A stretch of DNA of 64,000 bases, taken from assembly GCA_949825065.1 (NCBI GenBank), contig OX463852.1:16084189-16148188 (forward strand), read 5' to 3'. The notes below the pieces were generated by a model. That model saw only the letters and a program-made list of their open reading frames with translations. It made no database searches and was not told the DNA's origin. The translations under genes were made by a program, and so were the position numbers. Shown piece by piece: positions 1 through 64,000 of the stretch. The stretch comes from Odontocerum albicorne. Lineage: Eukaryota > Arthropoda > Insecta > Trichoptera > Odontoceridae. The number at the start of each line of letters is the position of its first letter. The first letter of the stretch is position 1.

Positions 1-321
1 AATTCACCACACCCAACAATTCGTTAACAATTATTTCGGATAGCTTGGATCATCCAGGGTTAATCCTCCTACCAAAATGCGAACGCAACCTTCGTTTCAC
101 CGACATTTTATAAATACTTACCCCCTGAAACGCGCCAAGTATTTTCAATATCAACGTTATTTTTTTCACCTGTTCGAGTTCAGCTTCCCCCATACACGTG
201 ATTAAATGAACATACTTATGCGTAAAATAACCAACCCACAATATGTTTTATTGTTTTTAACATCTGATATAAATAAACGACATGACTTATAAATAAATCA
301 GCTTAAATAAATAGCAGCAGT

Positions 322-470
322 ATCACCACGACGACGTCTGTTACGTAGTTGGTAAGATGTATGTTTTCCAACTCGAAAGCTGCGGGTTCGATTCATGTCA
401 ATACCTACATTTTTTAAGAGTTCTTGTTCGGTTTTAATTAGCTTCAAGTATCTTTAACCCGTTTGGTTAT
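322..470 (+). repeat. tRNA-derived SINE, family 1 (diverged copy)
   Basis: A tRNA-like head has an A-box-like TAGTTGGTAAGATG and a B-box GGGTTCGATTC near 375-390, followed by a T-rich linker and a body resembling the copies at 15.1 and 46.3 kb. The 3' part is worn. These are internal RNA polymerase III promoter boxes, so this is a retroposon and not a working tRNA gene: no acceptor stem closes around the head. Confidence 0.6.
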
Positions 471-479
471 TAATTAATT

Positions 480-3400
480 TAAGGCCTCTATTTTTTATTG
501 ATTTATTTAAACGTTTTAATGTTTATAATGATATATAGAAAGCACTACCCTGTACCCTATCGACATATTACAAAAATATTTCATTTATTTACTGACCCGA
601 TGTGCAAATTTTATATTTCAACATGTATCTAAAAGATTGTGTTTCAACATATGTACATCTAAAAATTTGTGTTTCAACATGTATCTAAAATTAAGAAATT
701 ACCGTTGGATCTTTTATGCATATACTCGTACATGCGCCAAAATACAATGGGAGAAGAATTAGCGTTATCGTAAATATCTCGAGTAGTGAATTCTTCTCGC
801 ATTCCTTGACGATAAAAGTACGAAAACTCTCGGACGATTAATCGCGTTTTTTTACTTTATTCGTTCGCCTTTGTAAATTTTTATTCGTTCGCTGAACCCC
901 TAAACTCAGTGGCGTCACGTGCATTTTTTTTATTTATTAAAAAAAAACATTGTTTATAGTGGAAATTTTAACCAACCATAAATTTTCTATTTCTACTGCA
1001 TGTATCAATGTATACTTTTTTTTAAGAAAAAAGTTAAAAATTTAACACTTGGCTGAGCAATTGATAGTTAAATTATTTTTAAAATTATTAGAAAGTAGTA
1101 AAATCGGAAGTGGAAATAAAAAATAATCCTTAACATTCGACATAACTTCGCGAAACAGTTTTGAAAAAGTTATGTTATTTTAAAATATATTTATCCGTTT
1201 TGTTTACAAGTTACGTGACTTGGTAATTTTTTTACCATATATAAAAAATACATAGAATACCTCCGATGAAATAAACATTGATTTCATGTATCTTACATAC
1301 GTTATTTATTATGATATATTTTGTAAAATACGTTACATTAATGGTTGTATAGAAAATGGCGCAAAACATTTAAAAATGAAATATATAAAGAAAATATTTC
1401 TTATAAGGAAAATAACAATAGGATTGTTTTATTATCAAAAATTGACTATAAATTCTTCTTTTATTTTTCTTGTTTTGCATCACTATAAAAAAACACGAAA
1501 GCGCCCGTTATATCATTGAACATTTTTATAATATTATAGAATTTGAAGTATTTGTAAAAAAATAACAATTTTCCTTGATTTATTTCTCCGTCTCTGCGCT
1601 TCAACCCTTCAACCCTTTGTACTCTTACATCCTACCCATGGTTTCTCCCTTTTTTGAAATTCTTTATTTTGCTTAATTACCATGGACAAGGGGAGGGAGT
1701 TGTCAGCTATTTCTGATATGTGTTTGGTTATATTGCTTTGCGAATTCTTTTCGTTAACAGTTTTTTTGCAATTGAGGCGTGCCAATGGATTAACAAAACA
1801 AGTCAAGTGAATAATTTGCTTGCATTTTATAACTTTCAACTTAATTTTTAGCATTAAATTATTCGTTGTTTTTTCTTAATTTACTGAATTACTTTAAATG
1901 TTTGCTGTTTCTTCTAGTCTTTTTAATAAATATTTATTAAATATATTGAAGCAAATCTGACCATTGCCCGAAATTATCTGAATCCATCAAATGTTGTCCG
2001 AAAAATAGTTTTTTATTTCTCTGATAGATGTCATTGAGACCAAACTTCTTATTACGACAACCATACAGCTTCTCATACATCTCCTTCTATTTATCTTCAT
2101 CCTTACCTTTCCTTCGTCCAACGATGCCTTTCTCTGTAGTTCTCTACCACCTTATGCTTGCATTATAAATTTGTTAAAGTCAGTCTTTTGACTGACAGAC
2201 GTCAGTCTTTTCTTTTCAACACTCTCAAACAATCTCAATAATACAATACAAAAGCGCAGAATTTTAGCTTCTTCAATAAATGTGAAATATTTCATCAATA
2301 TTGACAAAACCTGAATAAGAATGAAGAAAAATAATCGAAAACGAACTTCATTTTTAAGAACTTATAAAAAATGTAATATTAAAAGAAAATTCTCAACATC
2401 AAATGACGAAAAACAAACATTAGCGTTAACTTGAAAACGAGAACTTCGGTTATGAAAAAAATCCAATACATTATTTACCCCACACATATTCGAATAAACC
2501 CATTTATTTCTAAAGAAATTTCAACCTTTTTGACATTGCCATCTTTTCAAACATATAATATTTATTTGAAAGCGTCTGAAATGTCATTTGTTTGAATATT
2601 TCTTATTTAAACTTTTGTATGTCAAAAACACAACCTTGGACTTTCAAAAGAAGTAAACTAAATGAAATTTTTATTGTATTGAAAAATTAAGTTTTATTTG
2701 AAAAGGACCTCTGATAAACTCTGCGAAAAGTTCATAGACTTAATGTTTTTTTTCTACTTTGTAAATGTACTCGTATTAAAATTTTTTAGACTAATTCGTT
2801 CAAACAAAACTTAGATTCGTTTAATTTTTTTATTTTTTATTTAAACCATAAGATAAGTGTTGTGATATGTTTTGCTTAAATACCAAAGCCGTTTTCAGAA
2901 ACTTTTTATTCTTATTTTTAAAGACGATGAATTCCTCATCGTCTAATATCTTATTTCTTATTTATTTATTATTTTGTCAACATTGTAATACATAGTATAT
3001 ATGGGGGCTTATTGTTATACACCAATTTTATCAAATAACTCTATTTATCTTGGAAATATTATCATAAATTGTTTTGATACATTACTGATTATTTGAAAAA
3101 CAATATTAAAAGTCAAGTAAATGAACACATTAATAACTAATCTTGAAACAATAGTGGTACAACTAGAGGAAAGGAATTACTCCAAGGATAAGGGAGGGAA
3201 ATAAAACAAAATAAGGATGAAAGGACATTCGTACAAGAGTAATGTAAGACTTTTTTTTCAATTATGTCTTGGATGTAGTTAGAATGGTGTAATTCTTGCA
3301 TTGATAACTCTTGAAAGTTAGTTCCACAATCCAGCCAATTGAACCTCAAATAAAGGTGTGTTAAATGAGGTATGTTTTTTTTATATGCAAAGGATTCTCT

Positions 3401-3890
3401 CATTGCACGATCAAAGAGAACGTCCGTCTTCTGAAAAAAGTGGAATTTTCGCAGATATGTGTAAAATTAGAATGGTTAACCATGCCAAATAATGCCTATT
3501 AAACGTGAAAGCTCATTCTCTGTCTGATATTAAGCCTTTAAAGTATGTTCAAAAATCCTGACAGGTGGTCATACTTCCTAAGGTTAAATATGAATTGGAT
3601 ACATTTTGGAGTCTTCATCTTACCCAACATTTCGTCGTTGGCGTCCAAATAGCATACGTTCCCGTAGTAACATAATGGTAGTATTTATTCATTCTATGAA
3701 CCACCCATCTCCTTCGGATTTATCAAAATGTTATATTGTGCATTCAGCGTCACTTGCTCAATTAAGTGGTTTCGTTATTTCCTATTCAATTTCCTTTGTT
3801 TGGCTTCTTCTTTCGTTCATTTAATTCATGCTCAAAGGATTTCTCTTATTGCCTTATTCACAAATGGGCTTCACGCCAACATCAATCAAT
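480..3890. other. AT-rich sequence without recognisable gene
   Basis: I see no coding frame with family features, no RNA gene and no clear repeat. The frames open here are short and low in complexity. A pyrimidine-rich stretch near 2030-2165 faintly resembles the reverse-strand LINE tails seen elsewhere, but it is too diverged to call. Confidence 0.5.
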
Positions 3891-3892
3891 AA

Positions 3893-4280
3893 CAAACTCC
3901 ATGACCTAGTTAGTAAGACGCCTGTTTTTTATATCTAGGTTTTGGGTTGGATTACCGTTAGAAACCATTTTCTTTAAAAAAGTTCACATAAAGCCTCTAT
4001 AGTATATTTCTTATTGGTTAAAAAAAAAATCGTCTATTAACACTCGCGTACACTAGAAATTTGCAAGTGTTGTCGAATCTTCACGCGCGGTAGTATTGCC
4101 AACGCATGACGATCTGCGAGTTCTGTGCTGCTTCAGAGATTTTAAAACCCGAGTGCTCGATTATGCGACTGAAGATAATGTTATCTCCCGGCCACACTTT
4201 ACAATATATACGGAACGCCAACTCAAGTGTATTAAGTGGCTTCATACGAGCGAATAAATTAATGAAAAAAAATTATTCAT
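3893..4280 (+). repeat. Long tRNA-derived SINE, family 2
   Basis: The head (3893-4000) has the A-box-like CCTAGTTAGTAAGACG and a degraded B box, shared with family 1. It is followed by a separate body that starts with ACTCGCGTACACTAGAAATT and ends near GAGCGAATAAATTAATG. The same body recurs at 5.7, 9.5, 17.3 and, reversed, 25.1 kb. The 3' end is a short AAT/TAAA-type tail. I infer a composite SINE that joins the tRNA head used by family 1 to a different body. Confidence 0.65.
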
Positions 4281-4612
4281 TTTAGGGCCATACAAAGATT
4301 TACTTAATTGAGAGGACGCAGAAATAAAACATGAAATTTTAATTGGTATATATTATATAACAAATAAATTGGTACCTAACAAATAAATTAATAAGCGGAT
4401 TTGTCTTTCCGACTGACATAATCTTAAATACTATGTTCTCATATTTTTAAGAGATTATATCGTTAATTATTTAGTCAGTCAAACTTTTAATTTTATTTTA
4501 AATTACACGTTTTCAAAAAGATGATTTGAATTTAATGTTGGTGTTCTGGAAAACTGACCAAAATGCTGTAGATGGATTATTATAAACTGACTGTTGTATT
4601 CCATCATAGAAC

Positions 4613-4765
4613 ACTTTCATTGTACATGTGATGGACTAATTGCCACGTAGCAATGTCTTTCAACAAACTAAAAGGGTGTTTAATAAACCTTTAGTGAAAA
4701 CCAAGCTGAAAACTTTTATTTTTTTAAACATGGGTATCTTACCAACTTACTCGTAGTTCGCAGAA
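4613..4765 (-). repeat. tRNA-derived SINE, family 1, B box deleted
   Basis: The 3' body (TTCATTGTAC..., then AATTGCCACGTAGCAATGTC and the AAAACCAAGCTGAAAAC block) matches the copies at 37.1 and 55.4 kb. The head is shortened: it jumps from the linker to CTTACCAACTT, so the B-box segment is missing. One copy of the octamer TACTCGTA lies in the head. Confidence 0.6.
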
Positions 4766-5635
4766 TTCACCGTCTCTCTTAATATTTTTCTTGATTGAAA
4801 ATATTCTCTTCATTAAAAAGTAAAACTAGTTTTAAATTTATTTTTCTTCGAGAATAGATCTTAATAAAAAAACAAAAATTCGCCAATATTTCTTACCAAT
4901 TATGATTTGAAGATGTTTTAAAAATTGTTACTATTTTTTTATTAAATTGGGTTGGTAAAAAGCACTGCATTTTTACGACATAAGAAGATGAAATTTTTAA
5001 TTCCTGGCAGAAAATAAAATCGAAGTTAACTGTATATCTTTGTCGCTTGCTTTTGGTTTCGATAGAATTTTTATTTACTTTCTTAATTTCATGTTGACAT
5101 TTTTAAATTGGATCTTATTTGAGAGTTTGCTTCGTTTCGGAAATTAGTAACGGTCGAATTTATTTTTTAATTAACTGCTTCGTTAAAAAACTTGTGAATG
5201 TTTTCATTTTTTTTCAATTTTAAAAATGTTAAAATGAATAACTTGGAATACATTGACGTAAAACAAATTTTAATTTGTTATTAACGTTCTTCTACCATTT
5301 TTTTCTCAATTTGCGACTCTTTTGCCAATTTAAAACGTTCGCTGATGTAATAAATATTAAACACTTGTGGATAAGACTTTTATATTTCTTCATGGGCCTG
5401 TATTCTATTATTTTATTGAAATCCATAAACGAGAAGAGACTTAATTTTTTCTAATATAAAATTCATGAAATGATTCCTAAAAAAATGTTTTCACTAAAGT
5501 TGGACGATCTGCGGTTGCTTCAGTCTCGGAAAGCTTTTTAACTGTGAATAATTGACATAGTTTATCAAAGTCACATCACTCAAGTTGTAATCATCTCCAT
5601 GACTAATTATATTTTTCTAATCCGAGACTTTCAAT
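4766..5635. other. AT-rich spacer
   Basis: Nothing recognisable was found: no credible reading frame, tandem repeat or tRNA-like box. Confidence 0.45.
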
Positions 5636-5639
5636 GGGC

Positions 5640-5965
5640 TCATTTATTTAGTTTGCCTCTTACTCTGTAGCCCCGAAGATAAAACGCTTGACGGGTTTCG
5701 AGTTCAATTCCTAACGGTACCAAATAAAGAGTTCATCTGAGTTTCATTAACACGTACTATGCTCATGCGAGTGTTGTTGCCTCTTCACGTGCAGGGTAAT
5801 ATTGCCAATACGTACAATAATAAACCGCGAGTTCTTTGCCTTCTTTAGTGGTTCTTAACCCGAACGCTCGATTAACGAGATCGAAAATTTTTACTTCTTG
5901 CTACATTTTTCAATATGCTCAAATCATCAGTTCGGATTTGTTAAAGGTGTCATATGAATTAAAAT
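5640..5965 (+). repeat. Long tRNA-derived SINE, family 2
   Basis: A degraded tRNA-like head with B box GAGTTCAATTCC near 5700 is followed by the family 2 body (GCGAGTGTTGTTGCCTCTTC, then AAACCGCGAGTTC and CCCGAACGCTCGATTA). It is the same body as at 4.05 and 9.5 kb. The 3' end is blurred. Confidence 0.6.
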
Positions 5966-6614
5966 TAAGATTATATAAAGGCTTTGATGATAGAAACAGA
6001 TTTGCGATGATAGAAACATATATTGTTTCTCAGTTCGAAGAAAACTTAAGCAGCTACTTAAAACCATTCTGCGAATTCGATTCAAGAAAAATAATCAAGT
6101 TTACCAATTAATAATTTGAAATTATTACAAAATAGCAATCGCTGAAAATATGTTTAAAAAAAATCAAATTAAAACTGTTGTTTTGACAACCTGATAAAGT
6201 TTATAAATTGGTATACTAGTGTATGTAGTTCTGATACGAACACAAAGTTAAAATTCCAGATACAATTTAGAATGCTGATACGAAATGCATCAGCAATCAC
6301 CAAGTTTTGATTGTAAGTTCACCACAGTGTTAGGGATCCAATACAAGTTTCCGTTTACACTACAAATAATGTTGATTTTCACTCAACGTGTTACCAAATA
6401 AAACATTTTTCGTTTAACTATTAAATAGACGTTACAGTTTAAGTAAAATTGGCAAAATTTATTTGAACAATACCCATTTCTGACATTTGATTCACTTAAT
6501 TTAACCTTAAAACTTCTATGCTTTTTTTCATGAACTTATGAAATTTTCTTAATGGATTGTTGAGTGTTGTTTTATGATCGTAGTAATACTCGTAGAACCT
6601 ACGATTACTATAAC

Positions 6615-6770
6615 TTTTCCATACACTGTTTACATCGGCAATGAGTATGCTGCAGTCTTGGACATATTTTCCATACACTGTTTACATCGGCAATGAGTAT
6701 GCTGCAGTCTTGGACATATTTTCCATACACTGTTTACATCGGCAATGAGTATGCTGCAGTCTTGGACATA
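6615..6770. repeat. 52 bp tandem repeat, three identical copies
   Basis: Three copies begin at 6615, 6667 and 6719, each opening with TTTTCCATACACTG and closing with CTTGGACATA. By eye they are identical. Exact identity in otherwise decayed sequence means either a very recent expansion or an assembly effect. Confidence 0.95.
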
Positions 6771-7234
6771 TTTTGAGACGATTCTATTACCTTTAAATGT
6801 TCTCTCAATGATCGTTCTTCTTTATTGAAACTAAAAATCCGGCGCCAAGGCGTTTCTCTTTGACTTTCAAAGATTTAAAAAAATATGTTTTCGGTGTATT
6901 TTTTATTCAGAGGATAAATTATACGAAAATACTTTTCTTTTCATTTTTATAAACAGATCCTCATATTACGACCCTGGGCCTCCTGAGTCCTGGCCTGTCG
7001 TATACTTATACTATATATGTGCTAAGTAATATGCTCTTACGTTTTTTCTTTCAGTCGTTTTTTTCTGGATGAATCATATTAATCTTAATTTTTGTAAAAC
7101 ATAGATTTTGTATTTATATGCACTCTTAACTTTTAATTCTTATTTCAATTCAATTATTATAACTATTTTTAATGGTGAAAAGCAACCACACATTGTACTT
7201 AATAAATAAATTAATATATGAACGAATCTTTAAA

Positions 7235-7860
7235 TGGTATAATTTATTTCGCTCTTTTATGCAAGTACGTCACGTTTTTCTTGACCCCATTATTTATCGT
7301 GCCTTCTATTTTTCTTGTTTGAATTATTTTCATAAATCTTTCATCATTCAATCTTTCCACGTGGCTGAACCATCTAGATACTTGTTGTTTTTATTTTAAA
7401 CATTGCATATTATTTTCTAATGTTCTCATTCCTTATTCTGTCATATATTATTTTGTCACACATTCTACGCTACGCTTTTATTTCCGCCGCGTTTATCTTA
7501 CTTTCATGATTGTTTTACCACGTCCAAGATTCGCTTGCATATATAAATATGGGACCACGATTCAAATATGAACAGCCTGATTTGCTTATCTTGAAATGCT
7601 CCGCTAAGCAAACATATTAAATAACCCACCAGCCACTCTATTACCTGCCGCTTATATTATTCCACTCAATTTCACACTTCGTGCGGTCATCCGATGTTAA
7701 CATGCTTCCCAGAAACAAGATTATCTCATCTTCCTCTAATTTTTCGACTTTTTATCATTCGTTCGATACTCCACAATTTATCAAAATCGACGATGCGAAC
7801 ATATTGAAAATCTAGGCCGATATTCAACACCGTATTTTGCCTCATTGTTCGACCGTACGA
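7235..7860 (-). pseudogene. LINE reverse-transcriptase tail remnant
   Basis: On the reverse strand this has the same order of landmarks as the better copies at 53.5 and 62.3 kb. A block around CATTCAATCTTTCCACGTGG encodes the degraded end of the reverse-transcriptase region (the segment before RWFGHVER-like residues), followed by the upstream block near GTCATATATTATTTTGTC. All frames are broken. I infer an old, 5'-truncated non-LTR retrotransposon copy. The clade is not certain. Confidence 0.45.
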
Positions 7861-7929
7861 ATTTCAAAACCACGGATCTCTCAGTTCATCATCGCAAATT
7901 TTTTACTAAACTGCTGCGCATGAAGATAG

Positions 7930-8200
7930 TACTCGAGTGCGAATATTATTACCATACGAACTCTTTTGATGGTGATGTTATACAATCCCTCGAGTATTAT
8001 TGTCATCCATCCTGCTGATGAAATACTCCTATCCACGTGTTCGTTTATTGCGTGCAAGCTGTTGCACTTAAATAAACACACAGACTTATCAGATCAAACC
8101 CAAAGTTCCGATGGTAAGAAGATTAAAGTTCCAAGATGATTGGCAAGTCTTATCTACTTCAGCTTTTTTGTAAGGCAGAGTATTTACATAGCGCTTTTTT
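7930..8200 (+). repeat. Dispersed repeat, unclassified (three copies in window)
   Basis: It shares the core TCAAACCCAAAGTTCCGATG (8094-8113) and flanking blocks, such as GTGCAAGCTGTTGCACTT and GAAGATTAAAGTTCC, with 16390-16620 and with the reverse strand at 52335-52510. No tRNA-like boxes, terminal inverted repeats or coding signal were recognised, so the class is open. Confidence 0.6.
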
Positions 8201-8929
8201 ACATTACTTTACAACAATATACTTCAGCGCCAAAGACATAAATACTTATGATATAATTACATAAAATTTCCCCTAAAATAACATGCAGATGCAATAAAAA
8301 CCATAATTCAAATTGTAATAATGTACCAAAATTCGGTGCAAATTTTGAATAAAAAGGGAAAAAATCCCTGAGATTTTGAAATATAAAGTCGGCTATATCT
8401 ATAAATTAGCACATAAAGGAAGTCAAGTAAAATAGTTTACTTTAACACCGTGATTGTTGTAAAGAGAAAATAATATCTTGTCGATATGACTGGGTAGAGT
8501 TTGAAATGGGTTAATTGCCTCGTAATCGGAGGGTTCTTACAAATGTCGAAGGAAAACTGATAAATGAACTTACGAGTAAACATCTCTTCAACTTCACACT
8601 GCGGTGTTGTTATAATTTTAGTGTAAAGAACTAAACATGGACGGGTTGGTGTTTACTTAACTTTATTAAACACCATGTTTGTTATTGTATAAGTCCTCAT
8701 CGTCAACAAATTTTGTGTAAGAAATATACGTTCTTGGATTGGTCTTGGACATTAGATGAATTCATAATCAGCAGTATGTTGTTTCCTTAGTATATCGCTG
8801 AATAAAAGCTTCCGCGAATTCTTTAAAATTGGGTCAATTTACGTTTGCTGCCACATTATAAATAAAATTTTACGTATATGGTAAAATCCATTATAAATGC
8901 TTATATCCATTAAACATACTCGTAGACAA

Positions 8930-9262
8930 TGCTTAAAACTATTGAAATGGAGAGATGAATGTGAACTAAGGGATGATTTGTTGAGTAAGATGAACAATAA
9001 CACTCTGATATGGTGTTAGCGCGTGGAATGAATAAAGAAATACTAACAAAAACATATATGCAATGTTAATATGAGTGCGTGTAGAGGTGGACCAAGGTAA
9101 GTATGGTTGGATTAAGGGAAATATATATTGAAAGAAGGAAATGTAAGAATTAAGAGAAATCGTGTGGATGTGAAAGAGACATAATATATTTGTCGAACTA
9201 GGACATTATGGCACTATGTCCATTCTGCCTACTCCAATAGAGAAACGACAAGACGGTATGTA
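8930..9262 (+). pseudogene. LINE reverse-transcriptase C-terminal remnant
   Basis: It is homologous to the clearer copy at 45.4-45.75 kb. The blocks are the GAGTAAGATGAACAATAACACT segment (KMKENTLRWF-like in that copy), AGAGGTGGACCAAGG (RGGPRK-like) and GTCCATTCTGCCTACTCC (VHSAY-like). Stops and small indels break every frame. This is the extreme C-terminal part of a non-LTR reverse transcriptase, 5'-truncated. Confidence 0.6.
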
Positions 9263-9374
9263 TGTATAACCGATTTATTTTCTGTAGAATATCACAAATA
9301 TTCGTATATTCCTTAAAAAAAAGTCTAGACATGCTAATCGTGAAAACAAGCCATTTCACGAATTATATTTACGG

Positions 9375-9708
9375 TATGTGATATATGGTGTAGTTGGTAA
9401 GATGCTGGATTTTCATTTGAGGATTTCGAGTTCAATTACCCATTTTATTTTGAAAGATAAAAAGGGTTTCTACTAATAATATAGTTTATCTGGTGATAAT
9501 ACGTGTGCTAAACGTGTGTTAATGTTGTAGTATACACACGTGAGATAGCCAATTGCAAGTTCCGCACATACTCCAGTAGTTCTAAAGTCTGAAAATTCGA
9601 TTAATGGGGCCGTATGCACTATTGTTTCTCTGCCATTCTCTTTAATATGTCTAACGCCAGTTCGAATGTGTTGAGGGGGACCATACGAACGAATAAATAA
9701 ATCAAATT
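9375..9708 (+). repeat. Long tRNA-derived SINE, family 2 (good copy)
   Basis: An A-box-like TGTAGTTGGTAAGATG is followed by a degraded B box (CGAGTTCAATTACC), then the family 2 body with CACACGTGAGATAGCCAATT, TCTAACGCCAGTTCGAATG and the 3' end ACGAACGAATAAATAAATC. The AATA-type tail marks the 3' end and supports movement by target-primed reverse transcription. Confidence 0.7.
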
Positions 9709-9733
9709 TTATTCATGATTAACCACCACAATA

Positions 9734-10015
9734 TTAAACCAAATACAAATAAACAACTATACCTAATCTTACATTAAAGATGAATTTAATTGAACTCTCC
9801 ATTAATTCCATTTTCATATGAAAATTTGATGCGGTCATTAATACCCCACTTTGTTCTCTTATCATTCTCAATCGGCTAAAGCATTTATTTCCTATGGAAA
9901 CCGTATCAGATCCAAAACATTGTGTAATAATTGCACGCCCCTTGAGATTCTGGGCTTTTATAAGCGTGCATAATTCAAGGCCACTTATTTTCACATAAAA
10001 TCCTTGTATGACCAC
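9734..10015 (-). other. Unidentified open frame, 93 codons
   Basis: A reverse-strand frame begins with MVIQGFYVKISGLELC and runs 93 codons to a stop at 9734. It is less biased in composition than most chance frames here, with mixed residues and two cysteines. I recognise no domain, signal peptide or membrane segment. It could be a degraded transposon frame, a lone exon or chance. No splice site can be fixed with confidence. Confidence 0.12.
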
Positions 10016-10385
10016 CCCATATAAATGTAAATTGAAATTAAGGGAGTTCCACTCGGACCCCTAACTCAATTTCGTCGAATGCAATCGGAAAGCAATAAAA
10101 GTAAATATTGAATGAGAGCCTCGAACTGTTTGAGGGTGAGCTATTCCCATGGATTGGGAAAATTGGTTTGCATACAAAGATTTGATAGATATCGTATCAC
10201 TAAAAAAAACTATACGTAAAATAGTATTTTGACCCTACAATTTTTTTTGACTACTCTTTTTATTGTATTTATTATTATTAACATGAAATTATAAATTGGC
10301 TGTCTTTTTATGTAGTTGATATAAATTTAAAAATATAATATAAAAATTATTTTTTAACTGCGATTGACTGATTTGACTATCGACT

Positions 10386-10496
10386 TACAGTGAACAACTT
10401 CACTAGGTAAGTCATGTCAAAATATGCACAACAGTACAAAAACGCAACCATTTTATGGTTACAGAGAACAACTTCACTAGGTAAGTCATGTCAAAA
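10386..10496. repeat. 37 bp direct repeat, 74 bp apart
   Basis: A 37 bp segment containing ACTTCACTAGGTAAGTCATG occurs at 10386-10422 and 10460-10496, with one mismatch. The spacing equals a 74 bp unit whose second copy is partial, so this looks like a small tandem duplication. Confidence 0.9.
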
Positions 10497-10499
10497 AGT

Positions 10500-11770
10500 T
10501 ATCTCATTTATTGACCACAAATTTTGTATGTAAGTCCGAAATACGAGTACTTAAACACTAGCATGCGCATCCTTACACAAACTTAAATCTTAAGCAATCA
10601 CATAAATAATTCCAACGGTGTAATAATATCTGCAACCACGTTTAAATCATGTCCTAAAATTCCTAAAATCACATTCTATCAGACATTTGCATCAGTCATC
10701 CGCTCATATAGGTAATATATCTGATAATTTTTTTTGAATTTGAAAGAGTTACATTAAAAAGTATAGTTAATGAATGTTATATTTTTGCTACATATTTTAG
10801 CATTTTAGACTTTTCCATGGAGATATCAATTAGTTTGAAAGAAAATAGAACAGGATTTTTTTATGATTTTACCTAAGTGACTTCTAAAATTTATTTCGAT
10901 ATCACCCCTTTTTACTGTCTAAAATATCACTCAAAATTTTTCATCTCAGTTCCCTTCAGATACAATTTTATTTTTAATGAAGGAACCATTCCTTCGTGCT
11001 AATAAAGATTTCATATTTGAATTTGGAAATGTAAAATTTTGAAAATTATTAAACATTATTTCTCCATCCGACGTTATCTTGTGGTTTGTCGTGTCGCTTT
11101 TAACGTAGGCATTTTGTACCCTGTTAAAGTTGTCGCACCATTGTGAAATATTTTCAAAACGCTCAACTTGAAACCTTTTGTGTTATTTCGCGGATTATGA
11201 TGTTATTTTGAAAAGTGACAGTATTCGAAAAGTGGATAATGTGTGGGTAAACAACGAAAATGTTGTAAGAGGAAATGTGTGATATGTATACCAAGATGAG
11301 AAAATAAAGGTTTGAGAGGATATTACACCTTGAACTTTCGTATATTTCTTGTATGAAGTGGAGTGAGCTATATTAAAATAATTCCTGCTGCGCGTATATA
11401 AAATATGTTGACGATAAATTACAAACATGAGGTAAATAGAAGTTGTATAATTATATAAAGATTTTTTTAATGTAAGTTAATGTAATTTTCTAAAGTACGA
11501 ATCGTTTTATACATTAAGGCTAAAAAATACCTTTTTTTATTCATTTTATAAATATCCCCACTCATTAAAAAAGTATGATAAATACTTTTTTAATTTATCG
11601 TGGTCACCAACACTAGTTGTTAGTTTTTATTTGGAACGTAGAGAAAAAAGATATACTTTATGTATCTTATCATACATCATTGTTTTTCACTTTCGTTATC
11701 ATATATCATTGTTGTATATACTTATACTTGTACATTATTGTTGTATTTAGTTCAACCTAGGTTTATTCAT
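10500..11770. other. AT-rich spacer
   Basis: Nothing recognisable was found. A 77-codon reverse frame at 11195-11428 is open but low in complexity and shows no family features. Confidence 0.45.
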
Positions 11771-11774
11771 GTGT

Positions 11775-11902
11775 AAATATTTTCAAACCAACCAGATTTT
11801 AAGTGACAACTAGACTGAAATTATTTTCAAAACAATTGAATACCAACGAGAATCGAACCAGTAACCCCCGTGTCAGGAGAGAAACAACTAGTCCACCACT
11901 CT
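11775..11902 (-). repeat. tRNA-derived SINE, family 1 (partial)
   Basis: Reverse-strand B box is seen as GAGAATCGAACC near 11849-11860. The degraded head follows (CAACTAGTCCACCACTC), and the preceding linker matches the AACCAGACTGAAA block of other copies (here CAACTAGACTGAAATT). The 3' half is short. Confidence 0.6.
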
Positions 11903-11904
11903 TT

Positions 11905-13665
11905 CAGAATTTTAATTATTTGGTCGTGCACATGTTTTTGTTAATCTTTCATTTTATTATTTCTACGTGACTTGATTGGTCCTTTCTTCACCTTAAGCAA
12001 CAACGATTGTACAATCTATTTTTAATCAACATTCTCCCCTAATTTTACCATTCTTTTTCCTCCTTGCATTCAAAACATTCTACACAACAAACAAATTTTA
12101 ATTGCGTTTATTTCGCTCTTTTATCAAGTTCAAGTATTGCCTCAATTTTTAATATTGGAAGTTATTGGAACCATATGTTATTAATTTTCAAACCATATCT
12201 TACTTAATATTGGCAGGATTCTTTGTTTCTCTTATTCTTACTTCCCCTTCTTTTGGACATTTTTCTTTACATATTTCATTATGTCACTAAAATAATAATA
12301 TTTTGATTGCACTCAAAATATCTTAAATAAAAAAGATGTACGAGTGTGTTTGAAGCTAGATAAAGAGGTGAACAAAGGTAAAAAGTAGATCAAGCACTAT
12401 TTCGAGATTTTTGATAATATTTCAACTTTCTTTTTTAATTTTACTTCGTATTTACATCAATTTATTTTATATATTATTGTATTTAAAATGTACATATGCA
12501 TTATAATTATTTTCTTCTTTTTATGAATTTTTTTTTTCGATTCCTGCTAATTGTCTATGCAGATAAACAAGTACCTGTAAATAATGCGAAGAACATGTCA
12601 CCATAAAGTTCTAATCGAAACAGGATATCCTTAAAATCCCTCTTCACGAACCCAAATAAACCTAGCGATATGTATCACTAAACCCCCTTTTCCCCCTTTT
12701 ACGAATCGGTGAGGTTTCCAATAAAAAAATACACAAGGAATTAATTATTTTTTTCACGCGAAATGGGCAGACGCTGATCAAAGAATCCTTTCAGGACACA
12801 AATCCAAATGCTTTCTGGTAACAAGGGTCCTCTATTGGTGAGGATTCGAGGAAAATCCTGCAAAAACCTGTTTTTCCACTCAAAAGCTTTTGGTAACAAT
12901 TGTCCGTACACTTTGGACTATGTAAACATATCGAAAGAATCGAAATGTGCGAAAAAGCTTAACAAACATTCAAATAGAGGAGAATTAAAAACGAGTTTCA
13001 TCCATACCTGATATTATATCATATATGCGATTTCTGGGACATGTGTATACCCCTGAAATTCATCTACGTGAAAAAATGGATGCAGACATGCAAAAGGAAC
13101 ACACAAAATGCATTTTTTAATGTATTTGAAATAATGAATAATTATACCTCAATCAATATCAAGCCTATTTACTGGGTATTGATCATAAACTTTTTATTCG
13201 TATATGCAGAAACAGTGTGAGTCAGCTGTCTCTGAACATGCACATTATTTAAGGGCATAATTGGCAAATTACTTTGAAATGTTAAATGTGAACAAATACT
13301 TAGTATTTTTTTAATCCCATTTATTATTGGTGTAATTTTTTCAACTCAATAGCAAATAATATTAACTAGTCAAGCAATGTAAAACAACAATCGTGACATA
13401 ATTCAATCTTACTTCATATTTGAGATCTATATTCGTATCGTTAATATGTTTCTTTTTCTGAAAATCACGGAGATTTATTTTATAAAATGGAATGTTGTGA
13501 ATGTAATAATCGATTGTCAGAAACTCTTGAAATTAATTAGCATTCGAGTTCCGACAAGAATCACAAGGCTGCAAGACACATTTGAATTATATATGAAAGT
13601 TATAGAACAAATTATTTTTCGAATTCTTCTATTATTGTATTTTTTTTTCTCCGTGCTTTTTGAGG
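11905..13665. other. AT-rich spacer
   Basis: I see no gene. The stretch at 12040-12160 weakly resembles the reverse LINE remnant at 7.25 kb (shared TTTATTTCGCTCTTTTAT), which is too little to call. Confidence 0.4.
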
Positions 13666-13669
13666 ATTT

Positions 13670-13995
13670 GTGAAATTGTACCTGTCTGATTCCGTCTTTT
13701 ATATTTTGGTTTTGATTTATTTATTTGTCTATTGTGTTTGTATTGTTTGAGCAGTGCGGTCTGTGCGCCTATGAACGGTCTCGTATTGTGTTGGTAACAT
13801 GTGATTTTACGATTTGAAACCTTTTTCATTCTAAATATTTTTATTATAATTGAGTAAAATTATTTTAATTTAATTTTTGTATATTATGTTAAACTTAATG
13901 TGTTGATCACTCACTATTGGCTCTTTTATATTTTTTGGTCATTTTTGTTATGAGGTGCATTGCACAGTTTACTTATAAATAAATAAAATATTTTT
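13670..13995 (+). repeat. Possible LINE 3' end with ATAA tail
   Basis: A T/G-rich stretch with a few GC-richer words (GGTCTGTGCGCCTATGAACG) ends in an ATAAATAAATAAAAT tail near 13974-13990. Other retrotransposon 3' ends in the window end in the same type of tail. No coding remnant is recognisable, so the call rests on tail and composition only. Confidence 0.25.
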
Positions 13996-14354
13996 CAAAA
14001 AAACACGTTTTCTTTTGTGTTGTCCAAGAATGCGATTAACTGCAAAATTATTTTATTTATTAACTTTCTCGTTCCTGAATTGATATAACTGTTTTTATAT
14101 TTCACTTTATCTGATCCATTTATTTTTTCTCGTGACAAATCAGTGTGTTCATCATTCAACAATCCAAAAAAGGTTTGTTTATAGCACAATACACAAAAAC
14201 ACGGGTCTTGACGTATTTTAAGTTTTTTTATTTCAAATTCTGCTCGGCACTGTATGTCACATTGTGTTTCGCAAATATTCAATGTATTATTTGTTTGAAA
14301 AATATTTTTAATTCTACTATACATTCCAAAATATAATTTTCTTTGTAAATTCAA
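13995..14354 (-). other. Unidentified open frame, 119 codons
   Basis: The reverse frame starts MNLQRKLYFGMYSR and has two cysteine clusters (CETQCDIQC near residues 28-36 and CFCVLC near 52-57), then a lysine- and asparagine-rich tail ending at 13995. The spacing is not a zinc finger that I can name. In such AT-rich DNA a frame of this length can occur by chance, and a parallel 63-codon frame is open on the other strand. There is no promoter, splice or family evidence. Confidence 0.12.
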
Positions 14355-14835
14355 TGTGTTTAATATATTTTATTATATATCGTATTCAGTTGCATATTTA
14401 TAGTGATAAAATAGTACCGGGTGAACCGTAAAACGTCTACACAAAAATGAGTCTAGTTAAACTGTAAAAAGTCGAAATAAAAACAAATCACAGAAAACTT
14501 TACTTTGCTATGTAATGTGATGGCACTCTTACAAGAGTATCGCTATTCATCAATACGTTTGAAGAAAAAAAAAACAATTATTTCAAGTCATATTTTAAGT
14601 TTTAAAACCACTGCCTGCCCTTAAAACTAGAAAAACACATCAAATTAAATTAATCTTCCATTTTAATAGCAAATTTATGAAAAATATATAAAAAATATTA
14701 TCGAATTGAACTATATTGAAAAATTTATTTTCTTATAATAAAGAGTAAGGAATTGTCTAATTTGGATAGGTATTTAATAAAACCATTGCTTGTGTTATTT
14801 TTTACTCTGAATGGAATTAATATCGTACTTACAAA

Positions 14836-15098
14836 GATACCAGCACGCCTTATCTCTGTCTGGATAGGCAGAAAGGAAAGAGTTCCAGACTTTCTAAGCG
14901 CAACACACATATTTCGCCTCTTCTACATCCATATTTCTACAACTCTTATGATTTATCTGCCTTTTTACATTTCCATCTTTAAAAATGTCAAATACTTAAT
15001 CCAACAACGATTTCCTTCAGCTATGATGTCTTCCACTTGCTTTAACACGGTGCATTTGTTTTATTAGTCTTAATTTATTCATCAATGTAGTTCTTCGT
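14836..15098 (-). pseudogene. LINE reverse-transcriptase C-terminal remnant
   Basis: Reverse-strand homologue of the 45.4 kb copy. The block TCTGTCTGGATAGGCAGAAA corresponds to the final SAYPD-like codons. It is followed by CTTCTACATCCATA, AATCCAACAACG and TTTGTTTTATTAGTC in the conserved order. Frames are broken. It lies directly beside the SINE at 15.1 kb. Confidence 0.6.
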
Positions 15099-15111
15099 AT
15101 TAATATTGTGG

Positions 15112-15300
15112 CAACCTCCGTGGCCTAGTTAGTAAGACACTTCTGACCCAGAGATTACGGGCTCGATTCCTGCTGAACCCAAATTTAAAAAAAATGTTTT
15201 GAGCGTGGCTTTCACTTAAAGCTTTATAAACATCTTTCTAGTTGATTAGAAGAAATTTCCATATGGCCGTAATCCCACAGAGTTGTGCGATGTACAAGGA
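15112..15300 (+). repeat. tRNA-derived SINE, family 1 (near full length)
   Basis: The head CCTCCGTGGCCTAGTTAGTA (A box) and B box GGGCTCGATTCC are clear, with 30-40 bp between boxes as in a tRNA. Then come the A-rich linker (CCAAATTTAAAAAAAATG), the GGCTTTCACTTAAAGCTTTA block and a worn 3' end. It is one of the better copies for defining the family. Confidence 0.75.
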
Positions 15301-15324
15301 AAGTGTTATACATAACTCGGTCAG

Positions 15325-15445
15325 ATATTGCTATAGCTGTCAGAGGGGATTTCTTTAAAAACAGTGGGTTCGAGTCCCGAGTGAGAGGAGAGTTTGCTCT
15401 CTAAACGGTACTATATAAAATTGTCCTTTGGATTGGATTTGGATT
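15325..15445 (+). repeat. Short repeat, family 3 (B-box bearing)
   Basis: GTGGGTTCGAGTCCCGAGTG, a good pol III B box, is followed by GAGAGTTTGCTCTCTAAACG and TATATAAAATTGTCCTTTG. The same 3' module recurs in reverse at 21.3 and 28.7 kb. The upstream A box is weak (ATAGCTGTCAGAGG). I infer a third tRNA-derived SINE. Confidence 0.6.
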
Positions 15446-15904
15446 AAATATCGGCAATTGCTTTCCATCCCTCTTTCATCACATTTTTTATGTATTTATT
15501 TACTATTTTGAAGTATTAGATATATCACATATGATTACTCACAATTTCTTAAGAACCTTTAGTATTAAAATGAAAAGTTTAGGAAGCTTGATCTCGGCAC
15601 GATTGTGGGTTTATTTTTGGGCAAAACAAATAAGTATCTGCAAATATTTGCCATCAAAATCGATGTCGCCATCCCGACACGTGTCAAAGAATAGACAATA
15701 CCGAGAAGAATAAAAGGGAATTATATAAAAAAATCTCTCAATGAGTGTTAGATGAACCTATTCTTTATTATGGGTTATTTATTATCCGACGATTAGCTTG
15801 TCGTTTTTTTTAAACGACTACTTTAAAAAAATGATACAATGACGGCAAAAAGTTTTATAAAAAAATATTCACCAATTACAAGCGTTTCATCTCAAAATTA
15901 TGAA

Positions 15905-16340
15905 AGAAAGAGGTCTTTTGTTTATTTATTTTATTTTACATTTGACATAGGTTTAACCCGATTACATCAAATAAAATGCGTATTATAAGAAAACGTTTCA
16001 ATAGTTAAACGTCTTAAAATAATAACAATAAGAACAATTATCACGTTTACTTCCCTGTGAAACGCTTATTAATGTGCGCGATCCTCAATTGATTAACCAA
16101 CGTATGAAAAATATCGATTTTTGAAAATTCGTTCAACAATGTCATTCCGTGTACGAGTGGTGACGCTTTTAACACTTTTGTTCTTGAATAAGGCTTCAAA
16201 AACCCAATTAATTCACAATGGCGTTAATTTTATCAAATATATAATTGACAAACATTGGCCAGTCAATATTGGGTTCGCTATTTTTCCTGGTAGTTATTTT
16301 GCATATGGACAAACAAGTGCATAGATGTCTTCTCCCTACG
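15905..16340 (-). repeat. LINE 3' tail plus associated repeat block
   Basis: It begins with TTTATTTATTTTATTTTACA and AGGTTTAACCCGATTACATC, the reverse-strand 3' tail also seen at 48.8 kb and on the reverse-transcriptase remnant at 54.3 kb. About 220 bp further on, a second block (GTGGTGACGCTTTTAACACT to ACAAACAAGTGCATAGATGT) matches 49030-49200. The two blocks keep the same order and spacing in both places, so they probably belong to one element. Confidence 0.5.
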
Positions 16341-16389
16341 ATTAAGGAATAAAATTCAAACATACTCATTTAAATGGTAAATGTACCTC

Positions 16390-16620
16390 TACTCCTCATT
16401 ACTCGAGTGCTTATCTTCATGATGGGATATCCCTCGTAGTCGAGTGTATTTGTCAGCCATCTTGCGCAGGAAAGACGCCTTTGCGAAAATCACTTATTGA
16501 GTGCAAACTCTGCAAGCATCCAGTCTTAGCAAATCAAACCCAAAGTTACGATGACAAGAAGATTAAACTTCCATGACGATTGAAAGGTTAAATTAGCTGC
16601 AATCTTTCGTTAAACAGAGT
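16390..16620 (+). repeat. Dispersed repeat, unclassified (second copy)
   Basis: It matches the repeat at 7930-8200 through CAAACCCAAAGTTACGATGA, AAGAAGATTAAACTTCCATG and the CTCGAGTGC opening. It adjoins the LINE tail block on its left, but the copy at 7.9 kb lacks that neighbour. Confidence 0.6.
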
Positions 16621-16741
16621 TATATAAAGTACTATTTATGTGTTGGTAAAAAGAGCTCTATAATAATTAGCATTTAAACTACAGAAAAAAAAATGCATTC
16701 AGATATAATATGATCTATGAATAAAACTAATCCAAAAGTGA

Positions 16742-16835
16742 ATCCACCAGGAATTAAACCTGCGACGCCTACTAGCTTAGCATAAATGCTAACCATAAGA
16801 CAACGGCTGTCAGATCGGACCGCCTATATTCAAAC
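16742..16835 (-). repeat. tRNA-like SINE head, family 4
   Basis: The reverse strand reads as a tRNA-like unit: TGGTTAGCATTTATGCTAAG (A box through an anticodon-arm-like hairpin), then B box AGGTTTAATTCC. The related copy is at 21.0 kb. The acceptor stem does not close, so I call a retroposed tRNA-like element and not a tRNA gene. Confidence 0.5.
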
Positions 16836-17214
16836 AAGTATTCTGTGTTAACCAATTCAGGTTTGATAAACATGTTTCAATTGATTTTTATTCCAATAGG
16901 AATTATTAGGGGAAGTTTTTATTCAATGGTTTAAAATGATAAAAACATCCTGATTTAAAAACTTTCTTAATATTCTGTGGCAGTAATTTATAAAATGTAA
17001 CCGACGCTAATTAAATGTACTTCGAATACAAGTCGTATATTTTCTTAATCTTCTAAAATTATTTCGAGGCAAATAAGCAAAATCTTTTGAGCCTCTTATA
17101 ATTTATATTTTTATATTAAAATATCCGTTTTTTACGTAACGACACTATTATGAATCGTACACGATGACACACGATCGTTATACTGAATTTTGATTGGATT
17201 ATTTGTGTACAACT

Positions 17215-17450
17215 TAAAAAAATATGGTGCTAGTATGGTAAAGTGTCTGTCTGGTAACAATACTCGCACGCACTAGATTTGTGTGAGTTTTGTATCTTCT
17301 TCCAAACACGTGTCATGACGAACTACGAGTTTTTTTTTCTAAAACCTGAAGACTCGATAGGTGAAGCTGAATACATTATCTTCAGGTCATGATCTTATAC
17401 GTATCTGAATCTTCAGTTTGAATATGTTGAGGGATTGACATAAAAATAAA
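17215..17450 (+). repeat. Long SINE, family 2 (head truncated)
   Basis: The head is eroded (ATGGTGCTAGTATGGTAAAG) and passes straight into the family 2 body (ACTCGCACGCACTAGATTTG, then AACTACGAGTTTTT and TGAATATGTTGAGGGATTGA). It ends in AAAATAAATTAATG. Confidence 0.6.
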
Positions 17451-17454
17451 TTAA

Positions 17455-17825
17455 TGAGTTTGTTAAAGTGAAATTCGTTATCAAATTAACAATTTCCAAT
17501 TGCCGTTTTCTCATTTAACGATTGTAAAATTCGTCAAATCGGTTTTCAATGAAAATAAATTTGTAATAATGTTAAATATTTGAAAAACTCTTAAGGGATT
17601 TTGTAAATACACCATGAATAGTTGTTTAGTCAATTTAGTATCCTCGTATTATTTTTTGACTCAGAATAAAAAAAAAAAATTTAGTATTATGTTATATCAC
17701 AAACAAAAACCATAAACCAAAACATGATTTTTACAAAAACATCTTTTGTTCCCATTTCAAAAAATCAAGCAAGCAAAAAACATCACACTGACATCTTTAT
17801 AGTACAAAAAAAATGCTACGAAATT
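17455..17825. other. AT-rich spacer
   Basis: Nothing recognisable beyond a poly-A run near 17668. Confidence 0.4.
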
Positions 17826-17829
17826 TCCA

Positions 17830-17960
17830 TTTCTCACCACCCCCTCGTTAAGGGAGGGTTAGCGATGAGCTAGCGGTCCGGAAACGGACGACCCCTGTAA
17901 TCTGCTTGGCCCTTTAAGGGTTACAAAGCGGCCGAAAGAGTTTCAGAAAGACTGCTTTTC
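17830..17960. other. GC-rich patch, probable transposon fragment
   Basis: A sharp local rise in GC (CCTCGTTAAGGGAGGGTTAG, AGCGGTCCGGAAACGGACGA) contrasts with the surroundings. No frame is open through it and no family is recognised. The composition is typical of a retrotransposon fragment embedded in AT-rich DNA. Confidence 0.3.
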
Positions 17961-18128
17961 ATGAAATGGTGACTTGCACTAACAGTCTTTGGATATATTT
18001 TTCTGATAATGATACAAAAAAGGTTACATGCAGATGGTTCTGAATTTTCGACCTCTCTCTATGAAATGTATATTTCTGAAAAGTTCTTTAGTTTTGTTTT
18101 GTGAAGTTGTTTGAAGTTTTTATCAAAC

Positions 18129-18173
18129 TTAATTCATGATATTATATAATGCGTTAATAATATCATGAATTAA
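18129..18173. repeat. Perfect 17 bp inverted repeat (hairpin)
   Basis: The left arm TTAATTCATGATATTAT (18129-18145) and right arm (18157-18173) are exact complements around an 11-base loop. There is no T-run or coding neighbour to suggest a defined role. Confidence 0.9.
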
Positions 18174-18764
18174 TGTAATGTATATTTTTCTTAACTCGTT
18201 GCTCATTTTGTTACATTTAAAAGGATTTTATTTTGTTTCTCAATCGAAAAATAATTTTTCATAATATATATTTTTTGGTCACATACTCTTAGTATTCAAT
18301 ATTTTTATTATTTTTATAATGTTTTGAGTAAGTTAACCCTTTTACTTTATAAACATCGTATCAAATATTGTTTGTTTTATTTTTGTAAAATGTTTATCAT
18401 GATGGAAATTTTTATTTTATTAAATTTATTGTTAGTTACATAATTTCCAAATTCAATGTGTGTTTTATTCACTTTCTTTATATTAAATTTATGATTATCA
18501 AGTAAATATTTTCTTTCCTTTCAGTAAAATTAAATTAAGTACATTTTTTATTTACGTTTGATTATTAATTTGGTTTATACATTTGTCTAGTAAATATTTT
18601 TAAGAAAATATTTACCTTATATGTATCCGTTTAAAATAAGAAAAAATGTTACAATTCAAAAAAATCTCACTAACTTTTTAGTGAGCCTGATCAAGCAACA
18701 TTTAGACGAGTGTGCAAAAAACTGCAAACTCTTCCAAAATGTTGAAGGTACACATTTGAAGTTG

Positions 18765-18875
18765 GGATCATCTGGGGTCGGCTAGCTCGCTGCTATAACA
18801 GTCTGCCCTCTCCCCCTCCTGCGCTCAGGTTCCGGGATCAGACACCTGACTGGACCGTCTAGATAAAAAGTATCT
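18765..18875. other. GC-rich patch, probable transposon fragment
   Basis: The stretch GGTCGGCTAGCTCGCTGCTA to CTGACTGGACCGTCTAG is far richer in GC than its flanks. No frame or family was recognised. It may be another piece of the element at 17.83 kb, but I see no shared words that prove it. Confidence 0.25.
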
Positions 18876-18879
18876 CGCA

Positions 18880-20840
18880 ATAAGCCACCCTTCAACCCTT
18901 AGCAATATGGTTTAGAATGAAAAACAACTATTTAAGAAGTAAATTTTTAATAGTATTCTTGCTGAAATTACAATTAGAGTAATTCGATGTCCTTTAATGC
19001 AACTATGAAGTGATGAAAATACCTGTAAACTACATTGTCAGGCAAGCATTAAACCTGGACCTCCGTCAACCACCAAATTAATAACAGAGATAACCAAAAA
19101 TACGTGGATTTACAAAGGCGAAACATACAACAAGTGAACGAACTGTCAGATAACGTTGTCGAAAGCACACTTAAATTGTTTTGCTAAACGAGTTGTGGAA
19201 TCTTAAAAAAAACTGACCAATAGTACAGTGAGTGCTGTAAAATTTAATCTGTGTAAACCGTCGACACAAGGTTTACACAAAAACCTAAGTGTCGTGGTAC
19301 TCTGCTGTCCTCTGCATCTATCTCAATCTCTCCCAGTCTGGACAAACCTAGAAGTGCTGTTTTCATTATGGGTTTTTTAATCTTCTTATTCTTATATACA
19401 TTTTTCTTTATGAATATATGAAAGATAAACTTGATATAGAAATCAACAGCATTCATGGTATCTATCTATAATGATAATTATATCAATACACTGCAGTTTA
19501 CGGACAAAATAAATCTAGCTCAAAAGATGAAATATTTAAGACAAAATGACTAAAGATGTAGGTATCATTACCCTCCAGAATACTAGACCGAAAATATAGG
19601 AACATTATTTTAGGCCAGACCAGCACAGAAGTCCAACGTGTTCCGCATGATATTTGAAATATTCAAAATTAATGATTCAAGTTCCTGTTTCGAAACGAAA
19701 TAATTCAATTGGAAATAATAAATAAGAAAACCCTTCTGTAGTCACTTTATATGATATGATTACCATAAATAAAAATTCCCGATGAAATTTTCAAGGCCAG
19801 TCTTTAAAGAAAATAAGGGCGCCCTTGAATGCGTTGAAGGAATAGGTGGAATTATTATATGATGATAGGCTAAAACTAAACTTGTCATAGGTGAGAAAAA
19901 GAGATCTACATAAGTGGTGAGCTGCACTGAGAGAATTGCTACCCGACTCGAAAATCGAAAGACAAGAAAAGGATTATGACATTAAATTATTAATCGTATA
20001 AAAAAATCTAGTTCAAGTTGAAGCAATGAAGGGGATCTATCATAAACGAAAACGTAATGTTTTTTGGTCCATCTTCACAATTATTCAGAAAAAAAAAGCG
20101 CTCAAACAATTTGAGTAAACAGTGGCCGAGAAAATGCTCTAGACCTTTTATAATATTTACGTATAAAGTAGGTTTGAAATAAACTTAGCGATGAAAATTT
20201 TGTCCTAACGACATCTATCCGAGAAATGTAAAACTTATTTACGGACTACCTACATATTACATTAAAAATATTGTTATAAAAATAAAATATGAATTGCTTT
20301 AGTATTTTTTTTCAATGCATGTAGTGGACATTTGATTCTATCTCTAGAATTGAGATGTGATGCCTTTCCGTGTTACCTGATTTGCTCGGATGTCTTGATT
20401 CCTTTATTTTCCAATGAAAGCTGTCTAATAAAAACGTTTGAACAAGTCATTCAAAAAATAAGCATTCCCTTTTTATGGAGCTGATTTTTAAAGGAACACG
20501 GCTTTTATTTCGCTGTCAAAGCGGAAAATTCGCAGTTACAGAGAATTGTAGTTGGGTCGTGTTTACCTGTTGGAAAACTCTTTTTTGAGATTGTGACATT
20601 TTTTCGACTTTCAACTTAGTCATTTATACTTTTAAAAGACTTATTTTTTATATAAAAAATACTCATAGAAGTTTATGTTCATTTATGGAAAGTAACGCTT
20701 TCAACATCACATCGCTCGTTTTCAACAAAAATAGTTTTTATATGTAGGTGATAGAAAATAATTTAGTGTTAATAAATTTACTAAAACTCCATCAGAATAT
20801 GAAATAACTTTCTTATCCAATTGGTAACATTAATCACTAC
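18880..20840. other. Spacer without recognisable gene
   Basis: Mixed AT-rich sequence. A reverse frame at 19244-19456 ends in a less biased stretch (ALLGLSRLGEIEIDAEDSRV), which may be a scrap of a transposon frame. No family is recognised. Confidence 0.4.
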
Positions 20841-20842
20841 AA

Positions 20843-20933
20843 CGCGTGTTTCTACTTCCTATTTCTATCTTCAAGCGAGAGAGCTCTACTCCCCATCTAA
20901 AGAGATCTTATAGATAATAGGTAGAAACACGTG
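20843..20933. repeat. Imperfect inverted repeat, possible miniature element
   Basis: The left arm GCGTGTTTCTACTTCCTATT and the right-arm complement CACGTGTTTCTACCTATTAT pair over about 28 bp, with small gaps, around a spacer of roughly 34 bp. This could be a foldback miniature transposon or a hairpin-forming transcript. Neither is shown. Confidence 0.6.
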
Positions 20934-21007
20934 TCACAGGGATGAATATATTTAGTGAATAACAAATCAATTATGTTAATTATTAAACATTCTAATATAG
21001 AGCTTCA

Positions 21008-21100
21008 GAAAGTAAAAGCTATAGTCTAACGGTTAGCAGTCGTGCTAAGCAAACATGCGCCCCATGTTCGATTCCTAGCAGATTAATTTCTGGACTAGTT
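21008..21100 (+). repeat. tRNA-like SINE head, family 4
   Basis: AGTCTAACGGTTAGCAGTCG (A box) and B box TGTTCGATTCCTAG are spaced as in a tRNA, with GTGCTAAGC in the anticodon-arm position. It is related to the reverse-strand copy at 16.75 kb. The 3' sequence after AGCAG does not complement the 5' end. Confidence 0.5.
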
Positions 21101-21284
21101 ACTCTTAGGTAATTTAATTTCTGAATTTATGTTTTTCTGTAACTTATGTACTAAATAGACAAGTCGCAACTTTGTTAGCTACATAAGTTTCCGTTAACCT
21201 CCCTTATTTTCTGTTGAGCTAATTAGGAAGCGCTCTTTAAAGAATCGTATGATCGGGAAACAGTGCTATACCAAAATATCAACA

Positions 21285-21400
21285 AAAAAAAAGTGAATTT
21301 TGTCAAATTCAATTCAAAGGACAATTTTATATAGCACCGTTTAGAGAACAAACACTCCTCAAGGATGCTCTAATTCGGGACTAAAACCCAGTATTATCAA
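21285..21400 (-). repeat. Short repeat, family 3
   Basis: Reverse-strand copy of the module at 15.3 kb: CAAAGGACAATTTTATATAG, CACCGTTTAGAGAAC and a decayed B box (TTCGGGACTAAAACCC). It borders the SINE at 21.44 kb. Confidence 0.6.
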
Positions 21401-21439
21401 ACAAATCATGTTTTGAAACTTTAACAACGCCCAACCAAA

Positions 21440-21603
21440 TCACGTTTAACACTTTATTTGTATACATGTCAACCTTGTGGTATTATTAGCAAGTGAAACC
21501 CAGACTGAAAACCATTTTCTTTTAAATATCAAGATTCCAGCGGGAACCGAATCCGCAATCTCCTGGTTGGATGACATGCGTTTTATCTAGGCCACGGAGG
21601 CCG
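21440..21603 (-). repeat. tRNA-derived SINE, family 1
   Basis: Reverse-strand head ends in TCTAGGCCACGGAGGCCGTC, with B box GGGAACCGAATCC at 21541-21553. The linker and AACCCAGACTGAAAACC block follow towards the lower coordinates. The 3' end is worn. Confidence 0.7.
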
Positions 21604-21808
21604 TCTAAACATTTAATGAAACTTCGTTTAGAGTAAATTCTTGATATGGTTAAAGATACTCAAATTAGACTGTATAAAACCGGTTAACTTCGATATTTAA
21701 GAATGATAGGTTTAAAAAATAATAACTTTCCTGGATTTCGTAAAATTTGCAACAGGCTTTATAAAAACAAAATTTACTATGTTCATTACAAGATAGATTT
21801 TTTAACTT

Positions 21809-22008
21809 NNNNNNNNNNNNNNNNNNNNNNNNNNNNNNNNNNNNNNNNNNNNNNNNNNNNNNNNNNNNNNNNNNNNNNNNNNNNNNNNNNNNNNNNNNNN
21901 NNNNNNNNNNNNNNNNNNNNNNNNNNNNNNNNNNNNNNNNNNNNNNNNNNNNNNNNNNNNNNNNNNNNNNNNNNNNNNNNNNNNNNNNNNNNNNNNNNNN
22001 NNNNNNNN
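21809..22008. other. Assembly gap (200 N)
   Basis: Exactly 200 unknown bases. A round length usually marks a scaffold gap of unknown true size. The frames that appear to cross it are artefacts of the N run. The right flank is a degenerate tandem array. Confidence 0.99.
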
Positions 22009-22039
22009 ATATTTAACAATCTTAAAATATAAAATGTGT

Positions 22040-22378
22040 CTATCACACAGATGTTAATATGCAAAAAGATAACCAACCCACTTTTTTCCTGTATTTAAAT
22101 ATTATATTCAGCAATCGAAACATATTTGAAAAGTTTCAAATATATTTTTTATTTAATTAGATTATATTTGTTAATATGTAAAGAGAAAACCTACTTTTAT
22201 TTAACTGTTTTGAAATATTTATCAATCTAAAAATTTGCCCGTAATTTATTTTATATATTTACTTACATACAATTTATTTGATTATCACATTACGAGTAAT
22301 ATGCAAAAAGCCAACCTACATTTCACATGTTTTAAGATATTTAACAAAATTAAAATATTTAAAAGCTCATTAATATGG
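22040..22378. repeat. Degenerate AT-rich tandem array next to the gap
   Basis: A unit of about 120 bp recurs: GTTAATATGCAAAAAGATAA near 22053, GTTAATATGTAAAGAG near 22170 and GAGTAATATGCAAAAAGCC near 22295. Each is followed by an AACC(T/C)AC...TGTTTTAAATATT-like segment. A further related piece appears at 22905-22970. The copies are strongly diverged. Confidence 0.55.
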
Positions 22379-22379
22379 C

Positions 22380-22895
22380 TTTCAGGATGAATGACGAGTG
22401 GCAAAGATTTGTGTGAGCTCGTGAGTGTGGGTTTCTTTTTGTTGTTTTAATTTTGGTTGTTTTTGTATTTATGTTTCTGTGTATTTTTTTGTTTTAATTT
22501 TAATTTTTATTCTTATGATTGTGTGCGGTATATTGTGGGATGAATATTTTTGGACTTTCTGGAGGGATGATGTGTGAGGATTTGAATTTCGCAAGATGTT
22601 TCCAGTTGTAGTTGAGTGTCACTGTTTGTCAGGTTGATGAGAGCGTGCAACGGGGTTTTGTTTTTGTGTTATCAAAAATCGGAAAGAAGTATCGATTTAT
22701 TTTTTCATGCTAAATATCCTCAGTGAGATACAGGCAAAAGCCTAGTTTACTGGGGATACGACAAATGAAAGGCAACAAACCAAGATACATTAAAATTGTA
22801 TGTACAAATCAAATTACCTGTTGTTTTTTCGCAAATTGTGTATATTTATTGTCATGTGTAGTAATAAATAAATAAATAAAATAAATTCTCTTTTT
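22380..22895 (+). repeat. Retrotransposon 3' end with ATAA tail
   Basis: The last 200 bp carry CAGTGAGATACAGGCAAAAG, CCTAGTTTACTGGGGATACG, ACAAATGAAAGGCAAC and CGCAAATTGTGTATATTTAT, ending in a long (ATAA)n tail at about 22863-22885. The same module occurs reversed at 39.8 and 61.3 kb. The G/T-rich 300 bp upstream may be the preceding untranslated part. This is probably a LINE 3' end, but no coding remnant is attached. Confidence 0.55.
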
Positions 22896-22973
22896 TATTA
22901 TCACATGAATGGTCATATTAAAAACAGAAGACATACCTTATTTTTACCTGTTTGAGATATTCATCATTTATGA

Positions 22974-23040
22974 CAAGGGTCAGAAAACAACGGCCCGCGA
23001 GCCGAATACAGCCCGCACACAGGATATTTTGAACGAATCA
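22974..23040 (+). mobile_element. hAT-like terminal sequence (single end)
   Basis: CAAGGGTCAGAAAACAACGG, then CCCGCGAGCCGAATACAGCC, resembles the well-known hAT terminal pattern CAGGGGTC...CGGCCCGCGGGCC...CGGCCCGC. No matching opposite end was found nearby, so this is an isolated or truncated terminus. Confidence 0.5.
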
Positions 23041-23089
23041 ATAACGATTTTTTTTTTAAATAAATTTATAAAGGAAAAACAAATGAGAG

Positions 23090-23505
23090 TCTAGGTAGAG
23101 AAAGGCCAAGAAAAGTATAGTAGGGCTAAGTGAAATTGGGATTTTAAAAGCGGAAAGGCATTGATAAAAAAAAACTGTATGGAAGTGGAGGATGCGAAGA
23201 AACAACTGTATTATTGTATTATACTTTCGTTATATACGGTATATACTGGCGGATTTATTGGCATGTGCCAATATCTTTCAACCAACCAGAGAGATGTTAA
23301 AGAGGTTTTAAGGGAAATCCAGGCTAGAACCTTTTTTTAAATAAATTTGCTTCCAACTAGAATCGAATCCGTAACCCTTTAGTTGGAATACAGACGTCTT
23401 GGAAACAATGCTACGGAGCATGCCGTGATCGGGAATTTGGGTGCTCTTTGCTTTTACCTATCCTAACCGGGCAATGGCGTGCTGGTATGTATTTATATAC
23501 GACAA
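23090..23505 (+). pseudogene. LINE reverse-transcriptase C-terminal remnant, split by a SINE
   Basis: The left part (GTAGAGAAAGGCCAAGAAAA, GGAAGTGGAGGATGCGAAG) and right part (GTGATCGGGAATTTGGGTGC, CCTATCCTAACCGGGCAATG) are consecutive segments of the LINE tail seen intact at 45.5-45.75 kb. They are separated here by about 200 bp of reverse-strand SINE. Frames are broken throughout. Confidence 0.65.
23215..23425 (-). repeat. tRNA-derived SINE, family 1, inserted in a LINE
   Basis: Reverse-strand copy: 3' end TTGTATTATACTTTCG, body TGGCATGTGCCAATATCTTT, B box AGAATCGAATCC and a worn head ending near GCTACGGAGCATGCC. It interrupts the LINE remnant, so it is younger than that LINE copy. The target-site duplication is not clear. 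Confidence 0.7.
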
Positions 23506-24164
23506 GAGAAATTCTGAAACAATAAACATATTGAAAATACCGTCCACGAACATTTCGTACAACTTTGTATTTAAATTTGACCTAACAACATCAAAAAACT
23601 TTTCGGACAACCTGATAAATATTCTTATTTTTAGTAATACTATCATATATTTACGTAATATCTTTGAGTAGAGGGTTATAGATATTTTTGTAATTTCGTT
23701 AACATTTATCAACCTCTTATTTAAAATTAAAACATAGAATTAAATATAACCTTACCGTGTAAACGGAGTCCAAGCTTCTATATAGCTGCAATAAAAGAAG
23801 TCGAAGAGAGCAGTACTGCCTTGATTTTCTTACACGGCCGAATTATCCACGTCTCTCCTCTCGACTTCGATTGTGTACAAAGCTTTCTCTCATTTCTTCC
23901 TCTCGCTACCCTTACTCTTTATTTATTTAAAATCAATTGTACTGCAAGTGAATTATGTCTCTCCTTACTCCTAGCGACGAATGTTCGTGATATTAAATTG
24001 AACCCGTGCTTTGCAATCATATTTTATAATTTATATAAATTATTGATTCGGTATAAATAATTTTTCAACTAAGCAAAATTTTCTTGTGTCATAAAAATAC
24101 GTAATGTGATGAGATAATATTTTTTTCCAAAATATATTTCATTATCTTTTTCTTGATATTGAAT

Positions 24165-24480
24165 ATTCTCCATCGCATCCTCAATGCTCTTCTTCTTCCT
24201 GACACTGTCCCAACTCATTGCCTAGGTAGGCTGTTGGGGTCGGCTCTTCTCGTTCTCAGGCTGTGTGTTCTTCGGTTCTGGGTGTCGCTTTCATCTAGGC
24301 CGTTTCTCTGCAGGATTTTGGAACATTGAGTCATTCAGAAGTTCTTTGGTCTTCTTCCGGACGGCTGTCGAGGAAAATCTACAGGCATTGCCTGATTTAC
24401 AGTATGGTCTGGTAGTCTCCATCTTATGTGCCCGTACCATCTCAGCTGTCGCTCTTTATCGCATACTCAATATTGAGCAT
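24165..24480 (-). pseudogene. LINE reverse-transcriptase C-terminal remnant (LRWYGH type)
   Basis: The reverse strand translates to RWYGHIRWRLPDHTV, a proline/arginine-rich segment, then LQRNGLDESDTQNRRTHSLR and RRADPNSLPR, ending in an acidic GREEEE-like codon run now changed to SGRRRA. This is the familiar C-terminal end of a non-LTR reverse transcriptase. At least two stops or frameshifts occur. It abuts a second, different C-terminus at 24480. Confidence 0.7.
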
Positions 24481-24880
24481 GGTATTTTCCTTTGTGTTGA
24501 ATTATGCGCACCACCTGTTTCCATCCCTCCCGGTTCAGGAACGTGTTGAATGCAACGCTTAAAGAGGATCTTGTCCACTCCTTTATTTGTTCTGTTCAAC
24601 TCAGAGGACACCTTTTTGCTCGGATTCCTCAACGGTCCCCACAATAATCAGCTTCTCTAGAGTTCCATCATTCTTTCGAGCAACATGGCAACATCGAATT
24701 ATTTTTTTGTATGTTTTCGAAAGTCTTTCGATAATCTCTAATTCTTTGATGATTAAACGTTGGTGCGCTTGCTGTCCTTAGAAAGCATCCACCTTCAATA
24801 ACACATCTCGAAGGCTTCTATCATATTTCTTTCCTACTTTTTCATCTTCCATACTTTCACTCCATATATTACGAGTACTA
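24480..24880 (-). pseudogene. Second, different LINE reverse-transcriptase C-terminus
   Basis: On the reverse strand: CHVARKNDGTLEKLIIVGTV, then a degraded RSPTRWTDQI-type segment and REGWKQVV-like residues just before the unit at 24.17 kb. It is a separate LINE family (GHV.R...LEK.I..G.V type). No full frame survives, and the reading shifts several times. The two C-termini are head to tail, so one element probably inserted into or next to the other. Confidence 0.6.
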
Positions 24881-25019
24881 TGAAGAATTTAAGAAACTAA
24901 AATTTTAATGAAAAATTAAGGTTTGTTTTAATATCACATTAATAATAATCTTTTTTGTGGTACTCTTCAACATATCCGTAGTCAAGGGTACATTTCCATA
25001 TTGGTAACAACAAGAAATA

Positions 25020-25185
25020 ATATATCCGTATTGGTATTTTGAGCATATTTAAGAGCAGAATTGGAGTCGATACAGAACAATGTTATGTTAGCTACCGCAC
25101 GTGAAAAGGTAACAACACTTAGACCTGCACTCGACACGTGCGAGTATTGTTACCAGACAAAAATCTCTTACCAAACTAGGGCTTT
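25020..25185 (-). repeat. Long SINE, family 2
   Basis: Reverse-strand body, with CTCGACACGTGCGAGTATTG and CCGCACGTGAAAAGGTAAC, leads to a truncated head (TTACCAAACTAGGGC). It is the only reverse-oriented copy of this family noticed in the window. Confidence 0.6.
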
Positions 25186-25189
25186 TTAT

Positions 25190-27560
25190 TTAATCCTATA
25201 CCATATACTTGCAGGTGGAAGTCAAAACGTTTTATCAACTAAGTCACGAACTTCGTCATTATGACACTAAAAAAATATTAAGACTACGTTTATAAACTAA
25301 AAAAAACGTGCATCTGAGTTTAATAAATTTATGTTTTTAGTAAATGTTTGCTATGTACAAACTTTACTTTTATCCAAGTATTAGTATTAAAAATAAATAT
25401 ATAATACCAATCTTGGCTGCAAAATATTGACCATTTTAAAAAGTATCGTTGAAAAATTCGAAAACATCTGATTGTGTTTATAAAAAATTATATTGTAATC
25501 AAAAATGAATATTTTTGGTACTGCTTCATTATTCTTCAATATTTAATATTCTTAGTAAATATTTTCAAAACCCTTTTTCTCATTTTCATAACACAAACAA
25601 TATTAAACACAAACATTTTAACAACGGATAAAAATAAACGATCTGATTTTTTTTTCTTTTAAAGTATATCTTTCATAATTAATGTAAATGCAATAAGCTC
25701 TTTGAGAACGAAATTGTATAATGGTATTATTTTTTCTATCTCTTTTCCAATTCGCATCCGTCTCCGCTTCGCATTTTAAAACTTTTTCTTTCCGTTTGTA
25801 TTCCTCTCAACATTATTTCTCCGTCTCCGTCTACCCGGAGAGTAAGTAGGATTTTTAAAATTACGACTCTTCTTATTGCTACACTAGTCCACACCTGTTC
25901 TTATCGTCAAAGACTTGTGTTTTCTTCGTTCTTCTTAACCGTTTCTTGTCGGCTAAACATCTGGTTCAATTAAAAAAGATGAATCTTTTTTATTGTCAAA
26001 CCCTTTAGATTATAGGAAAAAATTTGCATTTTATGCAAAATCACATGTATGTGCTCCTGGATCCCGAGACTAATATAAAATTCAAGATTTCATAATGAGG
26101 ATGGTGATAGAATTTTAAAAATAATTTATTCGTACAGTGTACGACCTATTTCAAACTAATCAAATAGGCGTAACCACCTATCAACTAAATGTAATATTTT
26201 CAAAAATAAAAGAATGGGAAATAAATACGCAATAAAAACTATCCATGGGATAAATATAAGTTGTTTGAACTAAGTATGTACATTAAGAATAATTTACACC
26301 CCTTGAATAGGGAATACAAACCATAAATAAATATTCTTTAATTGTGAGAGAAGCGAAATCGTGACATGAATAAAAAAATCCTTCTATATACCTACCAAAT
26401 TTGAAACCTTTTGCAAAAAATACTTCTTTTTATAAGACTTGTTGATTATTACTTGATAACTATATTTCTTTTATGTACAATAAAGTTCTAAAACAATGAC
26501 AGAAATCGTCAATTTTTAACGACCACCTGAATAGGTACATACCACTTGATAGGTCATCAAATTTCATTTGAAATCCTCAATTGTGAAATAAAAAAATATA
26601 TTATTCACAAAATAATATCTTAAATAACTCTTTTATTTCTAACTGATTCTGTTTTATTTCGAACGACTCAATAATTGTTTTTATTGAAATAATGCACCAT
26701 GCAAAGAAAAACAAATTCTTAATAATTACATGAATTTATCTTAATTTTATTTCACAGGTTTCACTATACTTAATTAATTACCTTTTACAGGTTAGTTATG
26801 AAGTTCTATCAGATATCAAAAAAAAAGCTGCTCTTCTTAGAGAATGTATATTTTTTTTACATTTTTTCAACAAAGCAATTAATTTCAAGATGAAAATCGT
26901 TGTGAAACGGTTAATAAGAAATGCTTCATAACTTTGTTGCAGAATATTACAAAGTTCTCTTTTTCTTTCTCTTTTGCTCATGTATCTGCTTGTCTTTCTT
27001 CTCTCATATTCTTCGAGATATCTCCCTTTGTAATGTAATTATGATAATCTCAGATTGTAATATGCAGTCTCATTGAATGGGTTGAAGACGTTTTGTTTTT
27101 GCAAATAGCTTTAATATGCAGATTTTCCTTTAGTTTCCCCTGCAATGGAATTGAAAATATCCAAGGTATATAATTAAGAAAGTAAGTAATTTATTGAGAA
27201 TAATATATCTAGTCATAAATGACTAAATCAGTATTAATTTTATATAATTGGAGTTATTTTTATCTGGAATAAACCATATACTCGTAAGTTTCTGATTTTG
27301 TCTCCAAGTACTCGTATTTCCAATAGTTAATTAAATAGCAAAAGCTTCTAATAGTACTTCTAGGTATTTTCAATAGTTTAATTAATCATAGAAATGTCAC
27401 ATTATGAAGTATTTGATTATGTTTCTAGATTATCATATAGTTCAATAAATCACAGAAATATCTAATAATGTACTTTCAATTACTTAATATGTTAAATCGT
27501 AGAATTTACTGATTATGTATCTAGGTATTTCCCATAGTTTAATAAATACACATTAGGTAA
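25190..27560. other. AT-rich spacer
   Basis: I see no gene, tandem array or tRNA-like boxes. A pyrimidine-rich stretch at 25740-25940 (TCCGTCTCCGTCTACCCG) recalls the reverse-strand LINE regions near 54.0 kb but is not assignable. Confidence 0.4.
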
Positions 27561-27713
27561 AGCCTTACTGTAGATTCATCAGTTGGCTATGCACGAGAAT
27601 GTATTTGTCAGAATTAAGAAGAGCTTCAATCACGATATGAACAGACTCCACAAAAAAATAGTGTCTCCGAACACAGTAGTTCCTCACTATATGATACGTG
27701 CTAAATTGGTTCC

Positions 27714-27806
27714 AAGCCCACCCCTTCCTCCCCAGAATGGTTTCAAGCCCCCCCCTTCCTCCCCAGAATGGTTCGAAGCCCACCCCTCCCTCCCCAGGAT
27801 GGTGAA
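27714..27806. repeat. C-rich 31 bp tandem repeat, three copies
   Basis: Units start at 27714, 27745 and 27776, each AAGCCC(A/C)CCCC followed by CCTCCCCAG(A/G)ATGGT. It is strongly strand-asymmetric, with C-rich runs in AT-rich DNA. The overlapping frames (proline-rich on one strand, glycine/tryptophan-rich on the other) are by-products of the repeat. Confidence 0.95.
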
Positions 27807-27809
27807 ATT

Positions 27810-28645
27810 CACGAATAATAGTGAACCTCTTTTAAATTACCAAGCTTTTTTCGTGCACCATTTTTATAACGTTTGTAATTCAAGATGCAACAGCAAAACT
27901 AGCGAGAATTTTTTTTCTTCATTTTTTAGCACTTGACGAGTACAATATTTGTTCTTTCCATGTATCTAGCAACGGTAGTAATTTTTAAAAATTATTTTCG
28001 TACTTATTCAAAAAATTTTAGATTTTTAGTTATTACAAGCACTTCACGAGGTCTCTTTGCAATCTGAGTCAACAGCATCACTAGTCTTAAATTTTCGAGG
28101 CATTACTATAGTAATCAGGGGTTATTTGAACGCAAACACTGAGATACTGGGAATAAGGTACTCACAGCGAGAGACTGATCACGTAGATGAGATGAATCTT
28201 TGAAGCTTCGATACAGCTGCCCGTACCGTTAGTGGCACTGATGCGATGTGATATAATTTTTTTTCGTGAGAGGTCAACTTCGAATACAGATCCCACGAAT
28301 AGCAGGGGATTACTATATATAAAACGCCGAAGATCATTTAAAAGAGTTTCATCTTCCGAAATACCCCTGAAGAGCATATTTGAAGAACGATGACAAGTTG
28401 ACAAGATATAGATACGGGAACAATATCTCCAGGGAAATTCAAAAGGGGAACAGATGACAAACATTTCAGAACTTAAGTCTGTGGAAAAAAAATTACAAGT
28501 AGGACAAGTTCATATTTGTTGGTTGCAACAAGGGTGATGAGGATGTTAGTAATCGTTTAGTTATAAAGAAGCCTTGAAGCTTATTGAAAATTAAAAATAA
28601 ATAATTAAATAAAATGTATATTTAATTTTTTTAATGAAATAATAA
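27810..28645. other. Spacer with one unidentified frame
   Basis: The reverse frame 28162-28464 (100 codons, start MFVICSPFEFPWRYCSR) has no domain I recognise. Nothing else is supported. Confidence 0.3.
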
Positions 28646-28649
28646 TAAT

Positions 28650-28745
28650 AAAAGGACAATTTATATAGCGTCGTTTTGAGAGCAAACTCTCCTCAAGAGT
28701 GCAGTAACTCTCCTCAAGGGTGCTGTGATTCAATCCCATCATTAT
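28650..28745 (-). repeat. Short repeat, family 3
   Basis: AAAAGGACAATTTATATAGC, TCGTTTTGAGAGCAAACTCT and a duplicated CTCTCCTCAAG(A/G)GTGC(A/T)GT segment match the modules at 15.3 and 21.3 kb in reverse. The internal duplication (28689-28722) is specific to this copy. The B box is decayed (GATTCAATCCC). Confidence 0.6.
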
Positions 28746-28837
28746 TGATAGTTTTCAAATATTACAAAATAATTATAAACATAAACACACATAAATTCAA
28801 TGTTCGAGTGTGAAGGTAGTGGCTGCGACCAATATAT

Positions 28838-28922
28838 TAGGTACTTCCCCGTATCTCCACATGTTCAAAAATATATATTTGGTTCGAAAACCACAGAAAA
28901 CTTAGCAAAGAATGACGAACTT
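28838..28922. repeat. 84 bp segment duplicated 515 bp downstream
   Basis: ATTAGGTACTTCCCCGTATC through ACTTAGCAAAGAATGACGAA recurs at 29353-29437 with only a few mismatches. The second copy lies inside a SINE. Confidence 0.9.
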
Positions 28923-29224
28923 CAAAAGAACCTTCGTGGATCTTCCAATACGTGATATTAATACATTCAGCTCTAGGTTTAGAGTAGTGTATTGTAGTGT
29001 TTTTATAAGACCTCCCAAATTTTGATAAGACCTCCCAAAAAGGGATGCCTTTAAGTGCTTCCTACAACTTAACACACTACCAATATCTCTAATAGTAAGA
29101 TGCAGTTCATCTCTCGCCACAGAACCATCACCGGCAAAAGCGTTTCTAAATTTCACGCCTTATTACATTGATTTGGATCAACCAATTTATTAGATGAAGA
29201 ATAAATTGACCTTAAAGTTCTACT

Positions 29225-29505
29225 TCTCTCCAAAGGAATATCGGAGTTTGCGGGTTCGAATCCTGTTGGTACCCAGATTTCAAAGAAACGAGGATTCCAG
29301 TCTGGTTTTCACTAAATCCCTCTTTAACATCTTTCTGGATGGTTGGAAGAGATTAGGTACTTCCCCGTATCTTCACATGTCCAAAAAAATATATTTGGTT
29401 CGAAAGCCACATAAAACTTAGCAAAGAATGACGAACCACATGACAATAAGCCTGCCAGGTTGTAATGTATGCAACGAAAGTGTAATGCAATACAACGTCT
29501 CTAAG
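29225..29505 (+). repeat. tRNA-derived SINE, family 1, interrupted by an 84 bp segment
   Basis: The head is partly lost, but B box GCGGGTTCGAATCCTG (29247-29262), linker, the TCCAGTCTGGTTTTCACTAA block and 3' end (AATGTATGCAACGAAAGTG, AATGCAATACAAC) are good. At 29353 the conserved GGAAGAGATTGCCACATG block is broken after GATT and resumes at CCACATGACAATAAGCCTG. The intervening 84 bp are the segment also found at 28838. Confidence 0.75.
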
Positions 29506-30029
29506 ATACCATACACATTCGAAACAAAATCAACTTGCTTTTGATAAGTAACTTACGCGTTTATATGTTAATAATAATCATAAATCACACATGTTAATTA
29601 GAAGTGTGATTCGATTAATGAATTTTCTCTCCGCGTATCTCCATGCATTATAGTGAATTATTATTAAAAAAATTATCATTAAGTTTCCATCATATGACTC
29701 CAGATATATATCAGCTGTCAAAGATAATGGCATATTCACTTTTCGTCCAAACCACTGGGAATAAGGATACAAAAATAAACGGGAATACCCAATCGGGCGC
29801 GTCTTGCGGAAACAGAGCAACCAGTCAGTCCCGAGACACCCCAATTCGTAAGATGACCATTATTTAAAATTACATTTGCTAATACAGAGTTTAAAATACC
29901 TTAGACCCTGTTATTTTAGCGCGATACTACATTTTTTTATCAATACAGCAACGTAGTAACACTCAAAACAGTCGAGCATTATTTTAAAAATATTTCTATA
30001 AAAATGTTGGACGTGATATTTTGAAAGAT

Positions 30030-30180
30030 GGAAACGTCGAGTGAGATAAATCGTAGGAATTGTATGAAAAGGTGTATGAATGCAGAAGAAATAAAGGATG
30101 TGTATCGAGACGGGAAATTCCGGTGCTATGTCCTCCCTGCGTACCCCAACAGGAAAATGACGTATTTGTTTTCATGATTA
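30030..30180 (+). pseudogene. LINE reverse-transcriptase C-terminal remnant (short)
   Basis: AAAAGGTGTATGAATGCAGA (KRCMNAEE-like), GGATGTGTATCGAGACGGG and GCGTACCCCAACAGGAAAAT (AYPNRK-like) match the last 150 bp of the 45.4 kb copy. It is severely 5'-truncated. Confidence 0.55.
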
Positions 30181-30484
30181 TAGCTTTCCTTTGGAAAAAA
30201 ATTTATGAATCTTATGTTGTATATTAACTTGGGTCAAAATCGAACTTTTTTAGATTTTAATTTTTTAAACATATAACTACTTGTTTTTAATTTCGGAAAC
30301 ATTAACTTCATATTCTTATATTTATAAAAAAAATATCTTCAATACAATTTTCCCGAATATAGTTTTGGGAATGTGCAATGTATGGTATATCTGATCTTGC
30401 CTTAAAATTATTATGTACAGGTAGGTTTTCGAATACCACGCAAGTAATTAAATTCTTCTTATTTTCTTATCAAAGACACTACTA

Positions 30485-30760
30485 CTTCCGTCCAGAATTC
30501 TGCCACATGGACCACACTGACATTCCACCAATCAAGTCGTCTTCAGTGCAAACACTGGTATCCTCGGGCTCTGCTGCAAATGTCGCATGAACTGCCCCTC
30601 ACCGCAGACACAGAAAGTCAATCTATCACGTAACTTTCCCCATTTTGACATGTTGTCCTTAGTTCTCCCAATGAATATATGGAACGTGTTGAGGGATTTC
30701 CAGGTTCTTCAAGGTAGTTCAGAGCCAGGTGGCAATTCTTTTATAGGCAAAATCTACCCA
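30485..30760 (-). pseudogene. LINE C-terminal cysteine motif remnant
   Basis: The reverse strand encodes WGKLRDRLTFCVCGEGQFMR then HLQQSPRIPV, followed after a frame change by a DLIGG...V.HVA.FW-like stretch. This has the layout of the C-terminal C.CGE.Q...HLL.CP...DL segment found after the reverse-transcriptase/RNase H region in many non-LTR elements. The last cysteine is replaced (QSP for a CP), and frameshifts are present. Confidence 0.45.
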
Positions 30761-31402
30761 TTGGGAGATGATATAATTGCACCAGTAATTAAAAAGATAA
30801 GTTTAAAAATTTATTACATAAAAAAACTTGTCATTTCACGATATTTATTTTCGAAAGGGTCAATTTGAAAAATATTTTTAAATTAAATAATCGTTATTTA
30901 CGAAATGTCTTTGTGTAATAATACACTCATATATAATGTTACCACAAAATTAAAGCGCTGTTTTCTAAACAAAATTAATTTAATTGTTGAGTTTGTAAAC
31001 TTTGTCTAACGGAAGGAAATTGGGAGATTAAATTATCTCCTCCTTCATATGCCCTAGTCTTCATATTCAATTGCAAGTATGAAGCAGCAAACTTTTCTTT
31101 TAACTCACCAATAGTTATGCTTTACAACATATTATGCACATTATATAGACCCGTCCCCTAACTCCCCATAAACTATAACAAATCAACTTTATACTTTTTA
31201 AAATTAGATTTAAGTTACAACATAATATATTTAGTTGTTTCACAATCTCAATGTTTTCGCGAATGTTTTGTAGTGTTTTATTGGGTTTATTTTATAAATG
31301 TATTTACTTAAAATTTTCAAATGCTGTATTTATGATTACAATTTATTTTATTATCACTGTACAAAAAGTATTGCATCTGTATATTGAAATAAATAAAAAT
31401 AA

Positions 31403-31720
31403 AGTAATCGCTTCATAATCTTAAACAACGGCTATCCTATATTCCTACCTGTTCTGAATAAGGGTAGACGGGCGACGGAGCCAGCAAAGGGGAGAACGGA
31501 TGTCACAAAAAATGTCTACGCAATCGTTCCAAAAGCAAAATTTCCTTTCATTTCATCCCCAAACGTACCCCCTAAAGACGTCGCTCTTCGCAACATGACG
31601 CAAGGAAGACATTTCTCAAATGTAACCAAAACATATCAATGTCTCCACATCCTCCTTCCCACCCTAAATAGCATCGTTTTAGGGGGAGGAGGAGGTGGTA
31701 AATTCCTCCACTATATTTGA
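31403..31720 (+). other. Open frame without start, 105 codons, in a GC-richer island
   Basis: The frame is uninterrupted from after TAA at 31400 to TGA at 31718. It contains AKFPFISSPNVPPKDVALRN and ends in a run of six glycines before KFLHYI. The only ATG is late. No family is recognised. Its first 60 bp resemble the degenerate unit beside the gap at 22 kb, so a repeat origin is more likely than an exon. Confidence 0.15.
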
Positions 31721-32764
31721 ATCGAACTTTTAAGGAAGCGACACCAATACTGGCGTGTGTATTAAAATCGAGTTATATCCGAAATATATCCACCTCACAT
31801 AAATATAGACATGTCTCAACAAAGATATGGCATTTCAATATATTGTGAATCAACTTTTGAGGAAGTGAATTAAAAAGTGGTGTATTTTTCTGATTTTTTT
31901 TCTTTTTTTATCTGCACTATCAATTTTTAATTTTATAAACTGTAATTATGATTTATAGTAAATTATGTTGCTAGTTTTTTAGTGTTAATATTATCATATC
32001 AATGAATGCATAATAAAAAATAACACTTCCTACAAACACTTATTCTTCTTAAACTGCCTATAGTGATCTTGTTCACAGCTGCCCAGAAACTGATTGTTCA
32101 AACCTCAACCGAAAGTTTTTCGTTCAAAATTCGCCTTAATTCAGATTCATAACGTAGACGTGAGTTCAATGTGTGAACGAGAAAGATCAACTAGATAAAA
32201 GGAATTGCATCACATTTTGAAAGAAGAATATGTAAGAAACAAGAGGAATCAAAAAAGCTTTTTGAGATAATGTTTGAGGCAAAAGATTTAATATTTTTGA
32301 ACCATCCGTATTATCTTCCTTACCTGTTAAAAGAAAAGGACATAAAAATCTTTGATTACATAAACGATATTGTTTTTTTTCTTCTTACTTCTTATGTTCC
32401 TCTCCCATTCGGCGATTGCCAATCATCAACGCTATCTTCATTTTGCGGCAGCAGCGTTGAAAGAAGACATGGGACCTTAATGAAACCCCTCCCGAAAGTT
32501 CTTCAGCCATGAAATACGTATTCTTTCTGCCCTTCGTCTGCTCTCAAGTTTCCCCTGCAATATCAGTGGAATGATTTCATATTTTCTCGGATTATATCTT
32601 CAAACTTTAATTTCTTGATGCTGAATAATACGAGTACTTCTCTATCTTCCAAGATGTCATGATTGTGTACTTAGTCAACCCATGAGACATTCAGCACTCA
32701 CCGTTAACAACACGTTTCGAATTATTATTTTACTTATATGAAATGTTGTGTCGTGTTGTTAAAT

Positions 32765-32976
32765 GCTTTCATTGTGTACAGTACTACCTGGTAAACTTAT
32801 TGACGTATGGCAATCTCTTCAAATCAACCAGAATGAAGCCTTTATTGAAAACCAGATAATTGTAATGATAATTGTAAATTGTGATTGTAAAAAAAGAGGT
32901 TCCAAAGATAATGGAACCCCCAACCCCTGAGTGAAAAGACAGTAATTTTATAAACTAGACCACAAAGGTCTAGATG
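32765..32976 (-). repeat. tRNA-derived SINE, family 1 (diverged, full extent)
   Basis: 3' end TTTCATTGTGTACAGTACTA, body CGTATGGCAATCTCTTCAAA, GAAAACCAGATAATTG, and a head remnant ending AACTAGACCACAAAGGTC. An AATTGTAATGATAATTGTAA-type local expansion sits in the linker. The B box is degraded. Confidence 0.65.
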
Positions 32977-33002
32977 GTTAGTTATGATACATGCATTAAG
33001 CA

Positions 33003-33549
33003 AAGGGTCTTTCAAATTGAGCAGTTTTTTTAATACTATTTTTTTTAATTCTTGAATAAAACACACAATTTGCTGTGATTTCAAAAAACTTTTTATTGGT
33101 CATTGAAGTATATTGTATGACATTTAAATACAAAAAAAACAGTATCCACCAAATGTCTACCTCTTGCAGCTCCTTAGGTGTCCACTCTTTTATCAAAATT
33201 TTCAATGACATTTTGGCATAATTGCGGTTCTAACTTACCAATAACGCGAATAATTTCGTCCTTTAGCTCAGGAGGTCATTCTTATAGACCTGGCTTTTCA
33301 CGTAACCCCAGAGAAAATAGTCCAACGGTGTCAGATCACATTATCTTGGCCAATTAACATCGCTGTTTCCGGAGACTACAATACATAAAATAATTCAACA
33401 ATTTGAACGCGTTGCAGTATTGTATACGACTCCATGTTTATAAATATCATACATTACACTTCTCAAATGTCACAAAACACAGGCAAGTTCGCGATGCCAT
33501 CTGTGTTTTATACAAGAATTAAAAAAACCGCTCAATTTTAAAGAACCTT
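33003..33549 (-). mobile_element. Internally deleted DDE transposon with 29 bp inverted ends
   Basis: The ends AAGGGTCTTTCAAATTGAGC (33003) and, from the complement at 33549, AAGGTTCTTTAAAATTGAGC form 29 bp inverted repeats with three mismatches. The right flank is TA; the left is CA, compatible with a decayed TA target duplication. The reverse strand retains a transposase C-terminal piece near 33270-33360: WPR, a stop, then LTPLDYFLWGYVKSQVYKND. That resembles the third-aspartate region (SPDL.PLD.FLWG) of Tc1/mariner-superfamily transposases. At 547 bp it is too short to be autonomous. Confidence 0.75.
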
Positions 33550-33554
33550 TATTT

Positions 33555-34650
33555 ATGCATAAATGAAATAATTTAGAAATGTATTAATTTTAGGTGATAA
33601 AGATTTCTAATTATTAGTAACACAAAACGAAAAAAAAATTGGTCATGTAATATATTTCAAAATATTTTACATAATATATACAGGCATTTGTTTCAATTTC
33701 ATCATTTCTAAATACAATTTATGGGATAACTCGAGCGCCCCCTAACTTGTAACAAAATTGGCCTATGATTCATAGATATACGTCTACAACAACAATAACA
33801 AATCTTTTTTACTTTCCTTATTATTAACATATTTTTCCAATAAATTTGACAAAACACGAGCTAGCAACGCAAACCCAACACTTGTTACTCTTCCACCTTC
33901 TTTAAATCTTCACCCCAACCCTCAAATAACGGCTGCACCAAACTACCTGCCCTTGCATTTTATGTGGATTTTCCAATCTCACGTCTCGAATGCGTTCTAC
34001 TGATACAAGTCAAAGAACGAATGCAGTTTCCTATACCGTTTCGATCAGGGTCGCTTCTTAATTCAAAATTAAAATTGTATAAACTTACATGTAATTAAAA
34101 AACCTGTTATCCACCAACAAAAAAATTATACCAAACTTACAAATTACTAAATATAAGATTTTTAAGTATATGCACAAATTTTTAAAATATATTAATGCAA
34201 TAAACCTATTAAATTAAAGGTATCGTAAAAAAATTACTCTTGGTGGGTTTTAACCTCAAACGTTTAGCATTAAAATAGAGTATCGCGTTTAGTCTTCGAC
34301 AATTATCCAATTAGTGAAATTAGTTATCTTTTCCAATTTTTGAAAAGGCAACTTAATTGACATTTTTCTATGGTAATGTTAAACACCAAAAAAATCTATG
34401 TGTATAATTTCAAATGAAAAGCCAAGCAATCAGATTCCACTAATGAAAATAAATCAATTTTTCTGGCTATTATAGTTAATGGATATGTGAATTTGCTTCA
34501 CCCATACATTTATTCTTGTTTAAAAAAATCCGTTAAAAAAAAATTTCACTGTAATCCTTTTCTACTTTCTAAATTTTATCTTATCCATAGTTTCTCTCTT
34601 TGCCAGATAGCAATTGTTATGGTTGTTTTGATTTTACAAGCAGGACCTGT
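33555..34650. other. AT-rich spacer
   Basis: Nothing recognisable. The short frames are low in complexity. Confidence 0.4.
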
Positions 34651-34654
34651 GAAC

Positions 34655-34855
34655 ATATTGTATTACACATTCATTAAATATAACAATCTCGCGGTGCTTA
34701 TTGCCATGTGGGTTTTTCAACCAATCAGAACAATGTTGTGAAAACAACTATGGAAACAATTTTGATGTAATTGGGTTCTAACGAGAATCGTATCCGTTAC
34801 ACTCAGGTTAAAACACAGCAGTCATACAACATAGGGCACTTATCAACTAAGGTTT
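34655..34855 (-). repeat. tRNA-derived SINE, family 1
   Basis: TATTGTATTACACATTCATT at the 3' end, GCTTATTGCCATGTGGG, TTTTCAACCAATCAGAAC, and a degraded B box GAGAATCGTATCC (34784-34796), followed by a head ending near ACTTATCAACTAAGG. The order matches the copy at 37.1 kb. Confidence 0.65.
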
Positions 34856-35574
34856 CTTCATAGTTTCTCTCTTTGCAAAATGCAGTTATCCATTTTACAG
34901 GCAGTACTATTAACAGAAATATGCAACTGCAATCGAATCTGATTTGCAGGTGCCCAACCAGATGATTCATCAAATTTTTTTTACACTAACCCTGATTTTT
35001 TCAGGCAAACTAGGTAAAGGATCTCAATTTTTCTTGTCTTAAAGTTTATTTTTAAATACCCACAATTTTTCTTAACGATTTTAAAAGAATTCTGTTTTTT
35101 ATACATGGCATTTTGAACAACACCTTCTAAACACTATTTGAAAAAAAACTTTTTAGGATTTCAAAACATTTGTCATCTTAGTGTGTAATAGTATCGATGT
35201 TTTTTTTCTAGAAACACCCCTGGCTTCAACTAAGCTCAAATAGTTTCTCAATAAATTCAAACGTTGAAAAGTAAACGTCATACAAAGGGCGGCGTGGATG
35301 AAATAACGCTCCCCCATTTTTACGTACATATGGACATATTTAAGCAAAAGAGACTCAACTCAAAGAAAAGATTTTTATTCATTGTGTCTTTTAATCCACC
35401 TGATTGCCTTAAGTCTTAGAATTCAAAAAGTGTTTTTTACTTTAATTTTTTCCTTTAGTAAAGATAAATCGTCTGTCAGCGCCACCGCTAATTTGTACAC
35501 TCTTGTATGGCGTTAACAGAAGAGTTGCTCAGCCCTTTGAAACGACTTTTACATACGAGTATCTTCATAATTGT

Positions 35575-35748
35575 GTATTGAAATTCACATGGTTATCTCT
35601 TCCAACAAAGATACTAAAGAGGGTTCAGTGAAAACCAGAATTATACCCATTTTTATTACAAAAAAAATTCTCTTCAACATCTTATTGGCGATAATGGCAT
35701 GACAATAAACCCGCCTAAATACAACGAAAGTTTAATACAAAATTAAAA
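35575..35748. repeat. Two SINE fragments in opposite orientation
   Basis: 35575-35660 is a reverse-strand body piece (TCACATGGTTATCTCTTCCA, CAGTGAAAACCAGAATT). 35672-35748 is a forward 3' piece (CATGACAATAAACCCGCC, TACAACGAAAGTTTAATAC). The region looks like two partial copies or one copy broken by an inversion. Confidence 0.5.
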
Positions 35749-35749
35749 C

Positions 35750-37040
35750 AGATAGAATGTGGGTTAGATATTTCTCGCATATATAAACGTTAATATTCAA
35801 AATGGACCCAACCCATATTTCACCTATTCTGAGTTTTTTTAAAGAAAACACCGCTTCACTTACCGTGTGTTTGTAAAAAATGATATATTATGTTTTCAAG
35901 ATGAAATTTTAACCATGAAACACCTCTCAAACTACCTTTATATTTTTGCACAGATTTAATTGATCAATTCATTTTCAATATTTCTAATAAATTATAAAAA
36001 ATGTATGTTGTTTGTTGGGTCTTTTTTGCTTATATACGTCCATAAATTGGGAATAATGTAACAAGGGAAGGTGTACCTAGCGTCTTCCCTTTATTTGTAT
36101 GGATTATTGAATTTCTGCTACGGCCTGATCGTAACATTTCACTGAAGATCAAGATTTTTATATAAGAGATTTCTGCTTTTTTACGATTTTTTTACTGCTA
36201 TATCAAACATTTAGAATCGTGTTGTGCGGATTATGACTGCAAATGGATTTGAATATGATGCTGCTTTTGCAATTTTCGAACAAAATTGTGGTTCTAAATT
36301 GATTGTTTTTGTTCATAAATATTTATTTCTTTTTGTTTTGATGAAACAATCGAACGAGGTTTTTATTTTTTATATTGAACACATAACGGAAAATTCGAGT
36401 ATGGTATTTATAAAAAAATATGTTGTCTTGTTTTGTTTTAGATTTTAGGTTGATTACCATATAAGATAAAAGGTTTATTTATTTGTCTTTGAACCAACAT
36501 TCTGACGTTAAGTATATATTTATCATAGAAAATTCAATCCCATTTACACTGTCAAAATAATCCAATATGAGAACACTCATTACAAACAAACATGTCCCCC
36601 TCCATTTGCAGACTGCTGAAGCAGTTTATAGTTTCTAATAAAATAAATATATAAATCAGTATTCTTATTTAATGAATGTCATAATATTTAAAATTTTGAT
36701 AACGAGAGCTTTCTATGACTGCTTCTAAAACATATTTTAAATTCTCAATGTTACATAAGACATGTCTATTCTAATGATATCAAGTCTCCACAAATACCCA
36801 AGGACTTGTCAAGCATTGTTTTAGTTGGGAAATATGTGCTAATACAATAAAATTTCAACTAAAAAAAGGTCTGAAAAAAAAAACAAGATTTTTATTAAAT
36901 TTTTAATAATTTATTTATTTGTAATTCACTATACCACGTTTACAATTAATATAATCATAATGAAAGGCGAGCCGATGTGTACAAGTATAATACATTTATA
37001 TTCATGTCACCATTCAGTGATTCCATGTTTGAGTTATTTT
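35750..37040. other. AT-rich spacer
   Basis: No gene is seen. A short stretch at 35790-35840 recalls the degenerate unit beside the gap at 22 kb (TTAATATTCAAAATGG). The frame at 36224-36448 is low in complexity. Confidence 0.4.
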
Positions 37041-37044
37041 TTTT

Positions 37045-37270
37045 TTACAATGTCTTGTATTGTATTGTATTTCACTTTTGTTGTATACAATACAACCTGG
37101 TAAGGGTATTGCCATGTGGCAATCTCTTTCAATCGAGCAGAAATATGCTAAATAGGCCTTAAGTGACAACCAAACTGGAATATTTTTAATAAAATAGAGT
37201 TCCTGCGGGATTTGAACCCGCAACCTTCAGACTAGGAGACAAGCGTCTTACCAACTAGACCACGGAGGTC
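37045..37270 (-). repeat. tRNA-derived SINE, family 1 (best copy)
   Basis: The copy is almost complete. Reading the reverse strand: head CCTCCGTGGTCTAGTTGGTA (A box), a 5 bp T-arm-like stem around GGGTTCAAATCCC (B box), a TTTTATTAAAAATATTCC linker, CAGTTTGGTTGTCACTTAAG, AAGAGATTGCCACATGGCAA, CCAGGTTGTATTGTATACAA and a CAATACAATACAA-type 3' end. The tRNA-like head cannot form a paired acceptor stem, so it is a retroposon, about 225 bp long. It was used here as the reference for family 1. Confidence 0.85.
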
Positions 37271-37375
37271 GACAATTGAATACCAAGTTTGTCAATTCAA
37301 TGAAATCTATTGTTAGATAATTTCTAGCTCAATCAGTTAAAGTAAAAGTATATTAAAAATATTTTAATCTTGAAC

Positions 37376-37640
37376 TGGTACACTTGATTGCCGCCACGTA
37401 AATACTACGCACTTGTTTGTGAAACTTGTGGTACACTTGATTGTCGCCACGTAAACACTACGCACTCGTTTGTGAAACTTGTGGTACACTTGATTGTCGC
37501 CACGTAAATACTACGCACTCGTTTGTGAAACTTGTGGTACACTTGATTGTCGCCACGTAAATACTACGCACTCGTTTGTGAAACTTGTGGTACAATTGAT
37601 TGCCGCCACGTAAATACTACGCACTCGTTTGTGAAACTTG
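37376..37640. repeat. 53 bp minisatellite, five copies
   Basis: Five units of exactly 53 bp start at 37376, 37429, 37482, 37535 and 37588. Each begins TGGTACA(C/A)TTGATTG(C/T)CGCC and ends GTTTGTGAAACTTG. Only a few substitutions separate the units. No reading frame or known motif explains it. Confidence 0.97.
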
Positions 37641-37876
37641 TGTTTTTTTAAACTTGGGTAAACTGTTGCAAGTTAGATTATTCACTAACTTTAGTTTTTT
37701 TTAACTAATTACATTTAAACAGGAGAGATAGGGCAAGGGAATGCACACAGTTTGCAGATAATTCATCCGTAGTAGCGCAATACGGCTGACAGACGTCAGC
37801 ATTCCAGTGGAAAGTTAATAAAAAAATCGCAAATACGAAAAACATCTTTGCGTTTTTGAGAAAATTTTACTAAATT

Positions 37877-38070
37877 TTCATTGTATGCAGTACAACCTAG
37901 TGGGCTCATTGGCATGTGACAATCTTTCTCGACCAGGGTAGTGTTAAGAAAGGCAGTAAACGAAAAACAGACTAGAATCCTCTTTAAATGACTGATATAA
38001 CCAATAAATTTGATAATAAAAGAACAGACAGAAGGGACAGTCTTCTTACCACTAGACTATGGAGAACTTC
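37877..38070 (-). repeat. tRNA-derived SINE, family 1 (diverged)
   Basis: TTCATTGTATGCAGTACAAC (3' end), GGCATGTGACAATCTTTC, AAACAGACTAGAATCC and a head ending TTACCACTAGACTATGGAG. The B box is not preserved. Confidence 0.65.
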
Positions 38071-38074
38071 CAAA

Positions 38075-39775
38075 TTCAATAGGGAATACTCGTATAATAA
38101 AATATTACAAAATAGTATTAATGATTATAAAAATATTAGTAATAGTCCTTCAATAATTAGAAAGTATTTTTTTTTTCAATATTACGCTATGCATGTCTTT
38201 GTCCTGCTTTTCTAGTCTCGTAATCTCGTTGCAATTGACGCGATCGTCTCTTCCCTTTAGCATCTGCAGCTCTTTTTGCATCAATCTTGTAATTTTGATA
38301 CATAATAATAAGTCTGTAAGACTTTAAATTAAAATAAGTCTTGCAAGAACAATCAAACAAATATATTTTAAAATTATTTTTAACAAAAGTTAAATCCGTT
38401 TCCGTGATGAAACTGCAAATCTTTAATAATGTAGAATTTTAAAGAAACAAAACTCAGAACTATAAACAACCAAATTCATTTATTTACAAAACAAAAGTAT
38501 ACAGTTAATGAGAGTGATATGTGAATCTAATAAATATTGCAATTATATATATTTTTGTTCAAAAGTTAAGGCATCTCTTCTTAATAAATACATTAGTTGA
38601 CATTGTTATTTTATGGCTTATAATGAAATTAAAAAGTGACAGCTGCCAAATAATATTTTCTTACTATAATGTTAACATAAATAATGACTTTTAAATCGTA
38701 ACTATAACAACAACTATTATTACAGACGGGCGTAAGTACACCCAATGTCGTATTGTTGGATAAAATATTGCAATGCGTTATTCGAGTTACCCTTTCATAA
38801 AAAAGTACCTCCATAAATTTAGCTTATTTAGCATTTCTATTTAAGTAGTTTTTTTATTTCAAACATGTCATATTTCATTCAAAAGATGGTATCCATGTAT
38901 TAGTGCAACTTACGATACGAGCCCAAGAATATGTCGTATCCAAATTGGGTTCCAGCATCTAGCAACGAAATAAGCCTATTAGGAAAAAAACATGAATGGA
39001 CTAAGTTACTTTTCTTCGAAAAAATGCTAGAAACCCATTTTGTATTCTATGCCGGACCTTATCCATTCGTTTTAATAGAATTCAGGGGAGCCCCTTAACA
39101 AATGTAGGATTGAATTAAGAAATAAACAGGAACCCCTGAACTTGGTAGTTCACGAACTTTTTGTACGGCAAAAAATCTCTAAAGTGTATGCATATTTCAA
39201 ATATTTTTTTTTTTAATAATATTAATTATCTGGTAATAATGATTAGAAAATGCAATGAATAAAAACGCATTTACCTCTTTTTTTAAAAAAAAACTGATCA
39301 ACTTGAGTCAACTACATTTTACTTCAATATGCACTTATTATATGTTTGTTTATTGCATCACCTTTCCAGCATTTATTCTCTTCACAAGACAAAACACCCT
39401 GATGCTTAACAACTTCCAAATATTTCGGTATCAAACTTGATACATTTTTAAAACTCAGAACATTTTTATAATGAAATTCAATCGATACATAAAATTATAT
39501 AACTAAAAAGTTAATTTTTCAGATAGGTCACACCAAAATAGATAATATGCCAGATATAATTCAATACTATTTTTATTGTTTTTATCAATTGTTTTCTAAA
39601 ATATACCATTTAATATAAAGCTGTTAAGAATATTAAATATTGAATGCACAATTGATGACAATTCCATCGAACCTTTTTTTTTACTTTCTCTCTTTCGATA
39701 GTTTTCGATAGAAATACTACATATTGCAAAAGTCTCATGTACCAACATCCGGAAAATTTCAGAGGTCTTTCTTAA
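38075..39775. other. AT-rich spacer
   Basis: Nothing recognisable. A slightly GC-richer stretch at 39040-39150 has no frame or family. Confidence 0.4.
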
Positions 39776-39779
39776 TCAT

Positions 39780-39965
39780 TTATTTAATTTTTTTTATTTA
39801 TTTATTTTACACATGACAAGAAATATGAAATATACACAATTTGCGAAAAAACAACAGGTAATTTTATTTGGACACAATTTTAATGGATCTGGGTTTATTG
39901 CCTTTCATTTGTCGTATCCCCAGTAAACTAGACTTTTGCCTGTATCTCACTGAGAACAATCATGA
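39780..39965 (-). repeat. Retrotransposon 3' end with TTAT tail (same family as 22.7 kb)
   Basis: TTTTATTTATTTATTTTACA tail, CATGACAAGAAATATG, TGCGAAAAAACAACAGGTAA, CTGGGTTTATTGCC and GTATCCCCAGTAAACTAG match the 22.68-22.89 kb copy in reverse. Here the CTGGGTTT...AGTAAA segment is present once. It is amplified six-fold at 61.4 kb. Confidence 0.7.
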
Positions 39966-40676
39966 CCAAGAGATTTCAAAACTATGCTTCCTTAAAAAGT
40001 TAATCTATTTATTTATTTATTATCGGTATACAATGAAATGTTTCCAATAGAATTATGCAGTTTTATAGAGACAAATTGTTGAATACTTACAATGTATCAT
40101 AAAACGGGAAACATCATCTCCTTTTACACACAAACGAAATCTACCTGATCTTAGCCAACGCCGGAAGGGATTATTCAAATTCTATTTAATAAAAGGAATA
40201 TCTTTATTTAACACTTCATTTTATTTATTTTTATAGCAAATGTTTGTGCAATATATTCAAATGGTCATATGCCTTCATTTAACGCACCGGCATTTAGACT
40301 GAAGCATTCCAAAATTGTCAAGAAATATTTAACGAGGAACACTTATGTCAATTATTTGAACTTTATTTTACTTTGCAGAGTGAGAGTTTAATAGTTTTTG
40401 TTTTATCTAATCATAATGGACATTTTTTTTATTTAAAAAAATGAAAATTACTTTTAAGTAAATAAATATAGTTAAATAAACAATGTGTCGTTTATTTCAT
40501 AATGATGCTATTTTTTATACAAATTGTTTTAATTTAATCGAGATTGTATTTTGTGACTTTTTTCTGTAAGGGACCACATAATATTCAAGGAGGGTCCATC
40601 GCTCGATAAAGGGCGAAATGACCAACTTGTATCGAAGGCTGGATGCCTGTTTGACATGCTATGTTAATGTGATCTC

Positions 40677-40705
40677 GGAGGGTGTAATATGTTCTTACAC
40701 CCTCC
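40677..40705. repeat. Perfect 11 bp hairpin, 7-base loop
   Basis: GGAGGGTGTAA and TTACACCCTCC are exact complements around TATGTTC. It is GC-richer than the surroundings and followed by AAATTTC, not by a T run. Confidence 0.85.
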
Positions 40706-40796
40706 AAATTTCTTCAATGGTCTATTCGATAAAGCGCTTCTTTTATAATATGGTATCTAATTTTATTTTGATGAAATTGGCGAAATTTCATTTTGA

Positions 40797-40832
40797 TTTC
40801 ATCTAATTTCATTTTGATGAAATTAGATGAAA
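40797..40832. repeat. Perfect 16 bp hairpin, 4-base loop
   Basis: TTTCATCTAATTTCAT and its exact complement enclose TTTG. It sits within a small patch where ATTTTGATGAAATT and GGCGAAA words repeat (40762-40842). Confidence 0.9.
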
Positions 40833-41209
40833 ATGGCGAAAAATTCACTGAAATTTGTATTTGTTAGTGAGATTTGAAAATTCTTGCTGTGTATAAAATA
40901 TGCATATTAATACGAGTATATTAGAACACAAAACTATTTCCGTGACTCATGAATTCAAAGTATTTAATAATTTAGAGCTGTGGTTTCTGGAACCATTCAC
41001 CCTTCAGTGAAAATTCTGTTACATAGGAATCTTCGTTTTCATGTCATCGTATAGTATATGGTAACTTTATTTTACTTTCATTGTTCAAGATTTTGCTCTT
41101 ATACTCATTTATTCGAAATATACTCCTCAACAGATCTGTATTAATCAGATAATCATTAGAAATCCTGACCAGGAGACAATGTACATAGCCCAGATAGAAA
41201 AACCCTTAA

Positions 41210-41385
41210 TCTCCAACTCGGGGTTATGGGCGTCTCGATTCCCATTGGAGTCAATTTTATATAAAAGGGATCCAATCTGATATTCAGTAAAGACCTCTTT
41301 AACAGCTTTATGGTTGTTAGCAGAAAATTGTCACATGGAAATAAACCTACCACGTTGTACTATAATATTTACAATATAATACATA
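41210..41385 (+). repeat. tRNA-derived SINE, family 1 (head partly lost)
   Basis: B-box region GTCTCGATTCCCATTGG, linker, TCAGTAAAGACCTCTTTAAC, AATTGTCACATGGAAATAAA and 3' end CCACGTTGTACTATAATATT follow the family 1 order. Confidence 0.65.
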
Positions 41386-41574
41386 TAGATATGAATATAG
41401 TTTAAGGTTCCATTCATCAAGCTTTCGTATCTAAAATTACTCATATGGGCACGTTATGCGTTGTCCGTCGTCGAACGTGATAGCAATATTACGTACCACA
41501 TACAAACATGTAGCCAATATTGGGTAAAACTGAAGAAATGTGATGAAAATATATAATTTCATACAAAACATAAT

Positions 41575-41825
41575 ACTAATTCCATCTCGGGGTAAGCAGA
41601 GAAAACAGAGCGCCAGAATTTTCAACTCGACATCATATTTTCTATCTCGACATCACTTGATCCAAACATACTCTCCATAGGCGTCCTTTACCACACCTTC
41701 ACATTGCTCTCACATTTACGCTATATTTTGGTTTTGTAAGTATTTCTTTATTTATTCGTTCTACACGTCCAAACCATCTCAAAATGATATTCGTCCTACT
41801 CAACTTTTTTTCTTTAAATTAGCAT
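41575..41825 (-). pseudogene. LINE reverse-transcriptase C-terminal remnant
   Basis: Reverse-strand homologue of the 45.4 kb copy: TCGGGGTAAGCAGAGAAAAC (SAYP-like end), ACATTTACGCTATATTTTGG, TTATTCGTTCTACACGTCC and AAACCATCTCAAAATG (the HVER/RWF region). Frames are broken. Confidence 0.55.
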
Positions 41826-42744
41826 TAACTGAAATGAGATAATTACAACTTAAATGTCTTCCAAACATTTTCAATTGATTTTCTCAAGATACAAGTACAA
41901 GGAAGTTTTAAATTAAAATTAACAAATAAAAATAAATTTGGTCACTTACTCCAGGGATTTTTTTAAATAGTTTTTTTGATACAACCTTTATTTCCAGTAG
42001 TAAAAAAGATAGAAATAAAAGCACGGTTTAAGTGGGTTATCTTCATTCTGCATTGTCATAATATACATTGTCACCCCATGTATTATTAATTTCATAAAAT
42101 ACAGTTCTTAAATATCTTGAAATTTCAACAGTATGAAGTTCTAGAAAATAATAATTATTATTTCTTTTTATATGTTTATTTAATAATCAACTTGTTCCCT
42201 ATGTTTGCAAAATAATCCATATACTGATTATGATTTTTCGCTAAGGGCTCGTATTTCTTGAAATTACTGATCGCACTCAGAATTTATTTTCGATACAATT
42301 CAATCTTCTGGTCAACCGTTTTATTTCAATGTCCACCTTTACTTCCTGCCTACCCTTGGTCAGGAAACATGAGGCATAATATGTTAATACTTAAATAATG
42401 ATCAAAATATCGAAATAATGCTTGAAATTTCCTTTGCCGTTCCTTGTTTGGTCACTACATTGTCCCCTTGCCAAGTGTTTCTCAATCTAGGAGAATTGTT
42501 ATAAAAAAACAATCGAATTAAAAGTTTTATTTTTTATTATTTTATAACTCGTTAGTCTTTTGTATAATTTATAATTAATTAATTGAGTAAGGTTTATTTG
42601 AGAAAATAATCGTTATCAATGATTAGTTGATACATTAAGATTTTTTAAGGAAGCTGCTAAAACACCGTTTCAATTAAGAAAAATTAACATCTATCACAAC
42701 TCTAGATGAACAATATATTTTTATTACAAACATAAATAGCAAAA

Positions 42745-42975
42745 GAAAGCAGATTTCAGAGCATTGGATTTTTCTATCTCGGTACACATGTTTTGCTTCT
42801 TCCACAGTCATACATTTTTGCATACAATTCTTACAATTTATCTTCTTACGTATCCTTCTTTCAAAGTATCAGTTACTTGATCCAACTTTCCTTTCTTGAG
42901 TCTTCACTTATCACGTCTTCTTCTCACATTTGCATCGTATATTTGTTTTATTAGTCTTCTTCATTCATTTAATTG
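42745..42975 (-). pseudogene. LINE reverse-transcriptase C-terminal remnant
   Basis: TTTCTATCTCGGTACACATG, TTGCTTCTTCCACAGTCATA, ACTTGATCCAAC and TATATTTGTTTTATTAGTC keep the order of the other reverse copies, about 1.1 kb from the previous one. No frame survives. Confidence 0.5.
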
Positions 42976-43734
42976 ACAATTGATTTTTTGTTAAGGTTGT
43001 TGACGTTTAAATTTAATTAATAAATAAAACTCAGAATAAGGCTCTTCACAATGGAGGTTTGAGAAACAAGTACTGACTGACCGATTCTCCCCCTAGCTGA
43101 CCAATTCTCCCTCTCGAAACTCGGACATATTACACTGCAATAGAAATAACGCTCTGGGAAGCAATTGATATTTTTTGCCGCCACTCGACTAGGTTTCAAT
43201 GCAAGTTGTGAGAAAAATCACAATGGCAAAGTCGAAGGGAAATAATAAATGCCCCGAACATGTGAACATGAGAATGTGAACGTATTAAAGTTTTAAATTA
43301 CATTTGAGCTTTGTGATATATATTTGTCGTTCATTTTGTGAACATGTGTTTAATTTTGAGTAATACATTGAGTTATTTGACTTTCATTCATCGTTTGACC
43401 ATAAATTTGTTTCCAAACTTTAATAATAACTCAAATTAGTTTTTATTACAGTTAATCTATCATTTCAAATATAACAATTTTTTTTAAAGATTAAAAACTT
43501 AAGCTGTAAATAACATAACGTATAATGAAATATAATTTCAAAAACCTTTAAATTGTCACATTGACGCCACCGATAAAACTGTTTGATGATATTTTTTATA
43601 TATATTTTTTTCTAATACGTTCTATTTATTTCAGACGTATATCTTAGACATAATTAAAAGCATGATATTTTGAGGTTAATTTACCACATTGACTGAATGA
43701 GTTGCGAAGTATTTACAACTGAAATTAATGCAGA

Positions 43735-43870
43735 GCGTGGAAGACTGCGGAAATTATGGTCGAAGCTAGATTAATACATTTCGACTTAGGAAAAACGGAG
43801 ATATATGATAAATATACGAGTCTAAATTATAAGATGTATGAATGTTGACGAGGCAAAAACTTTTGGCATG
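43735..43870 (+). pseudogene. LINE reverse-transcriptase C-terminal remnant (weak)
   Basis: AGAGCGTGGAAGACTGCGGA (RGR.R-like), ATTATAAGATGTATGAATG and TTGACGAGGCAAAAAC match the 45.6 kb region over about 130 bp. It is short and diverged. Confidence 0.4.
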
Positions 43871-44104
43871 TCATAAAAGGTATTCAAAGGCATGTAGGTA
43901 AATATAGAAATTTTCTTAGGTCTTACGTAAAAAATTGGTAACTACTAAATTTCATATAAGATTGGAAGGTATAAACTGAACATCGCCTTTGAAATTTAAA
44001 AAAATAATGCTACATCATTCAGTTAAATATTGTCAATGATGTAAAACAAATTGTTTAAGTTAATTTAGTTCGTGTGAAAATTAAAAGATTAAAAAAATAC
44101 ATCT

Positions 44105-44500
44105 TACGCGTATGAATGAAAATACATATTATGAATTTTAATGAAAACTGCATGTTATGTATGGTATAATAATGAAAAATTCATACTATGGATGTGTGAA
44201 AAATTCATACTATGGATTAATGAAAAAAAATATGTATGTTATGAAAAATTAATAATATGGATGTTAATAAAAAAAATGTCATTAATTTTAATGAAAAAAT
44301 CGAACTATGCATGTTAATGAAAAATACACTTATTACATATGTCAATGAAAAATTCACACTATGACTGTTTATAAAAACAAGTAGGTATAAAGGTGATGAA
44401 AAAATCAAACAATGTATGTTGAAAAAAATATATATATTGTTTATTTTAATAAAAAATACATATCATGTATGTGTGAAAGTACATATTATTTATGTTATTT
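44105..44500. repeat. Degenerate AT-rich tandem array, unit about 30 bp
   Basis: A unit like TATG(A/G)ATGTTAATGAAAAATTCATAC recurs about a dozen times with heavy divergence. Clear units include 44171-44190 and 44198-44217 (ATTCATACTATGGAT repeated). Unit length drifts by several bases. Confidence 0.75.
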
Positions 44501-45349
44501 TTTCAAATTTTGCATTAAATATTGTACATTTAATATATAAAAATTACATTAAAATGTGAAAAAAATATTACTATTTTTTAATGTAATCTTTCATTGATTA
44601 ACTACAAATACTAGTGATTGTTTTATTTTTAATTTTATAATACATTTTCAATTGTGTATATTTTTTTAAGTAGAACATTTACAATTTACATCGTTTTATT
44701 GAAAATCGGAACCATAGAGTATGGGTACCTAACAATATTAAAAATCTCCATTAATGATCAAATGTTCTCATTTCTTAATCATAAATTTCGTAAATTTGTC
44801 TTAAATAATAAAACAGCTGCAAAAAATTTACACAGTGCATTCAAATTCTTGCATACGAGTATACTTAAATTCTAAGCTATCATATACGCAATTCCAGTCA
44901 CATAATCATCACAATAATCATATCAAATAACTCCTCATCATACGCTCTACATTCGCATTAATCATTCACTCACGAGCCTCTTTACTCTTCTATTAATAAA
45001 TCGAGAACATCTATAAACAAATAAATAGACTCTCAGGGTTTTGTTTATTATGTAAAATAATTTAACTCATAATAAACTACAGATCATAAAAATGTGTGCT
45101 TCATTACTCCGTAGCATTGCTCACTTGTCTACTACCTAGCAACTTAAGGCAATCTATGCTCTTGTGTTCCAACCTGCGGGAGTGCGTTCGTGACAGAGGG
45201 ACAAACGCGCTGCATTTAGGGCATTAATTGCACGCACGTTCATCACCGCCAATATTTAGCCAAGTGAAAACTGTGGGACATTGATTCCGGACCATTTCTA
45301 CACCCTTACCACAAAAGTATTTATCATACAAAAATATTCAACAGTGTTA

Positions 45350-45755
45350 TTGATTCACATTCTTTAAAACAGTATTTTGGTGCCAACTTTGATGTATGGG
45401 AGTGAAACAGGGATTGAAGTTACATGGGATCAATGTGAACTTAAGACTGACGTGTTAAGTAAGATGAAAGAGAACACGCTGAGATGGTTTAGGCATGTGG
45501 AACGAATTAATAAATAAATATTAACTGAACAAATATAAATAAATAAAGGGTGCGTTAAAGGTGGACCAAGAAAAGTATTGTTGGATCAAGTGAATGATAT
45601 TTAGCAGAGAAATTGTACAAGTTATATGAGGAGGTGTATGGATGTTGAAGAGGTTAATGGTGTATGTCGAGATAGAAAAGTCTAGCACTCTGTCCATTCT
45701 GCTTACCCCGACAGGGAAATGGCGTGATTGTATATGTGTATTTATTTACGATTTA
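45350..45755 (+). pseudogene. LINE reverse-transcriptase C-terminus (reference copy)
   Basis: In the forward frame: VLVPTLMYGSET, then KMKENTLRWFRHVERI (near 45460-45510), a stop, GGPRKVLLDQVNDI, RRCMDVEEVNGVCRDRKV and HSAYPDREMA-like codons at the end. YGSET, RWF.HVER and the basic/aspartate-rich tail are the usual C-terminal landmarks of a non-LTR reverse transcriptase. In-frame stops occur at the HVERINK, EQI, NDI and RKV positions, and the 5' catalytic part is absent. The clade (RTE- or Jockey-like) is uncertain. Confidence 0.75.
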
Positions 45756-46261
45756 AAAGTTCCAACTTATAAACATGATAGTATAAATACAAAAAAAATT
45801 AAACATCGACGTGAATATAAAATAAGGTTGTGTCCTATATTAACTTTCATATAATATCCATAAATTGAAAGATATTTTTTTCAGTAGTAAGTAAATGTAA
45901 TAATTTAGTAAATATTGTCACAGTTGACCCAGTAATATACTTGCAAATGCCTTGTTTATTGTAACCAAAACGTGTTTTTTTTATCGAGACGTCATAAAGT
46001 AATCTCTTCCAACCAACAAAACAAGTGTTACGCAGATTCATGTCAATTGCTGGGTGAAATATACAATCTTGTTTAAAAAAAAAGACAATATTATTATAAA
46101 CATACAAAATAAATTTAAAAACAACGTGAATTCAAGTATATGCAAATGTCACAAGACTTGGCAGAAAATAGAAGTTATGAAGAACAACATTTCGTCGTTG
46201 AAGAGAGATGTAATATTTTTAAGTCGCTGTTCAAAGCAAGCACCTTCGTTACCCAGTTGAC

Positions 46262-46620
46262 GTTTAACGGTTAAGTTTATAAGACGCGTGTCTTGTAACC
46301 CAGAGATTGTGGGTTCGATTCCCGTTGGTACTAAGTTTTTTTTAAAGAGGTTCCAGTCTAGTTTTCATTTAAGGCTTGTTTAACACATTCGCTGCGAAAA
46401 AAATCATTAAGTGAAAAAAACCACTGCCGTGCATGGTGTGCCGAGAAATTTCACTAAGCCAAACATACTTTCAACAGAACACGTGGTGTACGGACTGGGC
46501 GAATGTGTGTACGTATTCTCAGCATTGAACGTGTAACACACTTTTTTTGGATAGTGGGAAAAGATTGCTATATAGCAATAAATCTGTCAGTTTGTACTGT
46601 ATACAACAAAATGGTTATTT
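46262..46620 (+). repeat. tRNA-derived SINE, family 1, carrying an insertion
   Basis: The head is weak (GTTAAGTTTATAAGACGCG), but B box TGGGTTCGATTCCCGTTGG is near perfect. The body TCCAGTCTAGTTTTCATTTA, AAGGCTTGTTTAACACA is then interrupted at 46384 and resumes at 46534 with TAACACACTTTTTTTGGATA, AAGATTGCTATATAGCAA and GTTTGTACTGTATACAAC. Confidence 0.8.
46384..46533. mobile_element. piggyBac-like miniature insertion inside the SINE
   Basis: An insert of about 150 bp lies between TTAACACA and a repeated TAACACA. The left end CACATTCGCTGCGAAAAA and the complement of the right end CACGTTCAATGC agree at 9 of 12 positions. Together with the TTAA at 46380-46383 this suggests a piggyBac-type non-autonomous element. 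The right TTAA has lost one base, so the class is an inference. Confidence 0.5.
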
Positions 46621-46624
46621 AAAA

Positions 46625-47735
46625 CAAGAACATATGAAAGGCAAAAGTATTTTAATAAATAAAATAAAATATTATGTTCAATCCATTTAAAATAATATAG
46701 TAAAATAAAGTGTTTTTTTTTAAATTTAGGACAAACTACTAAGACATTCCGAAAACATTTGAGGAAGGTTTTTGGAAACATCATATAAATAATTCCATAC
46801 TTCATTCGAAAATAATAATTTTATTTTCATGAAATATTTTTCTTATTCACCCGTTTTCTATAAATCATAGGGTCAACCCAAAAGTATCAGGCTCACAACT
46901 CCACCCTTGGTACAGCATGCATCTGGATTTTTTCCATGTTATTTGCACTAAAAGTAAATTTGTGTAATGCCAAACAATATGCTGCGAACGTGCGCGTGCG
47001 TAAATTTAGACACAATGCAACCCGAAATTGCATTATTTGATAAAATATAATTTGCGATCAATGGAAACTATTGCATTTCGACAGATGTCCTGCAAGGGGT
47101 GAATTTGTTTTGTATGACAATTGATATTTTACTGTTATAATTTCGTCGATTCATAAAATTATCGGCACCAGCTAGACTATAAATCAATTTTCATTATATT
47201 GCTATGCTTTGGTTCACATACCTACTGAATCTATACTCCACCAATTATTGACGCCGTGGTTTTTAATGGTTAACATTAACGTTATGCAAACAAGCGTACC
47301 AGGTTGACTTCTTAGAAGATTCACTTTCTGACAGTTTTTGTAAATCTTAATGCATCTTAGAGCTACTTTATATGAATTTCAAGGGTGGCAGGTAACGCCA
47401 GTTGACCACGAAATTATCAACATATGTTAATGTTCATAGTACATAGTTAACTTACGTTAATCTACTGAATCTAAGAATGTGAATAGCCTCGTTAAGGTGG
47501 ACAATTAGATTTGTGATTATCTTGATCGGTGATTCGGATTGGCTTATTATAACACATGCAATAAACTTCCTCTGGAGTATAATATGACTATTAGCATGGA
47601 AGCCTCCGAGAGGCCTCTATATTCAAAACTTTTTGAGGTATTCTACTTGATAACGAATGCGTCTAAATGAAGGTGAATTTTAGGTTATGTCATAGTTCTG
47701 TCATTACTTGAGGTATGGTACAAATTAAGACATGG
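46625..47735. other. Spacer
   Basis: No gene is seen. Near 46870, GGGTCAACCCAAAAGTATCA looks like a transposon terminus of the mariner type, but no partner end was found. Confidence 0.35.
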
Positions 47736-47739
47736 AATG

Positions 47740-47962
47740 CTATTAAACAGCCGTGCATTGTATTACGCGTTTACGAGTATTATGTACAATTCAATCTAGC
47801 GTTTTTGTTTCTTTTCCGACCAACTATAAATGTTTTTAAACAATCTTAAGAGAAAAGCTGACAGAAAACCTTTTTAAAAAAATCTGAATATCAATGATAA
47901 TCGAACTCGTAAACCCCGGTTGTGAAGACAGGCAGCTTATCATCTAGACAGCAAAGGTCGTT
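47740..47962 (-). repeat. tRNA-derived SINE, family 1
   Basis: TGCATTGTATTACGCG at the 3' end, GTACAATTCAATCTAGCG, GACCAACTATAAATG, GACAGAAAACCTTTTTAAAA, B box GATAATCGAACTC (47897-47909) and a head ending CATCTAGACAGCAAAGGTCG. One TACGAGTA octamer replaces the usual CATTGTA bases at 47772. Confidence 0.7.
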
Positions 47963-48635
47963 AAATACAAATGCGTACACAAAAATGCTCAAGTGCTTTT
48001 GAATATTTCAAAATAAAAATCTTTTAGTTAGTTTTGAACTTTGCCAATCCGCGAACAGTTCGTAAAAACTTATATCCATTTAAAATGGCGAGAGATCTTT
48101 AAATTATTATTTTTTTCAACAGAAACTTATTTTAAAGGTGTTTATTAAGAAGAAAAAAATATTTTTTCTCGTATTTCAATTTCGTTGTCGAGATTTTTAT
48201 TTCGCATTTTTTTAACCTTCACACAAAGTCCAAATCTTCTTTCTTATGGGATCGTGAATTCTTTGTATCTGGTACAATAAAATATATCTAACGAGTCATC
48301 GGATATTCAATACAATTTATCCATATATGTATTTTATACCTCAACTTAAATATTTTTGTATCTGCGTATTAGCTTCTTGAATGAGACAAAGATTAGAGTT
48401 TTTTTTTTACTTTCGAAAAATTAATCAATAAATACACAAAAAACGTATAATTTTCAAACGATTAAAATCCCAATCACCAGTGTTCATATAATGCACAGTT
48501 CAGTTATGTCAACAGTTAATTGAAAATGCTATAATTATGTATATGAAGATAAATAAACCCTCCTTCTTCCTTTAATCCAATCACAAGCTATTGAAGTTCG
48601 AAAAAAGTTAATTTTTTATACTTAAAAACAGGGAT

Positions 48636-48744
48636 ACATTTGGATTCACAGAATCTAAGGAATTTGGAATTGGAGAATAACATAGTTTTGACATTTGGAT
48701 TAATGGAATCTAAGGAATTAGAGAATAACACAGTTTTAATGTTA
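48636..48744. repeat. 55 bp tandem duplication
   Basis: ACATTTGGATTCACAGAATC at 48636 and ACATTTGGATTAATGGAATC at 48691 start two units that both end in GAGAATAACA(T/C)AGTTTT. The second unit lacks a TTGGAAT piece. Confidence 0.85.
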
Positions 48745-48792
48745 TCGGTCAAATTATTTTGTCCTGCATCTCGGCTCAGAATCTAAACAAAA

Positions 48793-49205
48793 AAATATTT
48801 ATTTTATACTTGAAACAGGCTTAACCCAATCAAACCTAACAAAATGTACGTATGGAAAATGTAAACAGATCAAAGTTAAATAACAACATCGGAGTAATGA
48901 TTTTTTTTTCTTATGAAGTGGCTCAGTTATGTCGACAAAGTTTTCTAATGAGTCAATCTTCTTTTTATCCACCGAGATATTGAAGACATCGATTTAAGAA
49001 AATTTGTTTAAAACAACTTCATTTCTGGAGCAAGTGGTGACGCTCTTAAAATAGCTCAGTTAATGAAAATGACACCGGCAACAAACTTTATTCACGGTGG
49101 CATAAATAATTGCCAGTGCATTAAACGAAAGATTAGCTATTTTTCTTGTAATTCTTTTTTATATGTACAAACAGATGCATATATCGATTTCAACAATGCT
49201 TAAGT
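48793..49205 (-). repeat. LINE 3' tail plus associated repeat block (second copy)
   Basis: TATTTATTTTATACTTGAAA, CAGGCTTAACCCAATCAAAC and, about 230 bp later, AAGTGGTGACGCTCTTAAAA to GTACAAACAGATGCATATAT. It parallels 15905-16340 block for block. Confidence 0.5.
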
Positions 49206-49324
49206 GTCCATTCTGCATATACATTTTTTTATTATTGTGCTTTGCACAATAGAACTTCAGCGCTTAAAAAGCACAAAATTATATAATTTGCGTGCGAAAT
49301 TTTTCTTTATTATGTGATGACTTC

Positions 49325-49885
49325 AGAATTAAAGTACCTATGACAGAGCTTTTTCTGGTCCTAGCATCTCACTGAAGTGGATATTGATCATTTATCTCAG
49401 CTCACGATACAATCGAAACGCCCTTAGCTTAGAGTGTCGACTTTTAAGCACCACAATAATTTGAGTGAGAACATTTTCTAAATTTTTTTGAGTTAAAAAT
49501 GGAGTATTACAGATTTTTTTCTGGTCCCTTACAACTCACTGAGATGAGTTATTTATTCTTTATCTCAGCTGCTGTGATGCAAACAAAACGCATTTTTGCT
49601 CAAATAATCTGCTCATAAACTGCACAACCATTTGAATGTTATTCATTTAAGATCATAAATGGAGTATGACTAAGTTGTCCTAGCCCTAGCGGCTCACTTA
49701 GATGAGCTATTTATTCTTAATGCTAGCTCAGGGTGCAAACTAAACGCCTTTTGCTCAGATCGCCAGTGTATAAGCAGCATAACCATTTGCATATTATTCG
49801 TTTGAAGAGTTCAGAAATGGAGTGTGCCAGAGTTTTTCCTGGTCCTAGCAGCCCAGTGAAGTGAGTTCTCTATCCTGTTCCGCTC
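49325..49885. repeat. Degenerate tandem array, period about 160 bp
   Basis: Four units are anchored by TTTCTGGTCCTAGCATCTCA (near 49350), CTGGTCCCTTACAACTCACT (49521), TAGCCCTAGCGGCTCACTT (49681) and CTGGTCCTAGCAGCCCAGTG (49839). Each is followed by TATTTATTCTTTATCTCAGC-like and AAACGCC(T/C)TTTGCTCA-like words. A lone related piece lies at 50650-50705. Confidence 0.8.
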
Positions 49886-49889
49886 CAAG

Positions 49890-50920
49890 GAGCCCCGACG
49901 CCATCCGTAGGATTTGCTCTGTCGACTGTTAAAGAAGTTACCAATTCCGTACTCATGAACGATTTCATATTGTATTTTCCTTCACAGAAAATTCAAAGCT
50001 TCAGCGAGCATGTTTCCTTTTTGCACGCGAGTATTATGTGTATGCGTGATATCTTTTTGGGATTTTCTCACGAATTTAAATCATCTTTTAGATACAACCA
50101 AACATTGGTGTTTAAACAAAATATTTTGGGAATGTTATAGTTTTACTTCTTTCAAAAAAATTACTGTTAGATTGAAATAAGAAATGTAAATTATTTATTT
50201 TCAAACAAAAAATATTTGAATCTACAAAACAGAACTATACATTAACAATTGAACGCCTTTCTTGTAATAAAAAATTATTTTGATCGCTTACATAATTGCT
50301 TTCAATATCAAGCCTGACTAATTACAAATTAATTCTTAGCAAATTTAAAGAAGAAGATGATTGTGCGAACATCGAAATAAATCCCATATATTCTTCCATG
50401 AAGTAATTTTTTCTTGGTATTAATTTTTTAATTTTCTTGGTTCATAGTTTCGAGTATTTCTATATTTTTCATATTTTTTTTTGTTTCAAATTATTGCTGT
50501 CATATGATTGTTAAAGTATTTAACATGCATTTCCGTTTAATTTCTGCCAAAATGTCTGATGAATTAAAATAGTTTTTAGTGACTTTAAAAAAAATGTATT
50601 TTTCTCAGCCTTTCAAGATTTCAAGCCCAGTGTTCACTATGCATGTGCAGTTTTTCTAGCCCTAGCAACCCACATACATAAGTTATATATCCTTTATCTC
50701 AGCCGAATAAGTTAAACCTTCTAAGGTATCATTTTCCCTAAAACATCGTTTATGCTCAAAATTATCAGAAACTTTATTAAATTATTATTTGGTTAAGAAA
50801 AGAATATAAATACATTGGTCGCCTTAAGCATATTTTTACTACCGTAGGAATTAAAAAATAATAATGCGCAGTTTATTGATGTATTTCTATAACTAAATTC
50901 CCATGAATAATACGTATGTT
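49890..50920. other. Spacer, no gene
   Basis: Nothing is recognisable except the lone satellite-like piece near 50650-50705 noted under the array at 49.3 kb. Confidence 0.4.
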
Positions 50921-50924
50921 ACAT

Positions 50925-51240
50925 GTATTTTCTCACGCAATTCCCCTTCTGGGGAAGACATAGAGGACAGAGTGCCAATCTTTCCTGTCACGACATATAT
51001 ACTCTCATATATTTCCTTCCGATTCTCTTAATCCTTCGCTTTCATTTTTTTTTAATTCATTCCCTTTATGCAAACATACTTTTCACGCCGCTCTCTACCA
51101 CGACTCCCAATTATATTTGAATTACAAAATTACTCAGTGAGTCGTTCGTCATCCATCCGTTCACATGTCCAAATCACCTCACCGTACTCTTTTTCACCCT
51201 ACTTAACACGCCAGTTTTATATCATATAATATTTATCCTA
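50925..51240 (-). pseudogene. LINE reverse-transcriptase C-terminal remnant
   Basis: CTTCTGGGGAAGACATAGAG, GACAGAGTGCCAATCTTTCC, CACGACATATATACTCTC and CACATGTCCAAATCACCTCA keep the reverse-copy order (SAYP-like end to HVER region). The frames are broken. Confidence 0.5.
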
Positions 51241-51349
51241 AATAAATCTTCAAGAGCATCATTATTTTTATTCCAATCATTTCAACAGTTTACTATCAAA
51301 TTTAAAAAAGTTATCTTTTATACAAAAATAACTTTTTAAAATAAGAACA

Positions 51350-51730
51350 CTGTGTTTTTTTACAATGGCCTTTATTTTAACGCTTGAAGACTGCCAACGA
51401 AACCAGTATCGCAGTTAAAGTTAAAATATCTTTGGTTATAAAAAGAAGGTAGATGTTTAAATTAAATAAAAATAGGTTTTTGTTAAAAATCACACCCTGT
51501 AACATTAAAGTTTTTTACAATGGTCTTTATTTTAACTTTAAGACTGCCAACGAAACGTATTTCGTATTTTGAGTTCAAATGACAAAAAAAACCTAATTTG
51601 TGTTAAAGTATTGTAGATGACTATAAAAAAATAAACTTTTTGTAAAAAGAACACTTCCAAATATATATTTTTTTTCCTTTACAATGTCCAATATTTAAAC
51701 ATTTCTCAGGCTGGCAACAAAACCATCGTA
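51350..51730. repeat. Degenerate tandem array, period 155-164 bp
   Basis: Three units are anchored by TACAATGGCCTTTATTTTAA (51361), TACAATGGTCTTTATTTTAA (51516) and TACAATGTCCAATATTTAAA (51680). The first two are followed by GACTGCCAACGAAACC/G words and the third by GGCTGGCAACAAAACC. Its sequence is unrelated to the array at 49.3 kb, although the period is similar. Confidence 0.75.
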
Positions 51731-52334
51731 CATTCATAAAATATTATTTTAAAAAAAATTAAAAGATTAACGATAGCAAACGTTAAGAATAAAATAAAAA
51801 AACCTTTGCCTCCACCATCTTTGCTATAAACAAAGATTAAAGGTATATCCATAAGGAATAAAATATGATGGCATTCACTCAAGCCGTTGAAATGTATCCA
51901 AGACGCACGAATGTTTGTGACATTAAAATGTACAATCTTATCCGAAAGGATGTGTGAGAAGAGGAAGGGAAGGAAATATCTTTATGTCAAATGAAGTTTG
52001 AATTTTTTTTTCAAAGTTTCATCCACCCCCGCAGAGAGAATGAAAGATTAACTTTTGCAGAGTTAAATTTTAGGGTGTCACGGGTAAATAAGGGTTGGGA
52101 ATGTATTTCGAATATGTTTTAATTTTTAATAATATTCTGTTAACTGGAAGTGACTAAGAATTCGGGAGCCGTTTTGAAACGGTTTGCATTCAAACTGAGA
52201 AATGAGCACCCCATGTTCAACCGCTGGCGGATCCACTTCCAGATACATTTTACTCTTAGACCATTTTACATATTCGTTCATGGTTTCCTATATTCCATAT
52301 ATTATTTATAATAAATTCTTATAGCGATAAAAAA

Positions 52335-52510
52335 ACCGCTTCATGAAAGCCTGCAACAGATTGAATATCACCATCGGAACTTTGGGTTTAATATGACAAG
52401 ACTTCGTATTTACTACAGTGCAACAACTTGCAAACGATCGAACAATACGCTCTCAGGGTATCTCTCATTCACAGGATGGTTGAATATCGTATTATATCAC
52501 AAGTGATCTA
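52335..52510 (-). repeat. Dispersed repeat, unclassified (third copy)
   Basis: CACCATCGGAACTTTGGGTT is the complement of the core at 8.1 kb, and GTGCAACAACTTGCAAACGA and CACAGGATGGTTGAATA match its left part. It is reversed relative to the two other copies. Confidence 0.6.
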
Positions 52511-52889
52511 TCGCATGTGATAATAATTTATTTTGAATACATTCTTTTGCTGGAATCATCATCTTGATAAATGCTATCGATAGTGGCCGTTTACAAAATA
52601 TATTTTTGTTTAAGCAAATATTAAAAATGCTTATTGATGGGTTTAAAATTACAAAGCGCATGGCTGATCACTCATCATAACCGGGTTTTAAATATATTTC
52701 TGGTTAGATGCAAGAAAAACTCATACGGTAATTAAACCGTAACGTCGTATTTACACAATAAAATATATGTAAAATGTAATTTTTTACTATATCTTAAATT
52801 TTAAATACTTTTTTAAAGAGGCTGGTAAATAATAACCATTTGAATGCATCATTTTGATTTAATGATTATTTAAAAATATAAACGATTCA

Positions 52890-53062
52890 AAGCGGGCGGA
52901 GTCATTACCGCGCTGTAATGCGCTGAACTTCTATGCGGAAGGTCATCGGTTCAAACCCCATTCTGTGTTACTCCTCTTCGATGACACAGACATTTTTTCT
53001 GTCTAGTATTCAGGGATATAAGCATACCGATGACATCGGTTATATCTATTCTTTATGAAAAA
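52890..53062 (+). repeat. tRNA-derived SINE, family 5
   Basis: TACCGCGCTGTAATGCGCTG (A-box region), GTCATCGGTTCAAACCCCA (B box), then GATGACACAGACATTTTTTC, TGTCTAGTATTCAGGGATAT and GGTTATATCTATTCTTTA. The copy at 63.16 kb matches along the full length, so both ends of the family can be read from the pair. Confidence 0.75.
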
Positions 53063-53166
53063 TTACTGTTTTACAAAAATAAAAATAAATATATCTTGGT
53101 CACCATATTCGTCCAACCATAACCGACGATTTTCAGGTAAGCGAGGAAAATATTATCTGTCAGTGA

Positions 53167-53382
53167 CATCTCTCGGTCGGCTTGCCACTTTCAAAGCCAA
53201 AAGGATCTTTAAAAAGTGATGGATACAAACAGACAACTCTTCCAACTTCTCTTCAGACAACGAATCCTCCTGAGAGAAGAGAAAATGCACACGTGGCAAG
53301 TTTCAAAGAAGCCAATTACAAAGATGCTTTTAAATACGATTTCACTTTCTGCTCTGAATATTTTGAAATATTTTCAAAGTAA
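53167..53382 (+). other. Candidate exon or transposon frame, 71 codons
   Basis: The open frame runs from after TGA (53164) to TAA (53380). The deduced segments (LPLSKPKGSLKSDGYKQTTL, then NPPERRENAHVASFKEANYK and DAFKYDFTFCSEYFEIFSK) are balanced in composition and rich in charged residues. This is unlike the low-complexity chance frames around it. A possible splice acceptor (TATCTGTCAG) ends at 53163. I recognise no family. It may be a lone 3' exon, a transposon remnant or chance. Confidence 0.2.
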
Positions 53383-53469
53383 AATGTTCGAAACTATATT
53401 TTATACTGAATTAAAAATTATTTACATTTTTTATCCTTTTACGAGTATATACGTACCGTTAAGTCGTTT

Positions 53470-53870
53470 CCTTGCTGGCGTGGTCAGAGAGGTAAATTTT
53501 CCTATCTCAACATACATATTTTTCCTCTCACTTCGTATTCATTCAGCTCGTACGATTTGTTTTGTTCCTTTTTTTTAAATACCATTCGCTTGATTCAACC
53601 ATATTTTACTTGATCTTCCTCTACTATGTTTTCTACTCACATTTGCACTGTATATTTTAATTGTTAGTCTTTCTTAATCATTCATTTCACGTGGCCAAAC
53701 CATCTCAGAGTGCTCTTATTAAACTTACTCCACACGTCAGACTTAAATTCACATTCACCCCTTTTAACTTCCTTCCGTATTGTCATATATTATGGCCTAT
53801 TTACTGTTTTTTTAAGGTTTACGGTTCACTCCCATACATCAAAGATGAAACTAAAATGCTGCGGCTCTTT
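53470..53870 (-). pseudogene. LINE reverse-transcriptase C-terminal remnant
   Basis: One of the longer reverse copies: TATCTCAACATACATATTTT, ATTTCACGTGGCCAAACCAT, CTCAGAGTGCTCTTATTAAA, TTCCTTCCGTATTGTCATAT and TTCACTCCCATACATCAAAG (the complement of the YGSE region). No frame is open. It spans the same part as the forward copy at 45.4 kb. Confidence 0.6.
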
Positions 53871-53874
53871 TTAT

Positions 53875-54285
53875 TAAGTTCCATATAAACAGATCGAAAA
53901 GTGGCGTGATGGAATTGAATCCTTATATTATACAAATACATAGAACATTAATTCATCTTCTTGTTCCTATTCCCAAACGGGTAGGGGTTGTAACGCATAA
54001 ACGTATCTTCTTTATTCACCTCTTTCCTCCGCGATCATCAATACTTCAACCCAGACAGTCTGCTTAGGTCACTGTGGACTGACACCTTGGCTGACTAAGA
54101 TACTGATTTGACCTTTTATCAAATCTTTTGTTTTAAATTACTTTAACTTCTGCAAAAGTAAATCACTTTTGAGTATGAACTCTATGCCAACCAATTTGAG
54201 GAATTTCATTCCTATCGTATATCCTTCCATCTTTCAAGTATTAAAAAATGTATTATTTGTTATGAACTATTTTTATAAAATAGTA
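53875..54285. other. Spacer between two LINE remnants
   Basis: A pyrimidine-rich stretch with CCCAAACGGGTAGGGGTTG and CCAGACAGTCTGCTTAGGTC may be an untranslated part of a retrotransposon. It is not assignable. Confidence 0.35.
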
Positions 54286-54289
54286 TTCT

Positions 54290-55265
54290 TCATTGATTTA
54301 TTTATTTATTTTGTCAAAACAAGCTTAGCCCAATTACTTTGAAAAATACAAGATATTAAAAATGAAGAAAAATTACATGGAAAAAAAAAATTATATAAAA
54401 TAAAAAATAATGCATATGCATACAAACGAGTATATACACACAAACATATGATAAACATATATTCACAGTCACTTAAGTATGTTGATGAGTGCTTTCTAAC
54501 GCGCTCAATCTAAGAAGAAAATTTACTTTTGCTTTTGGTAATGTGATATGAAATATGTCAATATCCGAAGCAGTCCCGTTCAGAAGAGTTAAGGCCCTTC
54601 CAACAGGCATAGCGGCTGGAAGACCCGTTCTTGCGTATGTTATTGAGAACAGTTCTTGCCGGCGCAGTCTAGTGTAAATATTACGAACATTTAACGCTAA
54701 TCTTTGTAGTAATGCTGGACAGCTCACAACTTCTCAAACGAGTTTGACATTGTATACCAGGAGACGCAGATCTCGTCTTACGCTCAAGGAGTTATACCCG
54801 AGCATGCCCAGCAGGAACTGAGTAGGATAAAGCCATGGATAGACACCGAACTCGCTCATATATAGAGATATCGTAGATATTTTTTTTTTGTACTTTCTCC
54901 ACCATGAGCGAGTTCTGCGCCCCCACCGGGCTCCAAATGCAAGCATTGCTTTCTAGTTTGCTACGGATCAATGAATTAAACAACGTTTTGAGCACCAATT
55001 GGTTTTCAAACGACTTAGAGATTATCATAACAAATCCTAGAGTTTTATAAGTTGAGTTGCATATAACTTCTATGTGAGGACCAAACGCGAGATTGCTGTG
55101 GAACAAGACACCCAGATCTTTAATATTATCTGTGCGGGGTATAGATTATCTGTGCGGGGTATAGGTATAGATTCTAGTGTATATCTATGGAATTTCAAGC
55201 CGTGTGAGCGATGATACGACATAATTTTGCACATAATTTCTGTATTCTCAATGAATAAACCTTAA
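54290..55265 (-). pseudogene. 5'-truncated LINE: reverse-transcriptase C-terminus and 3' tail
   Basis: From about 55265 down to the (TTTA)n tail at 54292. The deduced pieces are LAFGPHIEVICNSTYKTLGF, LKTLFNSLIRSKLESNACIW (the LVRS.LEYA..VW region after the catalytic core), YPWLYPTQFLLGMLGYNSLS, VRRDL, then SCPALLQRLALNVRNIYTRL and ASDIDIFHITLP before the 3' UTR. One frame change falls in an A10 run (54880-54889) and one TGA at 54734. A 20 bp duplication (55133-55172) lies at the 5' side. The YADD catalytic part is absent, as expected of a truncated copy. Confidence 0.85.
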
Positions 55266-55419
55266 CGTTGCTCACTGGCTGGGAACACTTAAATTATGGT
55301 TTATAACCATTACAATGAAAATTGAAATAAGTTTTTTTCTGTTCTTTTGTTGTTTCTTGAACCAAGGTTGTTTCTAGAAACACTCTTTACATGTTTTTTT
55401 CTGCTTAGATGAAAAGTTT

Positions 55420-55535
55420 ACACTTTCATTGTATACAGTATAATTTGGTGGATTTGTTGCCATTCCCATTACATGGCTTGTGAAGCGCCTTAAGCGAAAA
55501 CCAGACTGAAAACCTTTGATAAAAATCTCACATCT
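55420..55535 (-). repeat. tRNA-derived SINE, family 1 (3' half only)
   Basis: TTTCATTGTATACAGTATAA, GGATTTGTTGCCATTCCC, CCTTAAGCGAAAACCAGACT and GAAAACCTTTGATAAAAATC are present. The tRNA-like head is missing. Confidence 0.65.
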
Positions 55536-55539
55536 GTTT

Positions 55540-58490
55540 CATTAAAACAAATATTATATTTATATGCATTTTTCTGTTTTTCTCTTTGTTTTATGAAGGT
55601 AAAACAATTTTTTTTGTTTTTTCTTTCCTTTCTATTTATCTCAGACAAATAAAATGTAATTCGACTTATCTTTAGTACTTTTGGAATTTAATTAATCTGC
55701 TCAATTAAGACTAAACTAACGGAAATCTGAATTATTCTTTCACGTTAGTATATCCATTTAAATATAACGTGAATTTTAATTTTGATATTTCTATACATCA
55801 TCAATTTATCTTAGACCTGAATTATGTTATTTTAATATTAAATTATTTTTATACTGAATTTCAATATTATATGAGATATTATTAATTTACATAATGTTTA
55901 CCTTCCAGTTTTATAGTTTTGAACCCACAAGGTAGAAATTAAGGTAGTATTTTTCCTTTGCGTTGCTGAAGCTGAGAATAAAAAAATTCACGATTCGTTT
56001 TGATATAAGGTGGGAAATTTTCGCGACATTTGAACTAAATTAAAAACCATTATTTACGATTCAGTGGCTATGAGAAGCGTGCAAGGAACATTCGAGAAAG
56101 AAGTACGCTAGGATTTCGCATGATTTATATGTTCAATACTATCAAATTCTAGACTTTTCGAAAATACTCGATATGCTGAAGTGAAATCACACGAAAAGTA
56201 ATGTGAACAAGAAGAAATTTTCTTCTCAAAAAAGCAGTGTTGTGCAACCGTTGAATTGATAGCTATTAATTTAAAGTAATAATTTCCGAAAGGATTTCCA
56301 TTCAGCCTTATATAGGTTCATCTTTGGACCAATTAGCTTCTCTGAACCAGGGCATTAAATAATAGGTTTGCTGGGTTCGAAATATTCCGTGAAAGTACTG
56401 ACTACTTGCTGGGTTGTTGGAACTTCAAGCCTTAAGCCGCTTTATACGTGTATGTATTTTACTTTATACGTGTTCTGCCCTGCGAGTCATTTTTCATCTC
56501 AAAGTTCCTTCTTCGTCGCTACATAACGTCATGGTAAAAAAATTAACATTTCGATCTTCTAGTGTGGATCGTGCTAGATGGGAACTTATTTTGATCCTCA
56601 TAACAATCTAGATGGCAATAGAATCGAAATAAACTGACTTATTTTAAAGTTTACAATGATTTATCTTAAATAAGCAGATCCAAAATAGTCGGTACTTATG
56701 AACCATTTTAAGAAAATTATCAATTATTGTTAACATTTGTAAATTTAATACAATGAGATCTGTCTTGATCGATCAATATATATTTTTTTTCAACAAAGTA
56801 ATAATTTTAATCTTGTATCGATTTGTCAAAAATAAGGAGTAGCGCAAGTAAAATTGAGTTAACAATTGTTAACTTGACCGTAGTGCAAGTCCAAGATCAG
56901 AATGACGCTTAATATTTTCTGCGAGATAATAGGAGAGGGGGGAGACAGTTAAGGATAAAATACAATACAATATGTGAATTTAGAGTGCCTAAGTTAGTAT
57001 TTTCTTTTCATTGTTTTATTATAATTAACTTCATAGTTAACGTTTCTATACTCCAGCGTATCCGTTTTTCCCTTTATACCTACATTTTCTTTTAAATTTT
57101 TGACCAGTTTCTGAATAATAAATATAATATGTTTCTCATCGTGGTTCATCCTTAAATAATGTTTTCAATTTACACCGTATCCTTTTCGATGCATATGTAT
57201 TTACCTCCGTCATTTTTTTTTTCTCCCAGCAAATTCTGTGAAATCTCGACAACTTCTTTCTTTCTCGTGTTTCGTCTCATCCAAGTCGTGTTAATAATTC
57301 AGCTTCTTCCAAGAGACGGGGTTTCCCGTCATCACAATGAGTTTCATCTCCATCCGAGGCGAAATTTTGCATCTTTTATGGTGATGATCAAACTCGGAAC
57401 GTCGCTTAGCTTTGTCACATTGTTTTCTAGAAATCCACCTGTACATACCATACATACATACTCGTATCTCTGAACGTACTGAAAAATCCTTTCCTTCAAA
57501 ATAATGAATTAATAATTTTTCAGGAAATCAGCAACTATTAAATGCCAAAGCGATGATATTTTTAAAAACACATTCTATCACACCTCCTAGGAGATATTTG
57601 TTCGACGTGTGCCTGATAAGAGAAACTGGGGGCACTCACCCGTAATATGATGTGACCTGCTGGTACAAGTCTCACGTCAGCCCTCAGGAGAGAACCAGGT
57701 TAGGTAGAAGAAATTAACACTGGTCATAAATAGCTATATTCAGGAATAATTCAAAGACAATAACAAGAAAAAGATAAAGAATAATTTTATAGGTTTAAAT
57801 CGATTCCATTACTCTTCCAGTCAACCAGCCAAAAGTTATGCAGATAAGTGCTAATTCCTGGGTAAAAGGTTACAACGTTTTCTTTTCAAAAGTTTAAAGA
57901 CACTTAAACTGAAAATGTTACAAACAAATGAAAAAAATCTCCAAAAAACTGGAAAAAATAAAAAAAAAACATCAACTTCATTTTGATATAACACGTCATT
58001 CATAATTTAATAGTAATTGTTCGATTTCGTCTATTTTTTGTCATTATCACGTCATTAATTAAATTATTTGCTTATGTTATCAAACCATTTCAACGACATA
58101 TTTCCTAAAAGAGTTTCTGTTTTCTTTTTTACTGCATTTCACGCGTATTTTATTGTTTTCTAATGTAAAATAATAATATATATATATGTATACCCGTATA
58201 ACTTTCAAACAGAAACACATACATACTTCAGGCTTCAAAATATTTTTTTATAATTATTCCCTCTCCGGTTTCCCAAAGTAAAACTATTTAAGAAGTATTG
58301 GATTTTAACTCGGAGATTTTTTAGTCTTAAATGGTCGAGAAAGATCCGAAGATTTTTTTTAATATATCTACTTACTCGTAAGCAAGCGTGGTTTCTACCC
58401 GTGGCTCTATCCTACATATAAGGGGTATATTGGGATACTTCCTTCAAAGCCTGAGATGGGGAGATACGAGTGTCTCTTATATGTTTAAGT
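55540..58490. other. AT-rich spacer, no recognisable gene
   Basis: No supported gene. The frame at 57159-57473 (104 codons) is rich in Phe/Ser and has no domain. GCTGGGTTCGAAATATTCC near 56370 resembles a B box without a convincing A box. Confidence 0.4.
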
Positions 58491-58492
58491 TA

Positions 58493-58520
58493 CTAGGTTC
58501 GTCAAAAAGTTTTGAAAGCG
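58493..58520. repeat. mariner terminal inverted repeat, lower-coordinate end
   Basis: 28 bp beginning CTAGGTTCGTCAAAAAG directly after TA. It is the 3' end relative to the transposase frame. Confidence 0.93.
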
Positions 58521-58556
58521 GAAATGAAAATACATTTTTTTTGGGGGAAATCACTT

Positions 58557-59606
58557 TTATTGCTCAGTATGGTCTCCCATAAGATCAATACACTTGGTCC
58601 AACGATCTTCCAACTTTGTTGTCCCATCACGGAAGTGACTTTCTGGAAGGCCTGCAAAATACTCCTCTACGACGGCTATAACCTCTTCGTTTGATGAAAA
58701 ATGCTTTCCACGAAGGAATTTTTTGAGGTGTGAGAACAGCCAGAAGTCAGAGGGAGCTAAATCTGGCGAATAGGGTGGGTGCTGCAACAATTAGCACCCC
58801 AATTCACTGATTTTTGCGATGGTTTTTTGAGCTGTGTGAGCAGGTGCATTGTCTTGATGAAAAATGATTTTTTTCTTCAGCAAACCGGGTCTTTTTTCAC
58901 AAATTTTTTCATCCAACTGGTCCAAAAGGTCACAATAATAATCAGAATTGATTGTCTTACCAGTTTGGAGATAATCTATCAATAAAATTCCTTTTGCATC
59001 CCAAAAAACTGACGCTAACACCTTCTTGGCCGATTTCTGGACACGAACTCGCTTCGGAGCCAAAGTGCCTGGTTCACACCACTCCTTAGCCTCTTGTTTT
59101 GATTCAGGATCATGGTGGTAGACCGAAGTATCATCCATAGTGATGAATCGACGCAGAAAATCCTTTTTATCCTTTCGAAATTGCTCCAAATGTTGCTCAG
59201 AAAGTCGCATTCGAACGTGTTTTTGTTGCATTGTTAGCAAATGCGGCACCCATTGTGCACACAGTTTTTTGAAACCCAAAACTTCAGCCAAAATATGCCA
59301 TGTTGTTTTATGTGAGATGCCTATGGTATCAGCTATCACATCCACAGTCGATCGATGATCTTCCAAAACCATATCCTGTATTTTCGCTATGATTTCTGGT
59401 GTTCATGCACTTTTTGGACGTCCTGAGCGTGGATCGTCTTCAACGCTTGTACGGCCACGCTTAAACTCCAAAACCCATCGGTGAACGGTTGGAAATGAAG
59501 GATAAGACTCCTTTAATACTTTCACCATCTTTGCATGGATCTCAGTAGCCGATAAACCTTCCAAAACAAAGAATTTAATCACTGCACGCTATTCGGATTT
59601 TTCCAT
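58557..59606 (-). pseudogene. mariner transposase, DD34D, with three in-frame stops
   Basis: The 350-codon frame has the normal mariner length. It starts MEKSE at 59606 inside the left-hand untranslated part. Stops interrupt it at codon 6 (TAG, 59589-59591), codon 68 (TGA, 59403-59405) and codon 272 (TAA, 58791-58793), with no frameshift. Recognisable parts: N-terminal helix-turn-helix DNA-binding region, a linker near codons 60-80, the WVPHLLT motif, first catalytic Asp in RRFITMDD, second in IIFHQDNAPAHTA and third in YSPDLAPSDFW, with 34 residues between the second and third. All three acidic residues remain. MDDTS stands where MDETW is usual. No product could be complete without readthrough. 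Confidence 0.95.
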
Positions 59607-59757
59607 TGTTAAAAAATACACTGACACGTCAACATCAAATGACTTGTAAACAAAGAATGAATTAACAGATCGAAATGAAATTTTGAGAACGTTCTTATGA
59701 AAGAGAAAATATTAAAATGGTGTAGAAATTTTGGTTTTTCTACTGCTCCATAGATGT

Positions 59758-59785
59758 CACTTTCAAAACTTTTTGACTAACCTAG
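59758..59785. repeat. mariner terminal inverted repeat, higher-coordinate end
   Basis: 28 bp ending TTTTTGACTAACCTAG directly before TA. It differs from the other end at two positions. Confidence 0.93.
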
Positions 59786-59789
59786 TACT

Positions 59790-60310
59790 AACACAAGCAA
59801 CATTTAATTAAACTATTCAAGGTGTAGAAATGTTGATCAATTTAGATTGGCAATATGTAGAACTAACTTACCAACTGTTTCTAATTTTAAATAAGCCTCA
59901 GATATTGACATCTTCAAAATTTCAAGAAATATTTTTAAATAAAGCATTTGAAGCTTTCTTTGTAATGGGAGTTGGTTGTTTCGACTAAACAATTATTCCA
60001 TGTCCTTTTAAGCTTTTCACTGGCTTTAGACGTTTTCTTTTGTTGGCTTGCTTCAAACAGGGACATAAAAAATGTTACATATTTCTTCAAATATGAAATG
60101 CGTTTCATAGTAACTCCCATTTTCTTCACTTTTCTCATATTTCTTCTGCTTTTCCAATCTTTGATTTTCTCACATGACAATAACTTTCATTAATATACCT
60201 TACGATGAAGTGTCAAAACTAATCAATGAAAACGCTGTCTCGCATCATCTTAACTTCAGTTTTAAAAAGAGTTAATTTTTAGAGCACATTAGAGGGGAAC
60301 TTAGGATAAC
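59790..60310. other. Spacer with an unidentified lysine-rich frame
   Basis: The reverse frame 59935-60180 (81 codons, start MSCEKIKDWKSRRNMRK) is lysine/serine-rich with no domain I recognise. It probably occurs by chance in A-rich DNA. Confidence 0.2.
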
Positions 60311-60315
60311 GTTAA

Positions 60316-60700
60316 AATCGCAAATTGGTAAATCGATACTGTAGAATAAAAAAAAATATGCGTACTCAAAATGAATGATACAATAAACCATCACATTGAA
60401 TTCATTATAACCGGTCGGTGCGCTTTGAATATTGGCTAGGAGAAGATCGCATAATGGTTAATCGACAATGTAGAATAAAAAAAATATGCGTACTCAAAAT
60501 GAATGATACAATAAACCATCACATTGAATTAATTATAACCGGTCGGTGCGCTTTGAATATTGGCTAGGAGAAGATCGCATAATGGTAAATCGATACTGTA
60601 GAACAAAAAAAATATGCGTACTCAAAATGAATGATACAATAAACCATCATATTGAATTCATTATAACCGGTCGGTGCGCTTTGAATATTGGCTAGGAGAA
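60316..60700. repeat. 128 bp tandem repeat, three copies
   Basis: Units at 60316-60444 (129 bp, one extra A), 60445-60572 and 60573-60700. Each starts (G/A)ATCGCA(T/A)A(T/A)TGGT and ends TTGGCTAGGAGAA, with the inner block CCGGTCGGTGCGCTTTGAAT unchanged. Only a handful of substitutions separate them. Confidence 0.95.
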
Positions 60701-61284
60701 GAATAGTGGTGAGGCATATGCGCAGAGAAAGCTTTAGCGATCGGGTACCGAACCAAATTACGAGTATGTTAGCTAAAGTGTGATGACTTGAAATACGATA
60801 ACGGCATATTTGAATTAACAAAACTTCTTCACTGGATTTTCTATCTACGAAAATTTCACATGTTTATAGTATGAATGGATTCCCAAATATGGATTCTTAC
60901 TTTGTGTAAGAAAATAATCATTTGGAGATAGATCCCAAAAAATTCCCGCAATCTGAGACAAAAAAATAAATATTACGCCTTCATATAAATTTGTCATGTA
61001 AAAGATTTTTCTTGCGCAGATAAAATTTTAGGGTCGGGTGTAACAGGTGCTGGCACTTTTACATATTTATGGGATGATCGTCTGGATTTGTTTTGTCTAT
61101 GGTTATCAGTAGGATTCTTAAACTTTTTCAGCGTAAATAAAGTTTTTTTTTTAAAGAAGCTTAATATTAATAATACGTTTTTGCAGTTCAACTTCATAGC
61201 TTCAATGTTATTTTAATTTTAAATGAGAAAGGTTAATAAAGACTTCTAATTAAATAATCCGTGACAGTTTTTTTTAAATTTGTA

Positions 61285-61612
61285 TATGATAGGAAATTTA
61301 ATAAATAAATAATTTGTGAAAAAATAACAGGTAATTTAACGTAGACACACATTTTTTATTGATCTGGGTTTGTTTCCTTTCATCTGGCGTGTCCACAGTA
61401 AGCTGGGTTGTTTCCTTTCATCTGGCGTGTCCACAGTAAGCTGGGTTTGTTTCCTTTCATCTGGCGTGTCCACAGTAAACTGGGTTTGTTTTTTTTCATC
61501 TGGCGTGTCCACAGTAATCTGGGTTTGTTTCCTTTCATCTGGCGTGTCCACAGTAAACTGGGTTTGTTTCCTTTCATCTGGCGTGTCCACAGTAAACTAG
61601 GCTTTTTTGCCT
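61285..61612 (-). repeat. Retrotransposon 3' end with an internally amplified segment
   Basis: AATAAATAAATAATTTGTGA, AAAATAACAGGTAATTTAAC and the closing AGTAAACTAGGCTTTTTTGC match the single-copy elements at 22.7 and 39.85 kb. The 39 bp minisatellite lies exactly where those elements have one copy of the CTGGGTTT...AGTAAA segment. Confidence 0.75.
61364..61596. repeat. 39 bp minisatellite, six copies
   Basis: Six units of CTGGGTTTGTTTCCTTTCAT + CTGGCGTGTCCACAGTAA(A/G/T), one of them a base short. As 39 is divisible by three, frames stay open on both strands and give 13-residue protein repeats (TVDTPDERKQTQF on the reverse strand). These are unlikely to be genes. Confidence 0.96.
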
Positions 61613-61782
61613 GAAAATATCCTATTTACTTATTTAAATAAGATTATTTTTAATGCTAATTCATTCAAATTTCACATTTCTTTGTTTTCATTCACAATCG
61701 GCAGTGTTAACTGAACTTTACCTTTCTATCATTCATCACAAAAAAAACCCTTTCCGAAATTATTGAACATTTAAACCTGTTT

Positions 61783-61862
61783 TAGCTTCTCTCTAGTAGA
61801 CGCTTGCCTGTCAATCCGGGCATTGTGGATTGAATTCCTGTTAGTATGATTTTTCTTAAATA
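61783..61862 (+). repeat. tRNA-like SINE head, family 1 (fragment)
   Basis: CTCTCTAGTAGACGCTTGCC and GGATTGAATTCCTGTTAGTA occupy the A- and B-box positions of the family, followed by TTTTTCTTAAATATTTTTAG. The body is lost. Confidence 0.45.
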
Positions 61863-62264
61863 TTTTTAGATGTGCTCAATCAAATAAACTTCATATTTAC
61901 AACATTTCAAGAAAACGCTAAAATAATCATCATTTATCTCAAAATATTATTTCTACATAACTTGAATTCAATATCCATCTTTAACGATATTTCCCTTGAC
62001 ATTCATCTTTTGATTTATTTTTTGTTACTTTCACTGAATATTTATATTAATTTACTTAGTAAAGTACTGTGGTGATAAAAAAGTGTTATATACAAAAAAA
62101 TAAGTTTTCCTAAGTATTTTTTGGTTGGTTGAGAGGGATTACCATATGATAATAAATCGTCGAAATGCATACAAAGAAAATATAGTACAATATAATAGAA
62201 TATAAATCTTTATCAAGTAATTTATAAAAACATTAAAAAAATAAAAATATACATATATCAACAT

Positions 62265-62710
62265 GCCATTTCCCTGTTGGGATAGGTAGAGAATGCAGAG
62301 TGTTATACTTACCTATCTCAATACACATATTTCACCTCTTCTACATAAATTCAAACGTCTCATATAACGATTCCTACGATTTCTCTAGATTTAATATTTC
62401 CTTTCAAAATATCATTCTCTTGACCTAACCATATTTCCTTGGTCTTTATTTACCAAACATTCTATTCACATTTGTACTATATATTTGTTTTGTTAGTATT
62501 TTTTCGTTCATTTATTCTATATGCCCAAACCATCCCAGAATGCTCTTCTTCATCTAACTTAATACATCAACCTTAAGTTTACATTAAAATACAGTTGTGA
62601 CATATCATTTCAACGTATTTTGATACTTTCCGATCCGAGTATAATAAATATTTAGTGCCCCATTGACTGTGTTTCTTATCACTATATAGTCGCTCGATTT
62701 CCCTCGTAAC
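62265..62710 (-). pseudogene. LINE reverse-transcriptase C-terminal remnant (long copy)
   Basis: The best reverse-strand copy of the 45.4 kb family. It carries CATTTCCCTGTTGGGATAGG (the complement of YPNRE-like codons), TTACCTATCTCAATACACAT, CTTCTACATAAATTC, CTTGACCTAACCATATTTCC, ATGCCCAAACCATCCCAGAA (RMVWAY-type region), CATCTAACTTAATACATC and the upstream segment to about 62710. Stops and indels occur throughout. Confidence 0.65.
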
Positions 62711-63161
62711 TTCTCCATCATCTAAGAAAATACTAAACAAAATAAATAAAAAATATCACAAGTGAAAGGATAATATTGAGAACCACTGCAGTACAATCTA
62801 GTACAGATTTTCCCCGGCTTACGAGCGCTATATGTGTGATTGCTCAAAAGAATAGGATCATAACGAGGGAAATTCAATCTGGCCCATAAACAACAAAGCG
62901 AAACGTATAAGACATAAAATTTCAAAATTCTTCCCGCCTTCGAATAAATAAATTTTACGGTCTCATGATTACGAATCCAAATTCGCTTTCTCATCTGTTA
63001 CGAATATTAATTTTTCCTCATGCTTAAGCATCTGGGTTTAAATGAAATTCGTGGGTATTAAATATTGGGATCGTGAACTAGATGTGGTCCAATTATTTTG
63101 TTAAGCCATTGCTTATTCTCACTGCCCTACAAAAATACAGTCATTAATTGAGGTGCACCTT

Positions 63162-63322
63162 GAGGTGCATGGCCGCGCTGTAACGCATTGGACTTCCGTG
63201 CGGAAGGTCGTCGGTTCGAACCCCGCGCTGTGCTACTCCCTTCGAATGACACAGGCACTTTTTCCGCCTAGTATTCGAGGGTATAAGGATACCTATGACT
63301 TCGGTCATATCTATTCTTTAAA
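63162..63322 (+). repeat. tRNA-derived SINE, family 5 (good copy)
   Basis: GGCCGCGCTGTAACGCATTG (A-box region), GTCGTCGGTTCGAACCCCGC (B box), GAATGACACAGGCACTTTTT, CCGCCTAGTATTCGAGGGTA and GGTCATATCTATTCTTTAAA. It is GC-rich and less decayed than the 52.9 kb copy. No paired acceptor stem is formed. Confidence 0.8.
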
Positions 63323-63339
63323 AAAAAATGTTTTTGAAC

Positions 63340-63600
63340 GAATTCTTGGACATGGCGTTAATATCCTGGCATTATGTATTTTTATCCATGCACACAGCTC
63401 TTATCTCGTTCACTCTCATACATTTCGACATGCATGATCTTCTATTTCTCATATTTACATTTCCACCAGTCAAAATATGTATAACTATCTCCTTCCACTC
63501 TTTCTTCGGTCCATCTCTTTCTTGCTGTCTTCACTAATTGCAGAATAATATATTTGTTTCGCAACTCATCATCTCAAAGCGACTAAACCACATCAATATT
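63340..63600 (-). pseudogene. LINE reverse-transcriptase C-terminal remnant (weak)
   Basis: TTATCTCGTTCACTCTCATA, TTCTATTTCTCATATTTACA and TCTTCGGTCCATCTCTTTCT follow the order of the reverse-strand LINE tails (the GG/RPRK region is the complement of CGGTCCATC). Decay is strong. Confidence 0.35.
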
Positions 63601-63925
63601 TATTTCTTATTTCTTCTTATAACATGCATCCCTTACAACCAACGTCAAGGTTGGCAACAGGACATAATTGCGCAGAATTATTTTTAAAATTCGTTTTCGA
63701 TTTTTTAACGTAGACATCAAGTACGTCGTTGTCTTTGTTACCGGCAGCCACACACTTTTTATAGGTATAAAATACCTTACCATCTTTCGAAAACATGCTC
63801 TCCATATAGCATAATTCTTCAAATAGTTCAAATATTTTATTATTCGCCCATACATAGCAACTTATCTTTTGAAACTTGTGTATTTTTATATTCATCCTCA
63901 CTGTTCTTACAATTTTAATGGTCTA
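63601..63925. other. Spacer with overlapping unidentified frames
   Basis: Two reverse frames (63607-63855 and 63617-63901, starting MYGRIIKYLNYLKNY and MRMNIKIHKFQKISC) overlap. Neither has a domain I recognise. Confidence 0.25.
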
Positions 63926-63928
63926 AAT

Positions 63929-64000
63929 CATAGTTTCCCAAACTTTTACGCCCCGTAGACCACTTGCCATTTTTTTTTGTTTTCCGTAGACCCCCTGTCT
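63929..64000 (+). mobile_element. hAT-like terminus at the window edge
   Basis: CATAGTTTCCCAAACTTTTA, CGCCCCGTAGACCACTTGCC and a repeated CCGTAGACCCCC resemble the CA(G)NGGTTCCCAAAC ends of hAT transposons. The element continues beyond the window, so class and length are open. Confidence 0.4.

What the first reader, a model, noticed from the sequence alone, without database searches (positions are those of the whole stretch)
723..60766. Dispersed octamer TACGAGTA / TACTCGTA, strongly over-represented with unrelated flanks
I counted 21 exact copies on the two strands, starting at 723, 2768, 4748, 6587, 8571, 8917, 10542, 22291, 24870, 27279, 27309, 32629, 35554, 38087, 40911, 44854, 47772, 53440, 57459, 58373 and 60759. 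At about 32% GC an octamer of this composition should occur roughly two to three times on both strands of 64 kb. Orientation is balanced (10 versus 11) and the flanks differ, so it is not a piece of one long repeat. It has the form TA-CGAG-TA: a 4-base core between two TA dinucleotides. That is the layout of an excision footprint left by a TA-targeting (Tc1/mariner-type) transposon, or of a short genome-wide motif such as a protein-binding site. At 47772 it replaces the usual CATTGTAT bases of the SINE body, so it can appear inside an older repeat.
Basis: partly seen in the sequence, partly recalled or inferred. Interest (0 to 1): 0.75.

Follow-up and report, generated by a model that had tools for sequence, protein, structure and literature searches.

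The report
Mariner transposon excision scars, genome-wide
An eight-letter DNA word that is strangely common in this animal genome is most likely the scar left each time a jumping gene of the mariner type cut itself out, so the genome seems to carry roughly a third of a million records of past jumps and of how the breaks were healed.

Summary
TACGAGTA/TACTCGTA occurs exactly 21 times at the listed places (dinucleotide-shuffle expectation 1.16). The whole assembly (1.287 Gb) holds 381,502 copies against 30,151 for the reversed word. One-mismatch neighbours total 187 versus 178 expected: a sharp 8-mer.

It is a net 6-bp insertion at a TA. At one TA of a high-copy LINE, 88 copies carry a 2-12 bp insert; of the 42 that are 6 bp long, 37 are the exact octamer, 4 one-step variants, 1 unclear. 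A second LINE TA agrees: 6 of 6.

Its core CGAG is the tip of resident mariners with ends 5'-CGAGG at TA: 14,479 matches to a degenerate end pattern, reversed control 0. Two facing ends 925 bp apart flank exactly that LINE TA. The octamer is best read as the excision footprint of CGAGG-ended mariners, about 349,000 in excess, about 48 per matched pair of ends.

Unresolved: a 4-nt rather than 3-nt scar, no enriched scar variants, and a 32:5 orientation bias at the first LINE TA (4:2 at the second).

The parts
723..730 (-). octamer scar
   Evidence: exact match
2768..2775 (-). octamer scar
   Evidence: exact match
4748..4755 (-). octamer scar
   Evidence: exact match
6587..6594 (-). octamer scar
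   Evidence: exact match
8571..8578 (+). octamer scar
   Evidence: exact match
8917..8924 (-). octamer scar
   Evidence: exact match
10542..10549 (+). octamer scar
   Evidence: exact match
22291..22298 (+). octamer scar
   Evidence: exact match
24870..24877 (+). octamer scar
   Evidence: exact match
27279..27286 (-). octamer scar, starts 30 bp before the next
   Evidence: exact match
27309..27316 (-). octamer scar
   Evidence: exact match
32629..32636 (+). octamer scar
   Evidence: exact match
35554..35561 (+). octamer scar
   Evidence: exact match
38087..38094 (-). octamer scar
   Evidence: exact match
40911..40918 (+). octamer scar
   Evidence: exact match
44854..44861 (+). octamer scar
   Evidence: exact match
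47772..47779 (+). octamer scar; 4 of 5 weakly similar copies align without a gap once the octamer is collapsed to TA
53440..53447 (+). octamer scar
   Evidence: exact match
57459..57466 (-). octamer scar
   Evidence: exact match
58373..58380 (-). octamer scar
   Evidence: exact match
60759..60766 (+). octamer scar
   Evidence: exact match
54545..54565 (+). vacant copy of the first LINE TA site (inside the LINE copy 54296-55232); other copies carry the scar or mariner ends here
54470..54489 (+). vacant copy of the second LINE TA site; other copies carry the scar

Best explanation
TACGAGTA is TA-CGAG-TA: the excision footprint of mariner elements (DD34D, about 1.3 kb plus shorter forms) whose inverted ends begin 5'-CGAGG and which insert at TA, duplicating it. 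Shown: the octamer is a 6-bp insertion at TA in repeat copies; CGAGG-ended mariners sit at TA; vacant TA, mariner ends and scar all occur at one and the same LINE TA in different copies. Inferred: on excision the end is cut four bases inside the element on the 5' strand, so both flanks keep a 3' overhang CGAG. The two overhangs can face each other as 5'-CGAG-3'/3'-GAGC-5' (outer C:G pairs, two inner G-A mispairs) and be ligated without trimming. After replication or repair either strand gives TACGAGTA or TACTCGTA, which would explain one exact product with no enriched variants. Such end joining, rather than copying the element back from the sister or homologue, would leave one scar per jump.
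For: Genome-wide excess. Insertion at TA in paralogous copies: of 15 sites tallied, 5 share the octamer with their paralogue, 1 lies in a TATATA run, 1 is mixed, and the other 8 give +6 (4), +7 (1), +11 (2, mirror copies of one palindrome), +2 (1); control octamers TANNNNTA give 0 in 174 of 258 and +6 in 4 of 258. First LINE TA: 37 exact octamers, 4 one-step variants and 1 unclear (TACGATGT) are the 42 six-bp inserts among 88. Second LINE TA: 6 of 6 six-bp inserts among 19. The clear TA-CGAG element ends in the 264-kb sample are mariners beginning CGAGG (by my reading 8 of the 24 TACGAGG); genome-wide 14,479 matches to their end pattern versus 0 reversed. Two facing CGAGG ends, 925 bp apart on C16, carry the two LINE halves of the first LINE TA (9 LINE bases outside the TA on each side), plus three single junctions. 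Element-end flanks (66) and scar flanks (154) lean the same way from 50,609 ordinary TAs: R at -1, T at -2, A at -3. L014 has an open 355-aa mariner transposase frame related to Mos1. Another resident mariner, CTAGG-ended (window 58491-59787), fits the 3-nt scars TATAGTA/TACTATA: 6+1 of 88 and 1+1 of 19.
Against: Mariner and Sleeping Beauty are described as cutting three nucleotides inside (PMC7827188) or two or three (PMC2642840), yet the 3-nt scar TACGATA is not enriched (34 vs 39 expected), and neither it nor TATCGTA is among the 88 or the 19 inserts. Orientation at the first LINE TA is 32:5 and opposite to the four commonest 3-nt scar types there (3:20; Fisher p about 1.5e-8); plain annealing predicts 1:1 (second TA 4:2). 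Left and right scar flanks differ (T at -1 in 23%, A at +1 in 7%), and G at -3 is 17-18% in scars but 0 of 66 in element ends. TACAAGTA, one of the 24 neighbours, is itself raised (28 vs 13.6). A repeat TA tried first had no octamer among its 2 inserts (vacant copies not counted). Scars are not denser near elements: 9 octamers in 60 kb around 20 element ends. The three single junctions rest on 9 flank bases each and could be chance. About 48 scars per matched pair of ends is a very high ratio.
Confidence: 0.83

Rival explanations
1. Same source, canonical 3-nt cut (a variant of the best explanation, so its odds overlap): overhangs CGA and CGA are juxtaposed with a one-base offset, each 3' end is extended by one templated G, and the same TACGAGTA results.
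For: Known mariner cuts are 2-3 nt; the pairing drawn out by hand gives the same duplex; inserts that look like 3-nt mariner scars occur at the same TA.
Against: It needs extension from mispaired ends every time, and TACGATA or TACGTA by-products are not enriched.
Confidence: 0.3
2. The scars come from another TA element, extinct or rare now, with ends starting CTCG (or CGAG), not from the CGAGG mariners seen.
For: Orientation bias opposite to the 3-nt scars at the same TA; G at -3 in scars but not at element ends.
Against: No CTCG-ended family was seen in the 264-kb sample: the commonest TACTCG extension other than the octamer, TACTCGAAATCA, comes from one tandem array in L009. CGAGG mariners are abundant and use the same TA.
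Confidence: 0.12
3. A functional DNA-binding or genome-signature motif kept by selection.
For: Sharp edges and exactness.
Against: It arises as an insertion at TA inside LINE copies, with Poisson-like spacing and mariner-like target flanks.
Confidence: 0.03
4. Assembly or sequencing artefact, or simple-repeat effect.
For: Minisatellites near the end of contig C1 carry it once or twice per unit.
Against: 2 of 84 copies lie in arrays in the sample; the contexts are many and independent.
Confidence: 0.01

Closest known systems
Excision footprints of Tc1/mariner elements (Sleeping Beauty, Mos1, Tc1)
   Same: TA-N(k)-TA scar at the old target, with N(k) equal to the element tip.
   Different: Four bases instead of the 2-3 described for mariner (PMC7827188 and PMC2642840, passages); one exact product; hundreds of thousands in one genome. 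A range of 2-4 bp is mentioned for the superfamily in PMC7913693 (passage), so four is within it.
Sleeping Beauty footprint TAC(A/T)GTA (sequence recalled)
   Same: Footprint identical to the 3' overhang (PMC7827188 passage); self-facing overhang with outer C:G pairs and an inner mispair, as worked out here.
   Different: Three-base overhang with one A-A mispair; here four bases with two G-A mispairs.
Macrosiphinimar (Apismar1.1, Mpmar1.1; irritans DD34D) of aphids and Rpmar33 of Rhodnius prolixus
   Same: Ends CGAGGCGTGTCCAGAAAGTAAGTGTACT and CGAGGCATGTCCAGAAAGTAAGTGTA (PMC5490172, PMC4678618, tables seen in passages), nearly those found here.
   Different: 'excision' and 'footprint' do not occur in the main text of PMC4678618; not searched for in PMC5490172.

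Membership tests
Tc1/mariner excision footprint | Short insertion at a TA, TA on both sides | tested here: met
Tc1/mariner excision footprint | Inner bases equal the tip of a resident TA-flanked element | tested here: met
   CGAGG ends
Tc1/mariner excision footprint | Same TA seen vacant, occupied and scarred | tested here: met
   vacant in the window, L001 and L014 exactly and in L009, L023 with one change; two facing CGAGG ends at C16:6763101-6764025 (inside not read); scarred in 37 copies. These are paralogous copies, not alleles
Tc1/mariner excision footprint | 2-3 nt footprint as described for mariner | tested here: not met
   four bases; TACGATA 34 vs 39 expected, 0 of 88; 2-4 bp is quoted for the superfamily
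Tc1/mariner excision footprint | Scar made by transposase excision, shown by experiment or alleles | not testable with these tools
   no reads, no second individual
mariner (DD34D) | About 1.3 kb, TA flanks, inverted ends, one transposase gene | tested here: met
   L014:1820-3152, L023:2377-3682; the frame is open over 355 aa in L014, interrupted in L023
mariner (DD34D) | Transposase homologous to Mos1 with DD34D spacing | tested here: met
   PF01359 4.6e-24, 3hos 5.5e-48; spacing of 34 counted by eye
irritans subfamily (Macrosiphinimar) | Groups with irritans in a transposase tree | not tested
   only end similarity

The most novel reading that the evidence does not exclude
A group of mariners (ends 5'-CGAGG) cuts with a 4-nt stagger whose overhangs pair with each other through two G-A mispairs, so that excision breaks in the germ line are simply ligated instead of being refilled from the sister. 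The element then moves almost purely by cut and paste, each jump writes one exact, dateable scar, and some 350,000 scars form a genome-wide log of jumps and of germ-line break repair.
Probability: 0.42. Interest if true: 0.75.

Novelty: new variant of a known kind. Interest (0 to 1): 0.62.

Why it matters
Excision footprints are, as far as I recall, usually studied in small numbers in plasmids or reporter animals. In C. elegans, germ-line breaks of this kind are reported to be healed mainly by copying the element back, which hides excision (PMC13148408, abstract and passages). Here one genome appears to keep about 349,000 scars of one exact form, about 48 per matched pair of ends. High-copy repeats give scar spectra at identical sequence, so footprint length, orientation and repair choice of several mariner families can be read from an assembly alone. 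It also warns that a strongly enriched exact k-mer need not be a functional motif.

Tried and rejected
Binding-site reading: rejected because the word is an insertion at TA. Footprint variants tried (TACGATA, TACGTA, TACGAGGTA and others) are not enriched in 264 kb. Both-overhang products TACGAGCTCGTA (8) and TACTCGCGAGTA (6) were counted among the first 50 of 255 sites of a 16-way pattern (its reversed control had 519); I judge this near chance, and it does not tell the direction of the end. Independent-repair products TACTAGTA 4 and TACGCGTA 2 in 264 kb (expectation computed for TACGCGTA only, 3.9); one TACTAGTA is among the 88. Tandem-array link: strong near the end of C1, absent in the sample. 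No repeat pair inside the window spans any of the 21 sites at blastn E 1e-3; looser Smith-Waterman hits span most sites but mostly score near background. First repeat-TA test gave 2 inserts, neither the octamer. One search printed only part of its output (cut at 20,000 of 37,284 characters). Full-text searches (listings, with passages of ten papers opened) found no description of this octamer as a scar or of a 4-nt CGAG mariner footprint; one search listed 40 of 515 papers, and from their titles they look like chance occurrences in primers and oligonucleotides. The stability of tandem G-A pairs in DNA is recalled; one search found no paper on it. Genome-wide counts of TACGAGTAA and of vacant copies of the first LINE TA did not complete.
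Full report
Check of the observation. All 21 octamers are at the stated places, 11 on + and 10 on -. Chance gives 1.16 (dinucleotide shuffles) to 2.29 (base composition). Among the 1,680 octamers of the same letters it ranks first, and the next two overlap it. The window lies in a 1,287,057,991-bp assembly of 1,241 contigs, at C20:16084189-16148188. That assembly has 190,753 + 190,749 copies against 15,081 + 15,070 for the reversed word. In 264 kb (window plus L009-L028) there are 84 against 6.6 expected, while the 24 one-mismatch neighbours total 187 against 178. One neighbour, TACAAGTA, is raised on its own (28 vs 13.6). So the word is nearly exact, with little sign of decayed copies. Over 26 pieces of 10 kb the counts look Poisson (mean 3.19, variance 2.72), and 2 of 84 lie in tandem arrays that cover 5.6% of the bases.

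What it is: an insertion at TA. Small comparisons came first. The last unit of a minisatellite in L030 has ccgttt-TA-attat where the earlier units have ccgttt-TACGAGTA-attat. A SINE-like copy in L015 has TTGTACTG-TACGAGTA-TACAACAA; with the octamer collapsed, 5 of the 8 listed similar copies have TA at that place (whose output was cut). In a systematic comparison, 19 of 178 sites had a usable paralogue. I dropped the tandem-array loci L004 and L029-L031 before the count, leaving 15 sites: 5 share the octamer with the paralogue, 1 lies in a TATATA run, 1 is mixed, and the other 8 give +6 (4), +7 (1), +11 (2, mirror copies of one palindrome) and +2 (1). Of 258 control sites of form TANNNNTA with a paralogue (1,500 tried), 174 give 0 and 4 give +6. 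The strongest test used a LINE with 3,367 first-look candidates in the genome (window 54296-55232, 40 scored). At its TA in GATATGAAATA|TGTCAATATC, 88 copies carry an insert of 2-12 bp and the reversed pattern has none. Tally: 6 bp: TACGAGTA 32, TACTCGTA 5, four one-step variants, one unclear (TACGATGT); 5 bp: 31 (TATGTTA 7, TATAGTA 6, TATAATA 4, TATGGTA 3, eleven others 1 each); 4 bp: 5; 3 bp: 10; no other length. A second TA of the same LINE gave 19 inserts: 6 bp: TACGAGTA 4 and TACTCGTA 2; 5 bp: 10; 4, 3 and 2 bp: 1 each. The first repeat I tried, another family, gave 2 inserts and no octamer.

Source. In the sample TACGAG is extended beyond the octamer in excess mainly as TACGAGG (24 vs 13.4; TACGAGTG is also mildly raised, 9 vs 4.6). 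By my reading 8 of these 24 are ends of mariners: pairs L014:1820-3152, L023:2377-3682 and L022:5961-6885, TA-flanked with matching inverted ends CGAGG(C/G)NNNNCCAGAAA, and single ends in L013 and L024. The L014 element has an open frame of 355 aa matching Transposase_1 (PF01359, 4.6e-24) and Mos1 in the PDB (3hos, 5.5e-48). Named relatives include Ignelater luminosus (88% over 75% of the query), Cacopsylla melanoneura (83% over 93%) and Uroleucon formosanum (64% over 94%), so the host is probably an arthropod (inference; the assembly is unnamed). The degenerate end pattern TACGAGGNNNNNCCNNAAAGTA has 14,479 matches and 0 reversed. Copies in the rows listed are about 91-99% identical, apart from overlapping fetches of one locus. 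At the first LINE TA, C16:6763090 and C16:6764014 are facing CGAGG ends 925 bp apart, with 9 LINE bases outside the TA on each side; I take them as one element, but its inside was not read. Three more single junctions match 9 LINE bases (C7, C20, C1) and could be chance. Letters were shown for 38 of 66 rows. Flanks of 66 element ends and of 154 scars (repeated flanks and sites near an end dropped) lean in the same direction from 50,609 ordinary TAs: R at -1, T at -2, A at -3, the scars more weakly.

How it most likely works. Shown: insertion of CGAGTA or its complement form at TA; resident elements with CGAG tips at TA; vacant, occupied and scarred copies of one TA. Inferred: excision with a 4-nt 3' overhang CGAG on both flanks. 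Drawn against each other these form two outer C:G pairs and two inner G-A mispairs (one search lists the pairing); CGA against CGA forms none in register. Ligation without trimming would explain why TACGATA, TACGTA and both-overhang palindromes are not enriched. The known 3-nt cut plus one templated base at each end yields the same duplex and cannot be excluded. The best-described precedent is Sleeping Beauty, whose footprint equals its 3-nt overhang (PMC7827188, passage; the self-facing A-A mispair is my reading). For mariner in vivo, 5' breaks two or three nucleotides inside are reported (PMC2642840, passage), and 2-4 bp is quoted for the superfamily (PMC7913693, passage).

Numbers and age. 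Background from the Markov model is about 32,000, so the excess is about 349,000, or about 48 per matched pair of ends; this ratio is an upper bound because ends that miss the pattern are not counted. At the first LINE TA, 37 exact scars stand beside four one-step variants, about 1.2% per site, from LINE copies chosen for intact flanks. The scars are therefore probably recent.

What does not fit. The 4-nt length is unusual for mariner. At the first LINE TA the scar is 32:5 in one direction, while the four commonest 3-nt scar types there go 3:20 the other way (23 of the 31 five-bp inserts used); at the second TA the octamer is 4:2 and 3-nt types occur in both directions. Left and right flanks of scars differ at the first base. 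G at -3 occurs in 17-18% of scars and in 0 of 66 element ends. So repair or target choice may be strand-aware, or part of the scars come from a related family with another target taste. Scars are not denser near elements (9 in 60 kb around 20 element ends). The orientation asymmetry could not be measured genome-wide, because only TTACGAGTA was answered (59,413).

Compared with the known. It behaves like, and meets most tests of, a Tc1/mariner excision footprint; the 2-3 nt rule for mariner is not met. The element ends are nearly those of aphid Macrosiphinimar and Rhodnius Rpmar33 (tables in PMC5490172 and PMC4678618, passages). What is new, as far as the listed searches show, is the scale, the exactness and the 4-nt form.

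Noticed in passing
G000:C1:1-81328, parts read in L029-L033: The start of contig C1 is dense in octamers (100 plus-strand copies listed within the first 81 kb; the genome average would give about 12), and several unrelated minisatellites (periods 26, 39, 45, 50, 67 by TRF, 30 by eye) carry one or two per unit; TACGAGTATACGAGTA occurs 271 times genome-wide, reversed 0.
   Followed up: partly
window 58491-59787 (with its TAs): A second mariner family, ends CTAGGTT(C/A)GTCAAAAAG, with a partial transposase frame of 203 aa (58791-59402, minus strand); its expected 3-nt scar TATAGTA/TACTATA is seen at both LINE TA sites.
   Followed up: partly
G000 LINE TA sites: Repeats of high copy number record footprint spectra of what look like several mariner families at identical sequence, with strong and opposite orientation biases at the first TA.
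   Followed up: partly
L011:1-7134: A 7.1-kb stretch that matches its own reverse complement at 100%; its LINE copy also holds TACGTA and TATGTTA inserts at TA sites.
   Followed up: no
264-kb sample: TACAAGTA (28 vs 13.6) is mildly enriched, possibly CpG decay of the scar.
   Followed up: no
window 61364-61598 and 37376-37642: Minisatellites of 39 and 53 bp.
   Followed up: no
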